Positions 1-56,447 of a stretch of 56,447 bases of DNA are shown one piece after another. The stretch is from IMG/VR virus record IMGVR_UViG_3300034061_006146, positions 1 through 56,447 of that record; one strand, given 5' to 3'. The notes below the pieces were generated by a model that worked only from the letters and a program-made list of their open reading frames with translations, was not told the origin of the DNA and ran no database searches. The stretch's first letter is position 1; every line of letters starts with the position of its first letter. The stretch is from a virus. The translations under genes and the position numbers were made by a program.

Positions 1-638
1 AGTTAGGCCAAGGCTCTTCTGGAGGTGCTCTGGTTAAGTACGAGCAACCCCAACCACCTGCGGTGATAGACAATAAGCCAAAAGAAAATGATGAACCTGA
101 GGTGAAGACCGAGGAACCTAAAGCTGCTGCTGGCGAATATGCATATACAGTAGTAGTTCGAGGAGACAAGCTCAGATTCATGGAAGGTCAACAAGAACGT
201 GGAGCGTATTCTGGCGGGGTTAAGTTTCTCTATAAAATATCAAATAACTTAACTAAAAAGATATCGGGAGAACAGATTGATAATAAGCCTAAAATCTGGG
301 CAGAAATCACAATGGCTGGTGTATTCGGAGATACTTTCAAAATGGTATTTGACGAATTTAACGAAAAGGAATTCAAATTTGGCGGAAATTTACTTGCTCA
401 AATACTGCCTTCTGTTGAATTAAGCTTTACTCCAGAAATTAATACTGTGTACTCAAAAGAAAAACCTGAACTTGATCTAGCTGACGTTATCAAGGCAACG
501 AACATAACTCTCGGAAGCAAATCTACATCTGAGATCAAGTCAATTCAAAAGCAAATACAAAAAGAACTGAGCGCTAGGGAACCTGATCAAAAAGAAAAGG
601 CCCCTGATAAACAAGTGGATCAGGCTCAGAATAAATAA
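1..638 (+). CDS. 5'-truncated gene, unknown virion-region protein
   Basis: The reading frame is open from base 3, and the GTG at 63 is an internal Val codon rather than a necessary start, so the gene begins before the window. The visible part has a Gly/Ser then Pro-rich linker, a compact middle of alternating hydrophobic segments (about residues 25-150 counted from base 63), and a Lys/Gln/Asp-rich charged tail. No family was recognised. It lies immediately upstream of the tail-tube gene in a late-strand block, and the late-promoter motif for that gene overlaps its stop codon. A structural or tail-associated role is inferred from position only. Confidence 0.7.
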   Translation, partial: LGQGSSGGALVKYEQPQPPAVIDNKPKENDEPEVKTEEPKAAAGEYAYTVVVRGDKLRFMEGQQERGAYSGGVKFLYKISNNLTKKISGEQIDNKPKIWAEITMAGVFGDTFKMVFDEFNEKEFKFGGNLLAQILPSVELSFTPEINTVYSKEKPELDLADVIKATNITLGSKSTSEIKSIQKQIQKELSAREPDQKEKAPDKQVDQAQNK

Positions 639-639
639 C
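629..639 (+). promoter_or_regulatory. Late promoter (T4-type), upstream of tail tube
   Basis: GAATAAATAAC matches the ATAAATAA core found before most late genes here and resembles the T4 late -10 box TATAAATA read by gp55. It overlaps the TAA stop of the preceding gene and sits about 20 bases before the tube ATG, the same spacing as at other late genes in the window. Confidence 0.6.
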
Positions 640-659
640 TAAAAAATAAAAGACATACG

Positions 660-1244
660 ATGGCAGGTCTACCACATTTTAAAAATTCAACAGCAGGTCC
701 TGGTAAGTACGAACCTATTTACCTTAATCAGTTCGAGGTTATCATTACCCCGCCACCTGCAGTGTCTGGAAAAATCGGTTTTGGTAATAACTTAATGCTT
801 GAGCACGTATTGAAAGTAACTAGCTTACCGGAATACGCAGGATCAGGATCAGCAGTTGTTATTCAAAACTATAAATTCTCACAAAGAACTTACGCACCAG
901 CAAAACCAGCTCAAACATATCATCAGTTCACAATTGATTTTGAGGTTAACTTGAACAATACTAACGATATGTACATTTACAATGCATTGAGAGCATGGGC
1001 TGATTTAATTTATAACCCATTAACTGGTCGTCAAGGATTAAAAACCGATTACGCAGATGCAAGCATTCAAGTAACTCAGTTCAACAGAGCAGGTTTAATC
1101 TTTAGAGATTTCATGTTCTCGCCAGTATTCATTGGCCCTAATAAAATGACTGAAACTGTTCTTGATTACACAAGTGAAGGTATCTATAAATTGACTGCAC
1201 AATTCACAGCAGACTCTTACACTGAATCAAGAATCGGACAATAA
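660..1244 (+). CDS. 19: Tail tube protein, T4 gp19-like
   Basis: A 194-residue protein of the T4 gp19 tail-tube family, which polymerises into the inner tube of a contractile tail. Supporting features are the small beta-rich layout, the early segment YLNQFEVIITPP, the central YNALRAWADLIYNPLTGRQG and the later QVTQFNRAGLIFRDFMFSPVF, which resemble gp19-type subunits. It is slightly longer than T4 gp19 (about 163 residues), with extra residues near the N-terminus. The ATG at 660 follows an A/T-rich leader without a Shine-Dalgarno sequence and is preceded by a late promoter. Unlike in T4, the sheath gene is not adjacent but about 13 kb away. Confidence 0.85.
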   Translation: MAGLPHFKNSTAGPGKYEPIYLNQFEVIITPPPAVSGKIGFGNNLMLEHVLKVTSLPEYAGSGSAVVIQNYKFSQRTYAPAKPAQTYHQFTIDFEVNLNNTNDMYIYNALRAWADLIYNPLTGRQGLKTDYADASIQVTQFNRAGLIFRDFMFSPVFIGPNKMTETVLDYTSEGIYKLTAQFTADSYTESRIGQ

Positions 1245-1262
1245 AAATAATCATCTAAAAGT

Positions 1263-1922
1263 ATGGACATGTTCAACACCAAAGACAGACGTAATCTTTC
1301 AATGGATGATTACATGAATCCAAAGAAACCTAGTTTCGGAGGACCAAATTCAAAGAAAGACTTTGATACATCAAAAAAAGAAACATTGAAAGGCTACCAG
1401 CGAGTAATTGACAGAAATGCCGATTTTGAAGGTGGAAAATTCAACCATAATTATGACCCAACATGGAAGGCGGTAACTCGTGACTTAATTTCAAGAACGG
1501 CAAAGAAAAAACCATTTGAACCAATGTACGCAAAACCAACAATTGCAACAGTTGACGCTGTTGAAGAAGGAAAAATCCTTCGATTTGAACAATTCGTTAA
1601 CGAAGATTTCAACATGTTCGCTGAGGCAGAAGAAGATATGCCAGCAAACGATGATATGCCAGCTAATGACGATATGCCGTCTGATGAGCCGGTAATCGAT
1701 GAAGAACAATTAGCCGCTTTAATGGAAGACTTTGGAGATGATCTTAAAGACATCATCGAAGACATCGCTGAAAAGATGGAAATGGAAAAAGAAGATCTTT
1801 GCGATCTATTATGTGCAGCAGTTAAAAAACTTTGTACAGAAGAGAATGATGAAGACGGAAATGAAGATGGCAACGAAGACGATGCAATCGGAGATGACGA
1901 CAATTCTGACGAAAACGCTTAA
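1263..1922 (+). CDS. Acidic protein with internal capsid-targeting-like motif
   Basis: 219 residues with two different halves. Residues 1-100 are basic/polar. Residues 105-114 read ILRFEQFVNE, the same F-x-x-F-V-x-E pattern seen at the N-termini of several other proteins in this window. The rest is very acidic, with a tandem ANDDMP repeat near 128-138, a predicted helical stretch (about 145-195) containing a Cys pair, and an Asp/Glu/Asn/Gly tail. Acidic, low-complexity proteins with such a motif recall T4 prohead core proteins cut by the gp21 protease after (L/I)xE-type sites. That role is inferred; no family was recognised. It is followed after 6 bases by another tagged small protein. Confidence 0.75.
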   Translation: MDMFNTKDRRNLSMDDYMNPKKPSFGGPNSKKDFDTSKKETLKGYQRVIDRNADFEGGKFNHNYDPTWKAVTRDLISRTAKKKPFEPMYAKPTIATVDAVEEGKILRFEQFVNEDFNMFAEAEEDMPANDDMPANDDMPSDEPVIDEEQLAALMEDFGDDLKDIIEDIAEKMEMEKEDLCDLLCAAVKKLCTEENDEDGNEDGNEDDAIGDDDNSDENA

Positions 1923-1928
1923 TTAAGA

Positions 1929-2276
1929 ATGATCAAGCTATTTGAACAGTGGTTAGCTGAAAAAGACGAAATGACTTCACCTGAAAAGGCGGAGCCGACT
2001 GCTTCTGCGAATCCTAATTCCTATAAACTTAGCATCTCAGCAGATGGTGCATCATTTGAAGTTGAAGGAACTAGCGATAAAGACTTCACTAGCAAAGAAG
2101 CTATCTCATTCACAGTAATAAATTCAACTAATTCAAGTATCAAGCCTAATGCAACGATAATGATTTCGCCAAAGGCCGATAAGGATGGAGATTTTGATAT
2201 TGTAGCTATTAACGACAAGAATAAACCTGAAGATGCAATGATTTATTCCGGTAAAGTAGTAAAATCAAAAGCGTAA
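1929..2276 (+). CDS. Small protein with N-terminal capsid-targeting-like tag
   Basis: 115 residues beginning MIKLFEQWLAEKDE, which fits the F-x-x-[FW]-hydrophobic-x-E pattern resembling the T4 internal-protein capsid-targeting sequence, with a possible protease site after E11. A polar linker (about 12-30) follows, then a compact domain of about 80 residues that looks like a small beta-sandwich (alternating FEVEG, AISFTVI, ATIMISP, DFDIVAI, MIYSGKVV). It is probably translated with the preceding acidic gene and ends just before a strong terminator. Suggested role: head-internal or minor virion protein. Function otherwise unknown. Confidence 0.75.
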   Translation: MIKLFEQWLAEKDEMTSPEKAEPTASANPNSYKLSISADGASFEVEGTSDKDFTSKEAISFTVINSTNSSIKPNATIMISPKADKDGDFDIVAINDKNKPEDAMIYSGKVVKSKA

Positions 2277-2304
2277 TTGCATCTCATTTAATTAATAAAA
2301 CAAG

Positions 2305-2330
2305 AAAGGGGCTTAATGCCCCTTTTTTAT
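2305..2330. terminator. Bidirectional terminator between convergent genes
   Basis: Perfect 8-bp stem AAAGGGGC / GCCCCTTT with a 5-base loop, followed by a T-run on the plus strand and preceded by an A-rich stretch (T-rich on the minus strand). It overlaps the stop codon of the minus-strand gene ending at 2313. Confidence 0.85.
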
Positions 2331-2714
2331 TGTCTCTACTCCAGCAAGTTCCCCAATTTCAAAGTCCCCGTCTATTAATTTGGGAACGAATTCGATTGTT
2401 CCATAAGCGGTATTTAAGAACTTGATTGTGTTATTGATATTACTAACACTGAGGCCAGCATTAACATAGATTATTCGGTTATACTTACGGTTCCTAACAT
2501 TAATTGCCTTATCGATTAGTTTCTTAATCTCATAGTTTATTAGGAATGCTTGGATCTTATTCGGCACTAGAATTTCGTGATCGAATTTTTCCTTTATTAT
2601 TTTATTTACATTCAGTAAATAGTCGCATTTTTGCTTTTTATTAAAAGCTTGAATGAATTGCTTTTGATCTCTTACAAAAACTATTTCAAGCTTTCTTTCT
2701 AATGAATCGATCAT
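2313..2714 (-). CDS. Unknown protein, last gene of the replication operon
   Basis: 133 residues, Lys/Ile/Asn-rich, predicted mixed alpha/beta. It has a helical first half and then short beta segments (RIIYVNAGL, YGTIEFVP, DFEIGEL). No motif or family was recognised. Its ATG overlaps the stop of the dCMP deaminase gene (ATGA-type overlap, 2711-2714), so it is translationally coupled to it. It ends inside the bidirectional terminator, making it the last gene of the long minus-strand early operon. Confidence 0.75.
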   Translation of the reverse strand: MIDSLERKLEIVFVRDQKQFIQAFNKKQKCDYLLNVNKIIKEKFDHEILVPNKIQAFLINYEIKKLIDKAINVRNRKYNRIIYVNAGLSVSNINNTIKFLNTAYGTIEFVPKLIDGDFEIGELAGVETIKKGH

Positions 2715-3184
2715 AGAGTTTCTGGGTCGATTTTTTTAACTTCAACGCCAGCTCTTCGTAAAAAGTCTAGGCCGGCGATATCTCGGTATTCTTCTAAATA
2801 CACAACTCTTTTGATTCCTGCTTGTAGAATTAATTTGCTACAATCGGTACACGGAGAGTAGGTAATATAAAGAGTCGCCCCTTCGCTACTTTGTGTTGAT
2901 TTGGCAACCTTTGCTAAAGCATTGGACTCAGCATGCAAGACATACCATTTAGTTTGGTACTCCTTAAATGATCCATCCTCGTGATTTATTGCAATTTCAC
3001 ATTCATTTTCAAAGCCGGACGGTGTTCCATTGTAACCATCGGCAATAATCGTATTATTCTTTACAATTAGAGCTCCAACCTTTTTACGGATCGCATGAGA
3101 AAGACCTGACCATGTTTGGGCCATCTTGATGTACGTGACATCGATCATGTGTTGACGCTGTATGCTGGTTGAATTAACTGACAT
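2711..3184 (-). CDS. cd: dCMP deaminase
   Basis: 157 residues of the zinc cytidine/deoxycytidylate deaminase superfamily. The catalytic HAE (H84-A85-E86) and the PCTDC zinc site (C112, C115) are both present, and the upstream GALIV...ADGYNG segment forms the substrate pocket seen in dCMP deaminases. The enzyme converts dCMP to dUMP, feeding thymidylate synthesis. It overlaps the start region of both neighbours, between a gp42/thymidylate-synthase-family gene and an unknown gene, as expected for a nucleotide-metabolism operon. Length is close to T4 Cd (193 residues) but shorter at the C-terminus. Confidence 0.9.
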   Translation of the reverse strand: MSVNSTSIQRQHMIDVTYIKMAQTWSGLSHAIRKKVGALIVKNNTIIADGYNGTPSGFENECEIAINHEDGSFKEYQTKWYVLHAESNALAKVAKSTQSSEGATLYITYSPCTDCSKLILQAGIKRVVYLEEYRDIAGLDFLRRAGVEVKKIDPETL

Positions 3185-4067
3185 TCTTATCTTCTTTTAA
3201 TTTTTCAAAAATCCATTTTAAAAGATCATTGTCTTGTTGAAATAACACAAGTTCATCAGTATGATTTGTTGCTGCTGCGAATACAATATTAAAATCTTCG
3301 CTTGAGGATCCGTCTATTTCTATCAAATCAGTAGTAATTGCAGGTAGAGTAACTGGGCCGAAGTCTGACCCTAGCATTCTTTGTGCTAAATCATAGTGTC
3401 TATCGTAAACATGATAAGAATTTGCAACATGAGTATATGTACCAAGTTCAAGATCTGGATAGATTTCCTTTAGATGAGCATGAATTTGCATCTGCAAAGA
3501 ACAAAAGAATGCTACATCGGTTGGAGTACCCCAAATAGCATCATTACTTCTCATGTAAACGCTCATGTATAACTTATTTTGACGAATGTGTAAATTCGCG
3601 TACATCGTACATACGAAATCCTTATTTGTCAAATACTGGTGATCAGGTTTGTTGAAATGAAGGATTGCTTGTCGAGTACTAGAGTCATTCATTAAACTTT
3701 GGATCGCCCATTGGTATTGAGTAATCCCATATTGATTCTTCTCATTAAAGATTAAATTGCCGTACGCTGAATTAGCGGTTCCGTCTGGGTTTTGAATGGT
3801 TTCCCAGAACTTTGCCCATTTTGAAATGAAGGCAACGTCATTACGGCCTGCGTAATACCATAGAAATTCAGCAGCAATGTACTTTTGTTGAGATCCTCTG
3901 ACCTCATTATCATACAAGCACTGAGTTGGATCATCAATTACTATTGCAACATCAAGCAATTCTTTACTTGTTGTGCCTCTAGCATTGTTAATCATCCCGT
4001 TTGTCAATAAGTGCTCTATTGACTGTTTATATGCTTGTGCAAACGTGTGCCCTTTAAATGTAATCAT
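3174..4067 (-). CDS. 42: dCMP hydroxymethylase-like (thymidylate synthase superfamily)
   Basis: 297 residues of the ThyA superfamily: E67 in AAEFLWYY, R132 in the phosphate loop (STRQAIL), catalytic C153 in DFVCTM, MRSND (R173-D176), and SYHVYDRHY (H219, Y221). At the position of the dUMP-specific Asn of ThyA (N177 in E. coli, GLPFNIA) this protein has Asp184 (GTPTDVA). Asp is the residue used by T4 gp42 (D179) to bind dCMP, and the MRSND and HVYxRH stretches also look more like gp42 than cellular ThyA. The likely reaction is therefore dCMP to 5-hydroxymethyl-dCMP. A plain dTMP synthase, or a dCMP methylase, is the alternative. A gp56-like dCTPase lies in the same strand block. Confidence 0.8.
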   Translation of the reverse strand: MITFKGHTFAQAYKQSIEHLLTNGMINNARGTTSKELLDVAIVIDDPTQCLYDNEVRGSQQKYIAAEFLWYYAGRNDVAFISKWAKFWETIQNPDGTANSAYGNLIFNEKNQYGITQYQWAIQSLMNDSSTRQAILHFNKPDHQYLTNKDFVCTMYANLHIRQNKLYMSVYMRSNDAIWGTPTDVAFFCSLQMQIHAHLKEIYPDLELGTYTHVANSYHVYDRHYDLAQRMLGSDFGPVTLPAITTDLIEIDGSSSEDFNIVFAAATNHTDELVLFQQDNDLLKWIFEKLKEDKNVS

Positions 4068-4087
4068 ACTGTGGAAATAATACTATT

Positions 4088-4095
4088 CAAATATA
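4088..4095 (-). promoter_or_regulatory. Possible host-type early promoter (-7 box)
   Basis: The minus strand reads TATATTTG, matching the Bacteroidota primary-sigma -7 consensus TAnnTTTG, about 20 bases upstream of the hydroxymethylase ATG. No clean -33 TTG is visible, so this rests on one element. Confidence 0.35.
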
Positions 4096-4122
4096 ATACT
4101 AAGAAAATGAGAAAAGGTTAGC

Positions 4123-5784
4123 CTAAACGATCTTTAGGTCAGAAAAATGATCGGTGTTTTCAACCTGGATCTTGGTATCAAAATATTCTTCAGGTAGAGG
4201 ATCATGAGAAATCACGAAAACTGTCATGCCGTACTTTTTAGCAAAGGTTTTTAACAAATCGACTACCCTAAAAATTGAATCTACGTCTAGTGAAGAAAAG
4301 ACTTCATCAAGAAAGAGAAGATTCACCTTGTTGTGTTTTAATTTAATTAATTCCAAGATACAAAGCAAAACAATGAGATTCATTTTCTTTTGTTCACCAG
4401 CGGATAGCGAGTCTGGGGAAACTTGCATTCCCAAATGAGTTATGATTGGATTGAATTCTAAATCAAACTCAAATGCAAATTTAAACTCTAAAACTTTAGC
4501 AGTCTTTAGTATCTTTTTGTTCAATAATGGAATGATTTGGCTCATTAGCATCTTTTTCATGCCATTATCTGACAAGATCATTTCCATTTCTTGAGAAACT
4601 TTCAATTTTTCTTGTCTGTCAGATAGACTAGAATTAGATGATTGAATTTCTGTCTTAATGTTATTAATTACCTCAGTCAAATGTTTATCAGAGGTTTGAT
4701 TACTCTGACGACTCAATTCAGAAACTTCACGTTTAACTGCAGTTATTTGAGCTTCAATTTGATAGTATTTTCCTTTAGCTTCGCCTGATTCATTTTCAAC
4801 AGCAGATAAAGTCTTTTCATGAGCCTTTATTCGGTCAGAGATTTCCGGAAAAGCCGATTCTTGTTCAGCCTTTTTTGCGACCAATTTATCTTTAATTTGA
4901 GAATGCACTTCATCAGTTAGGTCAGAGAGACAGTGTGGACATTTATTTTTATTGTAAATATCAAGCTTCTTTTGAATTTCAGAAATATTTGCCCTAACTG
5001 TACTTAGCTTTTCTTGCTCAGATCGAATACTCTGTCTAATTTCTGAAATTTTACCAGAAAAACTGCTAGCTTCAGTATGTGCAGTCTTTTTATCATTTAC
5101 TAATTGGTCAAGTGTGGAGTTAAGTTCAGTTATCTTTGCCTCATTGCTGGTTTTTATTTCAGACTTTAGGGCTTCAAGCTGAGAGATTGAAGATTCTAAG
5201 AGTCTCTGATTGCTAGCAATTGCCGATTCAAGCGGTAAAATTTCGCCCTTAATCTTTTTTGACTCCTCCTTTGCGACCTTTGACATGTCATTGACTATGT
5301 CTAGCCCGAATATTTTATCAATGATTTGGCGTTTATCAGCTGGACTAAGTTTAACAAAGCTCTTAAAGTCGTTTACTGATAAACTGATCGTATTTGAGAA
5401 AACATTAAAAGGAATTTTCGTTAATTCGTCCTCAATGAATTCATCTACTCTTCTTTTATCTGGAAGATTGTATTCGACTCCATCAATTGATAGTTTAGAA
5501 AAATTAGGCTCAATACCTCTTTCGATATCAATAAGTTGACCGTTTCCGGTAACAAATTTTATTTGAGTATAGGCATTCTTATTAATACGATTAGGTATTT
5601 CCTTGGTCTTACGAATTGCGGATTTACCGTAAATTGAAACGGTTAAAGCATCTGAGATTGAGGATTTTCCACTGCCGTTTTTACCTTGAACCAATACAAG
5701 GCGAGGCTCATCAGTAAATTTGAAAGTTTGTAATTTATTTCCGTATGAGCAAATGTTTCTAAAAGAAAATTCTTGTATCTTCAT
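4123..5784 (-). CDS. 46: Recombination endonuclease large subunit, gp46 (Rad50/SbcC-like)
   Basis: 553 residues, close to T4 gp46 (560). The Walker A motif GKNGSGKS is at 34-41. Two long heptad-rich coiled coils flank a zinc hook with CPHC near residue 282. The ABC signature LSAGEQKKMNL lies near 460 and Walker B LLFLDEVFSSLD near 495, followed by the H-loop VISHD. It is the ATPase subunit of the Mre11/Rad50-type complex that resects ends for recombination-dependent replication, acting with gp47 two genes upstream. A small SET-like gene is inserted between the two subunit genes, which is unusual. Confidence 0.93.
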   Translation of the reverse strand: MKIQEFSFRNICSYGNKLQTFKFTDEPRLVLVQGKNGSGKSSISDALTVSIYGKSAIRKTKEIPNRINKNAYTQIKFVTGNGQLIDIERGIEPNFSKLSIDGVEYNLPDKRRVDEFIEDELTKIPFNVFSNTISLSVNDFKSFVKLSPADKRQIIDKIFGLDIVNDMSKVAKEESKKIKGEILPLESAIASNQRLLESSISQLEALKSEIKTSNEAKITELNSTLDQLVNDKKTAHTEASSFSGKISEIRQSIRSEQEKLSTVRANISEIQKKLDIYNKNKCPHCLSDLTDEVHSQIKDKLVAKKAEQESAFPEISDRIKAHEKTLSAVENESGEAKGKYYQIEAQITAVKREVSELSRQSNQTSDKHLTEVINNIKTEIQSSNSSLSDRQEKLKVSQEMEMILSDNGMKKMLMSQIIPLLNKKILKTAKVLEFKFAFEFDLEFNPIITHLGMQVSPDSLSAGEQKKMNLIVLLCILELIKLKHNKVNLLFLDEVFSSLDVDSIFRVVDLLKTFAKKYGMTVFVISHDPLPEEYFDTKIQVENTDHFSDLKIV

Positions 5785-5786
5785 GA

Positions 5787-6278
5787 TTAAAAGTATGTAA
5801 GTTCGCGATTCGCTGCGATATCTTGAGTTGTATAAAATTTATAGAGCTTAGATTCAGAATCGTATTCCCAAGTAATGTTAGGAGTTTCACTTTGACGATA
5901 CATGGACCCAAATCCTAATAATATTGCATGAGAAGCAACGCTTAGTAATTTAGTTGGATTCGCAACCTCAATTAGAATCGCTTTAAATTGCTCCTGGGTT
6001 ATTAAACCTCGGTCTAGTCTCTCTTGTAAATCAAGCTCAGCGATCTTAGCTGCGAACTGTCTTTCCTTTTCAATTCCATCTGGGTTAACGAATAATTTTC
6101 GACCTAAATTAGAGTCATTTTTATCAATTAAGATTTGAAGTTTTTGACTGATTGGTAACCATGTACAAAATTCAACGATTGAATCTCTGTATAATGGAGC
6201 ATTTGTAAATACGCCAAATTCTTTATCATTGACTGGTTTTACGTAAAGCGTATTTAAGATCTTTGGAGCTTTATTCAT
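5787..6278 (-). CDS. SET-domain-like protein between gp46 and gp47
   Basis: 163 residues. The N-terminal part (about 20-37: EFGVFTNAPLYRDSIVEF) resembles the opening strands of SET domains. The C-terminal half has GFGSMYRQSETPN (compare the SET motif N-H-S-x-x-P-N), then a strand pair and DIAANRELTYF (compare I-x-x-G-E-E-L-T-Y). These are the AdoMet and substrate motifs of protein-lysine methyltransferases, but the canonical Asn-His is replaced by Arg-Gln, so activity is uncertain. The start overlaps the gp47 stop by 8 bases and the end is 3 bases from gp46, so it is co-translated with the nuclease. The target is unknown; the partner subunits are an obvious guess. Confidence 0.65.
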   Translation of the reverse strand: MNKAPKILNTLYVKPVNDKEFGVFTNAPLYRDSIVEFCTWLPISQKLQILIDKNDSNLGRKLFVNPDGIEKERQFAAKIAELDLQERLDRGLITQEQFKAILIEVANPTKLLSVASHAILLGFGSMYRQSETPNITWEYDSESKLYKFYTTQDIAANRELTYF

Positions 6279-7383
6279 GAGATCCTTCCTGTTTTACGAT
6301 GTTATGAATCTCAACGAACTTTCTAGCAAGATCAGTCTTAAATGTTTGAGAATAGTCCTTTGATTTAATAAAGCTCTTGAAAATATCAATTACGTTGAAT
6401 TGATCTTCGGGATTAAAGTCAGAACCAGTCGAGTCTTCTTTGACTTGATCAACATAGGTAAAGAATTCAATTTTTCGGTGGGTTGATTTAGAGACAGCCT
6501 CAATGAATCGAGTAACTGGAAACTTATTGACGAAATTAACGCTTATCATTACATCAACGAAAGCATTATTTAAACTTGAAACTACCTGATCAGCCGGCAT
6601 CTCTAATAGCTCATAAATATCAAACTTCTTATAAACTGGAGATTGAGTATTTTCAATGAATCTTTCTGAAATTGAGTCATTAGTAAGGGTTAATTCATAA
6701 AATCCTTTAACATTATCTCTATCTCCACGATCCATCTGATATGGGGTTCCAGTATAGAGCACATTTTTAAATTCCTGACGGTGGTGAATGTGGCCAGCGT
6801 AAACTCTTTTATAAGAAGTTAACATGTCAACTTCTATTCCATGCTCGACTTTTGTCCACTTGTTAAATCTCAATCCTTTAATGTCTGCATGGCAAACTAT
6901 ATACTCACAAAGATCTTGATGATCAGTTATTATCTGATTGATACGATTCGTGTCTTCAACCCAAGGTAACATTAAAAAATTATGAGTTCCATTAATTGTC
7001 AGAATTTCAGGATTCTCAAAAACATGAATGTTATCAGCGATATGAGAAATTGCTTTAAGCGAGTGAACTACGTTTCGATCTTTATAGTACACGTCATGAT
7101 TTCCAATAATAATGTAGATTCCACGCTTAAATTTTTCAGATAGCCTCTTGAAAATGGTTAGGGCTTCATCATGAATTCTAACATTGATTGACTCTCGAGA
7201 ATGAAAAATGTCTCCTTCTAAAAAGAGAACATCGCGGTCTTCATCAAAGTCTTCATCAACCTTATTCAATAAAAAGTCCAGTAGAAAGTCTTTTTGAATT
7301 TGAAGCCATTCTACTGAATTGTTTTTTATTCCAAGGTGAAGATCTCCAACTAAAGTTATTTTTCTAATGTTAGTTAGTTTCAT
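6271..7383 (-). CDS. 47: Recombination endonuclease small subunit, gp47 (Mre11/SbcD-like)
   Basis: 370 residues (T4 gp47 is 339). The metallophosphoesterase motifs occur in order: GDLHLG (D14, H16), EGDIFHSR (D58), IIGNHD (N95, H96, D97), a single His in IVCHADIKG, and AGHIHHRQ. The segment LYTGTPYQMD is typical of Mre11-type nucleases. It should form the dimanganese exo/endonuclease that works with gp46. The ATG follows directly after the stop of the upstream acidic-protein gene, and its own end overlaps the SET-like gene. Confidence 0.93.
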   Translation of the reverse strand: MKLTNIRKITLVGDLHLGIKNNSVEWLQIQKDFLLDFLLNKVDEDFDEDRDVLFLEGDIFHSRESINVRIHDEALTIFKRLSEKFKRGIYIIIGNHDVYYKDRNVVHSLKAISHIADNIHVFENPEILTINGTHNFLMLPWVEDTNRINQIITDHQDLCEYIVCHADIKGLRFNKWTKVEHGIEVDMLTSYKRVYAGHIHHRQEFKNVLYTGTPYQMDRGDRDNVKGFYELTLTNDSISERFIENTQSPVYKKFDIYELLEMPADQVVSSLNNAFVDVMISVNFVNKFPVTRFIEAVSKSTHRKIEFFTYVDQVKEDSTGSDFNPEDQFNVIDIFKSFIKSKDYSQTFKTDLARKFVEIHNIVKQEGSHE

Positions 7384-8061
7384 TTAGAATATTTTATAGT
7401 TCTTTCCGGTGTTTTCTAAGAATCCGTACTTATTGTTTAATTCTACCAATAAAACCTCCTTATTGTCATAAGTTAGCTGGTCGAATATTTTTTTGTACTC
7501 CATGTTGATCAAAGATGAAATTGAGTCAAGAACATGGATTGGATTTATGAATACGTTACCGGTTGCCCCATTCGCTAATCCTAGGGTTAGGATTTCAAAT
7601 ATTTCGTTGATCTCTGATTTAACGAATTTCTTTTTATCAGGTTCATTTCCGAGTATAGCCTTCACCCTTGAATTAGATTGGATGAATTCATATATGTCTC
7701 GTTGAACGATCTTAAGGTCGAGGCTCTCTGAGAACTTTTCTGGATCGTACATGTGGTAATCCGGAGAACCGCTATCTAGTTTTATTTCAGAACTGCTTGA
7801 TCTTGGAGTGCCTTCATCCTCGTCTTCGGCTGTATCCAGTCCAAAGTTATAGGTGTTGTTGAAGATTTTGTCATTCTTCTTTAGGTCGGCATAGGCTGAT
7901 CTACGACGTTCAAGTTCATCGTCGTCGTATTCATCTGTTAATAAATGATCGTCTGAGTATAAATCATCTTCGCTTTCAAATAAAAAATCTTCATCTTCAT
8001 GAGAATTTAACGAATTAAAATCGTCATCGTCTAAGCGGTCTTCATTTTGTCTAGGTATCAC
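7384..8061 (-). CDS. Highly acidic unknown protein of the replication operon
   Basis: 225 residues. About the first 95 are extremely rich in Asp/Glu and Ser and look disordered. The C-terminal 110 residues look helical and folded (about 115-225). No family was recognised. It sits between the gp41-like helicase and gp47 and abuts gp47 exactly, so a replication or recombination accessory role is likely by position. An acidic tail of this kind could mimic nucleic acid or contact the SSB or helicase, but nothing in the sequence proves that. Confidence 0.7.
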   Translation of the reverse strand: MIPRQNEDRLDDDDFNSLNSHEDEDFLFESEDDLYSDDHLLTDEYDDDELERRRSAYADLKKNDKIFNNTYNFGLDTAEDEDEGTPRSSSSEIKLDSGSPDYHMYDPEKFSESLDLKIVQRDIYEFIQSNSRVKAILGNEPDKKKFVKSEINEIFEILTLGLANGATGNVFINPIHVLDSISSLINMEYKKIFDQLTYDNKEVLLVELNNKYGFLENTGKNYKIF

Positions 8062-8077
8062 ATTATTTGTGGTTTTT

Positions 8078-9601
8078 TTAAATCGAATTCAGCAGATCGT
8101 CATAGTCGCTAGCTGATTTGAATTGAGGAGCAGGTCGACTCATTGCCTCTTCCATTGTAATTAAATTAGGCGGCAATGTTGTGGTTTGAACTGTATGATA
8201 TTGGCTTCGCATTTGATTTTCAAGAGACTGAGTATCATCGTCATCCGAATAGAATTCAGAAGCAGGATCGGTCTCTTCAGTTAACTTAGCAAATTCATAA
8301 CTCATTCTATACATTTTAAAACTTTCAGTGTAACCGCCATCTCTGTTAGCAATTAGTTTAATCTTCATGCGCTTTTCCATAGGTCCTCTAATTAATCCAA
8401 ATAGAGAATCTACTGTATGCACAAGACCAAAGGACTCAGCAATATCGGACATGCTTAAGTCTTGATCATCAACTGCATCTCGTTTGATTTGAGTTGCTGT
8501 AATAATACACCACTCATTTCGAATCGCAACTGCTCTAAGTTCTTCTGAGATAACTTTAATCTTTTCATAAACGTTTCCCTGTTCTCTCATAGGTCTCATT
8601 AAGTTAATGTAATCAACGACTATTACTGTGAACTTTTTACCTGTATTCTGTTGAACTTTTAGAAAGTAATTTTCAACATCAATAGCCGAAGCAGTTCCAG
8701 TAGGAAATTCCTTTACAATAAGCTCTCCAAGAGTTGGAACGGTTTTCTTTAAGTTTTCCATCTTTTGTGCAACGTCAGAGGTTTGAGTCTTATCCAGTAA
8801 AGAATCGTAATCCTTGAACGGGATATCTAGAATCATTGAACCGAGTCGTTTCATGTACTTTCGATCAGATAATTCGAGTGTTGCGATTCCAACATTACAG
8901 CCAGAAACAAATGCTCTACCTGCAATATTTGAAAGTACCATTGATTTACCAACCTTAGGTCGACCTTGAAAAACAACTAGTGTTTTTGGGTTCCAACCTC
9001 CGCCTAATGTCTTATCGAAAAACTTAAATCCAGTTGGATTACCAATCTTTGATAATTGAACGTGATCTACTGGATTAAAGAAATCTAGGCCGGACTCGGC
9101 ATTCGTGAATGATACGTTTAATTTCTCATTGAATTTTTCTCTAACTTCATTAGTGATTAGTTCAACGTTTTCCGGATTAATTTCAGTTGTTTTTAAATAA
9201 GAAAGTACGTCAATTACTGACGCATTTAGATTCTTATAAAATATGAAAGCCTTTGTGTACTTGAATAAAAAATCGTAATTATAACTAGATAGGTCAACTG
9301 CAAATAGTGCATTGAACTTTGCTTCAGGAATATCTAAATTTGAAAGATTACAAAGTTCACGAAGCTCATTTCTGGTTGGAACATTTGAATATTCAACAAA
9401 AAACTTTTTTGCAACTCGATAGACTCTCTGTAACGTGTCATCATTGAAATAATGAGCTTTGACTAATGGTAGGATTTCGCGCTTGTCCATTGAATCATAG
9501 TTCTTTGGTTTTATCACGACATCTCCATCGTCTTCAGTCAAAACAAAGTTAAAGATTATTTTTTCGAGAAGCTCAATGTTCTCTTTAAAGTCTATCGTCA
9601 T
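8078..9601 (-). CDS. 41: Replicative DNA helicase, gp41 (DnaB family)
   Basis: 507 residues. An N-terminal helical domain (about 1-170) is followed by a RecA-type DnaB motor: Walker A GRPKVGKS at 213-220, the segment ATLELSDRKYMKR after it, Walker B IVVDYINLM (D330), then ATQIKRDA and ADSFG-like (AESFGLVHTVDSLFG) motifs. The C-terminal 70 residues are polar. It should be the hexameric 5'-3' replicative helicase. It is slightly longer than T4 gp41 (475). No gp61-type primase was seen in the window. Four bases separate it from the preceding small gene. Confidence 0.9.
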   Translation of the reverse strand: MTIDFKENIELLEKIIFNFVLTEDDGDVVIKPKNYDSMDKREILPLVKAHYFNDDTLQRVYRVAKKFFVEYSNVPTRNELRELCNLSNLDIPEAKFNALFAVDLSSYNYDFLFKYTKAFIFYKNLNASVIDVLSYLKTTEINPENVELITNEVREKFNEKLNVSFTNAESGLDFFNPVDHVQLSKIGNPTGFKFFDKTLGGGWNPKTLVVFQGRPKVGKSMVLSNIAGRAFVSGCNVGIATLELSDRKYMKRLGSMILDIPFKDYDSLLDKTQTSDVAQKMENLKKTVPTLGELIVKEFPTGTASAIDVENYFLKVQQNTGKKFTVIVVDYINLMRPMREQGNVYEKIKVISEELRAVAIRNEWCIITATQIKRDAVDDQDLSMSDIAESFGLVHTVDSLFGLIRGPMEKRMKIKLIANRDGGYTESFKMYRMSYEFAKLTEETDPASEFYSDDDDTQSLENQMRSQYHTVQTTTLPPNLITMEEAMSRPAPQFKSASDYDDLLNSI

Positions 9602-9604
9602 AGT

Positions 9605-9949
9605 TTAATTATTCGAAATTGTGTAAAGTTTTAAAAATTCATTTTGGCTAATTACTAGATTTTCTCCAGCTTTTGCCAAACTACCATCTTCTATCATATC
9701 TTTCATAATAAGTTTTATTTTATCACGAAATTCATCATCGTTCATCTTATCGCTAAAAACGTACTTTAGAGTTTTTGTTGAAAATTTTAGATCCTCTGAA
9801 TCCAATTTTCTGGACTTACTTTCGGAAACTCTAATTAGGTATGAGGTAATATCAAACACAAAGTCCTGCCGAGTTGGATAGGTCGGCAGAGCAATGTGAG
9901 CTTCGAGAGAGTATTTAAGGGGAGCTACTTGGCTTAGATTAAAGATCAT
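9605..9949 (-). CDS. Small unknown protein between uvsX and helicase genes
   Basis: 114 residues with predicted helices and a short beta segment near the end; no motif was recognised. Its ATG overlaps the uvsX stop by 11 bases and the helicase start follows within 4 bases, so the three are translationally coupled. By position it could be a helicase loader or recombination mediator (the roles of gp59 or UvsY in T4), but no sequence similarity to either was seen. The N-terminal two-thirds could be a winged-helix domain. Confidence 0.7.
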   Translation of the reverse strand: MIFNLSQVAPLKYSLEAHIALPTYPTRQDFVFDITSYLIRVSESKSRKLDSEDLKFSTKTLKYVFSDKMNDDEFRDKIKLIMKDMIEDGSLAKAGENLVISQNEFLKLYTISNN

Positions 9950-11129
9950 TATCTGTGTCAGTTAAGTCTTCTAATTCTTCGGTTTCCATATTATCAATTC
10001 CATCCTGAGTTTCCGGAAACTTAAAGGTTGGCTTGATTACCTTTTCATCTAGTTCAGTTAGTACTTCATTAGTGAAAAGCCTTGCTGAGAAAAATTCCTT
10101 AACTGGAACTGCATCACCATTATGTCTAATGATGTAAGTTTTGCCTAATTTCTTGGGTAAGAAGTAGAAGATCTCTCCATCCACTTCAAATTTAGAACAT
10201 AATTCGGATTCATCTGGCTTAAGTTTAGAGAATTCTTTTTCAGTTAACTTATTACCTCTACCGACTCCGCAATTTTCCCAACTAACGTATTGTTCTAATC
10301 CAACAAATGGATTCATACCCTTATGGAAAGAAATATGAAACTCAATATCGATCGGTCTAGCCAAACGATTCTTTTTAGTTTTACTACGAACAATAATTCC
10401 GGTAGTGGTTTTTGCCTCATCACGAAGAGTTCCTTTACTTAACATCAAGATAATTGATGCAGAGAATTCTGGACCTCCACCTCCTGACATGCCTTTTGGA
10501 GTGTATTGATCCATTGAGGCATAGGTGTGATTTGTAAAGATGAATGGAATTTTGTAATTTGAAAGATCCAAAGTCAATGACTTGAATAGTGATCTCATCT
10601 CCTTTGCACGAAGACCCATATCTGCAGCATTCTTACCTGCATCCATATCTCGCTTGCTCTTATCTGTATCTAACATGCCGACTGAATCGACGAACAGAGC
10701 AATCTTAAGGCCTGGGTTTTCTTTGATGGTTTCGATTAGATCATTTACGAAAAACTTAACTTCGCTGATCATACCCATACGCAGATATTTTAGCTTAGAT
10801 AGGTCTACTCCAAATTTTAAGTAGTCGCTAGAGTCAATTGCACCTTCGGTATCAATATAGATTACCATGTAATCTTTCTTTTGAAGCTCACGAACAGCGT
10901 TTAGACAAAGAAACGTTTTACCTGCTCCAGAATCTCCGGCAATACCAATGCTTCGAGTGTTGGGATATCCGCCGAATACTGACCCCGACATTTGCGCGTT
11001 TAATAAGTAGTTTCCAGTTGGAATGTACTCTTCGATGTCTGAGAATCCGCGAATCTCAATTTTAGATTTGACTTTCTTTTCGAGCAAGTCGTTAAACTTG
11101 GCGAATGCGTCCATTGTTGATTTTGCCAT
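9939..11129 (-). CDS. uvsX: UvsX/RecA-like recombinase
   Basis: 396 residues (T4 UvsX is 391). The RecA core is visible: Walker A in GDSGAGKT (65-72), a second acidic motif in YIDTEGAIDS (about 91-100), Walker B IALFVDSVGML near 150, and a loop-2-like segment rich in Gly (PKGMSGGGGPEFSAS). The C-terminus is acidic. It catalyses strand exchange in recombination-dependent replication. It is first in a run of coupled genes leading to the helicase, and the upstream 50 bases contain a short palindrome. Confidence 0.92.
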   Translation of the reverse strand: MAKSTMDAFAKFNDLLEKKVKSKIEIRGFSDIEEYIPTGNYLLNAQMSGSVFGGYPNTRSIGIAGDSGAGKTFLCLNAVRELQKKDYMVIYIDTEGAIDSSDYLKFGVDLSKLKYLRMGMISEVKFFVNDLIETIKENPGLKIALFVDSVGMLDTDKSKRDMDAGKNAADMGLRAKEMRSLFKSLTLDLSNYKIPFIFTNHTYASMDQYTPKGMSGGGGPEFSASIILMLSKGTLRDEAKTTTGIIVRSKTKKNRLARPIDIEFHISFHKGMNPFVGLEQYVSWENCGVGRGNKLTEKEFSKLKPDESELCSKFEVDGEIFYFLPKKLGKTYIIRHNGDAVPVKEFFSARLFTNEVLTELDEKVIKPTFKFPETQDGIDNMETEELEDLTDTDNDL

Positions 11130-11150
11130 GTGTATAAAAATTAATCTTTA

Positions 11151-11170
11151 GTATCTTTTACAAAGGATAC
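11151..11170. promoter_or_regulatory. Palindrome upstream of uvsX
   Basis: GTATCTTTTACAAAGGATAC is a near-perfect inverted repeat (one mismatched pair, 2-base centre) lying 22 bases before the uvsX ATG, in a 51-base gap. The minus strand reads TATCCTTTG here, close to a Bacteroidota -7 box with one extra base. It could be an operator, an mRNA hairpin or part of an early promoter. Confidence 0.35.
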
Positions 11171-11180
11171 TGAATTGGAT

Positions 11181-11744
11181 TTAGTTAAAATATGAAACTA
11201 ATAAAAATGAACCTGCTAAAATAGTCGAGTCCGGAAAGTCACCATTTACTACTTGGTGAAAGCCTACCTTTTTGATAGATGAACTCTCTTTTGTGAAATG
11301 GTCCTTTGATAAATTTCTTGTAAATTCAAGAACTGACTTGCTTGTAATATCGACCCCGTAACAGTGCATTTTATAAGACATTGGAGCATTCATTTGAATG
11401 TCTCCTAAATAGTAAATACTATTTTCAGTTAGTCCCATCTCGTCAATGTTTAAGCCGGCTTCTTCAATTAGAGCACGGCAAACGCTGTCGTATGGAGTTT
11501 TATCAAGATCAGGATTTACTGTATCAATTATTAAAGAGTCAGTTTGGACGTCCGTTGCTGGGTTGAGGTATTCTAGTACGTACACTGACTTGATAGAATT
11601 CTCTGAAGATTTTTCAAATGGAATTAAGCAAATGTACTCAAGATCGTCAGCTAGATACTGATTCGAATGTTGATCCTTGGTCAAGGTCAACACGTTAAAT
11701 CTTCCAAGCTTACTCGTTTCTTTTGATATTAGAGGCTTATTCAT
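11181..11744 (-). CDS. Degenerate Nudix-fold-like protein
   Basis: 187 residues from the ATG at 11744, which overlaps the upstream stop as ATGAATAA. An ATG at 11771 would add 9 residues and deeper overlap. The segment CRALIEEAGLNID matches the R-x-L-x-E-E-x-G part of the Nudix box, and the flanking strands (EYICLIPF, SVYVLEYLNP, YYLGDIQM) fit a Nudix fold. The upstream Glu of the box appears replaced (Lys) and the Glu after Arg is Ala, so hydrolase activity is doubtful. T4-like phages use Nudix proteins for nucleotide or RNA-cap chemistry. This one may be a binding or regulatory relative. Confidence 0.6.
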   Translation of the reverse strand: MNKPLISKETSKLGRFNVLTLTKDQHSNQYLADDLEYICLIPFEKSSENSIKSVYVLEYLNPATDVQTDSLIIDTVNPDLDKTPYDSVCRALIEEAGLNIDEMGLTENSIYYLGDIQMNAPMSYKMHCYGVDITSKSVLEFTRNLSKDHFTKESSSIKKVGFHQVVNGDFPDSTILAGSFLLVSYFN

Positions 11745-12426
11745 TTGTAATTGTCTTCTTTTTGGTGTCACCAGCCAATGCTTTCTTCATGGTTTTCTTG
11801 ATAGCATCAACAGTTACGTTATTATTTATATAGTTTGATAGTTTGGTCAAAAACTCTTCCTTGTTCTTTGAGTTTTGATACATCATCTTCAAGAGAGTTT
11901 TACTAGGCAGCTTAATTCTGACTGACAAGTTTAAATCGGTGTCCTCGAGTGAAAACATTCCAAATAGATCTCCAGGATCGACATCTAACTGAAATTTTGA
12001 TGGAGCTTGTACAATTTGAGCGGGCTGACCACTAAGAATAGGTTGAGGAGCTTGTGCCTTAATTTCATCTACAAATTCAGTAGGGATATCGCTGGAAACT
12101 TTAACTTCTTCTGATAGAGATGGAATGTAGTTGATTGATCGAATTTCATCAAACGATAATGGATCCTGTCCGTCAGTTAGCATCATTAAATTTGATGAAA
12201 CCATATCGGTGTCAATTTGAGAACCATCTGATAACATTGCAATGAATCTACCATTTCTGCCAGGAACCACGTCCCTAACCTCGACTACCTTGCCCATTTT
12301 GTTTGGATCATTTGTTTTTATCCACTGAAATTTATTAGACTGAAAGCTTGATTTTACAGCAATCAGGGTGTCTATATCATATCCGTTCATAATTTTATGT
12401 AATATTTTTTTAAGATTATTTAGCAT
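11737..12426 (-). CDS. Unknown protein downstream of the polymerase fragment
   Basis: 229 residues. The first 110 residues include a possible SH3-like beta segment (MGKVVEVRDVV, GRFIAMLSDGSQID). A Pro/Gln-rich linker follows around 125-150, then a helical C-terminus ending in a Lys-rich tail. The ATG overlaps the polymerase stop by 11 bases. It contains none of the polymerase motifs B or C, so it is not the missing C-terminal part of gp43. A polymerase-associated role is possible by position only. Confidence 0.7.
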   Translation of the reverse strand: MLNNLKKILHKIMNGYDIDTLIAVKSSFQSNKFQWIKTNDPNKMGKVVEVRDVVPGRNGRFIAMLSDGSQIDTDMVSSNLMMLTDGQDPLSFDEIRSINYIPSLSEEVKVSSDIPTEFVDEIKAQAPQPILSGQPAQIVQAPSKFQLDVDPGDLFGMFSLEDTDLNLSVRIKLPSKTLLKMMYQNSKNKEEFLTKLSNYINNNVTVDAIKKTMKKALAGDTKKKTITNE

Positions 12427-13789
12427 CTAGTTGCTCTTCTAATTTTTTCATTTCGCTCTTTGTGTCAACACGACCGTTATACAAACGAGTTAAGATTGTG
12501 CGAGCTGCTGAATCGAAATTTTTAGTAAATAGAGTATTGTTTTTTGTTAGAATTTGACCTTCAGTTGGCTGTTGTTCAGGTTTAATTTTTCCTAAATATG
12601 CATCAGGAGAAATGTTAAACTGAATTTGGATGTTTGGGTACATTGATGCGAAGTCAAAACACGACACATACTTATAATATCCAGGTTCAGGTTTTGCAAC
12701 GTATGCACCATCATAGGTTGCATCTTCTTCAAGATCGCGTCTATCATTTGCCATGTATAAACCACGCTCTAAGAATTCTCTACACATTAAAGTCTCAGTA
12801 ATGAATACTGCTGAGAATACTTTTGAGACGTCAACTCGTGCAAATTTAGAAATTGCAAAGGCCACATCAAGTAGACCAAGTTTGTCTTCTATTAATTTAA
12901 TAAGAATTGTATCAATAATGTTATACTTAATGAAGTTTTCAACGTCTTGTTGAGCTTCTAGCATTGTTGCATATTCACTATGTAATTTAGTGGTTCCAAG
13001 CACAAGATTAGCAATATAATCTAACTTATAATTTTCAACAACCTTATATGGTTTAGTGTTCATGAAAACTTCCATGTAATCTAGAAGTCCCATGTGAATT
13101 GGCATCTTTGCTTTACCGATCAGTGTTTTAGACGGCATTTGGGCCATTGGCTCTATTCCTAAATTCTTACAACGATTGATCAAATACAACCAGTCAAAGC
13201 CAATTACGTTCCAGCCGGTTAAGAATGGAATTTTTGGAAGTACTTTGTGAAAGAAAGTAGTCATCATCTCTTCCTCTGTTTCAAAGAACAAATACTTAAG
13301 AGTGAAATCTTGACCATGCGCTTTGAAATACTCGTTAACTTCATCTTGCATTTGAGAAATTACTGGAGCCTCTAAGCTCTTCATGGTTGACATTACGAAA
13401 CAGATATTATCCTCATTCACAAACGTTATTAAATTAACTGGCATTGCAGCTTTATTTGGATCTGGGAAATCTGTTGATAATAGCTGAATCTCAATATCCA
13501 GATAGTACTTTTTTGGACTATCATCTGAATAGATTGAATCTAACTCAGTTTGATCTAATCTGGTTTGGGTTAATTCTTCGAGCCTAAATCGGCTTAGCCA
13601 CTTACCTTGAACTTTCTTTAGGAACTTTCCATCCCAATTACGATTCTCAGTTGGAGTAGGAGTTAGGTTCCAGTTATAAAGATCATGCGGTAGAATTGGT
13701 TTTTTCATGAATCCAATTGTTCCATCGGGCTTATAATACGAAATGACTAATGACGAGTCTTCCGTGTGAAATTCAGTACTTACAATCAT
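12416..13789 (-). CDS. 43: Family B DNA polymerase, N-terminal half only (split gp43)
   Basis: 457 residues. Exonuclease motifs are complete: ExoI YYLDIEIQ (DxE), ExoII TGWNVIGFDWLYL, ExoIII YNIIDTILI. Polymerase motif A follows as CFDFASMYPN. The protein then stops in the fingers region (TRLYNGRVDTKSEMKKLEEQ) before motif B (Kx3NSxYG) and motif C (DTD). T4 gp43 is 898 residues, so about half is missing, and no other gene in the window supplies it. Split gp43 genes are known in some T4-like phages, so a separate C-terminal subunit outside the window is the best explanation. Truncation by mutation is the alternative, but the intact coupled operon argues against decay. Confidence 0.88.
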   Translation of the reverse strand: MIVSTEFHTEDSSLVISYYKPDGTIGFMKKPILPHDLYNWNLTPTPTENRNWDGKFLKKVQGKWLSRFRLEELTQTRLDQTELDSIYSDDSPKKYYLDIEIQLLSTDFPDPNKAAMPVNLITFVNEDNICFVMSTMKSLEAPVISQMQDEVNEYFKAHGQDFTLKYLFFETEEEMMTTFFHKVLPKIPFLTGWNVIGFDWLYLINRCKNLGIEPMAQMPSKTLIGKAKMPIHMGLLDYMEVFMNTKPYKVVENYKLDYIANLVLGTTKLHSEYATMLEAQQDVENFIKYNIIDTILIKLIEDKLGLLDVAFAISKFARVDVSKVFSAVFITETLMCREFLERGLYMANDRRDLEEDATYDGAYVAKPEPGYYKYVSCFDFASMYPNIQIQFNISPDAYLGKIKPEQQPTEGQILTKNNTLFTKNFDSAARTILTRLYNGRVDTKSEMKKLEEQLDAK

Positions 13790-13807
13790 GTTTTATTATT
13801 TTACCAA

Positions 13808-14287
13808 TTAATAACCATTCTGTTGACGAGCTCGATTCTCTTCGTTTTTAGACATGTACATGTTGTACATCTCCTGAGGAGTCATTCCGATTGAAATAGC
13901 ATAGTTCATAAAAAAGTGTAGCATATCAATTACCTCAAATTTGCACTCAAGCTGATCACCTTCTGATAAATCTGAGAATTTCTTATCCGAATAGCTCTCG
14001 TGAGCCTTTTTCCATCTTTTCCAGATGGCATTACCTTCACCGTCCTTGATTCCGCCAAGAGCATCGGTTGCTTCGTGAATCTCGTCGATCATTGCATGAT
14101 TGTTCATGTGCCAAAATGTCATTAGGTCACGTAAGGTCATGTTCTTAAAGTCATACCCATAAACATTTTTCTGAGTATCTGCCTGTAAGGTCATGATGTC
14201 TCCAAGAGTATCATTAGTCATCTCAGTACGATCTGACCAAAGGTCTTTAATTTCTAATTTTGCGCAGGAATTGTCTGTATTTGCCAT
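13808..14287 (-). CDS. 56: dCTPase-dUTPase, gp56-like (all-alpha NTP pyrophosphatase)
   Basis: 159 residues. The MazG/dimeric-dUTPase metal motifs are present: DEIHEATD (ExxE type, about residue 70), then EVIDMLHFFMN (ExxD type, about 115). The stretch between them (IWKRWKKAHESY) and the C-terminal GMTPQEMYNMYMSKNEEN...RQQNGY closely match what I recall of T4 gp56, whose C-terminus ends in a similar K-N-K-E-N...RQDRGY. gp56 hydrolyses dCTP and dUTP to the monophosphates, supplying dCMP for hydroxymethylation and keeping unmodified C out of phage DNA. Together with the gp42-like gene this supports cytosine modification. It is the first gene of the minus-strand block. Confidence 0.88.
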   Translation of the reverse strand: MANTDNSCAKLEIKDLWSDRTEMTNDTLGDIMTLQADTQKNVYGYDFKNMTLRDLMTFWHMNNHAMIDEIHEATDALGGIKDGEGNAIWKRWKKAHESYSDKKFSDLSEGDQLECKFEVIDMLHFFMNYAISIGMTPQEMYNMYMSKNEENRARQQNGY

Positions 14288-14300
14288 ATTTAGTTAGTTT

Positions 14301-14320
14301 TACAAGATCTTTTACCCCAA
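14301..14320 (-). promoter_or_regulatory. Possible early promoter upstream of gp56-like gene
   Basis: The minus strand carries GATCTTGTAAAAC a short distance before the gp56-like ATG. A very similar TATCTTGTAAAAT precedes the exonuclease gene starting at 34409, and TATCCTTTGTAAAA precedes uvsX. The shared string may be an early promoter or operator. This rests on three eye-spotted copies only. Confidence 0.3.
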
Positions 14321-14356
14321 AAGTGAAAAAAGTTTAAGTTTATTATGCTGGTTGCT

Positions 14357-14366
14357 GATAAATAAC
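14357..14366 (+). promoter_or_regulatory. Late promoter motif, upstream copy
   Basis: GATAAATAAC, identical to the core before the truncated gene at 56332. It lies about 86 bases before the sheath ATG and 50 bases before a second copy, suggesting tandem late promoters for this highly expressed gene. Confidence 0.5.
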
Positions 14367-14416
14367 TACAGACGCGACTAGCCCAAGTTCAGAAAGTATG
14401 AATTTGGACTTAATGC

Positions 14417-14430
14417 GATAAATAAATAAC
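14417..14430 (+). promoter_or_regulatory. Late promoter for tail sheath
   Basis: GATAAATAAATAAC contains the late core in a doubled form, about 23 bases before the sheath ATG, matching the spacing at other late genes. Confidence 0.65.
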
Positions 14431-14452
14431 TTCAAAATAATACGCAAAAGCG

Positions 14453-17400
14453 ATGGCAGAAAAATTAAATCTGAACCGATTCAAGTCGAGCGGTGTTTAC
14501 ACAGTCGAAATCGACGAAAGCACTAGTCTCAGCTTACCTTTATCGACAGGCAGACTCGTAATAGGATCCAGCAAAAAGGGACCTATCAATTCAGTAGTAC
14601 TAATTAATGACTTACGTGCATTAACCGCAGTATACGGAGAAAATGATTCTAAACTAGAAAAGAACGGAAGCTTCTTTCATAGAACTATAGAAATAGCATT
14701 GAGGCAAGGCCCAGTGTTCGCTTTGAATCTTTTACCTGTGGCAGACACAGATGTTGCATACTTTACAACATTCAACACTGAATCGGCATCAAATAATTCA
14801 AATTGGGCGGCTAATCTTTATCAAGATAGTCTTTCGCGTTTCTACAACACTCAGAAACTATGGTTTGCTGATGTTGATGCAGTTAACAAGTACAAAAATA
14901 TCAAATTAGGCGATTCATTCCCAGCAACCGGAACCGCTGATAGAGATGCTAACAAACTTTTAAGTTTAGTTAACCTTTCTAAGAAAGCAGTTACTGCATG
15001 GGTTAGAGTAGCTGATACTACTGGATATGACATTAAAGTTAAGGAATACTACAAGCTTCTAGGAGACAAAGTAGAAATTCCTGAATTCTTACACCCAGAT
15101 GATTACATTTCAGACTACTTCGTTGAAATCGCAGTAGTTGAAGGCGATTGGACTGATTATATTAGACTTTCTAAGGACCCAGTTTACGCACAGTATTTCA
15201 ATCCATCAGGTATTGAACTTTCTAAAATGAATGACTTCTTGTCATTAAGAGAAGTTTCAGTTGTAAATCGTACAATTGGAGCAATGATTCCTGATTTTAG
15301 AGATTTAACTGGAGCAGTTTCTGCAATAGACACATTGTTCAATAGAAAATTCAGCCAAGGCGGAGTATTCTGTGCAATTGATTACAAGAAAGTTGACATG
15401 ATTGACTTAACTAATGCTACATTCGATAGCGGTAGTTCAACTGAACCTGCAGCAGAACAAAGAATTGACCTAGTAGGTTATGGATTTGACGAACTTAATA
15501 CAACTGATGTGACTAAGCAACTTTACACAGTAGACAACGGAATCAGCACAGTTAATCCAGTTGCTCTAATTGACGTAATGAGTTATAGAAAATCAGCTGG
15601 ATACGAATACTATTTTGGATTGGATGATGTTGATTACAATTCAACTTACGCAGCAGGTGAAACTTACACAGTCCAAAAATTATCAGGTCCATCTAATTTA
15701 CCAACTGGCGATAAGTACATAGTTGCAACTATCGGAAGTAAACTTTATACTGCATGGGCAAACGGTTTCATTAAAACTGGAGATACTTTGCACTACTTAG
15801 CAGGTCCTTCTGCTACACCAACTACTCTTTACTTATCAACTGACGGGTTAGTTAAAACACAAAGCACAGGTCAAATCAAGTACATTGAATTCTATGCTTA
15901 TCAAGATGCAGCATTCCAAAATCAAGTTGACGCTCAGTACATAACTGACAATGTTATTAGTCCAGCACCAGCGTACTTGCATATCAAATCGACTAACGTT
16001 ACTCAATTTAAAGCGGATTTCGATTTAACTGATTCTAACTATTTCATCACTACTGGAGCTAACAACTACAGGTTCTTTTCTCCAAATCAAGTCGTATTTA
16101 CTCTTAATCCTTCACTTTATGGAAACACGGCTAAGAAAGAAACGGCAAATGCCGGATACTCGTACGATTCAACTAAAAGAAATCTAATTGATTCATTCTT
16201 TAAGGTTGGACAATGGGTTAAAGCTGGAATCATAAAAGATGCAAACGGTGATCAAGTCATTCGTAACCGATCATTAAGAATTAGATCGGTTTACGCACAG
16301 TTAGTAACGGTTAATTATGGACCTTCTAACCTACCTGTTAAAACTCTAAAATACACAGTTACTGTCGATACCGCGGCTGATGCAAATATCACAGGTATCG
16401 ATATTACGCCTGCGGTTTTAGGTGGAAATGCAGGTCTTAGCGTTTACAAAGGAATCAAAAATTACGTAACTGATCTTAGAGGTTTTTACGTACCTGCAAT
16501 GCAAGTTGATGAGAGCGGATTGTATCCTAACGGAACAGCTGATCGCCAAAACACTATCTTGGACTACATGTTCAATGATACTAACATTGCTTCTACATTA
16601 GCGGATAATGAGACTCTAGATTATCGTTACATTATTGATTCTTATGAAGGTCAAATTTGGAGCGCTTCTAAACAACAACTTGCGCAACTTGCAGCAAATC
16701 ACGGAAAAGCTTTAGCTATCCTAAATGCTCCATCATTCGCTCAATACGAAAGATCAATTGATCCAAGCTTCATTGATGTTAACACTAACTTAGTATCAGC
16801 TGAATACATTTCAACTGGTGGTAACTTATCGACTAATCCATCTTACACATTTGGATTCGCAAGTGGAGAAAGAGGCGGTATTGCAATATCATCATATACT
16901 GCATACTTCATGCCTAACCTAGTAATATTTGAAGGCGGTAGAAATAAATCAATTCCACCTGCTGCATACGTTGCTAATACTTACATGAAGAAATACTCTA
17001 GCGGAAATACTTTCTCAATCGTAGCAGGTAAACGAGGTATTATTACTGAGCCTGAAATTACAGGAGTTGAATACGACTTAACTAATGGCGATAGAGACTT
17101 CTTGGAGCCAGCAGGTTTCAACTTGATCGTTAGACGTAGAGGTTTCGGTGTTATGATTTTCTCAAATAATACTGGATACCAAAAAGTTAAATCAGCTTTG
17201 AATAACGTTCACGTAAGAGAAGCATTGGTAACAATTGAAAGAGATATTGAAAGAATCTTGTTGAACTTCCTATTTGATTTCAACGATACTACTACTCGTT
17301 TAAGAGTTAAAACTCTTGTTAAGAACTACTTAACTGCAGTTCAAGACGCTAGAGGTATCGCAACATTCGATGTAATCTTTGATGATTCAAATAACGGAAC

Positions 17401-17545
17401 TGAAGTTCTTGAAAATAATGCAGGTATTATTGATATTATTGTTGATTTTCCAAGAGGTATTCACAAGTTCATCAATCGTATTACAATCACAAGAGCTGGT
17501 GGCCAATTGGCTTCTAACTCTACTGGATTTACGCCTTCATTCTAA
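14453..17545 (+). CDS. 18: Tail sheath protein, gp18-like, enlarged
   Basis: 1030 residues against 659 in T4 gp18. The N-terminus (residues 1-100, with GVYTVEIDES, STGRLVIGSSKKGP, FALNLLPV) and the C-terminal 300 residues (AFGSG-like GFASGERGGIA, FLEPAGFNLIVRRRGFGVMIF, NVHVREALVTIERDIERILLNFLF, then GIIDIIVDFPRGIHKFINRITIT) are the typical sheath core that interlocks subunits and contracts. The excess lies mainly in the middle (roughly 320-660), which looks beta-rich and surface-like. Two late promoters precede it, and a strong terminator follows 22 bases after the stop, so it is a monocistronic late unit. Confidence 0.9.
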   Translation: MAEKLNLNRFKSSGVYTVEIDESTSLSLPLSTGRLVIGSSKKGPINSVVLINDLRALTAVYGENDSKLEKNGSFFHRTIEIALRQGPVFALNLLPVADTDVAYFTTFNTESASNNSNWAANLYQDSLSRFYNTQKLWFADVDAVNKYKNIKLGDSFPATGTADRDANKLLSLVNLSKKAVTAWVRVADTTGYDIKVKEYYKLLGDKVEIPEFLHPDDYISDYFVEIAVVEGDWTDYIRLSKDPVYAQYFNPSGIELSKMNDFLSLREVSVVNRTIGAMIPDFRDLTGAVSAIDTLFNRKFSQGGVFCAIDYKKVDMIDLTNATFDSGSSTEPAAEQRIDLVGYGFDELNTTDVTKQLYTVDNGISTVNPVALIDVMSYRKSAGYEYYFGLDDVDYNSTYAAGETYTVQKLSGPSNLPTGDKYIVATIGSKLYTAWANGFIKTGDTLHYLAGPSATPTTLYLSTDGLVKTQSTGQIKYIEFYAYQDAAFQNQVDAQYITDNVISPAPAYLHIKSTNVTQFKADFDLTDSNYFITTGANNYRFFSPNQVVFTLNPSLYGNTAKKETANAGYSYDSTKRNLIDSFFKVGQWVKAGIIKDANGDQVIRNRSLRIRSVYAQLVTVNYGPSNLPVKTLKYTVTVDTAADANITGIDITPAVLGGNAGLSVYKGIKNYVTDLRGFYVPAMQVDESGLYPNGTADRQNTILDYMFNDTNIASTLADNETLDYRYIIDSYEGQIWSASKQQLAQLAANHGKALAILNAPSFAQYERSIDPSFIDVNTNLVSAEYISTGGNLSTNPSYTFGFASGERGGIAISSYTAYFMPNLVIFEGGRNKSIPPAAYVANTYMKKYSSGNTFSIVAGKRGIITEPEITGVEYDLTNGDRDFLEPAGFNLIVRRRGFGVMIFSNNTGYQKVKSALNNVHVREALVTIERDIERILLNFLFDFNDTTTRLRVKTLVKNYLTAVQDARGIATFDVIFDDSNNGTEVLENNAGIIDIIVDFPRGIHKFINRITITRAGGQLASNSTGFTPSF

Positions 17546-17567
17546 AAGACGAACTCTATTTAATAAC

Positions 17568-17594
17568 AAAAGGACTCCATTGGAGTCCTTTTTT
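17568..17594 (+). terminator. Strong terminator after tail sheath
   Basis: Perfect 12-bp inverted repeat AAAAGGACTCCA / TGGAGTCCTTTT with a single central T, followed by more T. A classic intrinsic terminator for the sheath gene. The A-run on the left arm also makes it usable on the minus strand. Confidence 0.9.
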
Positions 17595-17599
17595 GTTTA

Positions 17600-17650
17600 G
17601 GGCCGTCCGGAAACAGCATTCCACCACTCGGTTTAAGTCCGAGAACTTTA
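17600..17650. other. Hairpin-containing gap, tRNA-fragment-like
   Basis: Between the sheath terminator and the nucleotidase stop lies a more GC-rich stretch with the hairpin CTCGG-TTTAAGT-CCGAG (17626-17642), a 5-bp stem and 7-base loop like a T-arm. No matching acceptor stem or anticodon arm was found on either strand, so it is not called as a tRNA. It may be the 3' end structure of the minus-strand operon. Confidence 0.4.
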
Positions 17651-18247
17651 GTCTTCAACTGGGCCTACCATCTCTTCAACTACACGAATCGTATCAGTTG
17701 AATCGTTATGCAGGACTCCAATACCACCAGCTTTGGTCCATTTTTCCAATTTTCGAGAAAAGTCGTCAATTAGAACTGGCTCTTTGCCCAATAGAGTTTT
17801 AGCAGGTTGTACGTACTCATGCTTATGATTTGCCAAGATGAATCTAGTTTCTTTTGTAAAATCGGCTGGGTCCTTCACTGCCTCTTGATCAATTCCCAAA
17901 TGGCGTTTTACCCATTTAGTCTTACCCGCAAAACAGCCTGGGTGTTTACTTGGTGAAGATAGGATGATTGGATCGTACCGCTTAAGATAGTCCCATAATT
18001 CTCTACCGTCTTTCATCCACTGTAAATTTTCCCAAAAAGATTCTCCAAGCTCGTCAATTAACGGCCATAATGAATCTTTGCCATGGGCCTTTTCATAGTC
18101 CTTTGGCGAAAGTTTTTCAGTATTACTAGGCAGTTCAATAAAGCCTCTATTGAAATCAACTAAGACTCCGTCTAGATCACAAAAAATCCTAAAATCATTT
18201 GACTTTTCTTCATTCACGAACTGTGTGAAACTTTTAAGATTGCTCAT
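17648..18247 (-). CDS. HAD-family 5'(3')-deoxyribonucleotidase-like, with N-terminal tag
   Basis: 199 residues. Residues 1-15 (MSNLKSFTQFVNEEK) form a tag of the F-x-x-F-V-x-E type shared with other genes here. The catalytic domain starts at about 20: CDLDGVLVDF (D24, D26), motif II PIILSSPSK, then KTLLGKEPVLIDDFSRKLEKW with the late acidic motif. DLDGVLVDF is typical of deoxyribonucleotidases and related small HAD phosphatases, which dephosphorylate dNMPs. Its ATG overlaps the GroES stop by 14 bases. There is no alternative start after the tag, so the tag belongs to the protein. If the tag works as in T4 internal proteins, the enzyme may be packaged in the head. Confidence 0.8.
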   Translation of the reverse strand: MSNLKSFTQFVNEEKSNDFRIFCDLDGVLVDFNRGFIELPSNTEKLSPKDYEKAHGKDSLWPLIDELGESFWENLQWMKDGRELWDYLKRYDPIILSSPSKHPGCFAGKTKWVKRHLGIDQEAVKDPADFTKETRFILANHKHEYVQPAKTLLGKEPVLIDDFSRKLEKWTKAGGIGVLHNDSTDTIRVVEEMVGPVED

Positions 18248-18566
18248 TTAATTCAAATTGTGTTTCTTGATCCTTATTGATTATGGCTAAGAGATCATTC
18301 GCCATTACTAGGTGATAATTACTACCGTCCCATTTTACATCAAGTCCAGAATATCGTTGGTACAAAACTCTGTCCCCAACCTTAACTGGGCATTTTGAAT
18401 TATCTGCGACAAGATGGCCTAGTCCGATTACTTTACCTGTGTTAGGTCTTTTTCTTGCATCCACCGATAATACAATGCCGGTTTCTGTTTTAGTTTCAAC
18501 TGAATCAGGTAAAACTAGGATTCTTTCAAATAAAGGAATAAATCCGTTTTGAATGTCTATGCTCAT
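18234..18566 (-). CDS. groES: GroES-like co-chaperonin
   Basis: 110 residues of the Cpn10 family: opening IPLFERILVLPD, a mobile-loop region with TETGIVLSVDA, GKVIGLGHLV, VKVGDRVLYQRYSGLDVKWDGSNYHLV and a final ANDLLAIIN match GroES in order. T4 replaces GroES with the unrelated-looking gp31 to fold its capsid protein; here the protein is clearly GroES-like in sequence. Its ATG overlaps the FEN stop by one base (TAATG). A GroEL gene lies about 13.5 kb away on the same strand. The C-terminal 12 residues are an acidic/polar extension compared with E. coli GroES (97 residues). Confidence 0.92.
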   Translation of the reverse strand: MSIDIQNGFIPLFERILVLPDSVETKTETGIVLSVDARKRPNTGKVIGLGHLVADNSKCPVKVGDRVLYQRYSGLDVKWDGSNYHLVMANDLLAIINKDQETQFELNEQS

Positions 18567-19675
18567 TAGCTCTTGTAATTTTTTTTAAATTTATAGTAAT
18601 TAAACTTACGTCTTACTGTTAAATCTACGCTTTGTTTGATCGATTCTAATACTTCAGTTGGAAAAACTGCTGTGCTTAAACGGATTAGTGTCTTGTTACG
18701 ATTAAGGTTATTCTCGATCGTCTTCCATTCACCTGGTTCCTTTATTTTTAGAACGTCACATGTAACTTCACGTAAAACATCAATGAAACCCTGATCACCT
18801 GAATCAATTAGAGATGTGATGTCTTTCCAATTGTAAGATTCACGCAAATGCTCAATTATTTTAGTCACCTTGGCCGGAGTCATTTTTGGATGAACTCTTG
18901 GAATATTATCTGAGGAATCACCAGCTAGACATTTGGTTATAATGTCTAGAGTTGGGTCAACTGTTAGATGTTTATAGTCCTTTTGTGTCAAATCGTTAAT
19001 TATGTTAACGATTGCAGAGTTATCGATTGACTCAATGTCAAAATTGAATAAATCGATCTCGGCTTCTTGGACTTGACCAAAATCTTCAGTTGTGTAGATC
19101 TTTTTATACTTAGTCATTTGTTTAGGCATTATCAGAATCACTTTACGCTTGTTGCTTTCAAGTAATTGAGTTAAATCCTTATCTACTGACCAAATACAAA
19201 TATCTTCTCTTAGGTTTTCGCAAATGTAAGCGATTAGATCATCGCCTTCCGCTCCTGGAACTCGGTTAACAACTATCCCATATTCTTCAGAGATTGTGTT
19301 TAAAATTTCAGTTTGGAAGTATTCAAAGAAAAGATAGATCTTATCGTCGTATTTACGTTGGCCCTTATAAGAAAAATCTCCCTCTCCATGAGTTTCAAAA
19401 TGCTCCTTAATGTATTTCTTTCTCCAACTCTTAGAGTCAAAAACAAAAAATACAGAACTGATGTTTTCCTTAAAAGGAGCAAGGATACTTCCGAGGTAAT
19501 TTACTGAAAAAGCTCTGAATGTATCCTTGCTTACCTGCTTAAGCATGAATTTATCGTCATTCAACAGATCAGAGACGTAATACTTTTCGCCCACGCGCTT
19601 GTCATTAGCTAGGATATTCTTCGCTATGCTAACGGCTACGTTAAGAAAGGCATTTCCATCAATGATTAAATTCAT
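18566..19675 (-). CDS. rnh: FEN-family 5'-3' exonuclease / RNase H
   Basis: 369 residues (T4 Rnh is 305). FEN/5'-nuclease motifs: LIIDGNAFLN at the N-terminus, VFFVFDSKSWRKK, a basic bridge region, VPGAEGDDLIAYI (acidic metal ligands), WSVDKDLTQLL and LAGDSSDNIPRVHPKMTPAKVTKII with the helix-hairpin-helix. It removes RNA primers and flaps during lagging-strand synthesis. The order SSB, small gene, FEN matches T4 (32, 59, 33, dsbA, rnh) in outline. It is followed with one-base overlap by GroES. Confidence 0.88.
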   Translation of the reverse strand: MNLIIDGNAFLNVAVSIAKNILANDKRVGEKYYVSDLLNDDKFMLKQVSKDTFRAFSVNYLGSILAPFKENISSVFFVFDSKSWRKKYIKEHFETHGEGDFSYKGQRKYDDKIYLFFEYFQTEILNTISEEYGIVVNRVPGAEGDDLIAYICENLREDICIWSVDKDLTQLLESNKRKVILIMPKQMTKYKKIYTTEDFGQVQEAEIDLFNFDIESIDNSAIVNIINDLTQKDYKHLTVDPTLDIITKCLAGDSSDNIPRVHPKMTPAKVTKIIEHLRESYNWKDITSLIDSGDQGFIDVLREVTCDVLKIKEPGEWKTIENNLNRNKTLIRLSTAVFPTEVLESIKQSVDLTVRRKFNYYKFKKNYKS

Positions 19676-19682
19676 GTTTGTT

Positions 19683-19976
19683 TTATTTAGGTTGTTCTAC
19701 ATTAGGTTGAGGTTTGCTCAACGTTTTAATAGCCTTTGCGATTAGCTCAGCTTCATCTAAGTTAAACACTCCTTTTGCTTGGCAATGGTTAGCTGATGAA
19801 ATTAGCACAAGCACTGCATGTTCGGGAGTTAGGTTTGCCAAGAATTTTTCGTAATCAGCTTGGTCAGTGTAACTTATTGAAGAAAGTAATGTTGCAATCG
19901 GCTGAGGATTACCCTCAGCTTGAGGAGTTTCAACGATAGTTTCTTCTACTGTAGTTGGGTTTTTCTTATTTGCCAT
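19683..19976 (-). CDS. Small unknown protein between SSB and FEN genes
   Basis: 97 residues: a polar Thr/Glu/Pro N-terminal tail (1-30), then a compact helical domain (about 35-88: YEKFLANLTPEHAVLVLIS...LDEAELIAKAIKTL), and a short Pro/Gln tail. No family was recognised. In T4 the genes between 32 and rnh are 59 (helicase loader), 33 (late co-activator) and dsbA. Because the window contains a gp55-like factor, a gp33-like partner must exist somewhere and this is a positional candidate, without sequence support. Confidence 0.7.
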   Translation of the reverse strand: MANKKNPTTVEETIVETPQAEGNPQPIATLLSSISYTDQADYEKFLANLTPEHAVLVLISSANHCQAKGVFNLDEAELIAKAIKTLSKPQPNVEQPK

Positions 19977-19991
19977 GTTATTTGGATATTT

Positions 19992-21050
19992 TTATAGATC
20001 TGCGAATAAATCGTCTAGGTCATCAGATTTTGCCGGAGCTGATTTTGCTGGAGCGGCCTTTGCTGCTGGAGCAGGATCACTTGCGAAATCATCATCGAGA
20101 TCGATTGACATTGAACTTGATTTTGCGGCTGGCGCTGGAGAGAATTCAATATCTTCTCCCATTGGAGCCTGAGAACGATTTACTGGTTTTGAGTTAGTAA
20201 AGTGCTTCTTCATTCTCTCGTCCTTTGTGTTTGCAACCAAGTTTTCAATGATTTGCTTGTAAGGAACGATTGCTTTAATGTAGTCTGCAACCTTTTCATA
20301 CTCAGAGTCGGTCCATTCTTTCAAGAAGTATTGGCTCATGTCTGGCGAATTCTTTTTAAAGTATTCACTAGTGAATTGCATTACCTTAGGATCAGTAGAA
20401 ACTGGAATTTCTTTACCTCCATGAGTAATGATTAATGGGCTAACTTCATTCATGAATTTACTTGAGCTGAAATCTCTCCATGCTTTAGTTTTACGCTTGA
20501 TAACCAATACGAAATCCTTACCTTGTGTAAGAGAGAATGGATTGATTTTTTGAGTCGTTACTAATTCAGACTCTGGATTAATTTCTTGCTGAATCAAGTT
20601 ATCAATTGTGTAACCGTATGAGTACACTTTGATTTGACCTTCCAAGTTAGGAAACTGAGGGTCTTTCTTGATGTAGACACAAGAATAGTAATTGTAATAA
20701 CGATTGAAGTACTTTTGAATTTCCTCAACGATTTGAGGTTCCTCGTTTTTCAAACGTTTCAACTCTAGGTCTAACGTCCAAAGAATTGATGAAGCTCCCG
20801 TTGTTGAAGGGCAGTCCACATACAATTTTTCATTGGTTAGCGGGTTGATTAGCTTAGCTGCATACTTTTTGTAGCGGCTTTTAGACGGATCCGTTACCCA
20901 TGGGATAAAACGAATTACCGATTTGTAAATACCGTTCTGACCTTGGTCTGGACCGGGATTGTACATGTTCTCGTCAACTTTACGAGCAGCAGATGATGAT
21001 TTTCCTGAGAAATCATCGAGATTGAGATTGAATAGATCTTCCATGTTCAA
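19992..21050 (-). CDS. 32: Single-stranded DNA-binding protein, gp32-like
   Basis: 352 residues (T4 gp32 is 301). A short N-terminal segment is followed by the gp32-type core: YKSVIRFIPW, KYAAKLINPLTNEKLYVDCP, FNRYYNYYSCVYIKKDPQFPNLEGQIKVYSYG, INPFSLTQGKDFVLVIKRK. The C-terminus is an Ala/Pro/Ser linker ending in the acidic tail DDLDDLFADL that recruits partners. The Cys3His zinc ligands of T4 gp32 are not evident (only two widely spaced Cys). It coats ssDNA in replication and recombination. The gene has its own upstream gap with a terminator separating it from the Hc1-like gene. Confidence 0.9.
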   Translation of the reverse strand: MNMEDLFNLNLDDFSGKSSSAARKVDENMYNPGPDQGQNGIYKSVIRFIPWVTDPSKSRYKKYAAKLINPLTNEKLYVDCPSTTGASSILWTLDLELKRLKNEEPQIVEEIQKYFNRYYNYYSCVYIKKDPQFPNLEGQIKVYSYGYTIDNLIQQEINPESELVTTQKINPFSLTQGKDFVLVIKRKTKAWRDFSSSKFMNEVSPLIITHGGKEIPVSTDPKVMQFTSEYFKKNSPDMSQYFLKEWTDSEYEKVADYIKAIVPYKQIIENLVANTKDERMKKHFTNSKPVNRSQAPMGEDIEFSPAPAAKSSSMSIDLDDDFASDPAPAAKAAPAKSAPAKSDDLDDLFADL

Positions 21051-21104
21051 AAATGATTTAATTTATAAAATTGTACTAAAAAACCGTAAGTAGTTTCAAA
21101 AAAT

Positions 21105-21131
21105 AAGGGCGAGTTTTTTAGACCCGCCCTT
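21105..21131 (-). terminator. Terminator after the Hc1-like gene
   Basis: 7-bp stem AAGGGCG / CGCCCTT with a 13-base loop. On the minus strand it is followed by a T-rich run. It closes the late cluster at 21156-22678 before gp32. Confidence 0.75.
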
Positions 21132-21155
21132 TAATGTGAACTTTTTATTAAGATA

Positions 21156-21347
21156 TTAAGCTTTAGGCTCGTTAGTCTTTGCTTCTTGAACGTGAGTTCT
21201 GCCGGCTTGACAAACTGCTTTAATATCTTGCAAAAGTTTACGAGTTCTAGTTCCAGCAGACTTGTTACCTTTTTCGTAGAACTTCACAGTTTCGTTTTCA
21301 AGTTGAGAAACTGCTTCTTTTAATTCAGTTAACCATTGTGGTGTCAT
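21156..21347 (-). CDS. Histone H1 / Hc1-like small DNA-binding protein
   Basis: 63 residues. The central VKFYEKGNKSAGTRTRKLL closely resembles the Hc1-type bacterial histone-H1-like family found widely in Bacteroidota (E-K-G-N-K-x-A-G-T-R-x-R-K). These proteins are small, helical and basic and bind or condense DNA. The C-terminus is polar. It lies downstream of two genes whose cluster starts at a late-promoter motif and is followed by a terminator, so late expression is likely. A role in genome condensation or packaging, or in manipulating the host nucleoid, is inferred. It has one Cys (CQAG) near residue 46. Confidence 0.8.
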   Translation of the reverse strand: MTPQWLTELKEAVSQLENETVKFYEKGNKSAGTRTRKLLQDIKAVCQAGRTHVQEAKTNEPKA

Positions 21348-21401
21348 AATTTCAAAGATTTTTTGTATCTTATATAATAAAAATTCACCCGGTTTTAAAT
21401 T

Positions 21402-22127
21402 TTAATAAACTTTGTTGGAAAATTTGGCTTCTGGATAGACTTGTTTTGTGAATTTTATCCATGCCCTAATGACTTTATTGAATTGTTCGTTAGTTAGCAA
21501 GCCAGACTTAGTGAAAGGTCTCAGATAGAGTTCAAACTCTTGATCTATTGGAATTCTCTTTCGGACGGCGGATGCATGCATACCGGCAACCATTGCTGGA
21601 ATTTCGTCAGACAGTAAAAAATACTTATATGAGGACTCTGCGCCCGATCTAACCTTTCCTGGCGTTTTAATTATGTGGCCAGTTCTACGGTTGATTCCGG
21701 TTTGGAGCAGATGTTCTATTTCGTGCCTAACGTATTCAACCAATTTATGATTAAGCGTCTCATAACTTAGAGGTTCTGCATCTGGGCTAATGTATAGAAC
21801 TAATTCTAGTTCAGGTTCATCGTAATCTGAAGCATTTGGGATGTAAGCGTTCGCATCTAGTGCAAAACCGTTATCTTCAAAATTTAAAACTTCCCAAGGT
21901 AGAGTTTTAAAGTGAGCTGATCTTCGTGGATTAAATTGAACTACTCTTTTAACTATAAAATTTAGACTAAACTCCAATGGATCAGAATACGTGAATTCTT
22001 TGTGAATTGCTTTTCCTGGCTTGGTACCAGCAGTACTTTTCACAATCGAGAAAAGATCGTGAGCTATTGCAATGGCAAGAGAATCAAACTTTGATTCATA
22101 TATGAAGTTACTAAAGCGCTTTATCAT
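21402..22127 (-). CDS. HExxH metalloprotease-like protein with N-terminal tag
   Basis: 241 residues starting MIKRFSNFIYESKF, which fits the F-x-x-F-I-x-E tag with a possible protease site after E11. A zinc-protease motif is present as VRHEIEHLLQ (H135, E136, H139), followed about 35 residues on by DEIPAMVAGMHA, where E175 could be the third ligand as in gluzincin-type enzymes. The N-terminal domain is mixed alpha/beta. The ATG overlaps the stop of the upstream Pro-rich gene (ATGA). No named peptidase family was recognised. Head-internal location is inferred from the tag; a substrate cannot be guessed. Confidence 0.7.
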   Translation of the reverse strand: MIKRFSNFIYESKFDSLAIAIAHDLFSIVKSTAGTKPGKAIHKEFTYSDPLEFSLNFIVKRVVQFNPRRSAHFKTLPWEVLNFEDNGFALDANAYIPNASDYDEPELELVLYISPDAEPLSYETLNHKLVEYVRHEIEHLLQTGINRRTGHIIKTPGKVRSGAESSYKYFLLSDEIPAMVAGMHASAVRKRIPIDQEFELYLRPFTKSGLLTNEQFNKVIRAWIKFTKQVYPEAKFSNKVY

Positions 22128-22678
22128 TTATGGGTTACGAAAATTAGGTCAAGCTTAGAAGTAGACGGAATTAATTTAGTATCATAATCAACGTCAACAT
22201 CGCCTCGATCTTTACCTAGTTTATTTGAGGTTGCGGCTCCTTTTAATTTATCAAATAGAGTCTTTTCAATCTGTTTTTTACCGCTTACTGCTTGAGACAA
22301 ATCATCTTTGTTTGTATCTAGCTTGGAATCAGTGATCCATTTGTCAAGATCAGCTTGATTGATTTCGTATTCTTTGTATCTCTTTACTCCGCCGCCATCA
22401 GCATACTTAGAGTGCCAAGGTTTATCGGCATCTAAAAATACAACTTTAAATACTGAAGTTGTAGCGGTTGGAGCAGGCGCATTTGGATCAGGGGGTAGTG
22501 TTGCACCGGCTAACGGGTCAGACATTGGCGCTCCTCCTAAATCAGGAGGTGGCGGTGGAGGTGATGATAACGGATCAGCCTCTGGAGCTGGAGCAGGTTC
22601 AGCAGCTGGTTCCGGGGCTGGAGCTGTCTCTTCTTCCTCCAGTAATAACTTGAATTTGTCAAATGATAGTATTTCCAT
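22124..22678 (-). CDS. Pro/Ala-rich protein with N-terminal tag
   Basis: 184 residues from the ATG at 22678. An upstream in-frame ATG at 22723 would place the start inside the terminator and upstream of the late-promoter motif, so it is rejected. The start MEILSFDKFKLLLEEEE is a variant of the F-x-x-F tag. Residues about 18-75 are Pro/Ala/Glu low-complexity with a poly-Pro run. The C-terminal 105 residues form a folded-looking basic domain (SVFKVVFLDADKPWHSKYADG...). Function unknown; the architecture suits a virion or head-internal protein. It is translationally coupled to the metalloprotease-like gene. Confidence 0.7.
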   Translation of the reverse strand: MEILSFDKFKLLLEEEETAPAPEPAAEPAPAPEADPLSSPPPPPPDLGGAPMSDPLAGATLPPDPNAPAPTATTSVFKVVFLDADKPWHSKYADGGGVKRYKEYEINQADLDKWITDSKLDTNKDDLSQAVSGKKQIEKTLFDKLKGAATSNKLGKDRGDVDVDYDTKLIPSTSKLDLIFVTHK

Positions 22679-22684
22679 GGTAGT

Positions 22685-22696
22685 ATTATTTATAAA
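22685..22696 (-). promoter_or_regulatory. Late promoter (TATAAATA) for the tagged-protein cluster
   Basis: The minus strand reads TTTATAAATAAT, an exact T4 late box, only 8 bases before the ATG at 22678. Other late boxes here are 20-25 bases from their start codon, so this transcript would be nearly leaderless. Confidence 0.6.
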
Positions 22697-22700
22697 CCAA

Positions 22701-22725
22701 AAATGGGGACACAAGGCCCCCATTT
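22701..22725 (-). terminator. Terminator after nrdA
   Basis: 8-bp stem AAATGGGG / CCCCATTT with a 9-base loop, followed on the minus strand by further T. It separates the reductase operon from the late cluster. Confidence 0.8.
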
Positions 22726-22744
22726 GATTGAAATTACGTTAAAT

Positions 22745-25165
22745 TTATGATCCGCAAGCTAGACATTCATCCTTGTTATCAAGAGAACAGACAATATCAT
22801 TTGCATTCTGTAGAGTGTCGTCTTGAGTCACCTGAATGACCGGTTGTGATTTAGCAGAGGCATCTACACCTAGGCCAGCAATGGCTGACGTAGCAGCTTC
22901 AGTTCTTAGATAGTACATTCCAGTTTTAAGTCCTCTTTTCCAAGAATGAAAGTGAGCTGATGTTAATTTAGCAGTATTAACATCCCTAAAGAAAAGATTG
23001 AGAGACTGTGATTGGCAAATGAATTTACCCCTATCGGCAGACATGTCAATAATAGTCTTTTGAGATATTTCCCAAACCGTTTTGTAGATCAATTTAATCT
23101 CATCAGGAATGTTTGGAATATTTTGTACTGAGCCTTTTTCCACGATGATTCGATTTCTCATTGTGTCTGACCAAAGGCCAAGTTCAGCAAGATCTCTAAC
23201 TAGGTGTTTATTAACTGTGATGAATTCACCGGCTAGTGTTCTACGAGTCCCAATGTTAGAAGTAAATGGCTCAAAGGCTTCATTATTGCCCATAATTTGA
23301 GCGGTTGAAGCAGTTGGCATTGGAGCAAGCAATAAAGAGTTTCTAGCTCCGTGCTTCATTAACTTTTTACGTAGTGCAGCCCAATTCCATCTACCTGACA
23401 ATTGTTCGTCAGTAAAGCCCCATAAATTGAATTGAAATTGTCCAGAGCTTAGTGGAGAACCTTCATACGAAGAGTAGGCTCCATCTTTTTTAGCTAGGTC
23501 AATTGAGGCTTCCATTGCTGCATAATAAATGGTTTCATGAATCTCTTCATTAAGCTTTTTAGACTCTTCATTTCCAAATTCCAATCCCATTAGTGCAAAG
23601 GTATCGGCTAATCCTTGAACACCTATTCCAATTGGACGATGTTTTAGATTAGACGCCTTAGTTTCAGGAGTTGGATAAAAATTGACATCAATGACTTTAT
23701 TCAAGTTGAGAGTTGTTTGATAGGCAACTTCATATAAAGCAGTATGGTTGTATTCAGCCGAAGGCTTTCTTAATTTGCCAGTCTTTTTGCCTAAAACTAC
23801 AAATTGATTTACTGGAATAGAAGCTAGGTTACAAACAGCCTGCTCATCCTTTGAAGTGTATTCAATGATCTCAGTACACAGATTTGAAGATTTAATAGTG
23901 CCTAAATTCTTTTGATTTGATTTACGATTAGCTGAATCTTTGAAAAGAATATAAGGAGTACCTGTTTCAATTTGAGACTCTAGAATTTTTTGCCATAGTA
24001 CACGAGCTTTAAAAGTTCGACGACCCTTACCTTCAGCTTCAAGACGAACGTAATTGTTTTCAAATTCTTCTCCGTACATTTCCCAAAGCTCGCAATCAAT
24101 TTCAGCTGGACAGAAAGTTGTCCAATCACCATCCTCTTCAACACGTTTCATGAATAGATCAGGAGTCCACATTGCTAAGAAAAGATCTCTTGCTCTACGT
24201 TCTTCCTTACCGTGATTTTTTCTAAGTTCAATAAAATCTTCAACATCATCGTGCCAAGGTTCTAGGTAAACTGCAAATGATCCTTTACGTTTTCCACCGC
24301 CTTGATCAACGTATCTGGCAGTTTCATTATAAACCTTTAGCATTGGAACAATTCCATTTGATGTACCGTTCGTGCCTTTGATGTAAGAACCGGTTGCTCG
24401 GATATTTGAAATAGCGATACCAATTCCACCAGCATTCTGCGAAATTGCAGCAACATCAGAAAGAGTTTTATAGATTCCTGAAATTGAATCATCGTTCATG
24501 GTTAGTAGGAAACATGAAGATAATTGAGGTCGTCTGGTTCCAGCATTGAATAGAGTTGGAGTTGCATGAGTCATTTGGTGAGTTGATAATAATTCATACG
24601 TCTTAAGAACATTTTGAATGTCCATTCCCCAAATTCCTACAGCTACTCTCATGTAAAGATGTTGAGGAGTTTCAGCAGGTTGACCGTAAGTTTTTAGTAA
24701 GTAGCTCTTCTCGAGAGTTTTAAACCCAAAATAGTCAAAGGTAAGATCCCTATCATGAATGATTGCCTCATTTAAAGTGTTCTTGTATTTTTGAACAGCT
24801 TCATAAGTTTCATCTGAAATAATGCATGCATTCTTACCGGTCTTAGGATCTATGTAGTTGTATAAGTGATCGATTGTATCACTAAAAGATTTGTGAGTAG
24901 TCTTATGTAATCGAGTTATTGCAATTCTAGCCGCAAGAACTGAGTAATCTGGATGGATGTAGGTCAAAGCCGCTGCGGTTTCTGCGGCTAATAAATCTAG
25001 CTGTTGAGTACTTATTCCATCGTAAATACCGGATACGACTTTAGTTGCAACCTCTAGGGCATCAACATAATCGGTATTTAATCCGTATGTTTGTTTTTTA
25101 ATTCGGTTCGTGATTTTATCAAGCTTCAGCGTCTCACTGTGGCCATCTCTTTTTATTACCTTCAT
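22745..25165 (-). CDS. nrdA: Ribonucleotide reductase class Ia, large subunit NrdA
   Basis: 806 residues. An N-terminal ATP-cone (1-90, starting MKVIKRDGHSETL) is followed by the ten-stranded barrel: SSCFLL near 217 (redox Cys), NLCTEI near 425 (thiyl-radical Cys with Asn and Glu), MPTASTAQIMGNNEAFEP, and the radical-transfer Tyr pair in GMYYLRT. It ends in CLACGS (C801, C804), the redox-shuttle cysteines. It reduces NDPs to dNDPs for phage DNA synthesis. It resembles the eukaryote-like class Ia branch (PLSSGQFQFNLWG, FFRDVNTAKLTSAHFHSWKRGLKTGMYYLRTEAA). It is 21 bases downstream of nrdB. Confidence 0.95.
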   Translation of the reverse strand: MKVIKRDGHSETLKLDKITNRIKKQTYGLNTDYVDALEVATKVVSGIYDGISTQQLDLLAAETAAALTYIHPDYSVLAARIAITRLHKTTHKSFSDTIDHLYNYIDPKTGKNACIISDETYEAVQKYKNTLNEAIIHDRDLTFDYFGFKTLEKSYLLKTYGQPAETPQHLYMRVAVGIWGMDIQNVLKTYELLSTHQMTHATPTLFNAGTRRPQLSSCFLLTMNDDSISGIYKTLSDVAAISQNAGGIGIAISNIRATGSYIKGTNGTSNGIVPMLKVYNETARYVDQGGGKRKGSFAVYLEPWHDDVEDFIELRKNHGKEERRARDLFLAMWTPDLFMKRVEEDGDWTTFCPAEIDCELWEMYGEEFENNYVRLEAEGKGRRTFKARVLWQKILESQIETGTPYILFKDSANRKSNQKNLGTIKSSNLCTEIIEYTSKDEQAVCNLASIPVNQFVVLGKKTGKLRKPSAEYNHTALYEVAYQTTLNLNKVIDVNFYPTPETKASNLKHRPIGIGVQGLADTFALMGLEFGNEESKKLNEEIHETIYYAAMEASIDLAKKDGAYSSYEGSPLSSGQFQFNLWGFTDEQLSGRWNWAALRKKLMKHGARNSLLLAPMPTASTAQIMGNNEAFEPFTSNIGTRRTLAGEFITVNKHLVRDLAELGLWSDTMRNRIIVEKGSVQNIPNIPDEIKLIYKTVWEISQKTIIDMSADRGKFICQSQSLNLFFRDVNTAKLTSAHFHSWKRGLKTGMYYLRTEAATSAIAGLGVDASAKSQPVIQVTQDDTLQNANDIVCSLDNKDECLACGS

Positions 25166-25186
25166 TTATTTAGTTTTTGCTGTTTT

Positions 25187-26152
25187 TTAAAAATCTGCGT
25201 CTAATGAAAATCCTGAGTCTCCTCCAGATTTAACTCCAGCTTTTTGGTATTCGCCAACCCTCTTTTCAAAGAAATTAGTTTTACCGTTTAGCGCAATGTT
25301 AACCATGAAGTCAAAGGGATTCGTTGAGTTAAAAACTTTTGCGCAACCTAAATCGGATAGTAATCTATCGCTAACAAATTCCAAGTATTGTTTCATTAAG
25401 TCAGAATTCATGCCTATCAATTTAACAGGGAGAGCCTCTGTGATGAATTCTTTCTCAATTTCCAAGGCAGATAATATGATTTCCTTTATTCTTTCTTCTG
25501 AAACTTTATTAACTACGTGATTGTTGTGTAGGTGAACTGCAAAGTCTGTGTGAGATCCTTCATCTCGTGAAATAAGTTCATTAGAAAAACTTAGTCCTGG
25601 CATGAGGCCTCTTTTCTTAAGCCAAAAAATAGAACAGAATGAACCTGAGAAAAATATACCCTCAACCGCCGCAAATGCAATTAGTCTTTCTTGAAATGTA
25701 GAGTTCTTGATCCATCTGAGGGCCCACTCGGCCTTCTTTGCAACAGCTGGGATGGTATCAACCGCTCTAAATAGATGCATTTTTTCTTCTGGGTCGGTAA
25801 TGTACGTATCAATCAAGAGAGAATATGTCTCAGAATGAATGTTTTCCATCATGATCTGAAATCCATAAAAGAATTTTGCTTCTGGGTACTGGACTTCCTT
25901 AACGAAGTTCTCAGCCAGATTCTCATTAACGATTCCGTCGCTAGCAGCAAAAAATGCCAATACGTGTTTAACGAAATGACGCTCGTCATCGTTTAATCGA
26001 GATCTCCAGTCGACTAAGTCGGCAGCTAGATCAATTTCTTCAGCTGTCCAGAATGAAGCTTCTGATTTCTTGTAAAATTCCCACAAGTCATGGTGCTGAA
26101 TTGGGAAGACAACAAATCGATTTGGATTCTCTTGTAAAATAGGTTCCATCAT
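25187..26152 (-). CDS. nrdB: Ribonucleotide reductase class Ia, small subunit NrdB
   Basis: 321 residues. Diiron and radical features: [10 protein letters not shown] (first Asp ligand), [17 protein letters not shown] (Glu and His ligands, candidate radical Tyr), EGIFFSGSF (Glu), and [11 protein letters not shown] (Glu and His). The C-terminus GFSLDADF is the peptide that docks on NrdA and matches the eukaryote-like group. Two Met codons open the gene and the first is taken. It forms the tyrosyl radical that drives NrdA and is encoded directly upstream of it. Confidence 0.95.
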
Positions 26153-26269
26153 GTTCTTTATTATTATAGATTAAGTGTAAATGTGATGTAAAGTTCGAAT
26201 TATGGTGTCGTGTGCTTGGTTAACAGAAACTCTGTTGTTTAAATGGTTAACCTGAAGAGCACCGAACAT

Positions 26270-26341
26270 AAAAAAGAGTGATATTTTATCATTCGATCTT
26301 TGCATCTTGATTATTTATTCGAATATAAAATACCACTCTTT
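26270..26341 (-). terminator. Long hairpin terminator after the S1-domain gene
   Basis: Arms 26273-26296 and 26319-26341 pair over about 22 bp with one mismatch and one bulge (outer AAAGAGTG / CACTCTTT, middle TATTTTAT / ATAAAATA, inner ATTCGA / TCGAAT), with a 22-base loop. On the minus strand it begins 12 bases after the S1 gene stop and is followed by a run of T. The loop holds an AATAAATAA string. The stem is much longer than the other terminators here. Confidence 0.7.
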
Positions 26342-26353
26342 GCGGCTTTTGGT

Positions 26354-27535
26354 TTAAATAAAGTCGAACTTCAATTGTTTCCTGATTGTATCAACTCTGT
26401 GAACTTTAATTTGACCTTCGTCGCTAATTTTAGTTCTACCTTTTAGATGGTTAACATCCGTGTGAAATACTTTGTCAGAATCAGGCATCTGAATCTCTAA
26501 ATTAAAGTTTTGTTTATTTAGAGTAAATTCTAAAGTTTTACCTTCAATTGAATCCTTTAGGCTTTGCCAGATTAATTGATCTTCTCCGATTTTTTCTAAA
26601 GCATCGGTTAGAATTATTCTAGGTTCACCTTTCTTAAGAACAATATCCTTGATGTAGAATTCGATCTGGTCTCCAGATTTATAGTTTTTGCTAACTTCTT
26701 CATAATTAGCAAATTCGGTTTTGTGTAATAGTCCAGTAAAGTAGTTCTGGAATTCAACGAACATTCCGAAATCATAAGGCTTATTTGTTAGAATACCTGT
26801 GTATTTTTCACCAAACTTAAGTTCATGAACTCGTTGAGGTAGAGTCTGTTTAATGTACTTCTTGTAAGAAACAATAAATAGGTCATTCGCAGAATCATAA
26901 TTTTCAATCATTACTGGAATTTCTTTATTCAAGTACTCATTGAAGTCTCTAATTACGTTGGCTGCAGCATGCGAACCTGGTAAGAAGCATTTAACTGTAC
27001 CCTTATACAGAGCAAGGTAGCCGCCTTTGACTAAATTAGTAACTTTAACGTAGAACCATTTTTCGGTCTTAATGAATTCTTCAAGATCTTCACGGTACGT
27101 TAATGCTGCACATCGTTTTTCAGAACCTAAAAAGTCTCCACCTTCTACTTTATAGATGACAATTTTAAAGCTTGCGCTTATTTCATTGTGAACTAATAAT
27201 GATGGCTCTTCAGTAAATTCCCTAAATGGAATGAATATGGTTGATAGAGTTGCATCGTCTTGCGCTTCAATCATTTTATTATCGAAGTCTACACGTTTTG
27301 CAGTTACTTTACATACTCGACCGACTTCAAAGTCCTTATTTGCAGGTTTTAAAAGTGTTCCCGAAGAATAGTAAAGATCATAGATCTCTTGAGCATACGG
27401 TTCTTTACAAAAGATTCGTACCCCCGCTTTTTTGTCCGCTGGAGTTAATTTGATTTTATGATTGATTTTACTATTGCCTTGGCTAAATAGCAAATCGAAA
27501 TCAATAACTTCTTGCGTGTTTTGGTTTTTTTGCAT
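26354..27535 (-). CDS. S1-domain RNA-binding protein (ribosomal protein S1-like)
   Basis: 393 residues with successive OB/S1-type modules: about 65-135 (FEVGRVCKVTAKRVDFDNKMIEAQ), 155-220 (KWFYVKVTNLVKGGYLALYKGTVKCFLPGSHAA, a clear S1 pattern with G-G-Y and F-L-P-G-S), and 240-315 (LKFGEKYTGILTNKPYDFGMFVEF...GLLHKTEFANY, then a basic strand), followed by a divergent C-terminal domain. S1 proteins bind mRNA and, in Bacteroidota lacking Shine-Dalgarno sequences, may be central to initiation. The phage copy might favour phage mRNAs; that is inference. It is a separate transcription unit with a long hairpin downstream. Confidence 0.8.
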   Translation of the reverse strand: MQKNQNTQEVIDFDLLFSQGNSKINHKIKLTPADKKAGVRIFCKEPYAQEIYDLYYSSGTLLKPANKDFEVGRVCKVTAKRVDFDNKMIEAQDDATLSTIFIPFREFTEEPSLLVHNEISASFKIVIYKVEGGDFLGSEKRCAALTYREDLEEFIKTEKWFYVKVTNLVKGGYLALYKGTVKCFLPGSHAAANVIRDFNEYLNKEIPVMIENYDSANDLFIVSYKKYIKQTLPQRVHELKFGEKYTGILTNKPYDFGMFVEFQNYFTGLLHKTEFANYEEVSKNYKSGDQIEFYIKDIVLKKGEPRIILTDALEKIGEDQLIWQSLKDSIEGKTLEFTLNKQNFNLEIQMPDSDKVFHTDVNHLKGRTKISDEGQIKVHRVDTIRKQLKFDFI

Positions 27536-27598
27536 AAATGTCGTATTAATGAGATTAACTACTTAATTATACACAGAAACCTCTTCTAGTTTTAAAAA

Positions 27599-30500
27599 TT
27601 AGTGAATTCCAGGATCTGTGGTAATCATCCTAGCTCCGGTGAATATGCCTGGCATTTTTGTTGCAAATATTAGGCTACCGGTTGAGGTTAAACTTGATCT
27701 CCACGCAATTTCATCCAAAAATATTGCAAATAGTGGATTCTTATGGGTCAGTCTTTCCCATGGAGGAAGATCATCCTGATTGACGAATGGATTTGCTGCA
27801 ATTCTAGCGATCTTGACCCCTGGCTTACTCGCCAAAGCTGGTGCTAAGATTGCGGCTAAATACGCAACTTCCTTTAATACTGGTTCAGCCGCAGTCACAA
27901 CCGGTAGGTATGCGGCTCGAATTATATTAATGGCATCAAGATTCATAAGTTTAGTCTTAGATGAATTTGGAATCTTAAGTTGCAAAGCTAAGATGATTAG
28001 CTTTATTGGTAGAATGAATGGGTTGGCAGATTCAATAACATTAAGAGATAGATCCTTAAAACTTTGTGCAATATTTAAAATTGGGACGACTATGCTCTTT
28101 AACGGTTCTAGGATTCCGTCAATTGCCGCGAATAGTAGGCCTCTAATTAATTCAACAAGATCAGTAGAAGTCATTAGTGCAAAATAAGAGACAAGATCCA
28201 ATGGAATATTTGGAATCTTAGGTAAGGTCAAGACTATCCCGTTTGGTAATTTTACCGAAACTGTTCTTGAAATATTAGTGGTAGAAACTGTCGCGAATTG
28301 GGAATCTCCACACGGTACTTGCTTAATAATTTCTTGAAGAGTTGGAGATTCTACGCTAAGCCCCGTAAATTCTAGTAGATTACCAGCATCGGACAAGAGC
28401 CTTAATAGTAATTCAAGCAAATATGCGATTGCGGCTTTTAGTAGAGGTTTTAGGATAGCGTTCAATGGAATTACGATTGGTACTGGAAATACTGGACCAA
28501 GCGGAATTGGAGCCTGAGGTATGTGAGTTGCGGCTAACACCGGTAATATCATTGTTTTAAATATTGCAACCACATCAGGAAGAGCAGGAATTGAAATTGG
28601 TGGAAACGCTGATAGGGTTGCATCGAATAGAGATTTTACTGCGTCTATTCCAATATTTGAGGCAGCCTCACCGAACATGTTCTTTAGAGTTTCAATAGTT
28701 AGTCCTTGTAAAAATGCATCTAATAAAGCATTAAAAATAGCGATTGCCGCTAATACTTGAGGAGACGGTAAATTATTTGGTTTAGCAGATTCAGTTGCAC
28801 AGCACGGAGCAGAAGGATCAAATAGCTTGAGAGTAGGTGGAGTTAGAGCAAGTGAAGATAGTGCAAACGCTGCTTTGATTCGCTTCTTTCGTAATTCATT
28901 GGCTTTTGCAATCTCTGCCTTTCGCTCTTCTGGTAAATTAGGATCAATGTCTTCATCGGTCGTTTTATCCCCAGTTGCATGAGCCAAGGCATCATTTGCA
29001 AACTTCTTTATTGCTTTCTTAAATTCATTAACATCTTCTAATTTATTTAGATTAAATTCTTTCTTTGGTATGTCTAATTTACTTGGATCAATTTGTGATG
29101 CAAACTTTTTAATTAAGGCAATTAGGTTTGTGGATTTTAGATCAGGTACAAGCTCTCCCCTAGCTGCTTTTTCAATTAGAGGTTGAACAGCAGTGACTGC
29201 TCCAGGCAGTTTAGGATTATGTCTAGTTGGATTCTTTGGAATTGATATTGTGCCTAAATTAATCTTATCAATGTACGACTCAAAATCAGAAAGTACGCTT
29301 TGAATTTTGTCGGTCAATCTAATTGGATCAAGAGCTCGAGCCTTGTCCTTTGCGGCAAGTCTGTCCTTTGGATCAGTAATATCCTCAGCTGAGACTACTC
29401 CCTTTTGTCTAGTCGATCTGGTTTTTTCCTTTAGTCGAGTAACTGCATTTATCTGCATGTCTCCCAAAATCTTAAATTGAGCATTGAGATCTGCCTTGAA
29501 TTTAGTAGTGATATTAATAAATTCCTCAGCCGCACCTCCATCAAGCGCAGCAGATGATGCTTCAAATTGGCCTAAGTAATTTTGTAGGTAGAATTGAGGA
29601 TCAATTTCCTTGATCACACGGCCGTCTGGAGTTTTAATTGACGGATTTTTACCTTGAGCAAGATCCGCTGCAAACGCGGCTAATCTAATTGCCTTTGACG
29701 AACTTGCAGTTACTTTAATCGGTACCAATAATGAGCCTTTGATTAATTGGCCTTTATGTGGATTTGAATTACTCAAGCCGATTGGATTATCTGATTCACC
29801 AGACGTATCAATCTCAAATCCATACTTAATTGCACCAGGTGCAAATACTAATGGAAAGTTTGGAGCAAGTAGCATGTACTTATTACCGTCTGGTGAAAAA
29901 TAGAACATGTACACGGAAGGCAATGGAATTCCAACGATAAGAGCAGGCAAAGTCAAAAAGGTTACTAGGGTTCCAAGTGAAGATGATAGAGAAAATAGGA
30001 CTCTCCATTTTTGTGGCATTGGAATCATGACCACTCCTACTGGAGTCGGAATTATATTGTTTATCGGCCAGTATCTTAATAACGGAGAAGTTAAATCAGG
30101 TATAGGTAAAACACTAATTTGATTCAGTGAATTTGCAAATTCTTTCCAGTAACAAGGGTTATTCATGTCCGGGAGACTTGAGTCTGTGCCAGAAAGGGTA
30201 CGGATCATTAAAGGATCTGATCCTAACTTTTTCTTAGTTTCCTCCTCACAATCCTTTGCAGTTGCTTTGGCCTTAGCCGCATCCTTGAAACAGGCAACTG
30301 TTGAAATTCTCTTAGCCAAAACGTCTGGATCCATTGAATTCTGAGTTATTAATTCAGAAATTTGATCAATATCAGCCTGAAGGTCCTTGATCTTTTGATC
30401 AATTTCATCTGCTGCTTTTGTGTAATATGCAAGCCTACTTGAAACAACTTTGTCTAGGTTAGAATACGTGAATTCTCCAGCCAAATAAATGTTTGAGCCC

Positions 30501-31972
30501 TTGGCTTTATAAGTTAATGGACGCGCTAACTTGACCTCAGAGTCCGTGGTTTTTCTAAAGAAGTCAGCTGCCTCGGCTTGTCCAAGAGCCTTAAGCTCAT
30601 CTACTGCAGGTTGAATTTGTTTTGGAAAGACTTTTTCTCTCTCATCTTTTAATTTAGTAGGTAGAGTCTTTGCAGCCTCATCATAAAACTTTGAGTACTG
30701 CGCTTGATTTCCAATATAAAAAGTTGTGCCCTCATCAGTTATTGACTTTGGAGCATCTTCGATGTCCCTTATGATTGGATCTATTTTGTCTGGATCAACA
30801 GTAAGCCCCCTTTCTTCAGGCGTGTACAAGTACCTAACTGGATTTGCAAGTTTTTTATAGAGACCAGCATATCCGTTCGTTTCATTATACAATGCTCCAG
30901 GAATGAACGCGTAATCGGTTTCAGTTGGAGGACCTGACTGAAATGCTCTAGATTGGAGCGCGGTTCCTACTGTATTAGCGAATGGAAAAAATTTAAGATA
31001 CGGGCTGGTTCTAATGTTAATTATCTTTTCGACTTGTTCCGAAGATCCATCTGCTTTTACTTGAGGCACCGTTATTTTGTAGCTGTCTAGGTCAAGTATT
31101 CTAACCTCATAGGCCAGTGATCTAGCTGACGTAACTAATTTGGTGACCGGCTGTACTACGTCGGTATCATTGAATATTGGAACTAACTGTCCACTTATTT
31201 GCCTGGTTGTGTCAAGCACATTAGCTTTAACAACGGTCGCTAGGCCAAGGTTAGGTATTGACTGGATTCTGGTCTTTAGCGCATTAGTCGCGCCGGTTTT
31301 TGCTCTATCTCGAGATTTACCAGCTTCAATTCTAGCATTCCTAGCGGTTGAATACGCTTTATATACGTCAGATGAAATTAGCAAAGATATAACAACGTCT
31401 GATGCAATTTTAGATAGTTCATCAAGATTTCCAGAAAATATTGATAACGCAACCTTATCATTTACTTTAACGAGCCAATTTAAAATAAGTAAAATTGGAT
31501 CAACTGTTTTTATCTTATCTGGAGCATTATCTTCACGATATTTATTGTAAATTGATTCTTCAAGCCGCTTTAACCTGTTAAATTCATCATCCCAATAAAT
31601 GAACTCTGATGTGAATGGGGCTAAGGTTGTTATAGTATCATTGAAGAATTTATAACGCTCTCGATAGTGAACTGAAATGATCTTGTAATGATCTTGCGCC
31701 TCTTCTAACTTACCTTTGATTGCTGAAAGTTCAACTAGTGTTCCCTGTTTGGAAAGCTGGTCAATCATGATCTTTTTGACCTCCTCAATGCCAGCATTTA
31801 CGCACGAATCAGTCTCTGGGACAGCAACATTTACATTGGATGGCGGTGGTGCAACTGGTTCAGGTAAACAGGCCTTAACCTTCGCTAAGTCATCCTCAGT
31901 GAAGATTGGAGAGGCAGTCCTTCCACACTTAATATCGTTAATTAGTTTCTTAAACTGATTGTCCAATTGCAA
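27599..31972 (-). CDS. Very large (1457 aa) unknown, probably virion protein
   Basis: The start is TTG at 31972: a stop codon lies 15 bases upstream in frame and no ATG occurs until about residue 68. Residues 60-130 and 440-570 are charged and helical (coiled-coil-like). Hydrophobic stretches lie at about 655-690, 1085-1260 and 1260-1400, rich in Pro, Ile and Leu (PIPLGPVFPVPIVIPLNAIL). A Cys pair occurs near 1057. No family was recognised. Size, coiled coils and hydrophobic tracts would suit a tail or ejection protein that meets the membrane, but tape-measure identity is not shown. Unusually for a probable structural gene here, it is on the minus strand next to GroEL. Confidence 0.75.
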   Translation of the reverse strand: MQLDNQFKKLINDIKCGRTASPIFTEDDLAKVKACLPEPVAPPPSNVNVAVPETDSCVNAGIEEVKKIMIDQLSKQGTLVELSAIKGKLEEAQDHYKIISVHYRERYKFFNDTITTLAPFTSEFIYWDDEFNRLKRLEESIYNKYREDNAPDKIKTVDPILLILNWLVKVNDKVALSIFSGNLDELSKIASDVVISLLISSDVYKAYSTARNARIEAGKSRDRAKTGATNALKTRIQSIPNLGLATVVKANVLDTTRQISGQLVPIFNDTDVVQPVTKLVTSARSLAYEVRILDLDSYKITVPQVKADGSSEQVEKIINIRTSPYLKFFPFANTVGTALQSRAFQSGPPTETDYAFIPGALYNETNGYAGLYKKLANPVRYLYTPEERGLTVDPDKIDPIIRDIEDAPKSITDEGTTFYIGNQAQYSKFYDEAAKTLPTKLKDEREKVFPKQIQPAVDELKALGQAEAADFFRKTTDSEVKLARPLTYKAKGSNIYLAGEFTYSNLDKVVSSRLAYYTKAADEIDQKIKDLQADIDQISELITQNSMDPDVLAKRISTVACFKDAAKAKATAKDCEEETKKKLGSDPLMIRTLSGTDSSLPDMNNPCYWKEFANSLNQISVLPIPDLTSPLLRYWPINNIIPTPVGVVMIPMPQKWRVLFSLSSSLGTLVTFLTLPALIVGIPLPSVYMFYFSPDGNKYMLLAPNFPLVFAPGAIKYGFEIDTSGESDNPIGLSNSNPHKGQLIKGSLLVPIKVTASSSKAIRLAAFAADLAQGKNPSIKTPDGRVIKEIDPQFYLQNYLGQFEASSAALDGGAAEEFINITTKFKADLNAQFKILGDMQINAVTRLKEKTRSTRQKGVVSAEDITDPKDRLAAKDKARALDPIRLTDKIQSVLSDFESYIDKINLGTISIPKNPTRHNPKLPGAVTAVQPLIEKAARGELVPDLKSTNLIALIKKFASQIDPSKLDIPKKEFNLNKLEDVNEFKKAIKKFANDALAHATGDKTTDEDIDPNLPEERKAEIAKANELRKKRIKAAFALSSLALTPPTLKLFDPSAPCCATESAKPNNLPSPQVLAAIAIFNALLDAFLQGLTIETLKNMFGEAASNIGIDAVKSLFDATLSAFPPISIPALPDVVAIFKTMILPVLAATHIPQAPIPLGPVFPVPIVIPLNAILKPLLKAAIAYLLELLLRLLSDAGNLLEFTGLSVESPTLQEIIKQVPCGDSQFATVSTTNISRTVSVKLPNGIVLTLPKIPNIPLDLVSYFALMTSTDLVELIRGLLFAAIDGILEPLKSIVVPILNIAQSFKDLSLNVIESANPFILPIKLIILALQLKIPNSSKTKLMNLDAINIIRAAYLPVVTAAEPVLKEVAYLAAILAPALASKPGVKIARIAANPFVNQDDLPPWERLTHKNPLFAIFLDEIAWRSSLTSTGSLIFATKMPGIFTGARMITTDPGIH

Positions 31973-32012
31973 AAATTCTTTATTTTATCTATCGATCAGG
32001 CTAAACAGAACA

Positions 32013-32040
32013 GCGCCCGTGAGAATTACTCAACAGGCGC
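32013..32040 (-). terminator. Hairpin after groEL
   Basis: GCGCC / GGCGC outer stem with an inner GAG / CTC stem, in the 93-base gap between the GroEL stop and the next gene. The minus-strand 3' flank is only moderately T-rich, so termination efficiency is unclear. Confidence 0.5.
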
Positions 32041-32065
32041 ATGTTCCTCGATGGCTAATATTCGA

Positions 32066-33649
32066 TTATTGAACTTGAGAGTTCATTTGGGGCTTTTGTA
32101 CCATTAGGCAGTCAGTTGTGATTAAAAGGCCTGCGATTGAAACTGCGTTTTCTAAAGCGGTTCTAGTAACTTTGACTGGATCAATAATTCCATTATCGAT
32201 CATGTCAACGTACTCCTCAGTTTTAGCATTGTATCCAGGAGCGCCTTCGTTTATTTTATTTAGAACAATATCTGGATTTACTCCAGCGTTTTCTAAGATT
32301 GAACGGAACGGCTGGTGACAGGCTTTCTTAATTAGATCGATTCCTAATTGAATATCTCTAATAGGTGAAGTAATTGTAACTGAGTTTACGGCTTTGACTA
32401 GAGCAAGACCACCTCCCATAACAATACCTTCAGCAACCGCTGATCGGGTTGCTCCCAATGCATCGTCAATTCGGTCAGATTTCTCTCTAGCTTCAAGTTC
32501 AGAAGTTGCACCAATTTTAATGATTGCAACGCCACCCTCAAATTTAGAAAGTCTTTCTTTTAGAAGTAGTTTAGAGGTTTCTGACTCACATGCTTGGATT
32601 TGAGCCTTTAGATCAGTGGTTAATTCTGCAATTGACTCAGCTGTTCCAAATCCACCAATTATTGTGGTTGAATCTGATGTGATTGTTATTTTATCACAAC
32701 CTCCAACGTAATTTGCAGCAATTGTTTCTTTAAGCGTGATACCGTCTAGCTCAGAAATCAGTTTTCCACCAGTTAAGGTAGCGATATCCTGTAGTTTAAA
32801 ACGACGCTGCTCTCCAAAACCTGGAGATCTAACTGCCGCTACTTTTAGAGTGCCTTGTAATTTATTAACAAGTAGAGTGTTTAGAGCTTCTCCATCAACT
32901 CCATCACTAATGATTAATAATGGACGTCTTTGTTTGTTTGAATACTCTAAGAACTGTAACATGTCTTGTAGATTTGAAATCTTACCATCATACACTAAGA
33001 TTAGAGGTTTTTCAAATTCTACAGTATTTCTTTCTGGATTAGTAATGAAATATGGGGATAGGTATCCGTTTTGGAATTGCATTCCCTCAACTATTTCAAC
33101 AAAAGTTTCTCCAGTTTTACTTTCGCCTGCTGTAATAATTCCATCGAATCCAACTGCTTCCATTGCGTCCGCAATAATTGATCCAATTTCTTCATCATTA
33201 TTCGCAGAGATTGTTGCAACTTGACGAATTTTATCGAAGTCCTCAACCGTTTGAGACTGTTCTTTTAGGTTGGAGATGATGTGTTCCATTCCAATCTCAA
33301 TACCTTTCTTAAGGTCCATTGGATGAGAGCCGGTTTCAATCAATCGATTACCTTCAGTAAAGATTGCATGGGCAAGAACGGTTGCGGTAGTGGTACCGTC
33401 ACCAGCTTCCATTGCAACTTTATTTGCAACCTGCTTGATCATTTGAGCTCCGACATTTTCCATGTAGTCCTCAAGATGAACTTCACGAGCAACGGTAACT
33501 CCGTCCTTTGTTATTGCAACACTGTTATCGCGAGCAATAACAACATTTCGGCCTCTTGGGCCTAGCGTGACTTTAACAGCTTCGGCTAATGCATTAATAC
33601 CTGCGGCTAACTGCTGTCTAGCATCTGCCTTAAATTTAGTTTGCTTCAC
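32066..33649 (-). CDS. groEL: GroEL-like chaperonin
   Basis: 527 residues of the Cpn60 family, nearly full length (E. coli 548). Features: KFKADARQQLAAGINALAEAVKVTLGPRGRNV, the ATP site GDGTTTATVLA, hinge and apical segments (QFQNGYLSPYFITNPE, LLIISDGVDGEALNTLLVNKL, RSPGFGEQRRF), and the equatorial return with GGGLALVKAV and MIDNGIIDPVKVTRTALENA. The C-terminus ends in a short polar tail without the GGM repeats of bacterial GroEL. With the phage GroES at 18234 it could form a full phage chaperonin, probably for capsid or large tail proteins. Acquisition from a bacterium followed by divergence is likely. Confidence 0.95.
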   Translation of the reverse strand: MKQTKFKADARQQLAAGINALAEAVKVTLGPRGRNVVIARDNSVAITKDGVTVAREVHLEDYMENVGAQMIKQVANKVAMEAGDGTTTATVLAHAIFTEGNRLIETGSHPMDLKKGIEIGMEHIISNLKEQSQTVEDFDKIRQVATISANNDEEIGSIIADAMEAVGFDGIITAGESKTGETFVEIVEGMQFQNGYLSPYFITNPERNTVEFEKPLILVYDGKISNLQDMLQFLEYSNKQRRPLLIISDGVDGEALNTLLVNKLQGTLKVAAVRSPGFGEQRRFKLQDIATLTGGKLISELDGITLKETIAANYVGGCDKITITSDSTTIIGGFGTAESIAELTTDLKAQIQACESETSKLLLKERLSKFEGGVAIIKIGATSELEAREKSDRIDDALGATRSAVAEGIVMGGGLALVKAVNSVTITSPIRDIQLGIDLIKKACHQPFRSILENAGVNPDIVLNKINEGAPGYNAKTEEYVDMIDNGIIDPVKVTRTALENAVSIAGLLITTDCLMVQKPQMNSQVQ

Positions 33650-33665
33650 TTATTATTTGATTATT

Positions 33666-34409
33666 TTACTTTACTATTATATCAGACTTTTCGATTTGGT
33701 TTAGGCCAGATAATCTTAAAGCTGTTTGCATTAGTGTAATTACGTCCTTTTGGCAGTATTCCTTGATGCGATCAACATCACCAGCATAAAAAGTTTCATG
33801 TACTTCTGACCCATTAATATCGTCCTTTGGCGAATCTATGCCCAAGACTGATGCTAAGAGGTCAAGCGATGTGAATCCTTCTTGCCATGCACCGAAAGAC
33901 CATAGTTCAGAGGTATCGGTTATTGAAATTTCCCAAGGTTTCTTGTCCCAAACTTGCAAAGGTGTTGCTGGTTCAATTCCGTGAATGAAAGCTCGCTTAC
34001 ATAAGAAAGGCACGTCAAATCTCTTGACATTATGTCCGAATAACTTAATTCCGTTCTTTGCTAAGCCTGTCATTAATTTAAAGGATTGATTTAGGATCTC
34101 TACCTCGTTATTGCCAGAATATGAAACAATTTGGGCAGTTGGTGCCCCGTCAACGAATTTCATTTTGCCAAAGGAAACACAAACAACTCTACCGAATTCA
34201 GCTTGCAGAGCGGATTTCATCTGAAACAGCTCGTCATCTGACTTGTCTTTATTATCGGGATACTTGTCACCTAGTTGAGTTCTCAAGATTTCAGCTCTTT
34301 TTGACCAGAGATCTTGCAGTTTGGGGGATAATTCTGAAAAATTTGACTCTGCACCAGCAGTTTCAATGTCAAAAAACAGAAATTTTTCTAATTGATGTGG
34401 ATCAAACAT
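33666..34409 (-). CDS. 3'-5' exonuclease, PolB-exonuclease-like
   Basis: 247 residues with a stand-alone RNase H-fold exonuclease domain: ExoI LFFDIETAG (D, E), a Lys/Asp-rich insertion (30-75), a strand with RVVCVSFGKM, ExoII LFGHNVKRFDVPFLCKRA, and ExoIII EYCQKDVITL with Tyr-x3-Asp. This order and the GHNxxxFD signature match the family of predicted exonucleases related to the PolB proofreading domain. It is additional to the exonuclease of the split polymerase at 12416. A proofreading or DNA-degrading role is inferred. Confidence 0.8.
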   Translation of the reverse strand: MFDPHQLEKFLFFDIETAGAESNFSELSPKLQDLWSKRAEILRTQLGDKYPDNKDKSDDELFQMKSALQAEFGRVVCVSFGKMKFVDGAPTAQIVSYSGNNEVEILNQSFKLMTGLAKNGIKLFGHNVKRFDVPFLCKRAFIHGIEPATPLQVWDKKPWEISITDTSELWSFGAWQEGFTSLDLLASVLGIDSPKDDINGSEVHETFYAGDVDRIKEYCQKDVITLMQTALRLSGLNQIEKSDIIVK

Positions 34410-34648
34410 GATTATTGTATTTTACAAGATAGAATATACTAATAATTAGTAGAAAGTAGCCTAGGGACTAAGGTATTAGGAACTAGGTACCTTAATTCTT
34501 TATTTTATATTAAATAAGTAGACTAGGTACTAGGTATCTAGGCTCTATACCCTCCCAACACCCTTATTCTACAGTAACTTTTACAAAAGTTTTGAGCAAA
34601 ACTAAAGTTTTTTTGGTAGTAGAATATTCAAAATCACCAAAATGAGCT
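34410..34648. promoter_or_regulatory. Divergent regulatory gap with CTAGGTA repeats and a hairpin
   Basis: A 239-base gap between divergent genes. It holds a cluster of ACTAGGTA/CTAGGTA copies (34482-34490, 34522-34529, 34530-34536, with partial copies from 34461 to 34543) and a 7-bp hairpin AGTTTTG-AG-CAAAACT (34588-34603) followed by AAAG and a 7-base T-run, resembling an attenuator toward the plus-strand genes. Near the minus gene start is TATCTTGTAAAAT, like the string before the gp56-like gene. It is probably the switch region between the early minus block and the gp55-containing plus operon. Confidence 0.45.
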
Positions 34649-35323
34649 TTGTTTGTAATTGGCATAGACTTTTCAATACAGTTTCCAGCTGTTTGTATCA
34701 GTAAAGACTTTAAAAGTTTTAGCTGGATTGCTTGCGTCAATTCCAATCTAACAAAAGCACATCGAAAACTACTTGAGGACGTTCAACTTGAGCATCCTAC
34801 TCTTGAATTCATTTTTCTCCCCCCTAAGAATCTTAAGCACGACACCTATTCGGCAACTGAACGGGCTAAATTAGAGAATTACTCTAGACTAGTTGACGTT
34901 CTAATCGATCGCGTCAATCAAATTGTTCTACCTGGATTAAACGGTCAGCCTTTAATTGTTTCGATTGAGGGAATTGCGTACGGAGCGCAAGGTAATGCTC
35001 TAATTGATATATGTCAAGCGACCGGTATGCTTAGAAAGAAGATCTTGGACACAACCTTAAGCGGTCATCAGGAAAGCGTGTTCATATTTTCACCAGGAGA
35101 GCTTAAAAATTCAATCGGAGCCAAGGGAAATGCTGGCAAATACGACGTGTACCAGCAATTCAAATCAAATCCAATGATTGCCAATGGCAGTAGTCTTCAC
35201 CAAGTGATAAATAAGTACGAAGATCAAGTGCTCAAGGACCAGAATGTAAAATCTCCGTTCATGGACATGATCGACTCTTATTTAGCAGTGCTAAAAATAC
35301 ACGAGTCGTTAAAAGAATCATAA
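34649..35323 (+). CDS. RuvC-like Holliday junction resolvase
   Basis: 224 residues. The start is TTG at 34649: an in-frame TGA lies 6 bases upstream and the first catalytic Asp is residue 7 (VIGIDFS), so no later start is possible. Further acidic positions are VSIEGIAYGAQGNALID (Glu near 106) and FMDMIDSYLAVL (two Asp near the C-terminus), the RuvC/RNase H-fold pattern. SPGELKNSIGAKGNAGKYDVYQ resembles the S-P-x-x-V-K...G-x-G-x-A-x-K segment of RuvC-like nucleases. It may resolve branched DNA before packaging, the task of endonuclease VII in T4. It is 3 bases upstream of the gp55-like gene. Confidence 0.78.
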   Translation: MFVIGIDFSIQFPAVCISKDFKSFSWIACVNSNLTKAHRKLLEDVQLEHPTLEFIFLPPKNLKHDTYSATERAKLENYSRLVDVLIDRVNQIVLPGLNGQPLIVSIEGIAYGAQGNALIDICQATGMLRKKILDTTLSGHQESVFIFSPGELKNSIGAKGNAGKYDVYQQFKSNPMIANGSSLHQVINKYEDQVLKDQNVKSPFMDMIDSYLAVLKIHESLKES

Positions 35324-35326
35324 TTC

Positions 35327-35746
35327 ATGTCAAAAGCAAAGGAAAGTAAGTACTACATTAATAATAGAGACTTCACAAACGAAATAATTAGGTGCAAACA
35401 CGGCCTCTTAAATGAAGAGACTGGTTATCAGCACATAGCTGGTGAACTTTCACCAATTGCAATCAACTATTTCGTAATTTTAGCCAATCGGGCAATCTTA
35501 AAACTTAGATTTAGCAACCCATTAGATAAAGAGGACTGCATTCAGTCCGCTCTACTCGATCTACTTAGGTACTGGAGAAATTTCAATGAGGAAAAATCAA
35601 ACAATGCATTTGCATACTTCACGCAAATCGCAAAAAATGGCTATGCTAAGGAATACAAGAAGATCTACAAGCATATCGGAAAGGGCGAAAAAGTTGAGTT
35701 CGTTTCCTTAAGCCATTCGGGTGAGAGCGAGATCTACACTATTTAA
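35327..35746 (+). CDS. 55: Late-transcription sigma factor, gp55-like
   Basis: 139 residues (T4 gp55 is 185). The opening KYYINNRDFTNEIIRCK parallels the gp55 start (YNYVNNKELLQAIIDWK as I recall it), and NFNEEKSNNAFAYFTQIAKNGYAKEYKKIYK parallels the sigma region-2-like segment of gp55 ([28 protein letters not shown]). That region recognises the late -10 box. The C-terminus is shorter and ends GESEIYTI; a clamp-binding tail like that of T4 is not obvious. The abundance of ATAAATAA boxes before late genes supports the call. It directly precedes the main late block. Confidence 0.85.
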   Translation: MSKAKESKYYINNRDFTNEIIRCKHGLLNEETGYQHIAGELSPIAINYFVILANRAILKLRFSNPLDKEDCIQSALLDLLRYWRNFNEEKSNNAFAYFTQIAKNGYAKEYKKIYKHIGKGEKVEFVSLSHSGESEIYTI

Positions 35747-35760
35747 TCCATTCGCCAGGC

Positions 35761-35772
35761 TTAATAAATAAA
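35761..35772 (+). promoter_or_regulatory. Late promoter for the main virion block
   Basis: TTAATAAATAAA, containing the ATAAATAA core, 22 bases before the ATG at 35795 and just after the gp55-like gene. Confidence 0.6.
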
Positions 35773-35794
35773 GGTAAAGAGCTAGGCATCGCAC

Positions 35795-38700
35795 ATGAAT
35801 ATTAACAATCTCGTATTTTTTGATAAAAACGGAGAATCTTATAACTTTTCACAGAACACAAGTGGAGTTTGGGAAGGAGCTGACTATTTTTTACCGGCTT
35901 CAACTGCACTGTACGATGTATCTAATCTTTTTATCCTAGAAAAAGTTGGTTCAGCCTATAAATTTCCTGCTCTAGCTCCAGGTTCAACTCTTAGCCTTAA
36001 ATGGAGGACTGCTCAAAACTCAAAGGAATTCTTTTTGTTCACAGTTGCCAAGGAGGATGAGAATATTGATTCACCAACGTACTTAAATCGAGTTAATTCA
36101 ATTGATGTCAAGTACTCTGACCTTAATCCAATAGGCTCAACTAATCTTGATCTTACGTATCCTTTACAAGTAAACGTCGGTTTTGCTCCAACTGATGAAG
36201 TTGCGTACACTCGAATCCTAGACATTTACTATGAAACTACTTCGACGACTACTCTGATAGGAACAATCACATTTTATGGAGAAGGCGAAGACGAAGACGT
36301 TAGATTTAGAGTATGGCTTGAGAATTTCGGTATTAAATTTAATAGAGAAGATGCCCTATTGCTTAAGGATTACGACCTAAAGGAAAGTTTACCGGACTGG
36401 AACAAGATAAATCAGGCCAGAAAGGAGATTCTTGTAAATAGAGATCAGATCTATCCATACGTTGGTACTTACAAAGGTCTAATAAACTTAATCAATATTT
36501 TAGGGTACCGTGATGTACTTAGAGTCAAGGAATACTGGCAGGACCGCGATACTCAGTCAGCCTACTATCAAAAGTACGCAATGGTCGATGTTACAGACCT
36601 AATGACTGAAGGTAACCTAGATTCAATTAATCTAGTTGACCTGAACGGTCAAATTAAAAAGGGCGGTAAATTTAAAAAGACTGAATTTTTAGCATTAGCT
36701 TATGAATTCTCAGTTGCTAGTGATAATTACGATGATGATGGAGTCCCAGAAGTAGAATTTACAACCGAATTTGAGGTTAACGAGATTTTCTATAAACTAA
36801 ATAGGCTTTCAACCAAGCTAAAGCAAGAGATGCTACCAGTCAATGTTGTCATCAAAGACATCATTGGCGAATTCATATACTTTCATAAATTTAACCTACG
36901 AAACTGGTCAGACGTTACCTATATTAATTCATTGGAAATCAATGATGATTATAAAGTTGTAATTAATTCGCCGGTTACTAAATCTCAATTGTTACAGATC
37001 AGAGACATCAAAACTCTCTATCCAAAAACAGTTAGTGCTCTACCGCCTTCAAACACTGTCGTAATTTCTCAATTTCCAAGTATCACATTTAATACTTCGA
37101 GCACTAGGCCTTATCAATACTCTCAAAAGTATCCGATTTCTGAAATCCCTGCCCTACTTGTAGCAATCAAAGACTACTATCAAAACTTAAATAATTATGA
37201 GTTCCAATATCATGGTCAACCCAATCCAATCATAAGCGGAGATGATATTGATGGAAAGGTTGGATGCCCAGTATCATTAGAGGCATACGTTCCAGATTTC
37301 ACAATCGCTCAGCTAGACGGATCTAAATTCTCAGATTTTTTTGGAACTCACTACACAATTGGGAATATTAAATACCGAAACGGTTATGAAATTGAATGGG
37401 ATATTACTGGACCTCAAGGCTATGTTTTTAACTGGAGAGGTAAATTACTTGATCTAGTTAAAATTCCACATATTCTACCTCATCTTGGAAAATACACGAT
37501 CAAATCAACCGTGTATGATATGCAAGGCGGTCAAAACGTAAGCTATTTACATCCAACGGTTATCACTGAGGAACCTGTGATTCAAATATTTACGAAGATC
37601 CAAGACAAGAATCGATATGACTTCCGAAATCTAGATAACGTTACAATCGGAGATCTAGCCTCAAGCCCTTTATATCAGCCATTTGCAAACGTTGTTCAAG
37701 CCGGTACAACCAGCACAGACTTACCTACTCATTACCTTGACTGGAACACCTATTCTAATAATTTTGGAGTCGGAAATCCCCAAAGAGAAGTTGAAATTTA
37801 TACTCTCGGAGTCGGGTTCGAACCTATTGATGATTCTGAAAACCACGTAGCCATTCAATGGGGTACAGGTAAAGGCGAATTTGGTCAACCGACTCTAGAA
37901 GATTATGGATTGACTACGCTCAGCGAACTGGTCATGAATCGAATGTCTGATTTGTCGTATGTTCCAGATAGAATTAACGGATTCATATTGGATCTACCGA
38001 AAATGGTCGATCCTATTAACTTCATTAACTTTCTAAATTGGGATATTCTAAATAGTTATGTAGTTTCTTCCTATGTAGATGCAGACGATCTAGCAAATCA
38101 ATTAAATTCAGCAAATGATGTCCAAGTTAGTCAATATCGTTATGTTGCACTAAACGGTAGAGTTCATGCAAGAGCGATCGACCAAGACAGAGGACTTCAC
38201 CGAATCCTAAAGGTTCTAACCTCAATGGGAAATGAGTTTAGAATAAAAACATTCTGTTATCCATTCGGAGTTTATTCACGAAATTTAATCGATAGATTAA
38301 ACTCTCAACTCTCTCAAATTGCTAGAAGAATTGATGATGATTTACTTTTCCTAAATGCTCCATTTGATGATATTTTGGAAAAGACTGGAGAGACCGCAAC
38401 TTCTAAAACATCTGGAGTAATTAGCTCAAGCTTTTCTAGCCCTTTCACTTTTACTCTAAATATGAGAAAACAATTTGAAAGTGGGACGATCGTTAGAGCA
38501 GTAAGCACCAGCGATTCAACTAAATGGGTTGAAGGGACATTCACCCAAAACTCAACATTCAATACTTTAACATTAACTGCAACTGCCTCAAATGGAGCAG
38601 GTCCATCCGGTACACCCGTATCAGAATGGAGATTTGAATATTCTAACCCAAATTCAACCGAACCTCCAATTTATGCAAATGCAAACAACATCAACTATTG

Positions 38701-39139
38701 GATAAACAAAGGATTCATTGAATTCACTAACACTGCAAGCGGACCGTCATCGACTCCGACTATATCGGTTAGAGGATTCTTACCTTCAAACTATGATCAA
38801 AACTCATTCAACCTAACCAACTTAAAGATTGGGTCAGAATGTTTAGTCTTACCTCTAGAACATCCAGTGTTTGCAGCAATTTCAAATATCGATTCCAAAA
38901 AGGAGTGCATTTGGACTCTGAAACACGTCGGAGAAGAAATTGCTAAAATTAAATCAACCTCATTTTTCATTTGGAGATTTGATGAACCTGGCGAATATTC
39001 ACTAACAGTTGATGTGACAGACGTTAATAATAACGTATTCTCATTAACTCGTGACTTTTTTGCCGCAAATACAAAGGCAATTCCTGAGTATAAGAATTAC
39101 TTAAACAATACACTAAACCGTAGAAAGGCCAAAATGTAA
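35795..39139 (+). CDS. Large baseplate-type protein, possibly gp7/P2 gpI-like wedge subunit
   Basis: 1114 residues. Around 210-250, NQARKEILVNRDQIYPYVGTYKG...INILGYRDVLRVKEYW resembles the P2 gpI-type tail segment (GT-x-x-x-L...LG...EWW), the family to which T4 gp7 (1032 residues) has been related. PKD-like beta modules occur near 500-585 (LGKYTIKSTVYDMQGG) and at the C-terminus (PGEYSLTVDVTDVNNN). The rest is beta-rich. It is the first gene of the late operon, behind a late promoter. Baseplate wedge identity is a moderate-to-weak inference; virion protein is firm by context. Confidence 0.75.
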   Translation: MNINNLVFFDKNGESYNFSQNTSGVWEGADYFLPASTALYDVSNLFILEKVGSAYKFPALAPGSTLSLKWRTAQNSKEFFLFTVAKEDENIDSPTYLNRVNSIDVKYSDLNPIGSTNLDLTYPLQVNVGFAPTDEVAYTRILDIYYETTSTTTLIGTITFYGEGEDEDVRFRVWLENFGIKFNREDALLLKDYDLKESLPDWNKINQARKEILVNRDQIYPYVGTYKGLINLINILGYRDVLRVKEYWQDRDTQSAYYQKYAMVDVTDLMTEGNLDSINLVDLNGQIKKGGKFKKTEFLALAYEFSVASDNYDDDGVPEVEFTTEFEVNEIFYKLNRLSTKLKQEMLPVNVVIKDIIGEFIYFHKFNLRNWSDVTYINSLEINDDYKVVINSPVTKSQLLQIRDIKTLYPKTVSALPPSNTVVISQFPSITFNTSSTRPYQYSQKYPISEIPALLVAIKDYYQNLNNYEFQYHGQPNPIISGDDIDGKVGCPVSLEAYVPDFTIAQLDGSKFSDFFGTHYTIGNIKYRNGYEIEWDITGPQGYVFNWRGKLLDLVKIPHILPHLGKYTIKSTVYDMQGGQNVSYLHPTVITEEPVIQIFTKIQDKNRYDFRNLDNVTIGDLASSPLYQPFANVVQAGTTSTDLPTHYLDWNTYSNNFGVGNPQREVEIYTLGVGFEPIDDSENHVAIQWGTGKGEFGQPTLEDYGLTTLSELVMNRMSDLSYVPDRINGFILDLPKMVDPINFINFLNWDILNSYVVSSYVDADDLANQLNSANDVQVSQYRYVALNGRVHARAIDQDRGLHRILKVLTSMGNEFRIKTFCYPFGVYSRNLIDRLNSQLSQIARRIDDDLLFLNAPFDDILEKTGETATSKTSGVISSSFSSPFTFTLNMRKQFESGTIVRAVSTSDSTKWVEGTFTQNSTFNTLTLTATASNGAGPSGTPVSEWRFEYSNPNSTEPPIYANANNINYWINKGFIEFTNTASGPSSTPTISVRGFLPSNYDQNSFNLTNLKIGSECLVLPLEHPVFAAISNIDSKKECIWTLKHVGEEIAKIKSTSFFIWRFDEPGEYSLTVDVTDVNNNVFSLTRDFFAANTKAIPEYKNYLNNTLNRRKAKM

Positions 39140-39155
39140 GGTCCTCCTGGTTTTC

Positions 39156-39166
39156 TTAATAAATAA
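39156..39166 (+). promoter_or_regulatory. Late promoter motif before the 355-residue protein gene
   Basis: TTAATAAATAA, the same form as at 35761, 25 bases before the ATG at 39191. Confidence 0.6.
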
Positions 39167-39190
39167 AAAAGACAAAAAACTACCTAAAAA

Positions 39191-40258
39191 ATGGCATTTA
39201 CTAACGTAACTCTAAACACACAACCTCTATTAGAGTCAACTTTCATCTCGGACATGCGTTTAATCCTAAACGCTAACGTTTCTGTGATTAAAGGAAAGGT
39301 TGAAGATCTAATCAATACATTTGAGATAGATTTGACTAACAAGTACATTGGAGTAGACAACTACTTTAACCAAGTAAAAACAAATAACGTTATTCTTGGA
39401 AACAGCATCTCCTTCATGGACTCTACCAATACAATCGGTAGCTTAACCAAAAGCGCTGGAAAATCAATCTTATCAATTGATAGATTAGTTATTCAAGCCG
39501 GTGGAACAATTGACATGAGCGGCACTGCAAACACAATGGCAGTTAAGAGATTGGGAATCGGAATTCCATTAGCTAGTGTTACAGCGGATGGATTTTACGT
39601 TGGAAGTTCAACTGTTTCAGTACCTTCACAATTCAATGGTGAAGCAGCTTTCCCAAAACAAGCAATAACTCAAAGTACAGAAGGTAGTACAAATACAGTA
39701 GTCACAACAACGGCGTTGAACACCGGCGGTGTTGATTACTATTACGGAACTTTAAAATTAACTAAGTCAAGTAAACAATTCATCTACTTAACAGTTAGAG
39801 CAGCAGATACTAATCCAACTTCATCAAAACCAGTAATCATATTCGTTTATGAAGATCCAGCAGATAGACCTGATCCTGGACAAACTTTTACAGTCATCAT
39901 TAGAGAATACCAAACCTCTGCTAGTGTTGATGTTGCTGTTACCAGTTGGGGAGCTATTCAAATTGTTCCAGGATTTACAAACACTGCTTCTGGGACGCCA
40001 GTTCTTTTAGACGGTAGCTCATTAGGAGTTGCGGCTACTCCGACAGCAGCAATCACTGCACTTTCTTCAAATCATTACATCCAATTATTCAATGGAAATG
40101 TTCAATCAGGATTAGGTACTTCCGATCTTGGAGGAACTGCTCTAAGAAAGTTTGGATCATCAGTTAGCTTAACGAAATACGAAACAATTGGTGCTCCAAC
40201 CGTCACATCATCAAGATTCGTGATCACAAGCTCTCATAATATAAAAACAGTAAACTAA
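39191..40258 (+). CDS. Virion protein, possible short fibre or baseplate component
   Basis: 355 residues. Residues 15-55 look helical and may trimerise (FISDMRLILNANVSVIKGKVEDLINTFEIDL). They are followed by short repetitive strands of the phage-fibre type (ILGNSISFM, IDRLVIQAGGTIDMSG, VKRLGIGIP) and a beta-rich Thr/Ser/Gly C-terminal domain. No family was recognised. It has its own late promoter and lies between two large tail genes. The helix-then-beta-shaft layout suggests a homotrimeric fibre-like or spike-associated protein. Confidence 0.75.
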   Translation: MAFTNVTLNTQPLLESTFISDMRLILNANVSVIKGKVEDLINTFEIDLTNKYIGVDNYFNQVKTNNVILGNSISFMDSTNTIGSLTKSAGKSILSIDRLVIQAGGTIDMSGTANTMAVKRLGIGIPLASVTADGFYVGSSTVSVPSQFNGEAAFPKQAITQSTEGSTNTVVTTTALNTGGVDYYYGTLKLTKSSKQFIYLTVRAADTNPTSSKPVIIFVYEDPADRPDPGQTFTVIIREYQTSASVDVAVTSWGAIQIVPGFTNTASGTPVLLDGSSLGVAATPTAAITALSSNHYIQLFNGNVQSGLGTSDLGGTALRKFGSSVSLTKYETIGAPTVTSSRFVITSSHNIKTVN

Positions 40259-40272
40259 TTTAATTAAGTACT

Positions 40273-42447
40273 ATGGCAGTTGCACCATTAATAAAACCAA
40301 TACAGACGCAGAAAGGAATGTTCTATTCATTCCAAAGCGCTATTGAGGACCTAAGCTTAACGTTTAATAATAACACAAATAAGTTTAGATTTTCAAAGTT
40401 CGCGTTGTTACGTATTCCAGAGATTGGGATTCCAGCAACAATGCAAACTGATAATAAAGTTCAGTTCCTAGCCCTTGGTGAAACTCCTTTGCTTAATAAC
40501 TTATCAACTAATGAAAATATTAACCTAGCTAATAGTTTTCAAAACTATGCTCTAAACTTTGAGAGCTTATTAATTTCTCAATCAACTTATAATCGTGAAA
40601 AGAAACTAAATGTTTCAGAAAGAGTTTTTTGGAAATGGCTAAAGGAATTAGGAGCAGTCCGTTGGAGAGATGCAACGTCAGCTGAGGTTATTCAAACTCT
40701 ACCTGCTGGTGAAAAGCGCTGGGCTGAGGATTGGTTCAATCCAACTCTATCAACCTATGATCGAGTAGTTAAGTATATCGGAGAAATTGATGTAGTTAAT
40801 TCAGTTCGCAGTAAAGATAATTCGTACAGTGAATTATACATTCACGTTCCAACAAATGTGGGTTCAACTCCAACTGTTCTTTTCAATTCAAAACCTGATG
40901 AGAATTACGGACCTGGAATGTTGATCGTTAATACACCAGGCGATCCATTAGATGTTGAGTACTTAAACGGTAGACATTATAATGATACTCACCCATTTGC
41001 TGGAATGAGCCTTGAAGCATTCTATGATCTAGATACAAATTCAGTTAGTACAAAGATCTCTGATACTCTAACCGTTCAGCCTACAACTACTGGATTTTGG
41101 TGGGGAGCTTCATCGATTAATAATTCGTACTACACAGATCAAGCTGCGTATTTTGGAACTCCGTATGGTGTCACAAGTTCAAATCCTAAAGTTCAAAGAA
41201 TTTTCAAGAATCACAATAGCGGTACGCGAACAGTAGAATATCTACGTTCAACGCTAGACGGTGTTGTAATCGATTTTAATCTATCAAACTATTTGATAGC
41301 TTCTCAAAATCCAGCCATTAAATCTTTCTCTCAATTAAATGATAGTTACACAAATGAAGATTTTGAATTTAATGCAATCCTAATTTATTATGATGTGTAT
41401 GATCCTGCACCAAATGCGGTTGCTGGAACAGAGCCAGTTAGCGTAACTAATTTATACGGTGTTTATTTCTTAAATAAAGTTGTTCAAAGTGGCAGTGAAT
41501 TCATTATTCCAATGATCACCAAGAATAAACCAGATACAATCAATAAAACAAACGGTAATTCATTTGCATTTAAAGTTAACGTTAAGTTCGATACATCAAT
41601 CGAAGATGTGGCAGTTGAAAAATCAGTGAATGATTATAATACTTTTTCGTTAAATTTATTTACTGATGTTTTAACCGAAATGCGAAGTCTACAGACAAAG
41701 TTTAACGATAAGCTCCTAGAACTTAACACACTATCCGATGAAGTTGACTTAGCTAAAGACGCTCTATTAAATACAACTGCTCTAAAAAGCCTAGCCACTA
41801 GAATCAGCGTGATTGAAACTACCGTTGCTGCCTCAACTGCTGCATTTGCAGAAGCCTCAGCAATAATGGATTTAATTGATTCAACTAATGCAAGGATTGA
41901 TGAAATCTTGAGTAATACTACGTCACTACAAATAAAATACAATACGGATTCCTTTAAACCAGGCTATGGAGTCTTTTTAGATAAGAGAATTCCTGGAGAA
42001 ATCACGTTCTATTCTGACATTCAAGCTTTTTCTAAAATCATTGAATCAGACTTTAGTTCAAATACACTAGGTTCAAGAACTGAAAGCTTAGGAATTGGTG
42101 GAACTCAAATTCGACACTTAAAAGTTAATGGATCAGGAAATCCAATTCCGTGGACAATGGACCGTAATTTAACGTTGTTCATTGATGATTCATTTAATAC
42201 TTGGAGGGCAGGTCAATCATTAAAAATAGTTTGTGATTCTCAAATCATTCCAGATTCTTACACTATCACAATAAAAACGGATTCACAGGACATCGTTAAT
42301 GCAGGAAGCCAATACAGCGTAATAATTGCAACATTGACCTCAGCCGATTTCATAACAACGTATGGCCGAACTGGAAAACCTATTATTGAAATAGTATGTA
42401 AGGATCCTAAAACTTTAACGTTCGTCGTCGATAAAATAATTAGATAA
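40273..42447 (+). CDS. Large virion protein, 724 aa, with coiled-coil segment
   Basis: 724 residues. The N-terminal 450 residues are mixed beta with many aromatic positions. About 455-550 is a clear coiled coil (EMRSLQTKFNDKLLELNTLSDEV...STNARIDEILS), followed by a beta domain of about 150 residues. No family was recognised. It starts 14 bases after the preceding gene without its own promoter motif and ends 5 bases before the next, so it is within the late tail operon. Baseplate or tail-fibre attachment is inferred. Confidence 0.75.
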   Translation: MAVAPLIKPIQTQKGMFYSFQSAIEDLSLTFNNNTNKFRFSKFALLRIPEIGIPATMQTDNKVQFLALGETPLLNNLSTNENINLANSFQNYALNFESLLISQSTYNREKKLNVSERVFWKWLKELGAVRWRDATSAEVIQTLPAGEKRWAEDWFNPTLSTYDRVVKYIGEIDVVNSVRSKDNSYSELYIHVPTNVGSTPTVLFNSKPDENYGPGMLIVNTPGDPLDVEYLNGRHYNDTHPFAGMSLEAFYDLDTNSVSTKISDTLTVQPTTTGFWWGASSINNSYYTDQAAYFGTPYGVTSSNPKVQRIFKNHNSGTRTVEYLRSTLDGVVIDFNLSNYLIASQNPAIKSFSQLNDSYTNEDFEFNAILIYYDVYDPAPNAVAGTEPVSVTNLYGVYFLNKVVQSGSEFIIPMITKNKPDTINKTNGNSFAFKVNVKFDTSIEDVAVEKSVNDYNTFSLNLFTDVLTEMRSLQTKFNDKLLELNTLSDEVDLAKDALLNTTALKSLATRISVIETTVAASTAAFAEASAIMDLIDSTNARIDEILSNTTSLQIKYNTDSFKPGYGVFLDKRIPGEITFYSDIQAFSKIIESDFSSNTLGSRTESLGIGGTQIRHLKVNGSGNPIPWTMDRNLTLFIDDSFNTWRAGQSLKIVCDSQIIPDSYTITIKTDSQDIVNAGSQYSVIIATLTSADFITTYGRTGKPIIEIVCKDPKTLTFVVDKIIR

Positions 42448-42452
42448 ACTAA

Positions 42453-45400
42453 ATGGCAGATAAATCATCACTAACCGATTACTTAGCAGAGCTTGGAGTT
42501 GATATTAACAACATGCAAGAATTCTTGCTTAAACTTAACACGTCCTTATCGACTAAGGCCAATTCAGTTAGTGTCACTCAAATTTTACAGGATGGATCTA
42601 CTGCAAAATACAATATTCCGTCCTTTGGTTATCTAAACACCCAAATTCAAAATATTGAAGAAAAGTTTAATAGCTTATTAAGCGGTAATGCAAATCAATT
42701 AGGAGTCAAGGATAAAGACGGTAATTTAAGAACTTTTGAACTAAAGGACATCTCTACTGTGATTGATGACTTAGAAAGAGTAAGCTCAACTGGAGTCGCA
42801 GTGCCGGCAGCCTTTAATTATAAAACAAATTGGTTCTTTGAATCTTTCTTGAATCCATTGCTCTATGTTAATATCGACACATCAACGATAACAACGGATC
42901 CAGATATTAATAAATTTGAAGTTATCCGAGTAATCATAACTTCTCAAATTGCCAGTGATACTCAATACTTTGATGCTACTTATAAAGGTAAAAACGATTT
43001 ACTGTATTCAGCTGTAATCAAAGATCTAAACAATCGAGGTATTCAATACTTTGAAGATACTGCTGAACTATTACTTTCACCAGCTAAAAACACGGTTAGA
43101 GGAGCATTTGACGTTCTCGATATTTTAGAAGACAGTGAGACTGAGCTAGTCGGTGGACAAACTTTGACTTCTAGCATACGTACTTACCGTCTAAATACTT
43201 TACAATACGTTGGCTTAACTGATAGTACATCAAGTGGAACTATTGAAAAGACCCTAAAGAGAGGAGATCACTTAATCACTACAGATAATAGTGAATTTAT
43301 AATTAAATCAGTTGACACTAATTCTCGCACAATAGTACTTGAACTCGTTTTTGGTTCAAGTGGAATTGCAATGGGCCGTGACCAATTAAGAATCAAGCCG
43401 ATTCTTGAAAGATCTACGCTTGTTCAATTAAACGTTGGATACAATGAAAGAAACCTAATTTTCCTAAGACCAGTTAGCGATAGGCTTGCCGTAACCACCG
43501 ACCAGTACTCTCAAGGCTTTGGAATTTACACCAACGATCTAACTATAACAATGCAAAACGGTAAAGAGTTGAACTTAACTCAATTTTACCAAAATTTTGT
43601 GTCAGATTTTGGACTACTTTTCTTGAATTATGCAAAGGAGAAAAAATTACCTGCATCGTTAGGTGAGAGCCCAAATCCGGTTGTTGCAACCGCTACTAAT
43701 TTTAAAGTTATTCAAATAGACCAGCATATACAAGATGCTGATAATACTCTTGCGGTAAAACAAAAGATTGCAGCAAAGGAGCAAAGTTCATCTCAGATCT
43801 CTGAGCTTGATAAGCAAATTAGCGCAACTCGAGCTAACTTAAATACAAATGCTTCATTAAATGAAGGTCAAAAGCTAAAACTCGAGCAGGACTTAAAAAC
43901 CTATGCGGATCGCCGATTGACTCTTAGTAAGACTTTGCAGAGTCTAGTGTCGGATATTACAACATCAATCAAATCAACTCCAAGTTTCATAACTAATCCA
44001 GAATACAGAGTTAGAGGTTTTTGGGCTATTCCAGAACCTAGACAGACTCTACACGGATTACAAAACGTTGCTCAATTTAAAATATCTTATCGTACTCTAA
44101 GTAAGACCGGTAGCAGTAAAACTGCCGATCAAATAGAGTTCGTTGATGCTAATGGAAATAAAGTAACTGGAGCATTCTCTCCGTGGAGAGAATACTTATC
44201 TAAGGCCAGAACCAAGAAATTAAATACATCAACTGGTTATTATGAATGGGCTGATGAAAATTTAGCTGACCCAGATGCAGTTAACTCAAACCAATTAGAC
44301 ATTCCAATTAAAAAAGGCGAAGTTATTGAAATCAGAATCAAGAGTTTATCTGAAGCAGGTTGGCCAGATTCTCCAATTGAATCAGTTTGGTCTGATAGTA
44401 TTCTTGTTGAATTTCCAGCTAATATTGAAACAGTAGAAGACGCAACCATCGTATCTCAACAAGCATTCGCAGATGAGGCACGACTTAACTTTCAAGATGA
44501 ATTAAATTCAAAAGGACTAGACATTCACCTTTCCACCGCATTCACGACTCGTGACAAGTACTATGCTCACAAAGCAGAAGATATAGCAAGCGGATTTTTT
44601 GCAAGCGATGGAAACATTGTTGACCTTTACACAAAACTAAAGGCAATTGCCGATGACCTATCAGCAGTTCAAACTTCAATTTCTACTGGTGCTGGAGCCC
44701 TAAAAGTAAGTATTATTGATCAATTAGGTAATGAAAAAGAAGTAAAGAACGGAGATTCAATTTCTCTTTTTGCTGGATATTATAAAGATCTAATCAAAGA
44801 CACTAGTGTAACTCCAGTACAATACACTCATGGAAAAGTAGTAGCCGTTCAGTACATTGTACAATTACAAAACACTTCACAAACTGCATTACAATTAATT
44901 TCAACTCTAGCTGGCGGAATTGGAGTTCCAGCAGATGCCTCAAATCCAACAGCGTTCCCTACCTCTAATTATCATAAGAATTTAAGGTATGATCGAGTTC
45001 CTATTGTAATCAATAATGCAACTGATCAAACCATCAGTAACTTTGCGCAAAAAGATGGATACCAATCTGGACAAGTTCAAAGCCAATTCATGTACGCTAG
45101 GTACAAAGACATTACTTTAGCAAATGATTTATATGCAGGAGACGGTATTCAACCAGCATTTTATCCGTACGCCAACGCTGGCAATTATAATTACGGAGGT
45201 TGGCTAATAGGTTCAACCTACGTGCCTTACTCATACGGTCACTATCTTCCATTTGATCCAACACTGTCCGTTACTCCTTACCCAACGGTCGCTAATGCAA
45301 ATGTATGGAATGGGACATTGACTGGATCAGTACCAAACGGCGGAGGTAAATTAAGCGAATTTTGCATACATAAAGATCATCCGCTCATAGATACTGCATG

Positions 45401-46031
45401 GAATCAATCAACTTGGGTGCCAGCTAGACCTTCTTATGCAAGCGGTGACACGCTTCAAAAATACTTACCGTTTAGCCAAGCCATACACTGTGAAATAACT
45501 GAGGCTGAAGTAACGAATGTGTTTGGTGCAAACTACTTACAACAAGCAGCGTATCAAAGACCTGCTAATCCAACACTAGGTACACCTTCCGCTAGTTTAA
45601 ATGACAATATGTATCCTATCAAAAACGGATTCTTAAATAATGATGAGTATTTGATAGGAAAATACACATGTGGCGCCTACTTATACATGGCACCATCCAA
45701 TTATTCTGCAATATCAGTTGCAGGATTAAGCCCGTCTGGTGCAACTAAACCGCTTGCAAACGGAGCGGCTAATGCAATTAAGATTCCTCTAATATTCCAA
45801 TTTAGAGCATCTGATAAACTTGGGTACATTGGTGGTTGGAGATTAGCGAATCCTACTGGTTTAAAAAATGTAAAGTATTCTAAGAAATTAGGACTGGACA
45901 TATATTCAGTAGGCTCAGTATTCTCATTTGATGTGACTGTTGGAACACAATATGAAAAAGAAACAGCAGTAGTTGTTCCACTTAGCCAGCTTGATATTGC
46001 AACCTTTAGTGCGGTCGGTGCAGCAGATTAA
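42453..46031 (+). CDS. Large virion protein, 1192 aa, with coiled coil and FN3-like module
   Basis: 1192 residues. The start (1-75) is helical and polar. A Lys/Gln/Glu coiled coil lies around 420-510 (KIAAKEQSSSQISELDKQISATRANL). It is followed by a fibronectin-III-like module (about 515-665: YRVRGFWAIPEP...VAQFKISYRTLS...GEVIEIRIKSLSEAGWPDSPIESVWS), a pattern common in phage tail-tip and fibre proteins. The C-terminal 400 residues are Tyr/Pro/Gly-rich. No specific family was recognised. Tail baseplate or receptor-side role by context. Confidence 0.75.
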   Translation: MADKSSLTDYLAELGVDINNMQEFLLKLNTSLSTKANSVSVTQILQDGSTAKYNIPSFGYLNTQIQNIEEKFNSLLSGNANQLGVKDKDGNLRTFELKDISTVIDDLERVSSTGVAVPAAFNYKTNWFFESFLNPLLYVNIDTSTITTDPDINKFEVIRVIITSQIASDTQYFDATYKGKNDLLYSAVIKDLNNRGIQYFEDTAELLLSPAKNTVRGAFDVLDILEDSETELVGGQTLTSSIRTYRLNTLQYVGLTDSTSSGTIEKTLKRGDHLITTDNSEFIIKSVDTNSRTIVLELVFGSSGIAMGRDQLRIKPILERSTLVQLNVGYNERNLIFLRPVSDRLAVTTDQYSQGFGIYTNDLTITMQNGKELNLTQFYQNFVSDFGLLFLNYAKEKKLPASLGESPNPVVATATNFKVIQIDQHIQDADNTLAVKQKIAAKEQSSSQISELDKQISATRANLNTNASLNEGQKLKLEQDLKTYADRRLTLSKTLQSLVSDITTSIKSTPSFITNPEYRVRGFWAIPEPRQTLHGLQNVAQFKISYRTLSKTGSSKTADQIEFVDANGNKVTGAFSPWREYLSKARTKKLNTSTGYYEWADENLADPDAVNSNQLDIPIKKGEVIEIRIKSLSEAGWPDSPIESVWSDSILVEFPANIETVEDATIVSQQAFADEARLNFQDELNSKGLDIHLSTAFTTRDKYYAHKAEDIASGFFASDGNIVDLYTKLKAIADDLSAVQTSISTGAGALKVSIIDQLGNEKEVKNGDSISLFAGYYKDLIKDTSVTPVQYTHGKVVAVQYIVQLQNTSQTALQLISTLAGGIGVPADASNPTAFPTSNYHKNLRYDRVPIVINNATDQTISNFAQKDGYQSGQVQSQFMYARYKDITLANDLYAGDGIQPAFYPYANAGNYNYGGWLIGSTYVPYSYGHYLPFDPTLSVTPYPTVANANVWNGTLTGSVPNGGGKLSEFCIHKDHPLIDTAWNQSTWVPARPSYASGDTLQKYLPFSQAIHCEITEAEVTNVFGANYLQQAAYQRPANPTLGTPSASLNDNMYPIKNGFLNNDEYLIGKYTCGAYLYMAPSNYSAISVAGLSPSGATKPLANGAANAIKIPLIFQFRASDKLGYIGGWRLANPTGLKNVKYSKKLGLDIYSVGSVFSFDVTVGTQYEKETAVVVPLSQLDIATFSAVGAAD

Positions 46032-46048
46032 AATATTAATATAAATTC

Positions 46049-49000
46049 GTGGTAACATACACTCAACTTGCTGAGAGAAACGTAAGCTTTCAACTACTAA
46101 GAACTAATCCAAAGTTAACTACCAATATCAAGTTGACAGTTGACTCCGATGGAGGTTTGTGGTTAAATTCAATTAATGCAAATGAACAGCTTGCTGATCA
46201 GAAGTACAAGAGATTTGCAATAAATGAAAACTCAAGCCACGAAATCAATCTACATAGATTTTATGATAATGGAAAAACCCCAGCATCAATTGCATACCAA
46301 GTAGGTTCAACGATTGGCCGTAACGCTGTAGCAAAAGATCTTAAAGATCAGTTTGATTTTGATCTTTACACAAGTGGCGCAAAATACTTAACAAGCCGTC
46401 AATACGCTGAGAAATTTTCGTACTTTGCTCCGTTATACTTAGATCAAGTTGTTCCAACTAAATTCGTAATTTTCAAAATGCCCGGCCCTTCAAATTACAC
46501 AGCTGGACAAGGTAAAACTTTACAAACTATATCAGTTGAGGATTTTGCAACCGATGCCTTCAAACAAGCAACCATTGTCAAGGTTTTCGATTTAGGTAAA
46601 ACTTCAAAAATTGGTCAATACCTAGAGAACATGGTAAAAAATCCCATGTTCACCAGAAAACCAATGTACATTAATCATAAACTTGATGGATACTCATTAT
46701 ATCGAGGAGCATCAATTGCATCTGGTACATACGTTGAAATCCCTGAACAATTGAGTACAGTATTCAGCAGGTCCTTACCTCTATTAAAAATAGAGGAATT
46801 TGTGACTTTAGGGTATGAAAGAAACCGAATCGTTTACCCAAAAATACTAAATATTGAATTTTTGTTTGATGATGAGACTTCAAGCCCTTATGAATTTAAT
46901 AGATATTTTGGATTTTATTGTAATGACATTGATTTAGAAGAATTTGAAATTGATTTAGATCGAATGTATTCAGAGTCGTCTGAAAACGTAATCGCAGTAG
47001 AGGCAGTAGATCAACTCACATTATCTCCAAGCTCAACATTTAGTTTACAAGCAACTGGAACTAATTTAGACGATTTAGGAGTTTCAAATGTTTCATTCAG
47101 TGGATCTGGAAATATTGAGGTTACTGGAGTAACTTTTAGTGGTGGAGTTTTGACTATTACTGGAACATACACAAGCTTTCCTCAAGGAACTACTCTAACC
47201 ATTACAGCAGACCGTATAAATCCAATAATTTTTGAATATCGAAGTTCAACAATTAGTGATCCGTGGATAGAATTAGAAACATTAAATTTTAATCCATTAA
47301 CTAATGATCAACCGTTACCGGTTAAATATACACAGTCCGATGACATTTCTTTCATCCTAACTAATTCAACTGGTGTTAAATTAAATGGTAAAGGAATAAA
47401 TCAAGACCTTAGCGATATTAACCTAAATAGAACATCTACTGAGACTTTATTTTTTCCATATCTTAAAGGAAAGACTGGCGATCTTCATTTGATTAATCCA
47501 GAAGATTGGAATCAGGATGGATCTCTTGTAACATTTAAAATTGATGATGTCCGAATTGATCTAGGTACGTTATTCGGCCCAACCGATTTAATTTCTCAGC
47601 CCACTGCAGCCGTTTCAGATATTGATACTAGATCAACCGTTGCATTACAAATAGTTAATAAACCAAACCACCTAGATCGTCTTAGAATATATCACCCAAG
47701 TGGAAGCTGTTTTGATGTTAATGATATTGGTGGTCGATATGACGAGGTTATTTTTGTAAAATCGTATTTTACAGGCGGCCCATCTAGCTTACCTAGTTCT
47801 ACTGCGTACACCGTGTCGTATCCTGACATTCCTACTATAACCTTCTCAGCGACCGATCCAAATTCTGTCCCTCCTTCAAATACTCAATATTCTCCAGCAA
47901 CAATTGGAACACAATACATTTCGTCAATAAACAACAGTAAGTGGTATTTTAACGGAACTGAATACGTTGAAGGAGTATATGGTTCTAGAATATACGTAAA
48001 TGCTGATCTTGATATTAATCAAATAATTGAAGCTCTATATGGAGTAACCATTGAATTAAGAGATTCTTCAATACTTGCTGTTCCGAGTGAAATAGGTTTC
48101 TCATTCATACAGTCTCGTAAATTTGGAGATTCGTATGGTGAGTTAAAAATTAGAGTAATCTCAGCAAATCCAAATACATTTAAAATTAATGGGGAATCCA
48201 CTTCATCTACGGTATTTGCAGATGGAGGTTTCTTGGATAAACCTCATGCTCTAATTGATGTAGGTAATATTCAAAAGCTAACTCCGATATTAGACAATAT
48301 TGTAGTTAAGACCAATACTAATTGGTCAAAAATCAGTAGAGTAAGTAGAGTCTTTGATCTATTTAAAGTTGAGATAACTTCAGCTGGGATGGAAGAAGCA
48401 ATGAGCTACTTCAATAAGTATTCAACCATTGAATTAGTTGATGATGAAGTGGTTAACGTAATTTATGATAAAATCGAGATCCGAAAATTATACAAACCAA
48501 CAATCGGCGTATTATCTCTATTTGAGATAATGGATATTGACTTTTCAACTTACTCAACTAGATACTCAAGAAATTTATTACTTGACCTATACAAAGACGT
48601 GTACATTCCACCAAATGTTAACCTATTAGATTTCACAAAGTATACATATCAAATAATTGGTGACGGCGACATTGAGATAAATGGCGTATTATACGATATT
48701 GCATCGGTCGGGGCAGGCACAAGACCTCTAGTTTGGCAGAATACTCCAGAGATTTCAAAGTACACAGTCGTTAGAGGAGATGCTATTTTAATATACGGTA
48801 AGAAATTACCAAATACTACGCTTGATCCAACTAGCACAGCATATCCAGATAGATTAGATCTTCCGTACTACGATGGATCAAATGATCTAATTGACTATAG
48901 TGGTCCTTTTGCGCTTAAAGCAAATCACGCATACCAAAGTTCGCAAAACTTAACTTATCAAAATAGAGATCGATATTTACTAGGTAATGTATCAAGCGAA

Positions 49001-52000
49001 TACCATGTGTATTTAGAAAATTTCAATTCAGAGTACGCAACCGCAGGTAGAGTAATCCCATACATAACTAAATGGGGTCTAGAAGACTCAACTGATAGTC
49101 GAGATAATCCATATAGATTGAACTCAGATTTAATGTTCGGTAAAGATAACTTTGGTCCGTCTCATAGAGAATCTTCTCCAACTCCTGAAAAATTAACGCA
49201 TGAATGGTTCTATATTGAATCAGATTTTGGGTATACAATTGACCCAAAACTAGCCAGACATAATTTTTCGTATTTTGATTCTCCGTTAGACATCAATCAA
49301 TTAATAAACTCTAATCAATATTTTGAGACATATTTTACATACATTCCTAAAGTTAATGGAATGGAAGTAGACAGACCTCAATTTAGATATTCTATATTGA
49401 ATAAAAATAAGTTCACTAAACAATATGAAACCTTGTTTAAGGGAGCAATGTTTAGATTTTATGAAATAGATGATTTTGGAAATTCCGTAATTGATACTAA
49501 TCGATTTGAGGATTATAAATTTAGCGTATTGCTAAAGCCAGTAAAAGAAGTACCGTCAATAACTAGACAACCGATTAAGTATCGAGTGATTGAGAACACG
49601 ACTGCTAAAACAATAACAGTCCTAATAGAAGTTGCAGTAGGCCATAAAGATCAGCTTAGCCCAATTTTATTACAATCGAACTGGTCAACTCCAACCAATG
49701 ATTTAATAGATCAAACTACTGTATTTAGAAATTCAATCCGCTCTCCAAAAACCCAGTATTCGATTGATACGACAATTACTGTTTCAAGCATAACGACCTA
49801 TCTGAATTTAATAAACGGCATGACTCTTGTTCCAGCTGACCTTGGAAAAACTGTGCATATTATTTATGCTCCAGTAATCTCTCCGTCTAGCTCGCCAATG
49901 CCTCTGTACTCAACCATCATTGCGTCAGAGGGATCTCCAGTATATGAAGATGTAAACAATGGACTGATTGTGACTGGTGATAGATTAGGGGAACGAGTAT
50001 ACGCAAATGTTTCGCAAGCAATTTCAATACCGCTTAACCAAGGAACTTATCCATGCGTTAAAATCCAGTCAGCTTTTCAAGACAGCTGGACGTTAGATAC
50101 TTCCAGTGCTGGTGTTGGCGAAATTACACCAAGTGCAGCTTTTACCAGTGCTTTAAATGGCGGAACTTTAAATATTAGTCAAATATCGGCTTCTACTTCT
50201 CCATATTTTGTGGATGGAGCAATAGACCATAGCTATAAACTTTCCCAAATTTTACAAGCAGGTAATGAATTTAGCATCATATATGGAATCACAAATATTA
50301 GCATAGAGGAAGCAAAATACACAGTCGCTTCCGCAATCAGTTATTCCAGCGGAGTATTCACAATACCGGTTTCGTATTCGAGCGGTGGAGTATTCACTCC
50401 ATTATCAACGGGTGCATCCGTTATTTTTAAATCAAATTGGGTTATTTCAAATCCAGATGACTCAGAGTCAGTTGCAACCAATACATTTTCAATAGAAAAT
50501 AATACTGCCTACTATGATTCAATGTTTGGAGATTATCGAATACAGTTTACCGATGTTTCTAACATGACTCACTCTTTTTTATATTTTGCAAAACACAAGA
50601 AATATAATAACAAAGCAGCAGCGTACTCAACTATTAAACTATCAAGAGGCGTTGACCTATCAGCTAGCGGTATTTCATTAGATCCTTTAACCTTTCAGCC
50701 TGTTTCCATTGAGACTAAAAGGCTACAGGGGCTAGTCGACTATGATTCAACTGCCGACTCGGAAATATCTCAATCAAATATAGGATTTTCACCATTTTAT
50801 GTCATTAAACCTGGCGTCAAAAATATTCTATTACAAATTGACTCAGCAAGTTCAATAACTCCAACTAACTTGTCTAACTCTGCTCTTGTTGAAGACGGTA
50901 TACTTGGAGCAAATCAAAACCTAATCTCTCTAACTCAGAATGCATCACAAGATTTTAATCTAGTCATTCCATCGACGGTTAACCTTGGAGATACTGTTTC
51001 ATTTTCTTATTCTGGAGCCGGAGTACCTAACGGAACTTCTGCAACTTGGATAGACCAGGCTCAACATTTCCAACTATTTGGAGGAGTTAACTATTTTGAA
51101 AAACTATTCGGAAATCTTTCATTTGCAAAATTCGTTCAACTATTAGAACAATCGCAAGATATAATTAGTTGGGAATCGTATACTGATGGAATTAATTTAA
51201 GCGCTAAAAAGCTCTCAATTGAAGTTCTAGTAGCGGATGAAATTTCAAAATCAACAATTGTTAGAATTGACCCAGCGACAGTTCAGTCAGGTCAAATAAA
51301 TCAAACAGCTGGCGTAACTCTAAGTGAAGTTCCATCCCAATCGTATTCAGTGAATCGATATTCTGGAGAATATGATATTATCACCAGGCCTATTGCTGGA
51401 TTCAAATACAATTTTTCAATAAACGGCAATGATTTAACTAGTGCAAACGTATGTTTAAATCCACGAGTTGAAAATTTCTTTATATTGCCGGAGTTTGAAT
51501 TTGTAAAGTATTCAAAAACATCAATTCTTGATCTTGAGAATAGTCAGAACTATTCAGCCGAATATCCGCTAATTGGCGAAACTCCAATCGACCGAACTTC
51601 ATTAAATATCCTATCCTCAAGTTGGGATTATAATTATCATTTTGAATATTCAACAAAAACTAATTTTGCAAGAATTCCTGGGAGCCGTAGAGTCACCGAA
51701 GACTATTCATTTGTTTCTAAATTAATTAATGTTCCAATGAATTTTACGATTGAAGACTTTACCGTTGTTGAAGTAAGCAATGCAAATTTCATAACATCAA
51801 TTGCGTCTGAGGCCAATCTTGTGTACTCAATTTTTACAAATGAAGTTAGGTTTAAATTAAACATCTCTGACCTAATTACTAAACACCTATCAAATAATGG
51901 TCTTAGAGCCCAATTTCAAAAGTTCTTTAAGGACGAGTTTGGTAGCTTAATAACCTCAAGCGTAGAATTCTTTGGAGACTTAACTTTTGAACAATATCTT

Positions 52001-52261
52001 GCACAATACTGTGATACCAACTTAACTAAGTTATATTCAATTGAGGCATTTGAGTTCTATTCACTAAACGATAGTATAATACCTAATAACTTAGTAAACT
52101 TCACCCAAGTAGAGTATGACGTATTGGGAGATCTAGGATATAGCTTAATTAGAAATGTCAAAATAAATAATACCAAATCGAACCTAGTTGAGGGATCTAT
52201 TTTGATAAAACCTAATACGGGTGTAAAAATCGTACCAAAAATAAAAATTAAATTCATTTAA
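46049..52261 (+). CDS. Giant virion protein, 2070 aa
   Basis: The start is GTG at 46049, 17 bases after the previous stop. A TATAAATT string lies immediately before it but is too close to act as its own late promoter with a leader. The protein is beta-rich throughout, with many Asn/Tyr/Ser and few cysteines; Ig-like short modules are suggested around 330-400 (VSFSGSGNIEVTGVTFSGG) and repeated later. No family was recognised. It is the largest gene in the window and overlaps the fibre gene by one base (TAATG). A long structural component such as a tail fibre or baseplate arm is the natural reading. Confidence 0.75.
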   Translation: MVTYTQLAERNVSFQLLRTNPKLTTNIKLTVDSDGGLWLNSINANEQLADQKYKRFAINENSSHEINLHRFYDNGKTPASIAYQVGSTIGRNAVAKDLKDQFDFDLYTSGAKYLTSRQYAEKFSYFAPLYLDQVVPTKFVIFKMPGPSNYTAGQGKTLQTISVEDFATDAFKQATIVKVFDLGKTSKIGQYLENMVKNPMFTRKPMYINHKLDGYSLYRGASIASGTYVEIPEQLSTVFSRSLPLLKIEEFVTLGYERNRIVYPKILNIEFLFDDETSSPYEFNRYFGFYCNDIDLEEFEIDLDRMYSESSENVIAVEAVDQLTLSPSSTFSLQATGTNLDDLGVSNVSFSGSGNIEVTGVTFSGGVLTITGTYTSFPQGTTLTITADRINPIIFEYRSSTISDPWIELETLNFNPLTNDQPLPVKYTQSDDISFILTNSTGVKLNGKGINQDLSDINLNRTSTETLFFPYLKGKTGDLHLINPEDWNQDGSLVTFKIDDVRIDLGTLFGPTDLISQPTAAVSDIDTRSTVALQIVNKPNHLDRLRIYHPSGSCFDVNDIGGRYDEVIFVKSYFTGGPSSLPSSTAYTVSYPDIPTITFSATDPNSVPPSNTQYSPATIGTQYISSINNSKWYFNGTEYVEGVYGSRIYVNADLDINQIIEALYGVTIELRDSSILAVPSEIGFSFIQSRKFGDSYGELKIRVISANPNTFKINGESTSSTVFADGGFLDKPHALIDVGNIQKLTPILDNIVVKTNTNWSKISRVSRVFDLFKVEITSAGMEEAMSYFNKYSTIELVDDEVVNVIYDKIEIRKLYKPTIGVLSLFEIMDIDFSTYSTRYSRNLLLDLYKDVYIPPNVNLLDFTKYTYQIIGDGDIEINGVLYDIASVGAGTRPLVWQNTPEISKYTVVRGDAILIYGKKLPNTTLDPTSTAYPDRLDLPYYDGSNDLIDYSGPFALKANHAYQSSQNLTYQNRDRYLLGNVSSEYHVYLENFNSEYATAGRVIPYITKWGLEDSTDSRDNPYRLNSDLMFGKDNFGPSHRESSPTPEKLTHEWFYIESDFGYTIDPKLARHNFSYFDSPLDINQLINSNQYFETYFTYIPKVNGMEVDRPQFRYSILNKNKFTKQYETLFKGAMFRFYEIDDFGNSVIDTNRFEDYKFSVLLKPVKEVPSITRQPIKYRVIENTTAKTITVLIEVAVGHKDQLSPILLQSNWSTPTNDLIDQTTVFRNSIRSPKTQYSIDTTITVSSITTYLNLINGMTLVPADLGKTVHIIYAPVISPSSSPMPLYSTIIASEGSPVYEDVNNGLIVTGDRLGERVYANVSQAISIPLNQGTYPCVKIQSAFQDSWTLDTSSAGVGEITPSAAFTSALNGGTLNISQISASTSPYFVDGAIDHSYKLSQILQAGNEFSIIYGITNISIEEAKYTVASAISYSSGVFTIPVSYSSGGVFTPLSTGASVIFKSNWVISNPDDSESVATNTFSIENNTAYYDSMFGDYRIQFTDVSNMTHSFLYFAKHKKYNNKAAAYSTIKLSRGVDLSASGISLDPLTFQPVSIETKRLQGLVDYDSTADSEISQSNIGFSPFYVIKPGVKNILLQIDSASSITPTNLSNSALVEDGILGANQNLISLTQNASQDFNLVIPSTVNLGDTVSFSYSGAGVPNGTSATWIDQAQHFQLFGGVNYFEKLFGNLSFAKFVQLLEQSQDIISWESYTDGINLSAKKLSIEVLVADEISKSTIVRIDPATVQSGQINQTAGVTLSEVPSQSYSVNRYSGEYDIITRPIAGFKYNFSINGNDLTSANVCLNPRVENFFILPEFEFVKYSKTSILDLENSQNYSAEYPLIGETPIDRTSLNILSSSWDYNYHFEYSTKTNFARIPGSRRVTEDYSFVSKLINVPMNFTIEDFTVVEVSNANFITSIASEANLVYSIFTNEVRFKLNISDLITKHLSNNGLRAQFQKFFKDEFGSLITSSVEFFGDLTFEQYLAQYCDTNLTKLYSIEAFEFYSLNDSIIPNNLVNFTQVEYDVLGDLGYSLIRNVKINNTKSNLVEGSILIKPNTGVKIVPKIKIKFI

Positions 52262-55140
52262 TGGCAGTCATTATAAATTTAAAGGAGATATTCGCAACCG
52301 ATAGCCAAGTTGAGGTCTCAAGCAAAGTAAACTTCAACTTTAACCAGTTGATTGCGCTTGGCATAGGTCAAGCTGGCCCAACCGGTTCAATCGGCCCAAT
52401 CGGCCCAGCTGGTCCAATCGGCCCAATCGGCCCAGCCGGTCCAATCGGCTCGACCATTTACGGTACTACTCCAGCGACTGCTGCAGCCAGCATACCTTCT
52501 GGGGTTCCTACCGGACTTTCAAATGGAGATATTCTAATAACCGCAGATAAAGTTCTTAAGAAGGTTGCTACTAGCGGTTCAAATATTTATGGTTGGGATG
52601 TATTGACCGACTTTAACGTACTAGTTCAATCCGCTCTCGGTACAAATATTTCTCCGTATGTTAGACTTGGATCAACTTCAAGGATTGTAAAACCTAGAGT
52701 AACTGCTGGATTGGATCTAACCAATAGCAGCACAACCGGTGATCCAAACGTTGCGATTTCTGGCCTTGGAAATAATTACCAAACGATTCTTTATAATTTT
52801 AATGAATTAAAGACAAGATCGCTTGCGATTGTAGGTTCAAGCATTGCAGCTCCTTCAAATTCCTCAACTGAATTATCTTTCAATGCAAGCAGTTCCGCTG
52901 TAGTCGGTTTAACCTCTAACACGATCACCATATCGGCAGGTCACGGACTCTCTACTGGACAATTCGTAACCTACTCCAATGAGGGAGGTACTTCAATCGG
53001 AGGTTTGACCAATAATGGAGGATATTACGTATATGCTGCAAGCTCAACAGTCTTTTCCCTTTGTGAAACTTCTGCCCAGTCAATTGCAGGTACTCCGGTA
53101 ATTGATTTGACAGGCTTAGGAAATTCAGGAACTCCTCATAAATTCATAACTTACCCAGCTGCAATTGAAGGAATTTTTCCGCAAACTGCAAACCTTTCAC
53201 TATATTCATTTTACAATAATACTGCAACACCAGCCAAGGAATTTGAAACAAGCTCAACCGCCAAGGGATATCGAGGTCAATTAGAATTAGGATCTCTCGA
53301 TACGCTACCGACTGCTTATCCTGGAGTAACTGCTCAAAACTTCGTAATTAGTCCAAGTTTTGAAAATCTACGAATCCGAAAGTACAGAATCGGAGGATTC
53401 ACAATAAGTGGAGGATCTGCTTCAAATCCTGGAAATTACATGCTTAGAGCAGAATACGATATTTCATCGACCGGTTCTGAAGTGACTGAATCATTTGCTC
53501 CAAGACGAAATAGCGAACACGTATGGAAGATCAATAAAGCTGGAGTCAGCCAGGCATTCGGTCGAACTCTTGAAATGAAGTTCACAAATAGTTTCATACT
53601 TGATAATACTGAATCTACCTCAATTGAAATAGACGGAATCTTTTTGAAGCGCGGTACCGTATTTAGTGGGTCAAGCTCATTAGCGTATGTAGGATTCGGT
53701 TTCGATCACACAGACTCAAATAAAGTCAAACTAGTGGTAGACGGAGTTACGTTTCTTGAATTACAAAGTACGAATATTAATTTAGCTGCAACCAGAGTTA
53801 ATGCGCTAGGTGTTCCGCTGGGTGGTGTAAACGACAATCGTGTATACATTTCAAAAAATCCAGCAGCTGGAACAAATACGATTGATGAGCAAAGCGGCTA
53901 CTTATTGACTTTCAGAAGTATTTCAACTTCATCAGATCCGATTGAAGGAACTCGATTCGGTGGAATATCTGCGCAAAAGAATTTTAACGGAACTCCATCA
54001 AGTCCAATTCTTCCTAACACAACTGATCTTGCTGGTGTAATACTTGAAGTGGACGCAGGTTACGAGTTGAATCCAGGTGGACTAAGCTTAATTGGAGTGA
54101 ACGAGGCAACTAGAGTTGCTTTCCATGTTAGCCGGTTTACTTTAGGGTCCGAGCGTAGAGCCTATATCAACTCTAGTGGAAGTTTAATATTCGATTGGGA
54201 TGATGCAAAGACTAGTAGTTCTCAGCGTAATGTGCTTATTGCTCCAAGAACCGTAACTAACCCATTAGATACAGTCGGCGTAACCATTAGACTATACGGA
54301 GGAGCTGGATTACAAGGATTCGCTGCATCAGTTGGAGGAAAGGTTAGCATTGCCGGTGGAAACGGTCGTTCATTTGGCTTTGATGTTGGAACCAAAGGAA
54401 ACGTGTACTTACAATCAGTCACATCAGGCGATGGCGATTACAAGAATGCGTATGGCGTATTTGTTGGAGCCCCGGAATCAGCTACTTCGCCTGCATCATT
54501 CACCGTTTATCCAAACGCAAACTCATTCGGTCCATTCGCTGCAAATACTGAAACTGTTAGAGTATTAGACACAACCAATACTCCAAGATTCACATTAGAT
54601 AATAACGGTGCAGCGACTTCGGGTTTAAGATTTCCGTCTTCTTTCATTTCAAGCGCAGACCTCAATACTCTGGATCGATACGCAGAGGGAGAGTGGGCAC
54701 CGCTCATTTCTGGTGATATTTCACATACCACTATTGCAAGCGGAGGCCAATGGACCAGAATCGGAAGAGACCTTCATGTACATGGTTGGATCAGGCAAAA
54801 CGGTAGTCCTGGTTTTGCTAACACCATTGCAGCTGGTAATCACATAGTAGTGTCAGGTCTTCCGGAAGGTGTAAGTTCTTTCAAACTTAATGATGCTAGG
54901 GTTGGAGTATGGACCGAAGTAAATAATGATTCTAGTTTAATGGAAACAACTCGTTTCTTTGGTTCAGGCAATGTAAGAACCGGAAACATAGTGCACAGTT
55001 ATCACCATAGCACGAGTGGATTAACTTCGTTTAAATTGTGGTTTGTTGGTTATGCAACCAGTACTCCGCAAGTAGACAATCCATTGGCTTTGAACCTCGG
55101 TACACGCACAATAACTTTCAGCCTAGTGTGGAAATTCTAA
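52261..55140 (+). CDS. Tail fibre with collagen-like repeat
   Basis: 959 residues. After 35 residues of helical start comes a Gly-x-y collagen-like stretch (about 39-64, mostly GPI and GPA triplets), then a long beta-rich shaft and a C-terminal domain (about 830-959: WAPLISGDISHT, GGQWTRIGRDLHVHGWI, HIVVSGLPEGV) of the type found at phage fibre tips, where host recognition occurs. Collagen-like repeats are common trimerising elements in phage fibres. The gene is coupled to the giant protein by TAATG. No chaperone gene of the gp38/gp57 type was recognised nearby. Confidence 0.85.
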   Translation: MAVIINLKEIFATDSQVEVSSKVNFNFNQLIALGIGQAGPTGSIGPIGPAGPIGPIGPAGPIGSTIYGTTPATAAASIPSGVPTGLSNGDILITADKVLKKVATSGSNIYGWDVLTDFNVLVQSALGTNISPYVRLGSTSRIVKPRVTAGLDLTNSSTTGDPNVAISGLGNNYQTILYNFNELKTRSLAIVGSSIAAPSNSSTELSFNASSSAVVGLTSNTITISAGHGLSTGQFVTYSNEGGTSIGGLTNNGGYYVYAASSTVFSLCETSAQSIAGTPVIDLTGLGNSGTPHKFITYPAAIEGIFPQTANLSLYSFYNNTATPAKEFETSSTAKGYRGQLELGSLDTLPTAYPGVTAQNFVISPSFENLRIRKYRIGGFTISGGSASNPGNYMLRAEYDISSTGSEVTESFAPRRNSEHVWKINKAGVSQAFGRTLEMKFTNSFILDNTESTSIEIDGIFLKRGTVFSGSSSLAYVGFGFDHTDSNKVKLVVDGVTFLELQSTNINLAATRVNALGVPLGGVNDNRVYISKNPAAGTNTIDEQSGYLLTFRSISTSSDPIEGTRFGGISAQKNFNGTPSSPILPNTTDLAGVILEVDAGYELNPGGLSLIGVNEATRVAFHVSRFTLGSERRAYINSSGSLIFDWDDAKTSSSQRNVLIAPRTVTNPLDTVGVTIRLYGGAGLQGFAASVGGKVSIAGGNGRSFGFDVGTKGNVYLQSVTSGDGDYKNAYGVFVGAPESATSPASFTVYPNANSFGPFAANTETVRVLDTTNTPRFTLDNNGAATSGLRFPSSFISSADLNTLDRYAEGEWAPLISGDISHTTIASGGQWTRIGRDLHVHGWIRQNGSPGFANTIAAGNHIVVSGLPEGVSSFKLNDARVGVWTEVNNDSSLMETTRFFGSGNVRTGNIVHSYHHSTSGLTSFKLWFVGYATSTPQVDNPLALNLGTRTITFSLVWKF
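52384..52449 (+). repeat. 27-base tandem repeat encoding the collagen-like stretch
   Basis: Two complete 27-base units (52384-52410, 52411-52437) plus 12 bases of a third, differing at only two positions. Each encodes three Gly-x-y triplets. The unit keeps frame, so copy number can change without breaking the fibre. It is visibly more GC-rich than its surroundings. Confidence 0.9.
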
Positions 55141-55161
55141 AACACAAAAATAAAACAGCCA

Positions 55162-55476
55162 ATGAAACTGCAAGCACAAATTAAATTCATGAAGATCATT
55201 GATCTCGACGAAATGAAAATAGACACTGAACATCCAATAATCAATACTCAAGCAGAAATTGATTCAAGCGCGGATGATTACATCATGTCAACTCATTTGT
55301 TTGATCAAATCGATCCAATTTTGGACTCTCTTTTACCTGAAGGTTATGAGATCAAAGACCGTAAACTTTTAGTGAACGGGGAGATCGTTTGGCCTGGTGA
55401 ATATTTCTTGTCTATCATTGCCATATCTGAAGACACCAAGACTGAGTCAATTACTCTACTTATGCCTTTAGCTTAA
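55162..55476 (+). CDS. Small unknown protein after the fibre gene
   Basis: 104 residues, acidic, with helical segments and a C-terminal beta part (IVWPGEYFLSIIAISED...SITLLMPLA). No family was recognised. It starts 21 bases after the fibre stop and overlaps the end of the convergent minus-strand gene by 17 bases, without a terminator between them. A fibre-associated or assembly role is possible from position only. An alternative start at the ATG at 55189 would remove 9 residues. Confidence 0.65.
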   Translation: MKLQAQIKFMKIIDLDEMKIDTEHPIINTQAEIDSSADDYIMSTHLFDQIDPILDSLLPEGYEIKDRKLLVNGEIVWPGEYFLSIIAISEDTKTESITLLMPLA

Positions 55477-56251
55477 ATGGAATAGCCTTCTTTTTTTCGA
55501 GCATTCGACTGTAATCCAGTAGAACATTAGGATCAAATCCATGGACGGGTTTCATGATACGATTGACTAGAATAATGTCTTTGGCTAGACAAATTCCGTC
55601 AGATAGAACAACATGATCCGTGCCTGAAACAACAATCACGTTTTGATCAGGATTAAAATCAGCCAGATTAGGCCTTGCCTCAAGCAGGCGATCCTTGAAT
55701 TCAGAATTCTTTAGTCCTGGTAAATCCAATACGGCCTTGCGAGTGATTGAATAGCCGAGACTACGTTTGCTCTTTAGGTTCAATCGATAAACCTCGTACC
55801 TGTCTAATTTAGTGGACTTACTCACAATATAGATCACGTCTTGCTTATGGATCTGATTATTATTTAGATGAAAATGAATGTGTTCTAAAACTGGAATCTG
55901 TTTATTTAGGTATGATGCCATTACTTCAGATAAGATTGACGAACATGCTCGAATGATATCCTTACCATTAGAGTCATCCGGCTGGGCCAATTGAGATACT
56001 ATTTCCATTAACTTTTCATGTGACCTGACCACATTCAAATGTGAATCGTACACCTTTTTATCAGCAATCACTGTGTTCAAATTTAGGTAATGAAAAACTA
56101 TTTCATAAAAGTTGGAAAAATCACTGTCTAAGTTAGTGAGATACTTCTGCTTCGCGTCCAAGAGGATGTACGTGTAATACTCTAGGTCAACAAAGTTAGC
56201 TTGACAGAGCCACATTGGGTCTAGAACAAGCTTGGGGTTTAAAGGCTTCAT
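55460..56251 (-). CDS. Unknown protein, late-promoter driven
   Basis: 263 residues, largely helical in the first half (about 20-120) and mixed in the second (DVIYIVSKSTKLDRYEVYRLNL, QNVIVVSGTDHVVLSDGICLAKDIILV). No motif or family was recognised. The ATG at 56251 lies 20 bases after a minus-strand AATAAATAAT box, so it is probably a late gene. Its 3' end overlaps a convergent plus-strand gene by 17 bases. A head-assembly or other morphogenetic role is possible, but only from the promoter class. Confidence 0.75.
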   Translation of the reverse strand: MKPLNPKLVLDPMWLCQANFVDLEYYTYILLDAKQKYLTNLDSDFSNFYEIVFHYLNLNTVIADKKVYDSHLNVVRSHEKLMEIVSQLAQPDDSNGKDIIRACSSILSEVMASYLNKQIPVLEHIHFHLNNNQIHKQDVIYIVSKSTKLDRYEVYRLNLKSKRSLGYSITRKAVLDLPGLKNSEFKDRLLEARPNLADFNPDQNVIVVSGTDHVVLSDGICLAKDIILVNRIMKPVHGFDPNVLLDYSRMLEKKKAIPFKLKA

Positions 56252-56270
56252 GTGTACCCCGATTTTTCTT

Positions 56271-56280
56271 ATTATTTATT
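56271..56280 (-). promoter_or_regulatory. Late promoter motif, minus strand
   Basis: The minus strand reads AATAAATAAT, 20 bases before the ATG at 56251, with the same core and spacing as the plus-strand late boxes. It is back-to-back with the box at 56307. Confidence 0.55.
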
Positions 56281-56306
56281 TCACGGCTAAAACCTGAATC
56301 CGCTGC

Positions 56307-56316
56307 GATAAATAAC
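56307..56316 (+). promoter_or_regulatory. Late promoter motif, plus strand
   Basis: GATAAATAAC, identical to the box at 14357, 16 bases before the ATG at 56332. With 56271 it forms a divergent late promoter pair. Confidence 0.6.
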
Positions 56317-56331
56317 AAAAAGGATTTTTTA

Positions 56332-56447
56332 ATGCAAGTAGTCACCTACAAGGTAATTCCGGAACCTCCAAAAAACACCATCACATTCAGTAAGAATTAC
56401 AGAATTTTTTCTACTGGAGAACCTGTGCCCGGTGCTCTGAACATTGT
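56332..56447 (+). CDS. 3'-truncated late gene, unknown
   Basis: The frame opens at ATG 56332 (MQVVTYKVIPEPPKN...) and runs to the end of the window without a stop (38 full codons). A late promoter box precedes it at the usual distance, which supports a real start. The visible residues contain several Pro and alternating hydrophobic positions. Too little is visible to assign a function. Confidence 0.6.
   Translation, partial: MQVVTYKVIPEPPKNTITFSKNYRIFSTGEPVPGALNI

Follow-up and report, generated by a model that had tools for sequence, protein, structure and literature searches.

In a group of giant phages, dozens of unrelated proteins appear to carry a T4-type head-targeting tag

Why should unrelated proteins of one phage begin with very similar short segments? 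The question was raised by a sequence-only reading of the window analyzed here, a 56-kb fragment (56,447 nucleotides) of a T4-type phage, in which four such N-terminal tags and a fifth, internal copy were described and likened to the capsid targeting sequence (CTS) of T4 internal proteins. A sequence check found all five segments in place; three of the four N-terminal ones fit the strict motif F-x-x-[FWY]-[ILV]-x-E (strict tag), whereas the fourth, at 22678 (-), is a variant. We think it highly probable that the tag is a head-targeting leader similar to the T4 CTS and removed by a prohead protease, with packaging, cleavage and injection being inferred. On the best reading, a mechanism known from T4 has been greatly expanded here: a giant phage group appears to place a T4-type head tag on dozens of unrelated proteins. 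We found no description of these tags, or of the repeat array discussed below, in these phages in the open-access literature, which is weak evidence of absence.

Both IPII and IPIII of T4 begin with MKTYQEFIAE in the T4 record, a start that the sequence-only reading had given correctly for IPIII. Their CTS was described by Mullaney and Black (1996, cited via PMC9026906 and PMC5694885). According to PMC9026906, residues 4 and 7 of the leader serve in targeting and residues 8 and 10 in processing, and the leader by itself is enough to direct a foreign protein into the head. The tag aligns with IPII/IPIII at both targeting and processing residues, supporting the suggested resemblance: aromatics occupy the IPIII-equivalent positions 4 and 7 in three window proteins with the strict tag, one with the variant and one with the internal copy. 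Cleavage-type triplets in the window tags are LAE, IYE and LLE; the VNE at 18247 (-) has a Val where the strict T4 rule allows L or I. Like the T4 CTS, the tag is N-terminal, 10-13 residues long, reads aromatic-x-x-aromatic-hydrophobic-x-Glu and occurs in genomes with a gp21-type protease; unlike it, the tag is found in strict form on 10-24 ORFs in each of G002, G005, G006 and G008, and its carriers include enzymes as well as unknown proteins. In T4 itself a relaxed motif detected four ORFs (IPII, IPIII, gp61.1 and one overlapping 61.4), and the genome-wide excess was not significant (P 0.07). Against the likeness, the T4 tag scored 8.3 bits on the tag matrix, and many unrelated internal sites scored higher. 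The ejection proteins of SPN3US and phiKZ offer another parallel (PMC5694885), with N-terminal propeptides of head proteins cut after x-x-E by a gp21-related protease and many ejected proteins; however, these phages belong to another group, cut at A-x-E and have propeptides that for the most part greatly exceed 10-20 residues.

Within the window, the tag MIKLFEQWLAE (1929..1961, +), with a cut predicted after its last Glu, is canonical and is kept in the relatives in G015, G009 and G008; it opens a 115-aa protein (1929..2276, +) without a PHROG match or a Pfam match over the cut-off. A second canonical tag, MSNLKSFTQFVNE (18209..18247, -), fits the strict motif, is kept in the G015, G009, G008, G002 and G005 relatives and begins a 199-aa deoxyribonucleotidase-like (HAD) protein (17648..18247, -). 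This cargo assignment had been made earlier and holds: phrog_2643 was matched at E 1.8e-23 across residues 17-190, that is, from downstream of the tag, though Pfam NT5C remained below its cut-off (19.3 versus 24.8 bits). The third canonical tag, MIKRFSNFIYE (22095..22127, -), also fits the strict motif, with F5, F8 and E11 invariant in 14 aligned sequences; residues 1-12 had pLDDT <50 in a structure model. It begins a 241-aa protein (21402..22127, -) that had been taken as HExxH metalloprotease-like. The sole basis for this is a conserved HE[IT]EH; no PHROG or Pfam profile matched, and a fold search with the model (mean pLDDT 63.8) found no usable match and none in the PDB at E<=0.001. A metallopeptidase is possible from the motif, and the enzyme class is unproven.

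The variant tag, MEILSFDKFKLLLE (22637..22678, -), has two more residues between the aromatics and the Glu: the start MEILSFDKFKLLLEE departs from the strict motif by a K at the [ILV] position and a Glu two residues later. Its relatives read MEILNFSKFKLLLE, MRILEFKEFRRLLLE and MKHIKPYTQLLLE, the last being the start of the G007 relative. The protein (22124..22678, -) has a Pro/Ala-rich stretch after the tag and no PHROG/Pfam match. The reading frame also extends upstream to 22723, but that position is probably not the real start, because the G002 and G005 relatives start at the 22678 codon. The internal copy, ILRFEQFVNE (1575..1604, +), comprises residues 105-114 of a protein with an acidic C-terminal half and no PHROG/Pfam match (1263..1922, +). 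Its motif FEQFVNE (residues 108-114) was also present in G015, G009 and G002; G008 has FDQFVNE and G007 has FRKFVNE at this place, and the G005 relative lacks the strict motif.

Could such motifs be expected by chance? Of the 43 window ORFs of at least 60 aa, 3 carry the motif in their first 20 residues, whereas its frequency in the remainder of these proteins predicts 0.15 (P 5e-4). Within-protein shuffles (1000) averaged 0.10 but the best of them also reached 3, and the window by itself therefore does not settle the matter. A DNA search of the phage collection with window positions 1-25000 returned no near relatives. A genome-wide motif scan, which the sequence-only reading had proposed as a check, detected N-terminal excess in all seven relatives scanned: tagged ORFs numbered 13/311 in G002 (1.06 expected), 15/308 in G005 (1.12), 24/294 in G006 (0.98), 6/239 in G007 (0.81), 10/213 in G008 (0.75), 5/128 in G009 (0.61) and 4/63 in G015 (0.36). 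Within-protein shuffles gave at most 4 for the first three genomes, at most 3 for G007, G008 and G009, and at most 2 for G015, and the 26-residue C-terminal ends, used as a control, contained 0 or 1 motif per genome. Clustering of N-termini without any motif gave the same picture, with clusters of 12-35 in G002, G005, G006, G008, G016 and LR756500 versus at most 4 in shuffles. Because the counts in the relatives exceed both background and shuffles, chance occurrence was rejected. Paralogy was ruled out as well, since the mature parts of 86 tagged ORFs fell into 45 unrelated clusters, though 15 G006 ORFs formed one cluster.

These 15 ORFs have the tag and a further stretch downstream of it in common, showing that copying does occur in G006, and shared N-termini might in general be copied DNA, such as a promoter-plus-start cassette spread by recombination, with no role of their own. 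However, codon agreement between the tags of unrelated genes was barely above the codon-usage prediction (e.g., 0.53 versus 0.50), indicating selection on the peptide, and the peptide was kept where the remainder of the protein dropped to 38% identity. Copying as the general explanation is therefore largely disfavoured, and we find it hardly credible.

A separate DNA scan with the query MKHIKLFE[QE]F, which leaves the predicted cleavage Glu outside, yielded 115 tagged proteins in 65 clusters. Glu followed the query in 98 of them (Glu background, 8.5%), and [ILV]xE was present in 87/115.

If the tag is a head leader, a gp21-type (S77) protease should accompany it. None was seen in the window, because the fragment ends before the protease region of G015. 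The co-occurrence suggested earlier was observed in the relatives, 14/15 of which encode the protease, and in 13/19 contigs picked by the DNA scan, including all 10 that measure 130 kb or more. The protease domain was supported by PF03420 (over cut-off) and phrog_207 (E 1.5e-37), and His85 and Ser140 of T4 gp21, which we take to be the catalytic residues, were matched. In G015 the protease gene lies beside that of the major head protein, as for gp21. S77 proteases were also present without tag excess in PTm1, S-CAM7 and Lak-A1, so the protease alone predicts little.

The protease is fused in one ORF to an array of tag-like 14-residue repeats, [YF]xx[YH][LVI][AG]E, and this ORF had the most tag-like sites of any in 7/7 genomes (7-9 versus at most 2); all 13 protease-bearing scan contigs passed a loose array test. 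In T4, as in S-CAM7 and SNUABM_47, gp21 and gp22 are encoded by separate genes, whereas PTm1, Lak-A1 and MA9V-2 have a fused ORF too, without the 14-residue array. Some features count against equating repeat and tag: the first repeat residue is mostly Tyr (66 Tyr and 9 Phe in 79 units), Ala/Gly precedes the Glu, the leading hydrophobic residue is one position nearer, and in the tag-rich LR756500 just 3 tag-like sites are left in the array. No profile of any scaffold matched the C-terminal part of the fusion ORF, whose likeness to gp22 consists of position, a low-confidence predicted helix and [ILV]xE richness. When the fusion ORF was modelled, the array came out helical but unreliable (mean pLDDT of the model, 49.9).

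That core ORFs are generally rich in [ILV]xE (36 versus 10.3 expected in G002), like T4 gp22 (20 versus 4.5), would also fit a motif that is only a protease-recognition helix, with tag and repeat alike because both are substrates and packaging set elsewhere in the proteins. Under such an explanation it is understandable that [ILV]-x-E is common to all dialects of the tag, while the aromatic part varies in PAU and in Acb1-like leaders. We nevertheless consider it unlikely, as the aromatics are here as strongly conserved as the Glu, and in T4, according to PMC9026906, the leader is sufficient for packaging and its aromatic residues 4 and 7 target rather than cleave.

The location of the tagged genes is less favorable to the head-leader reading. 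Those within 8 kb of the protease were 0/13 in G002, 0/18 in G005, 4/24 in G006, 0/7 in G007, 1/11 in G008, 1/6 in G009 and 1/4 in G015; no clustering around the protease was thus observed in the seven genomes outside G006, and this scatter counts against our best explanation. Together with the tail tube gene (660-1244, phrog_45 E 1.8e-7) that adjoins the gene with the internal copy, the lack of grouping with head genes would suit a tag that sends proteins elsewhere (tail, baseplate, replication compartment or membrane) or marks them for turnover. This alternative is very unlikely given that the tag matches the T4 head leader and has the gp21-type cleavage triplet, and that the protease-core ORF contains tag-like repeats.

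For the preferred head-leader reading, the tag, its N-terminal excess and conservation, the protease and the repeat array are features read from sequence, while docking, cleavage, virion presence and injection are inferred, with no virion or cleavage data. During prohead assembly, the protein would be anchored to the internal core through the two tag aromatics and then cleaved by the S77 protease behind the [ILV]-x-E Glu; the mature protein would stay in the head with the DNA and be ejected at infection. We propose that the cargo tag loosely imitates a single repeat of the core: it would dock between the repeats and be cleaved by the enzyme that cuts them. A broader model can be offered only tentatively, and we rate it as somewhat short of an even chance. 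The core would act as an address book: tandem tag-like repeats, each with a cleavage site, would make up a protease-scaffold polyprotein, so that a detached repeat at an N-terminus leads to co-assembly and release by the same protease. Diverged dialects (F/YxxF[IL]xE, PAU and MA9V-2) would serve to load heads in advance with enzymes for counter-defence and host takeover, including an Acb1-type anti-CBASS enzyme. The repeat array is a concrete, testable candidate for the attachment partner of the CTS.

No F-type tag excess was detected in PTm1, MaF61, S-CAM7 or PAU, or in the first 220 kb of Lak-A1 with either the standard code or TAG read through. PAU has its own dialect, MKT[LI]xxL[YF]E. The P value of this motif is circular because the motif was drawn from PAU; the valid test is the motif-free N-terminal cluster, which comprised 20/288 proteins versus at most 2 in shuffles. 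In MA9V-2 the dialect is MKTFxxFINE, and the fused core ORF is full of [ILV]NE[SA] sites.

Predicted tagged cargo includes NUDIX, nucleotidyltransferase, cell-wall and Acb1-like (anti-CBASS) enzymes, some of which look able to block bacterial immunity. Most of it lacks annotation: 15 of 20 tagged proteins had no Pfam match over the cut-off, and only two of 10 had PHROG matches, both to families of unknown function. If the head-leader reading is true, an N-terminal code allows the mostly unannotated proteins that giant T4-type phages inject to be listed from sequence, and some anti-immunity enzymes arrive with the DNA rather than being made after infection. The tagged protein L375:982-1518 scored 28.3 bits with Pfam Acb1 (cut-off 27) and has HCTL at 60 and HMTV at 135; the competing 2_5_RNA_ligase2 profile scored higher (30.1). 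It shares with the Acb1 anti-CBASS enzyme a family profile over the cut-off and two or more HxT motifs, but differs in having a leader, which is missing in the T4 Acb1 ORF, and enzyme activity has not been shown. Members of the Acb1-like family were found without leaders and with several different ones, and all 42 distinct leaders longer than 12 aa contained [LIVMF]xE, versus 23.3 in shuffles.

The window is a whole virus record of 56,447 bases, and its sheath (phrog_34521) and tail tube (phrog_45) matches assign it to a T4-type myovirus. No near DNA relative of its first 25 kb was detected among 50,697 phage records; relatives of the sheath were encoded by 139 IMG/VR stretches, the best 80 of which (79 loci) made up our set. 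The five segments that the sequence-only reading had described as a capsid-targeting-like tag, in proteins 1263+, 1929+, 18247-, 22127- and 22678- (named by start and strand), lie where it placed them, and the copy in 1263+ is internal. It had assigned N-terminal tags to the other four; the strict motif F-x-x-[FWY]-[ILV]-x-E was present in three, but 22678- has only a variant. Three of 43 window ORFs (0.15 expected) is not decisive alone, as the best of 1000 shuffles also reached 3.

The genome-wide scan that this reading had called for gave N-terminal counts above expectation in all seven relatives. With ORFs of at least 60 aa called by a simple longest-ORF rule and the motif counted inside the first 20 residues, strict-motif ORFs numbered 13 of 311 (G002), 15 of 308 (G005), 24 of 294 (G006), 6 of 239 (G007), 10 of 213 (G008), 5 of 128 (G009) and 4 of 63 (G015), compared with 0.36-1.12 expected per genome. 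After start correction, 86 tagged ORFs (window included) had 82 distinct N-termini, and their mature parts formed 45 clusters. The commonest tag residues were M-K-x-[IL]-K-x-F-[ETS]-Q-F-[IVL]-[NS]-E, followed by E/S/A/N. A motif-free comparison grouped 18 N-termini in G002, 25 in G005, 32 in G006, 12 in G008, 12 in a further genome (G016) and 35 in phage LR756500, versus no more than 4 in shuffles; the largest groups were only 3 in G007, 3 in G009, 2 in G015 and 1 in the window. With a relaxed motif, G016 had 10 of 228 ORFs (1.5 expected). In G006 (stretches L125-L137), 15 ORFs of one cluster (cluster 0) shared the tag and a further conserved stretch, ..KDIFIPRRLKERWDDLL.., with downstream parts of differing length; this stretch is either a second shared module or the mark of a paralogous family.

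An independent IMG/VR scan for DNA that encodes MKHIKLFE[QE]F, whose counts are all lower bounds, yielded at least 139 occurrences in at least 120 stretches, encoding at least 123 distinct proteins. Among the matches listed, 17 occurrences ran past a contig end, and removal of 8 proteins shorter than 40 aa left 115 in 65 clusters. Glu occupied the predicted position in 98 of these 115 (background 8.5%), [ILV]xE was found there in 87, and [ILVM]xE fell inside residues 11-20 in 100. In 19 scan contigs picked by length, the protease was detected in 13 (10/10 at 130 kb or more, 3/9 shorter), although three of the ten long ones (G028-G030) look like one phage, so these cases are not all independent.

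The sequence-only reading had also proposed a test for co-occurrence with a gp21-type protease. PF03420 was present in 14 of 15 relatives; the open frames that contain it are 650-689 aa long. This core ORF, which in G015 adjoins the major head protein gene, has positional equivalents of T4 gp21 His85 and Ser140, the catalytic residues. Its middle (approximately residues 295-445) is a series of 14-residue units, most often I-x-Y-S-N-Y-L-A-E-N. Sites matching [YF]xx[YFWH][ILVM]xE numbered 7-9, the most of any ORF in 7/7 genomes, compared with no more than 2 in any other ORF or in the shuffled array region. Spacings were multiples of 14, apart from those to a single stray site in G005 and another in G006. 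A loose array test (two such spacings) was passed by 14/14 loci of PF03420-bearing relatives and by 8 of 9 further IMG/VR loci; the frame of the ninth was not found. All 13 protease-bearing scan contigs passed it. That the tag docks by its likeness to these repeats remains a tentative hypothesis: the likeness could instead reflect a common cleavage preference, and docking is weakened by differences in detail between tag and repeat.

A DnaJ-like ORF (by eye) immediately precedes the core ORF in G015 (23990-24883 (-)), G005 (66478-67356 (-)), G002 (122778-123683 (-)) and G007 (51831-52826 (+)). Next to the gene for the major head protein, small ORFs rich in Lys (G002 118558-118923 (-), G015 19692-20057 (-), G005 62245-62604 (-)) start with Tyr-type tags (MSNTVLNYAQFLLE, MSKSVLSYGEFLLE, MKSVLSYEEYLFE) and are candidate internal or core proteins. 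G028, G029 and G030 (L507, L508, L506) have a second S77-like frame of 132 aa, over the family cut-off and far from the core ORF.

According to PMC9026906, residues 4 and 7 of the T4 leader serve targeting and residues 8 and 10 processing, gp21 cleaves after L/I-x-E, and T4 internal proteins co-purify with scaffold gp22. These four residues correspond to the two aromatics, [ILV] and Glu of the tag. Both IPII and IPIII begin with MKTYQEFIAE, as the sequence-only reading had stated for IPIII, and a matrix built from our tags placed its best site there in both, at 8.3 bits, a score that many unrelated internal sites exceeded. Across the whole T4 genome the tag excess was not significant (4 versus 1.5 expected, P 0.07). 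The sequence features and protease of T4-type capsid targeting were present, apart from the 18247- triplet VNE, which has Val whereas the T4 rule has L/I. The tag probably works like the T4 system, with leader removal and packaging inferred. T4 gp61.1 (gene 61.1, NC_000866 18966-19130 (-), 54 aa, hypothetical), which begins with MKTFKEFIKE, may be a head-targeted protein that has escaped notice.

Other phages show different tag dialects. The first 400 kb of LR756500 had no strict motif and 21 of 562 ORFs with the relaxed one (3.5 expected); its tag is MKYIKxYxxFLxE, and just 3 array sites are left in its core ORF. An N-terminal group of 18, mainly MKYLK-type, occurred in the first 180 kb of LR745206. 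MA9V-2 had 5 F-type tags in 261 ORFs (0.85 expected), and its 1207-aa core ORF contained 12 [ILV]NE[SA] sites (0.63 expected), more than every other ORF there, the next having 8. PAU carried MKT[LI]xxL[YF]E at 20 of 288 N-termini; five ORFs with this tag, at 110719-113735 (+), flank its protease gene, whereas tags are scattered in relatives of the window. No tag excess was seen in PTm1, whose protease is fused to other units (16-residue by eye), or in Lak-A1, which has an acidic linker in the fused ORF.

Of 20 tagged proteins, 5 had Pfam matches over cut-off (NUDIX, phage lysozyme, NTP_transf_2, VanY, CHAP), and so did 5 in a set of 10 chosen by eye (2_5_RNA_ligase2/Acb1, cytidylyltransferase-like, AAA_33/zeta toxin, GNAT, ATP-grasp). 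In a comparison with defence models, 4 of 10 tagged proteins weakly matched candidate families. The best 80 of 83 loci for proteins resembling the anti-CBASS enzyme Acb1 gave 65 distinct proteins, of which 64 contain two or more HxS/T motifs and 21 are tagged by a loosened motif. In this best-80 set, 16 leaders had 12 residues or fewer and 49 were longer (42 distinct); [LIVMF]xE occurred in 42/42 distinct longer leaders versus 23.3 in shuffles. Their dialects included MKHIKLFEEFxxE, MIKLxDLIxE and MELNEQLTKIKTMMGINE; the T4 Acb1 ORF lacks such a leader (by eye). An Acb1-like relative in G002, scoring below the family cut-off, begins with MLKSFSQFVTGLFE.

The window phage appears to carry both a GroEL-like chaperonin (32066-33649 (-), by eye) and GroES (18234-18566 (-), Cpn10 profile over cut-off). 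In addition, the DNA polymerase gene is seemingly split into two distant ORFs (window 12416-13789 (-); G015 53630-55267 (+); by eye).
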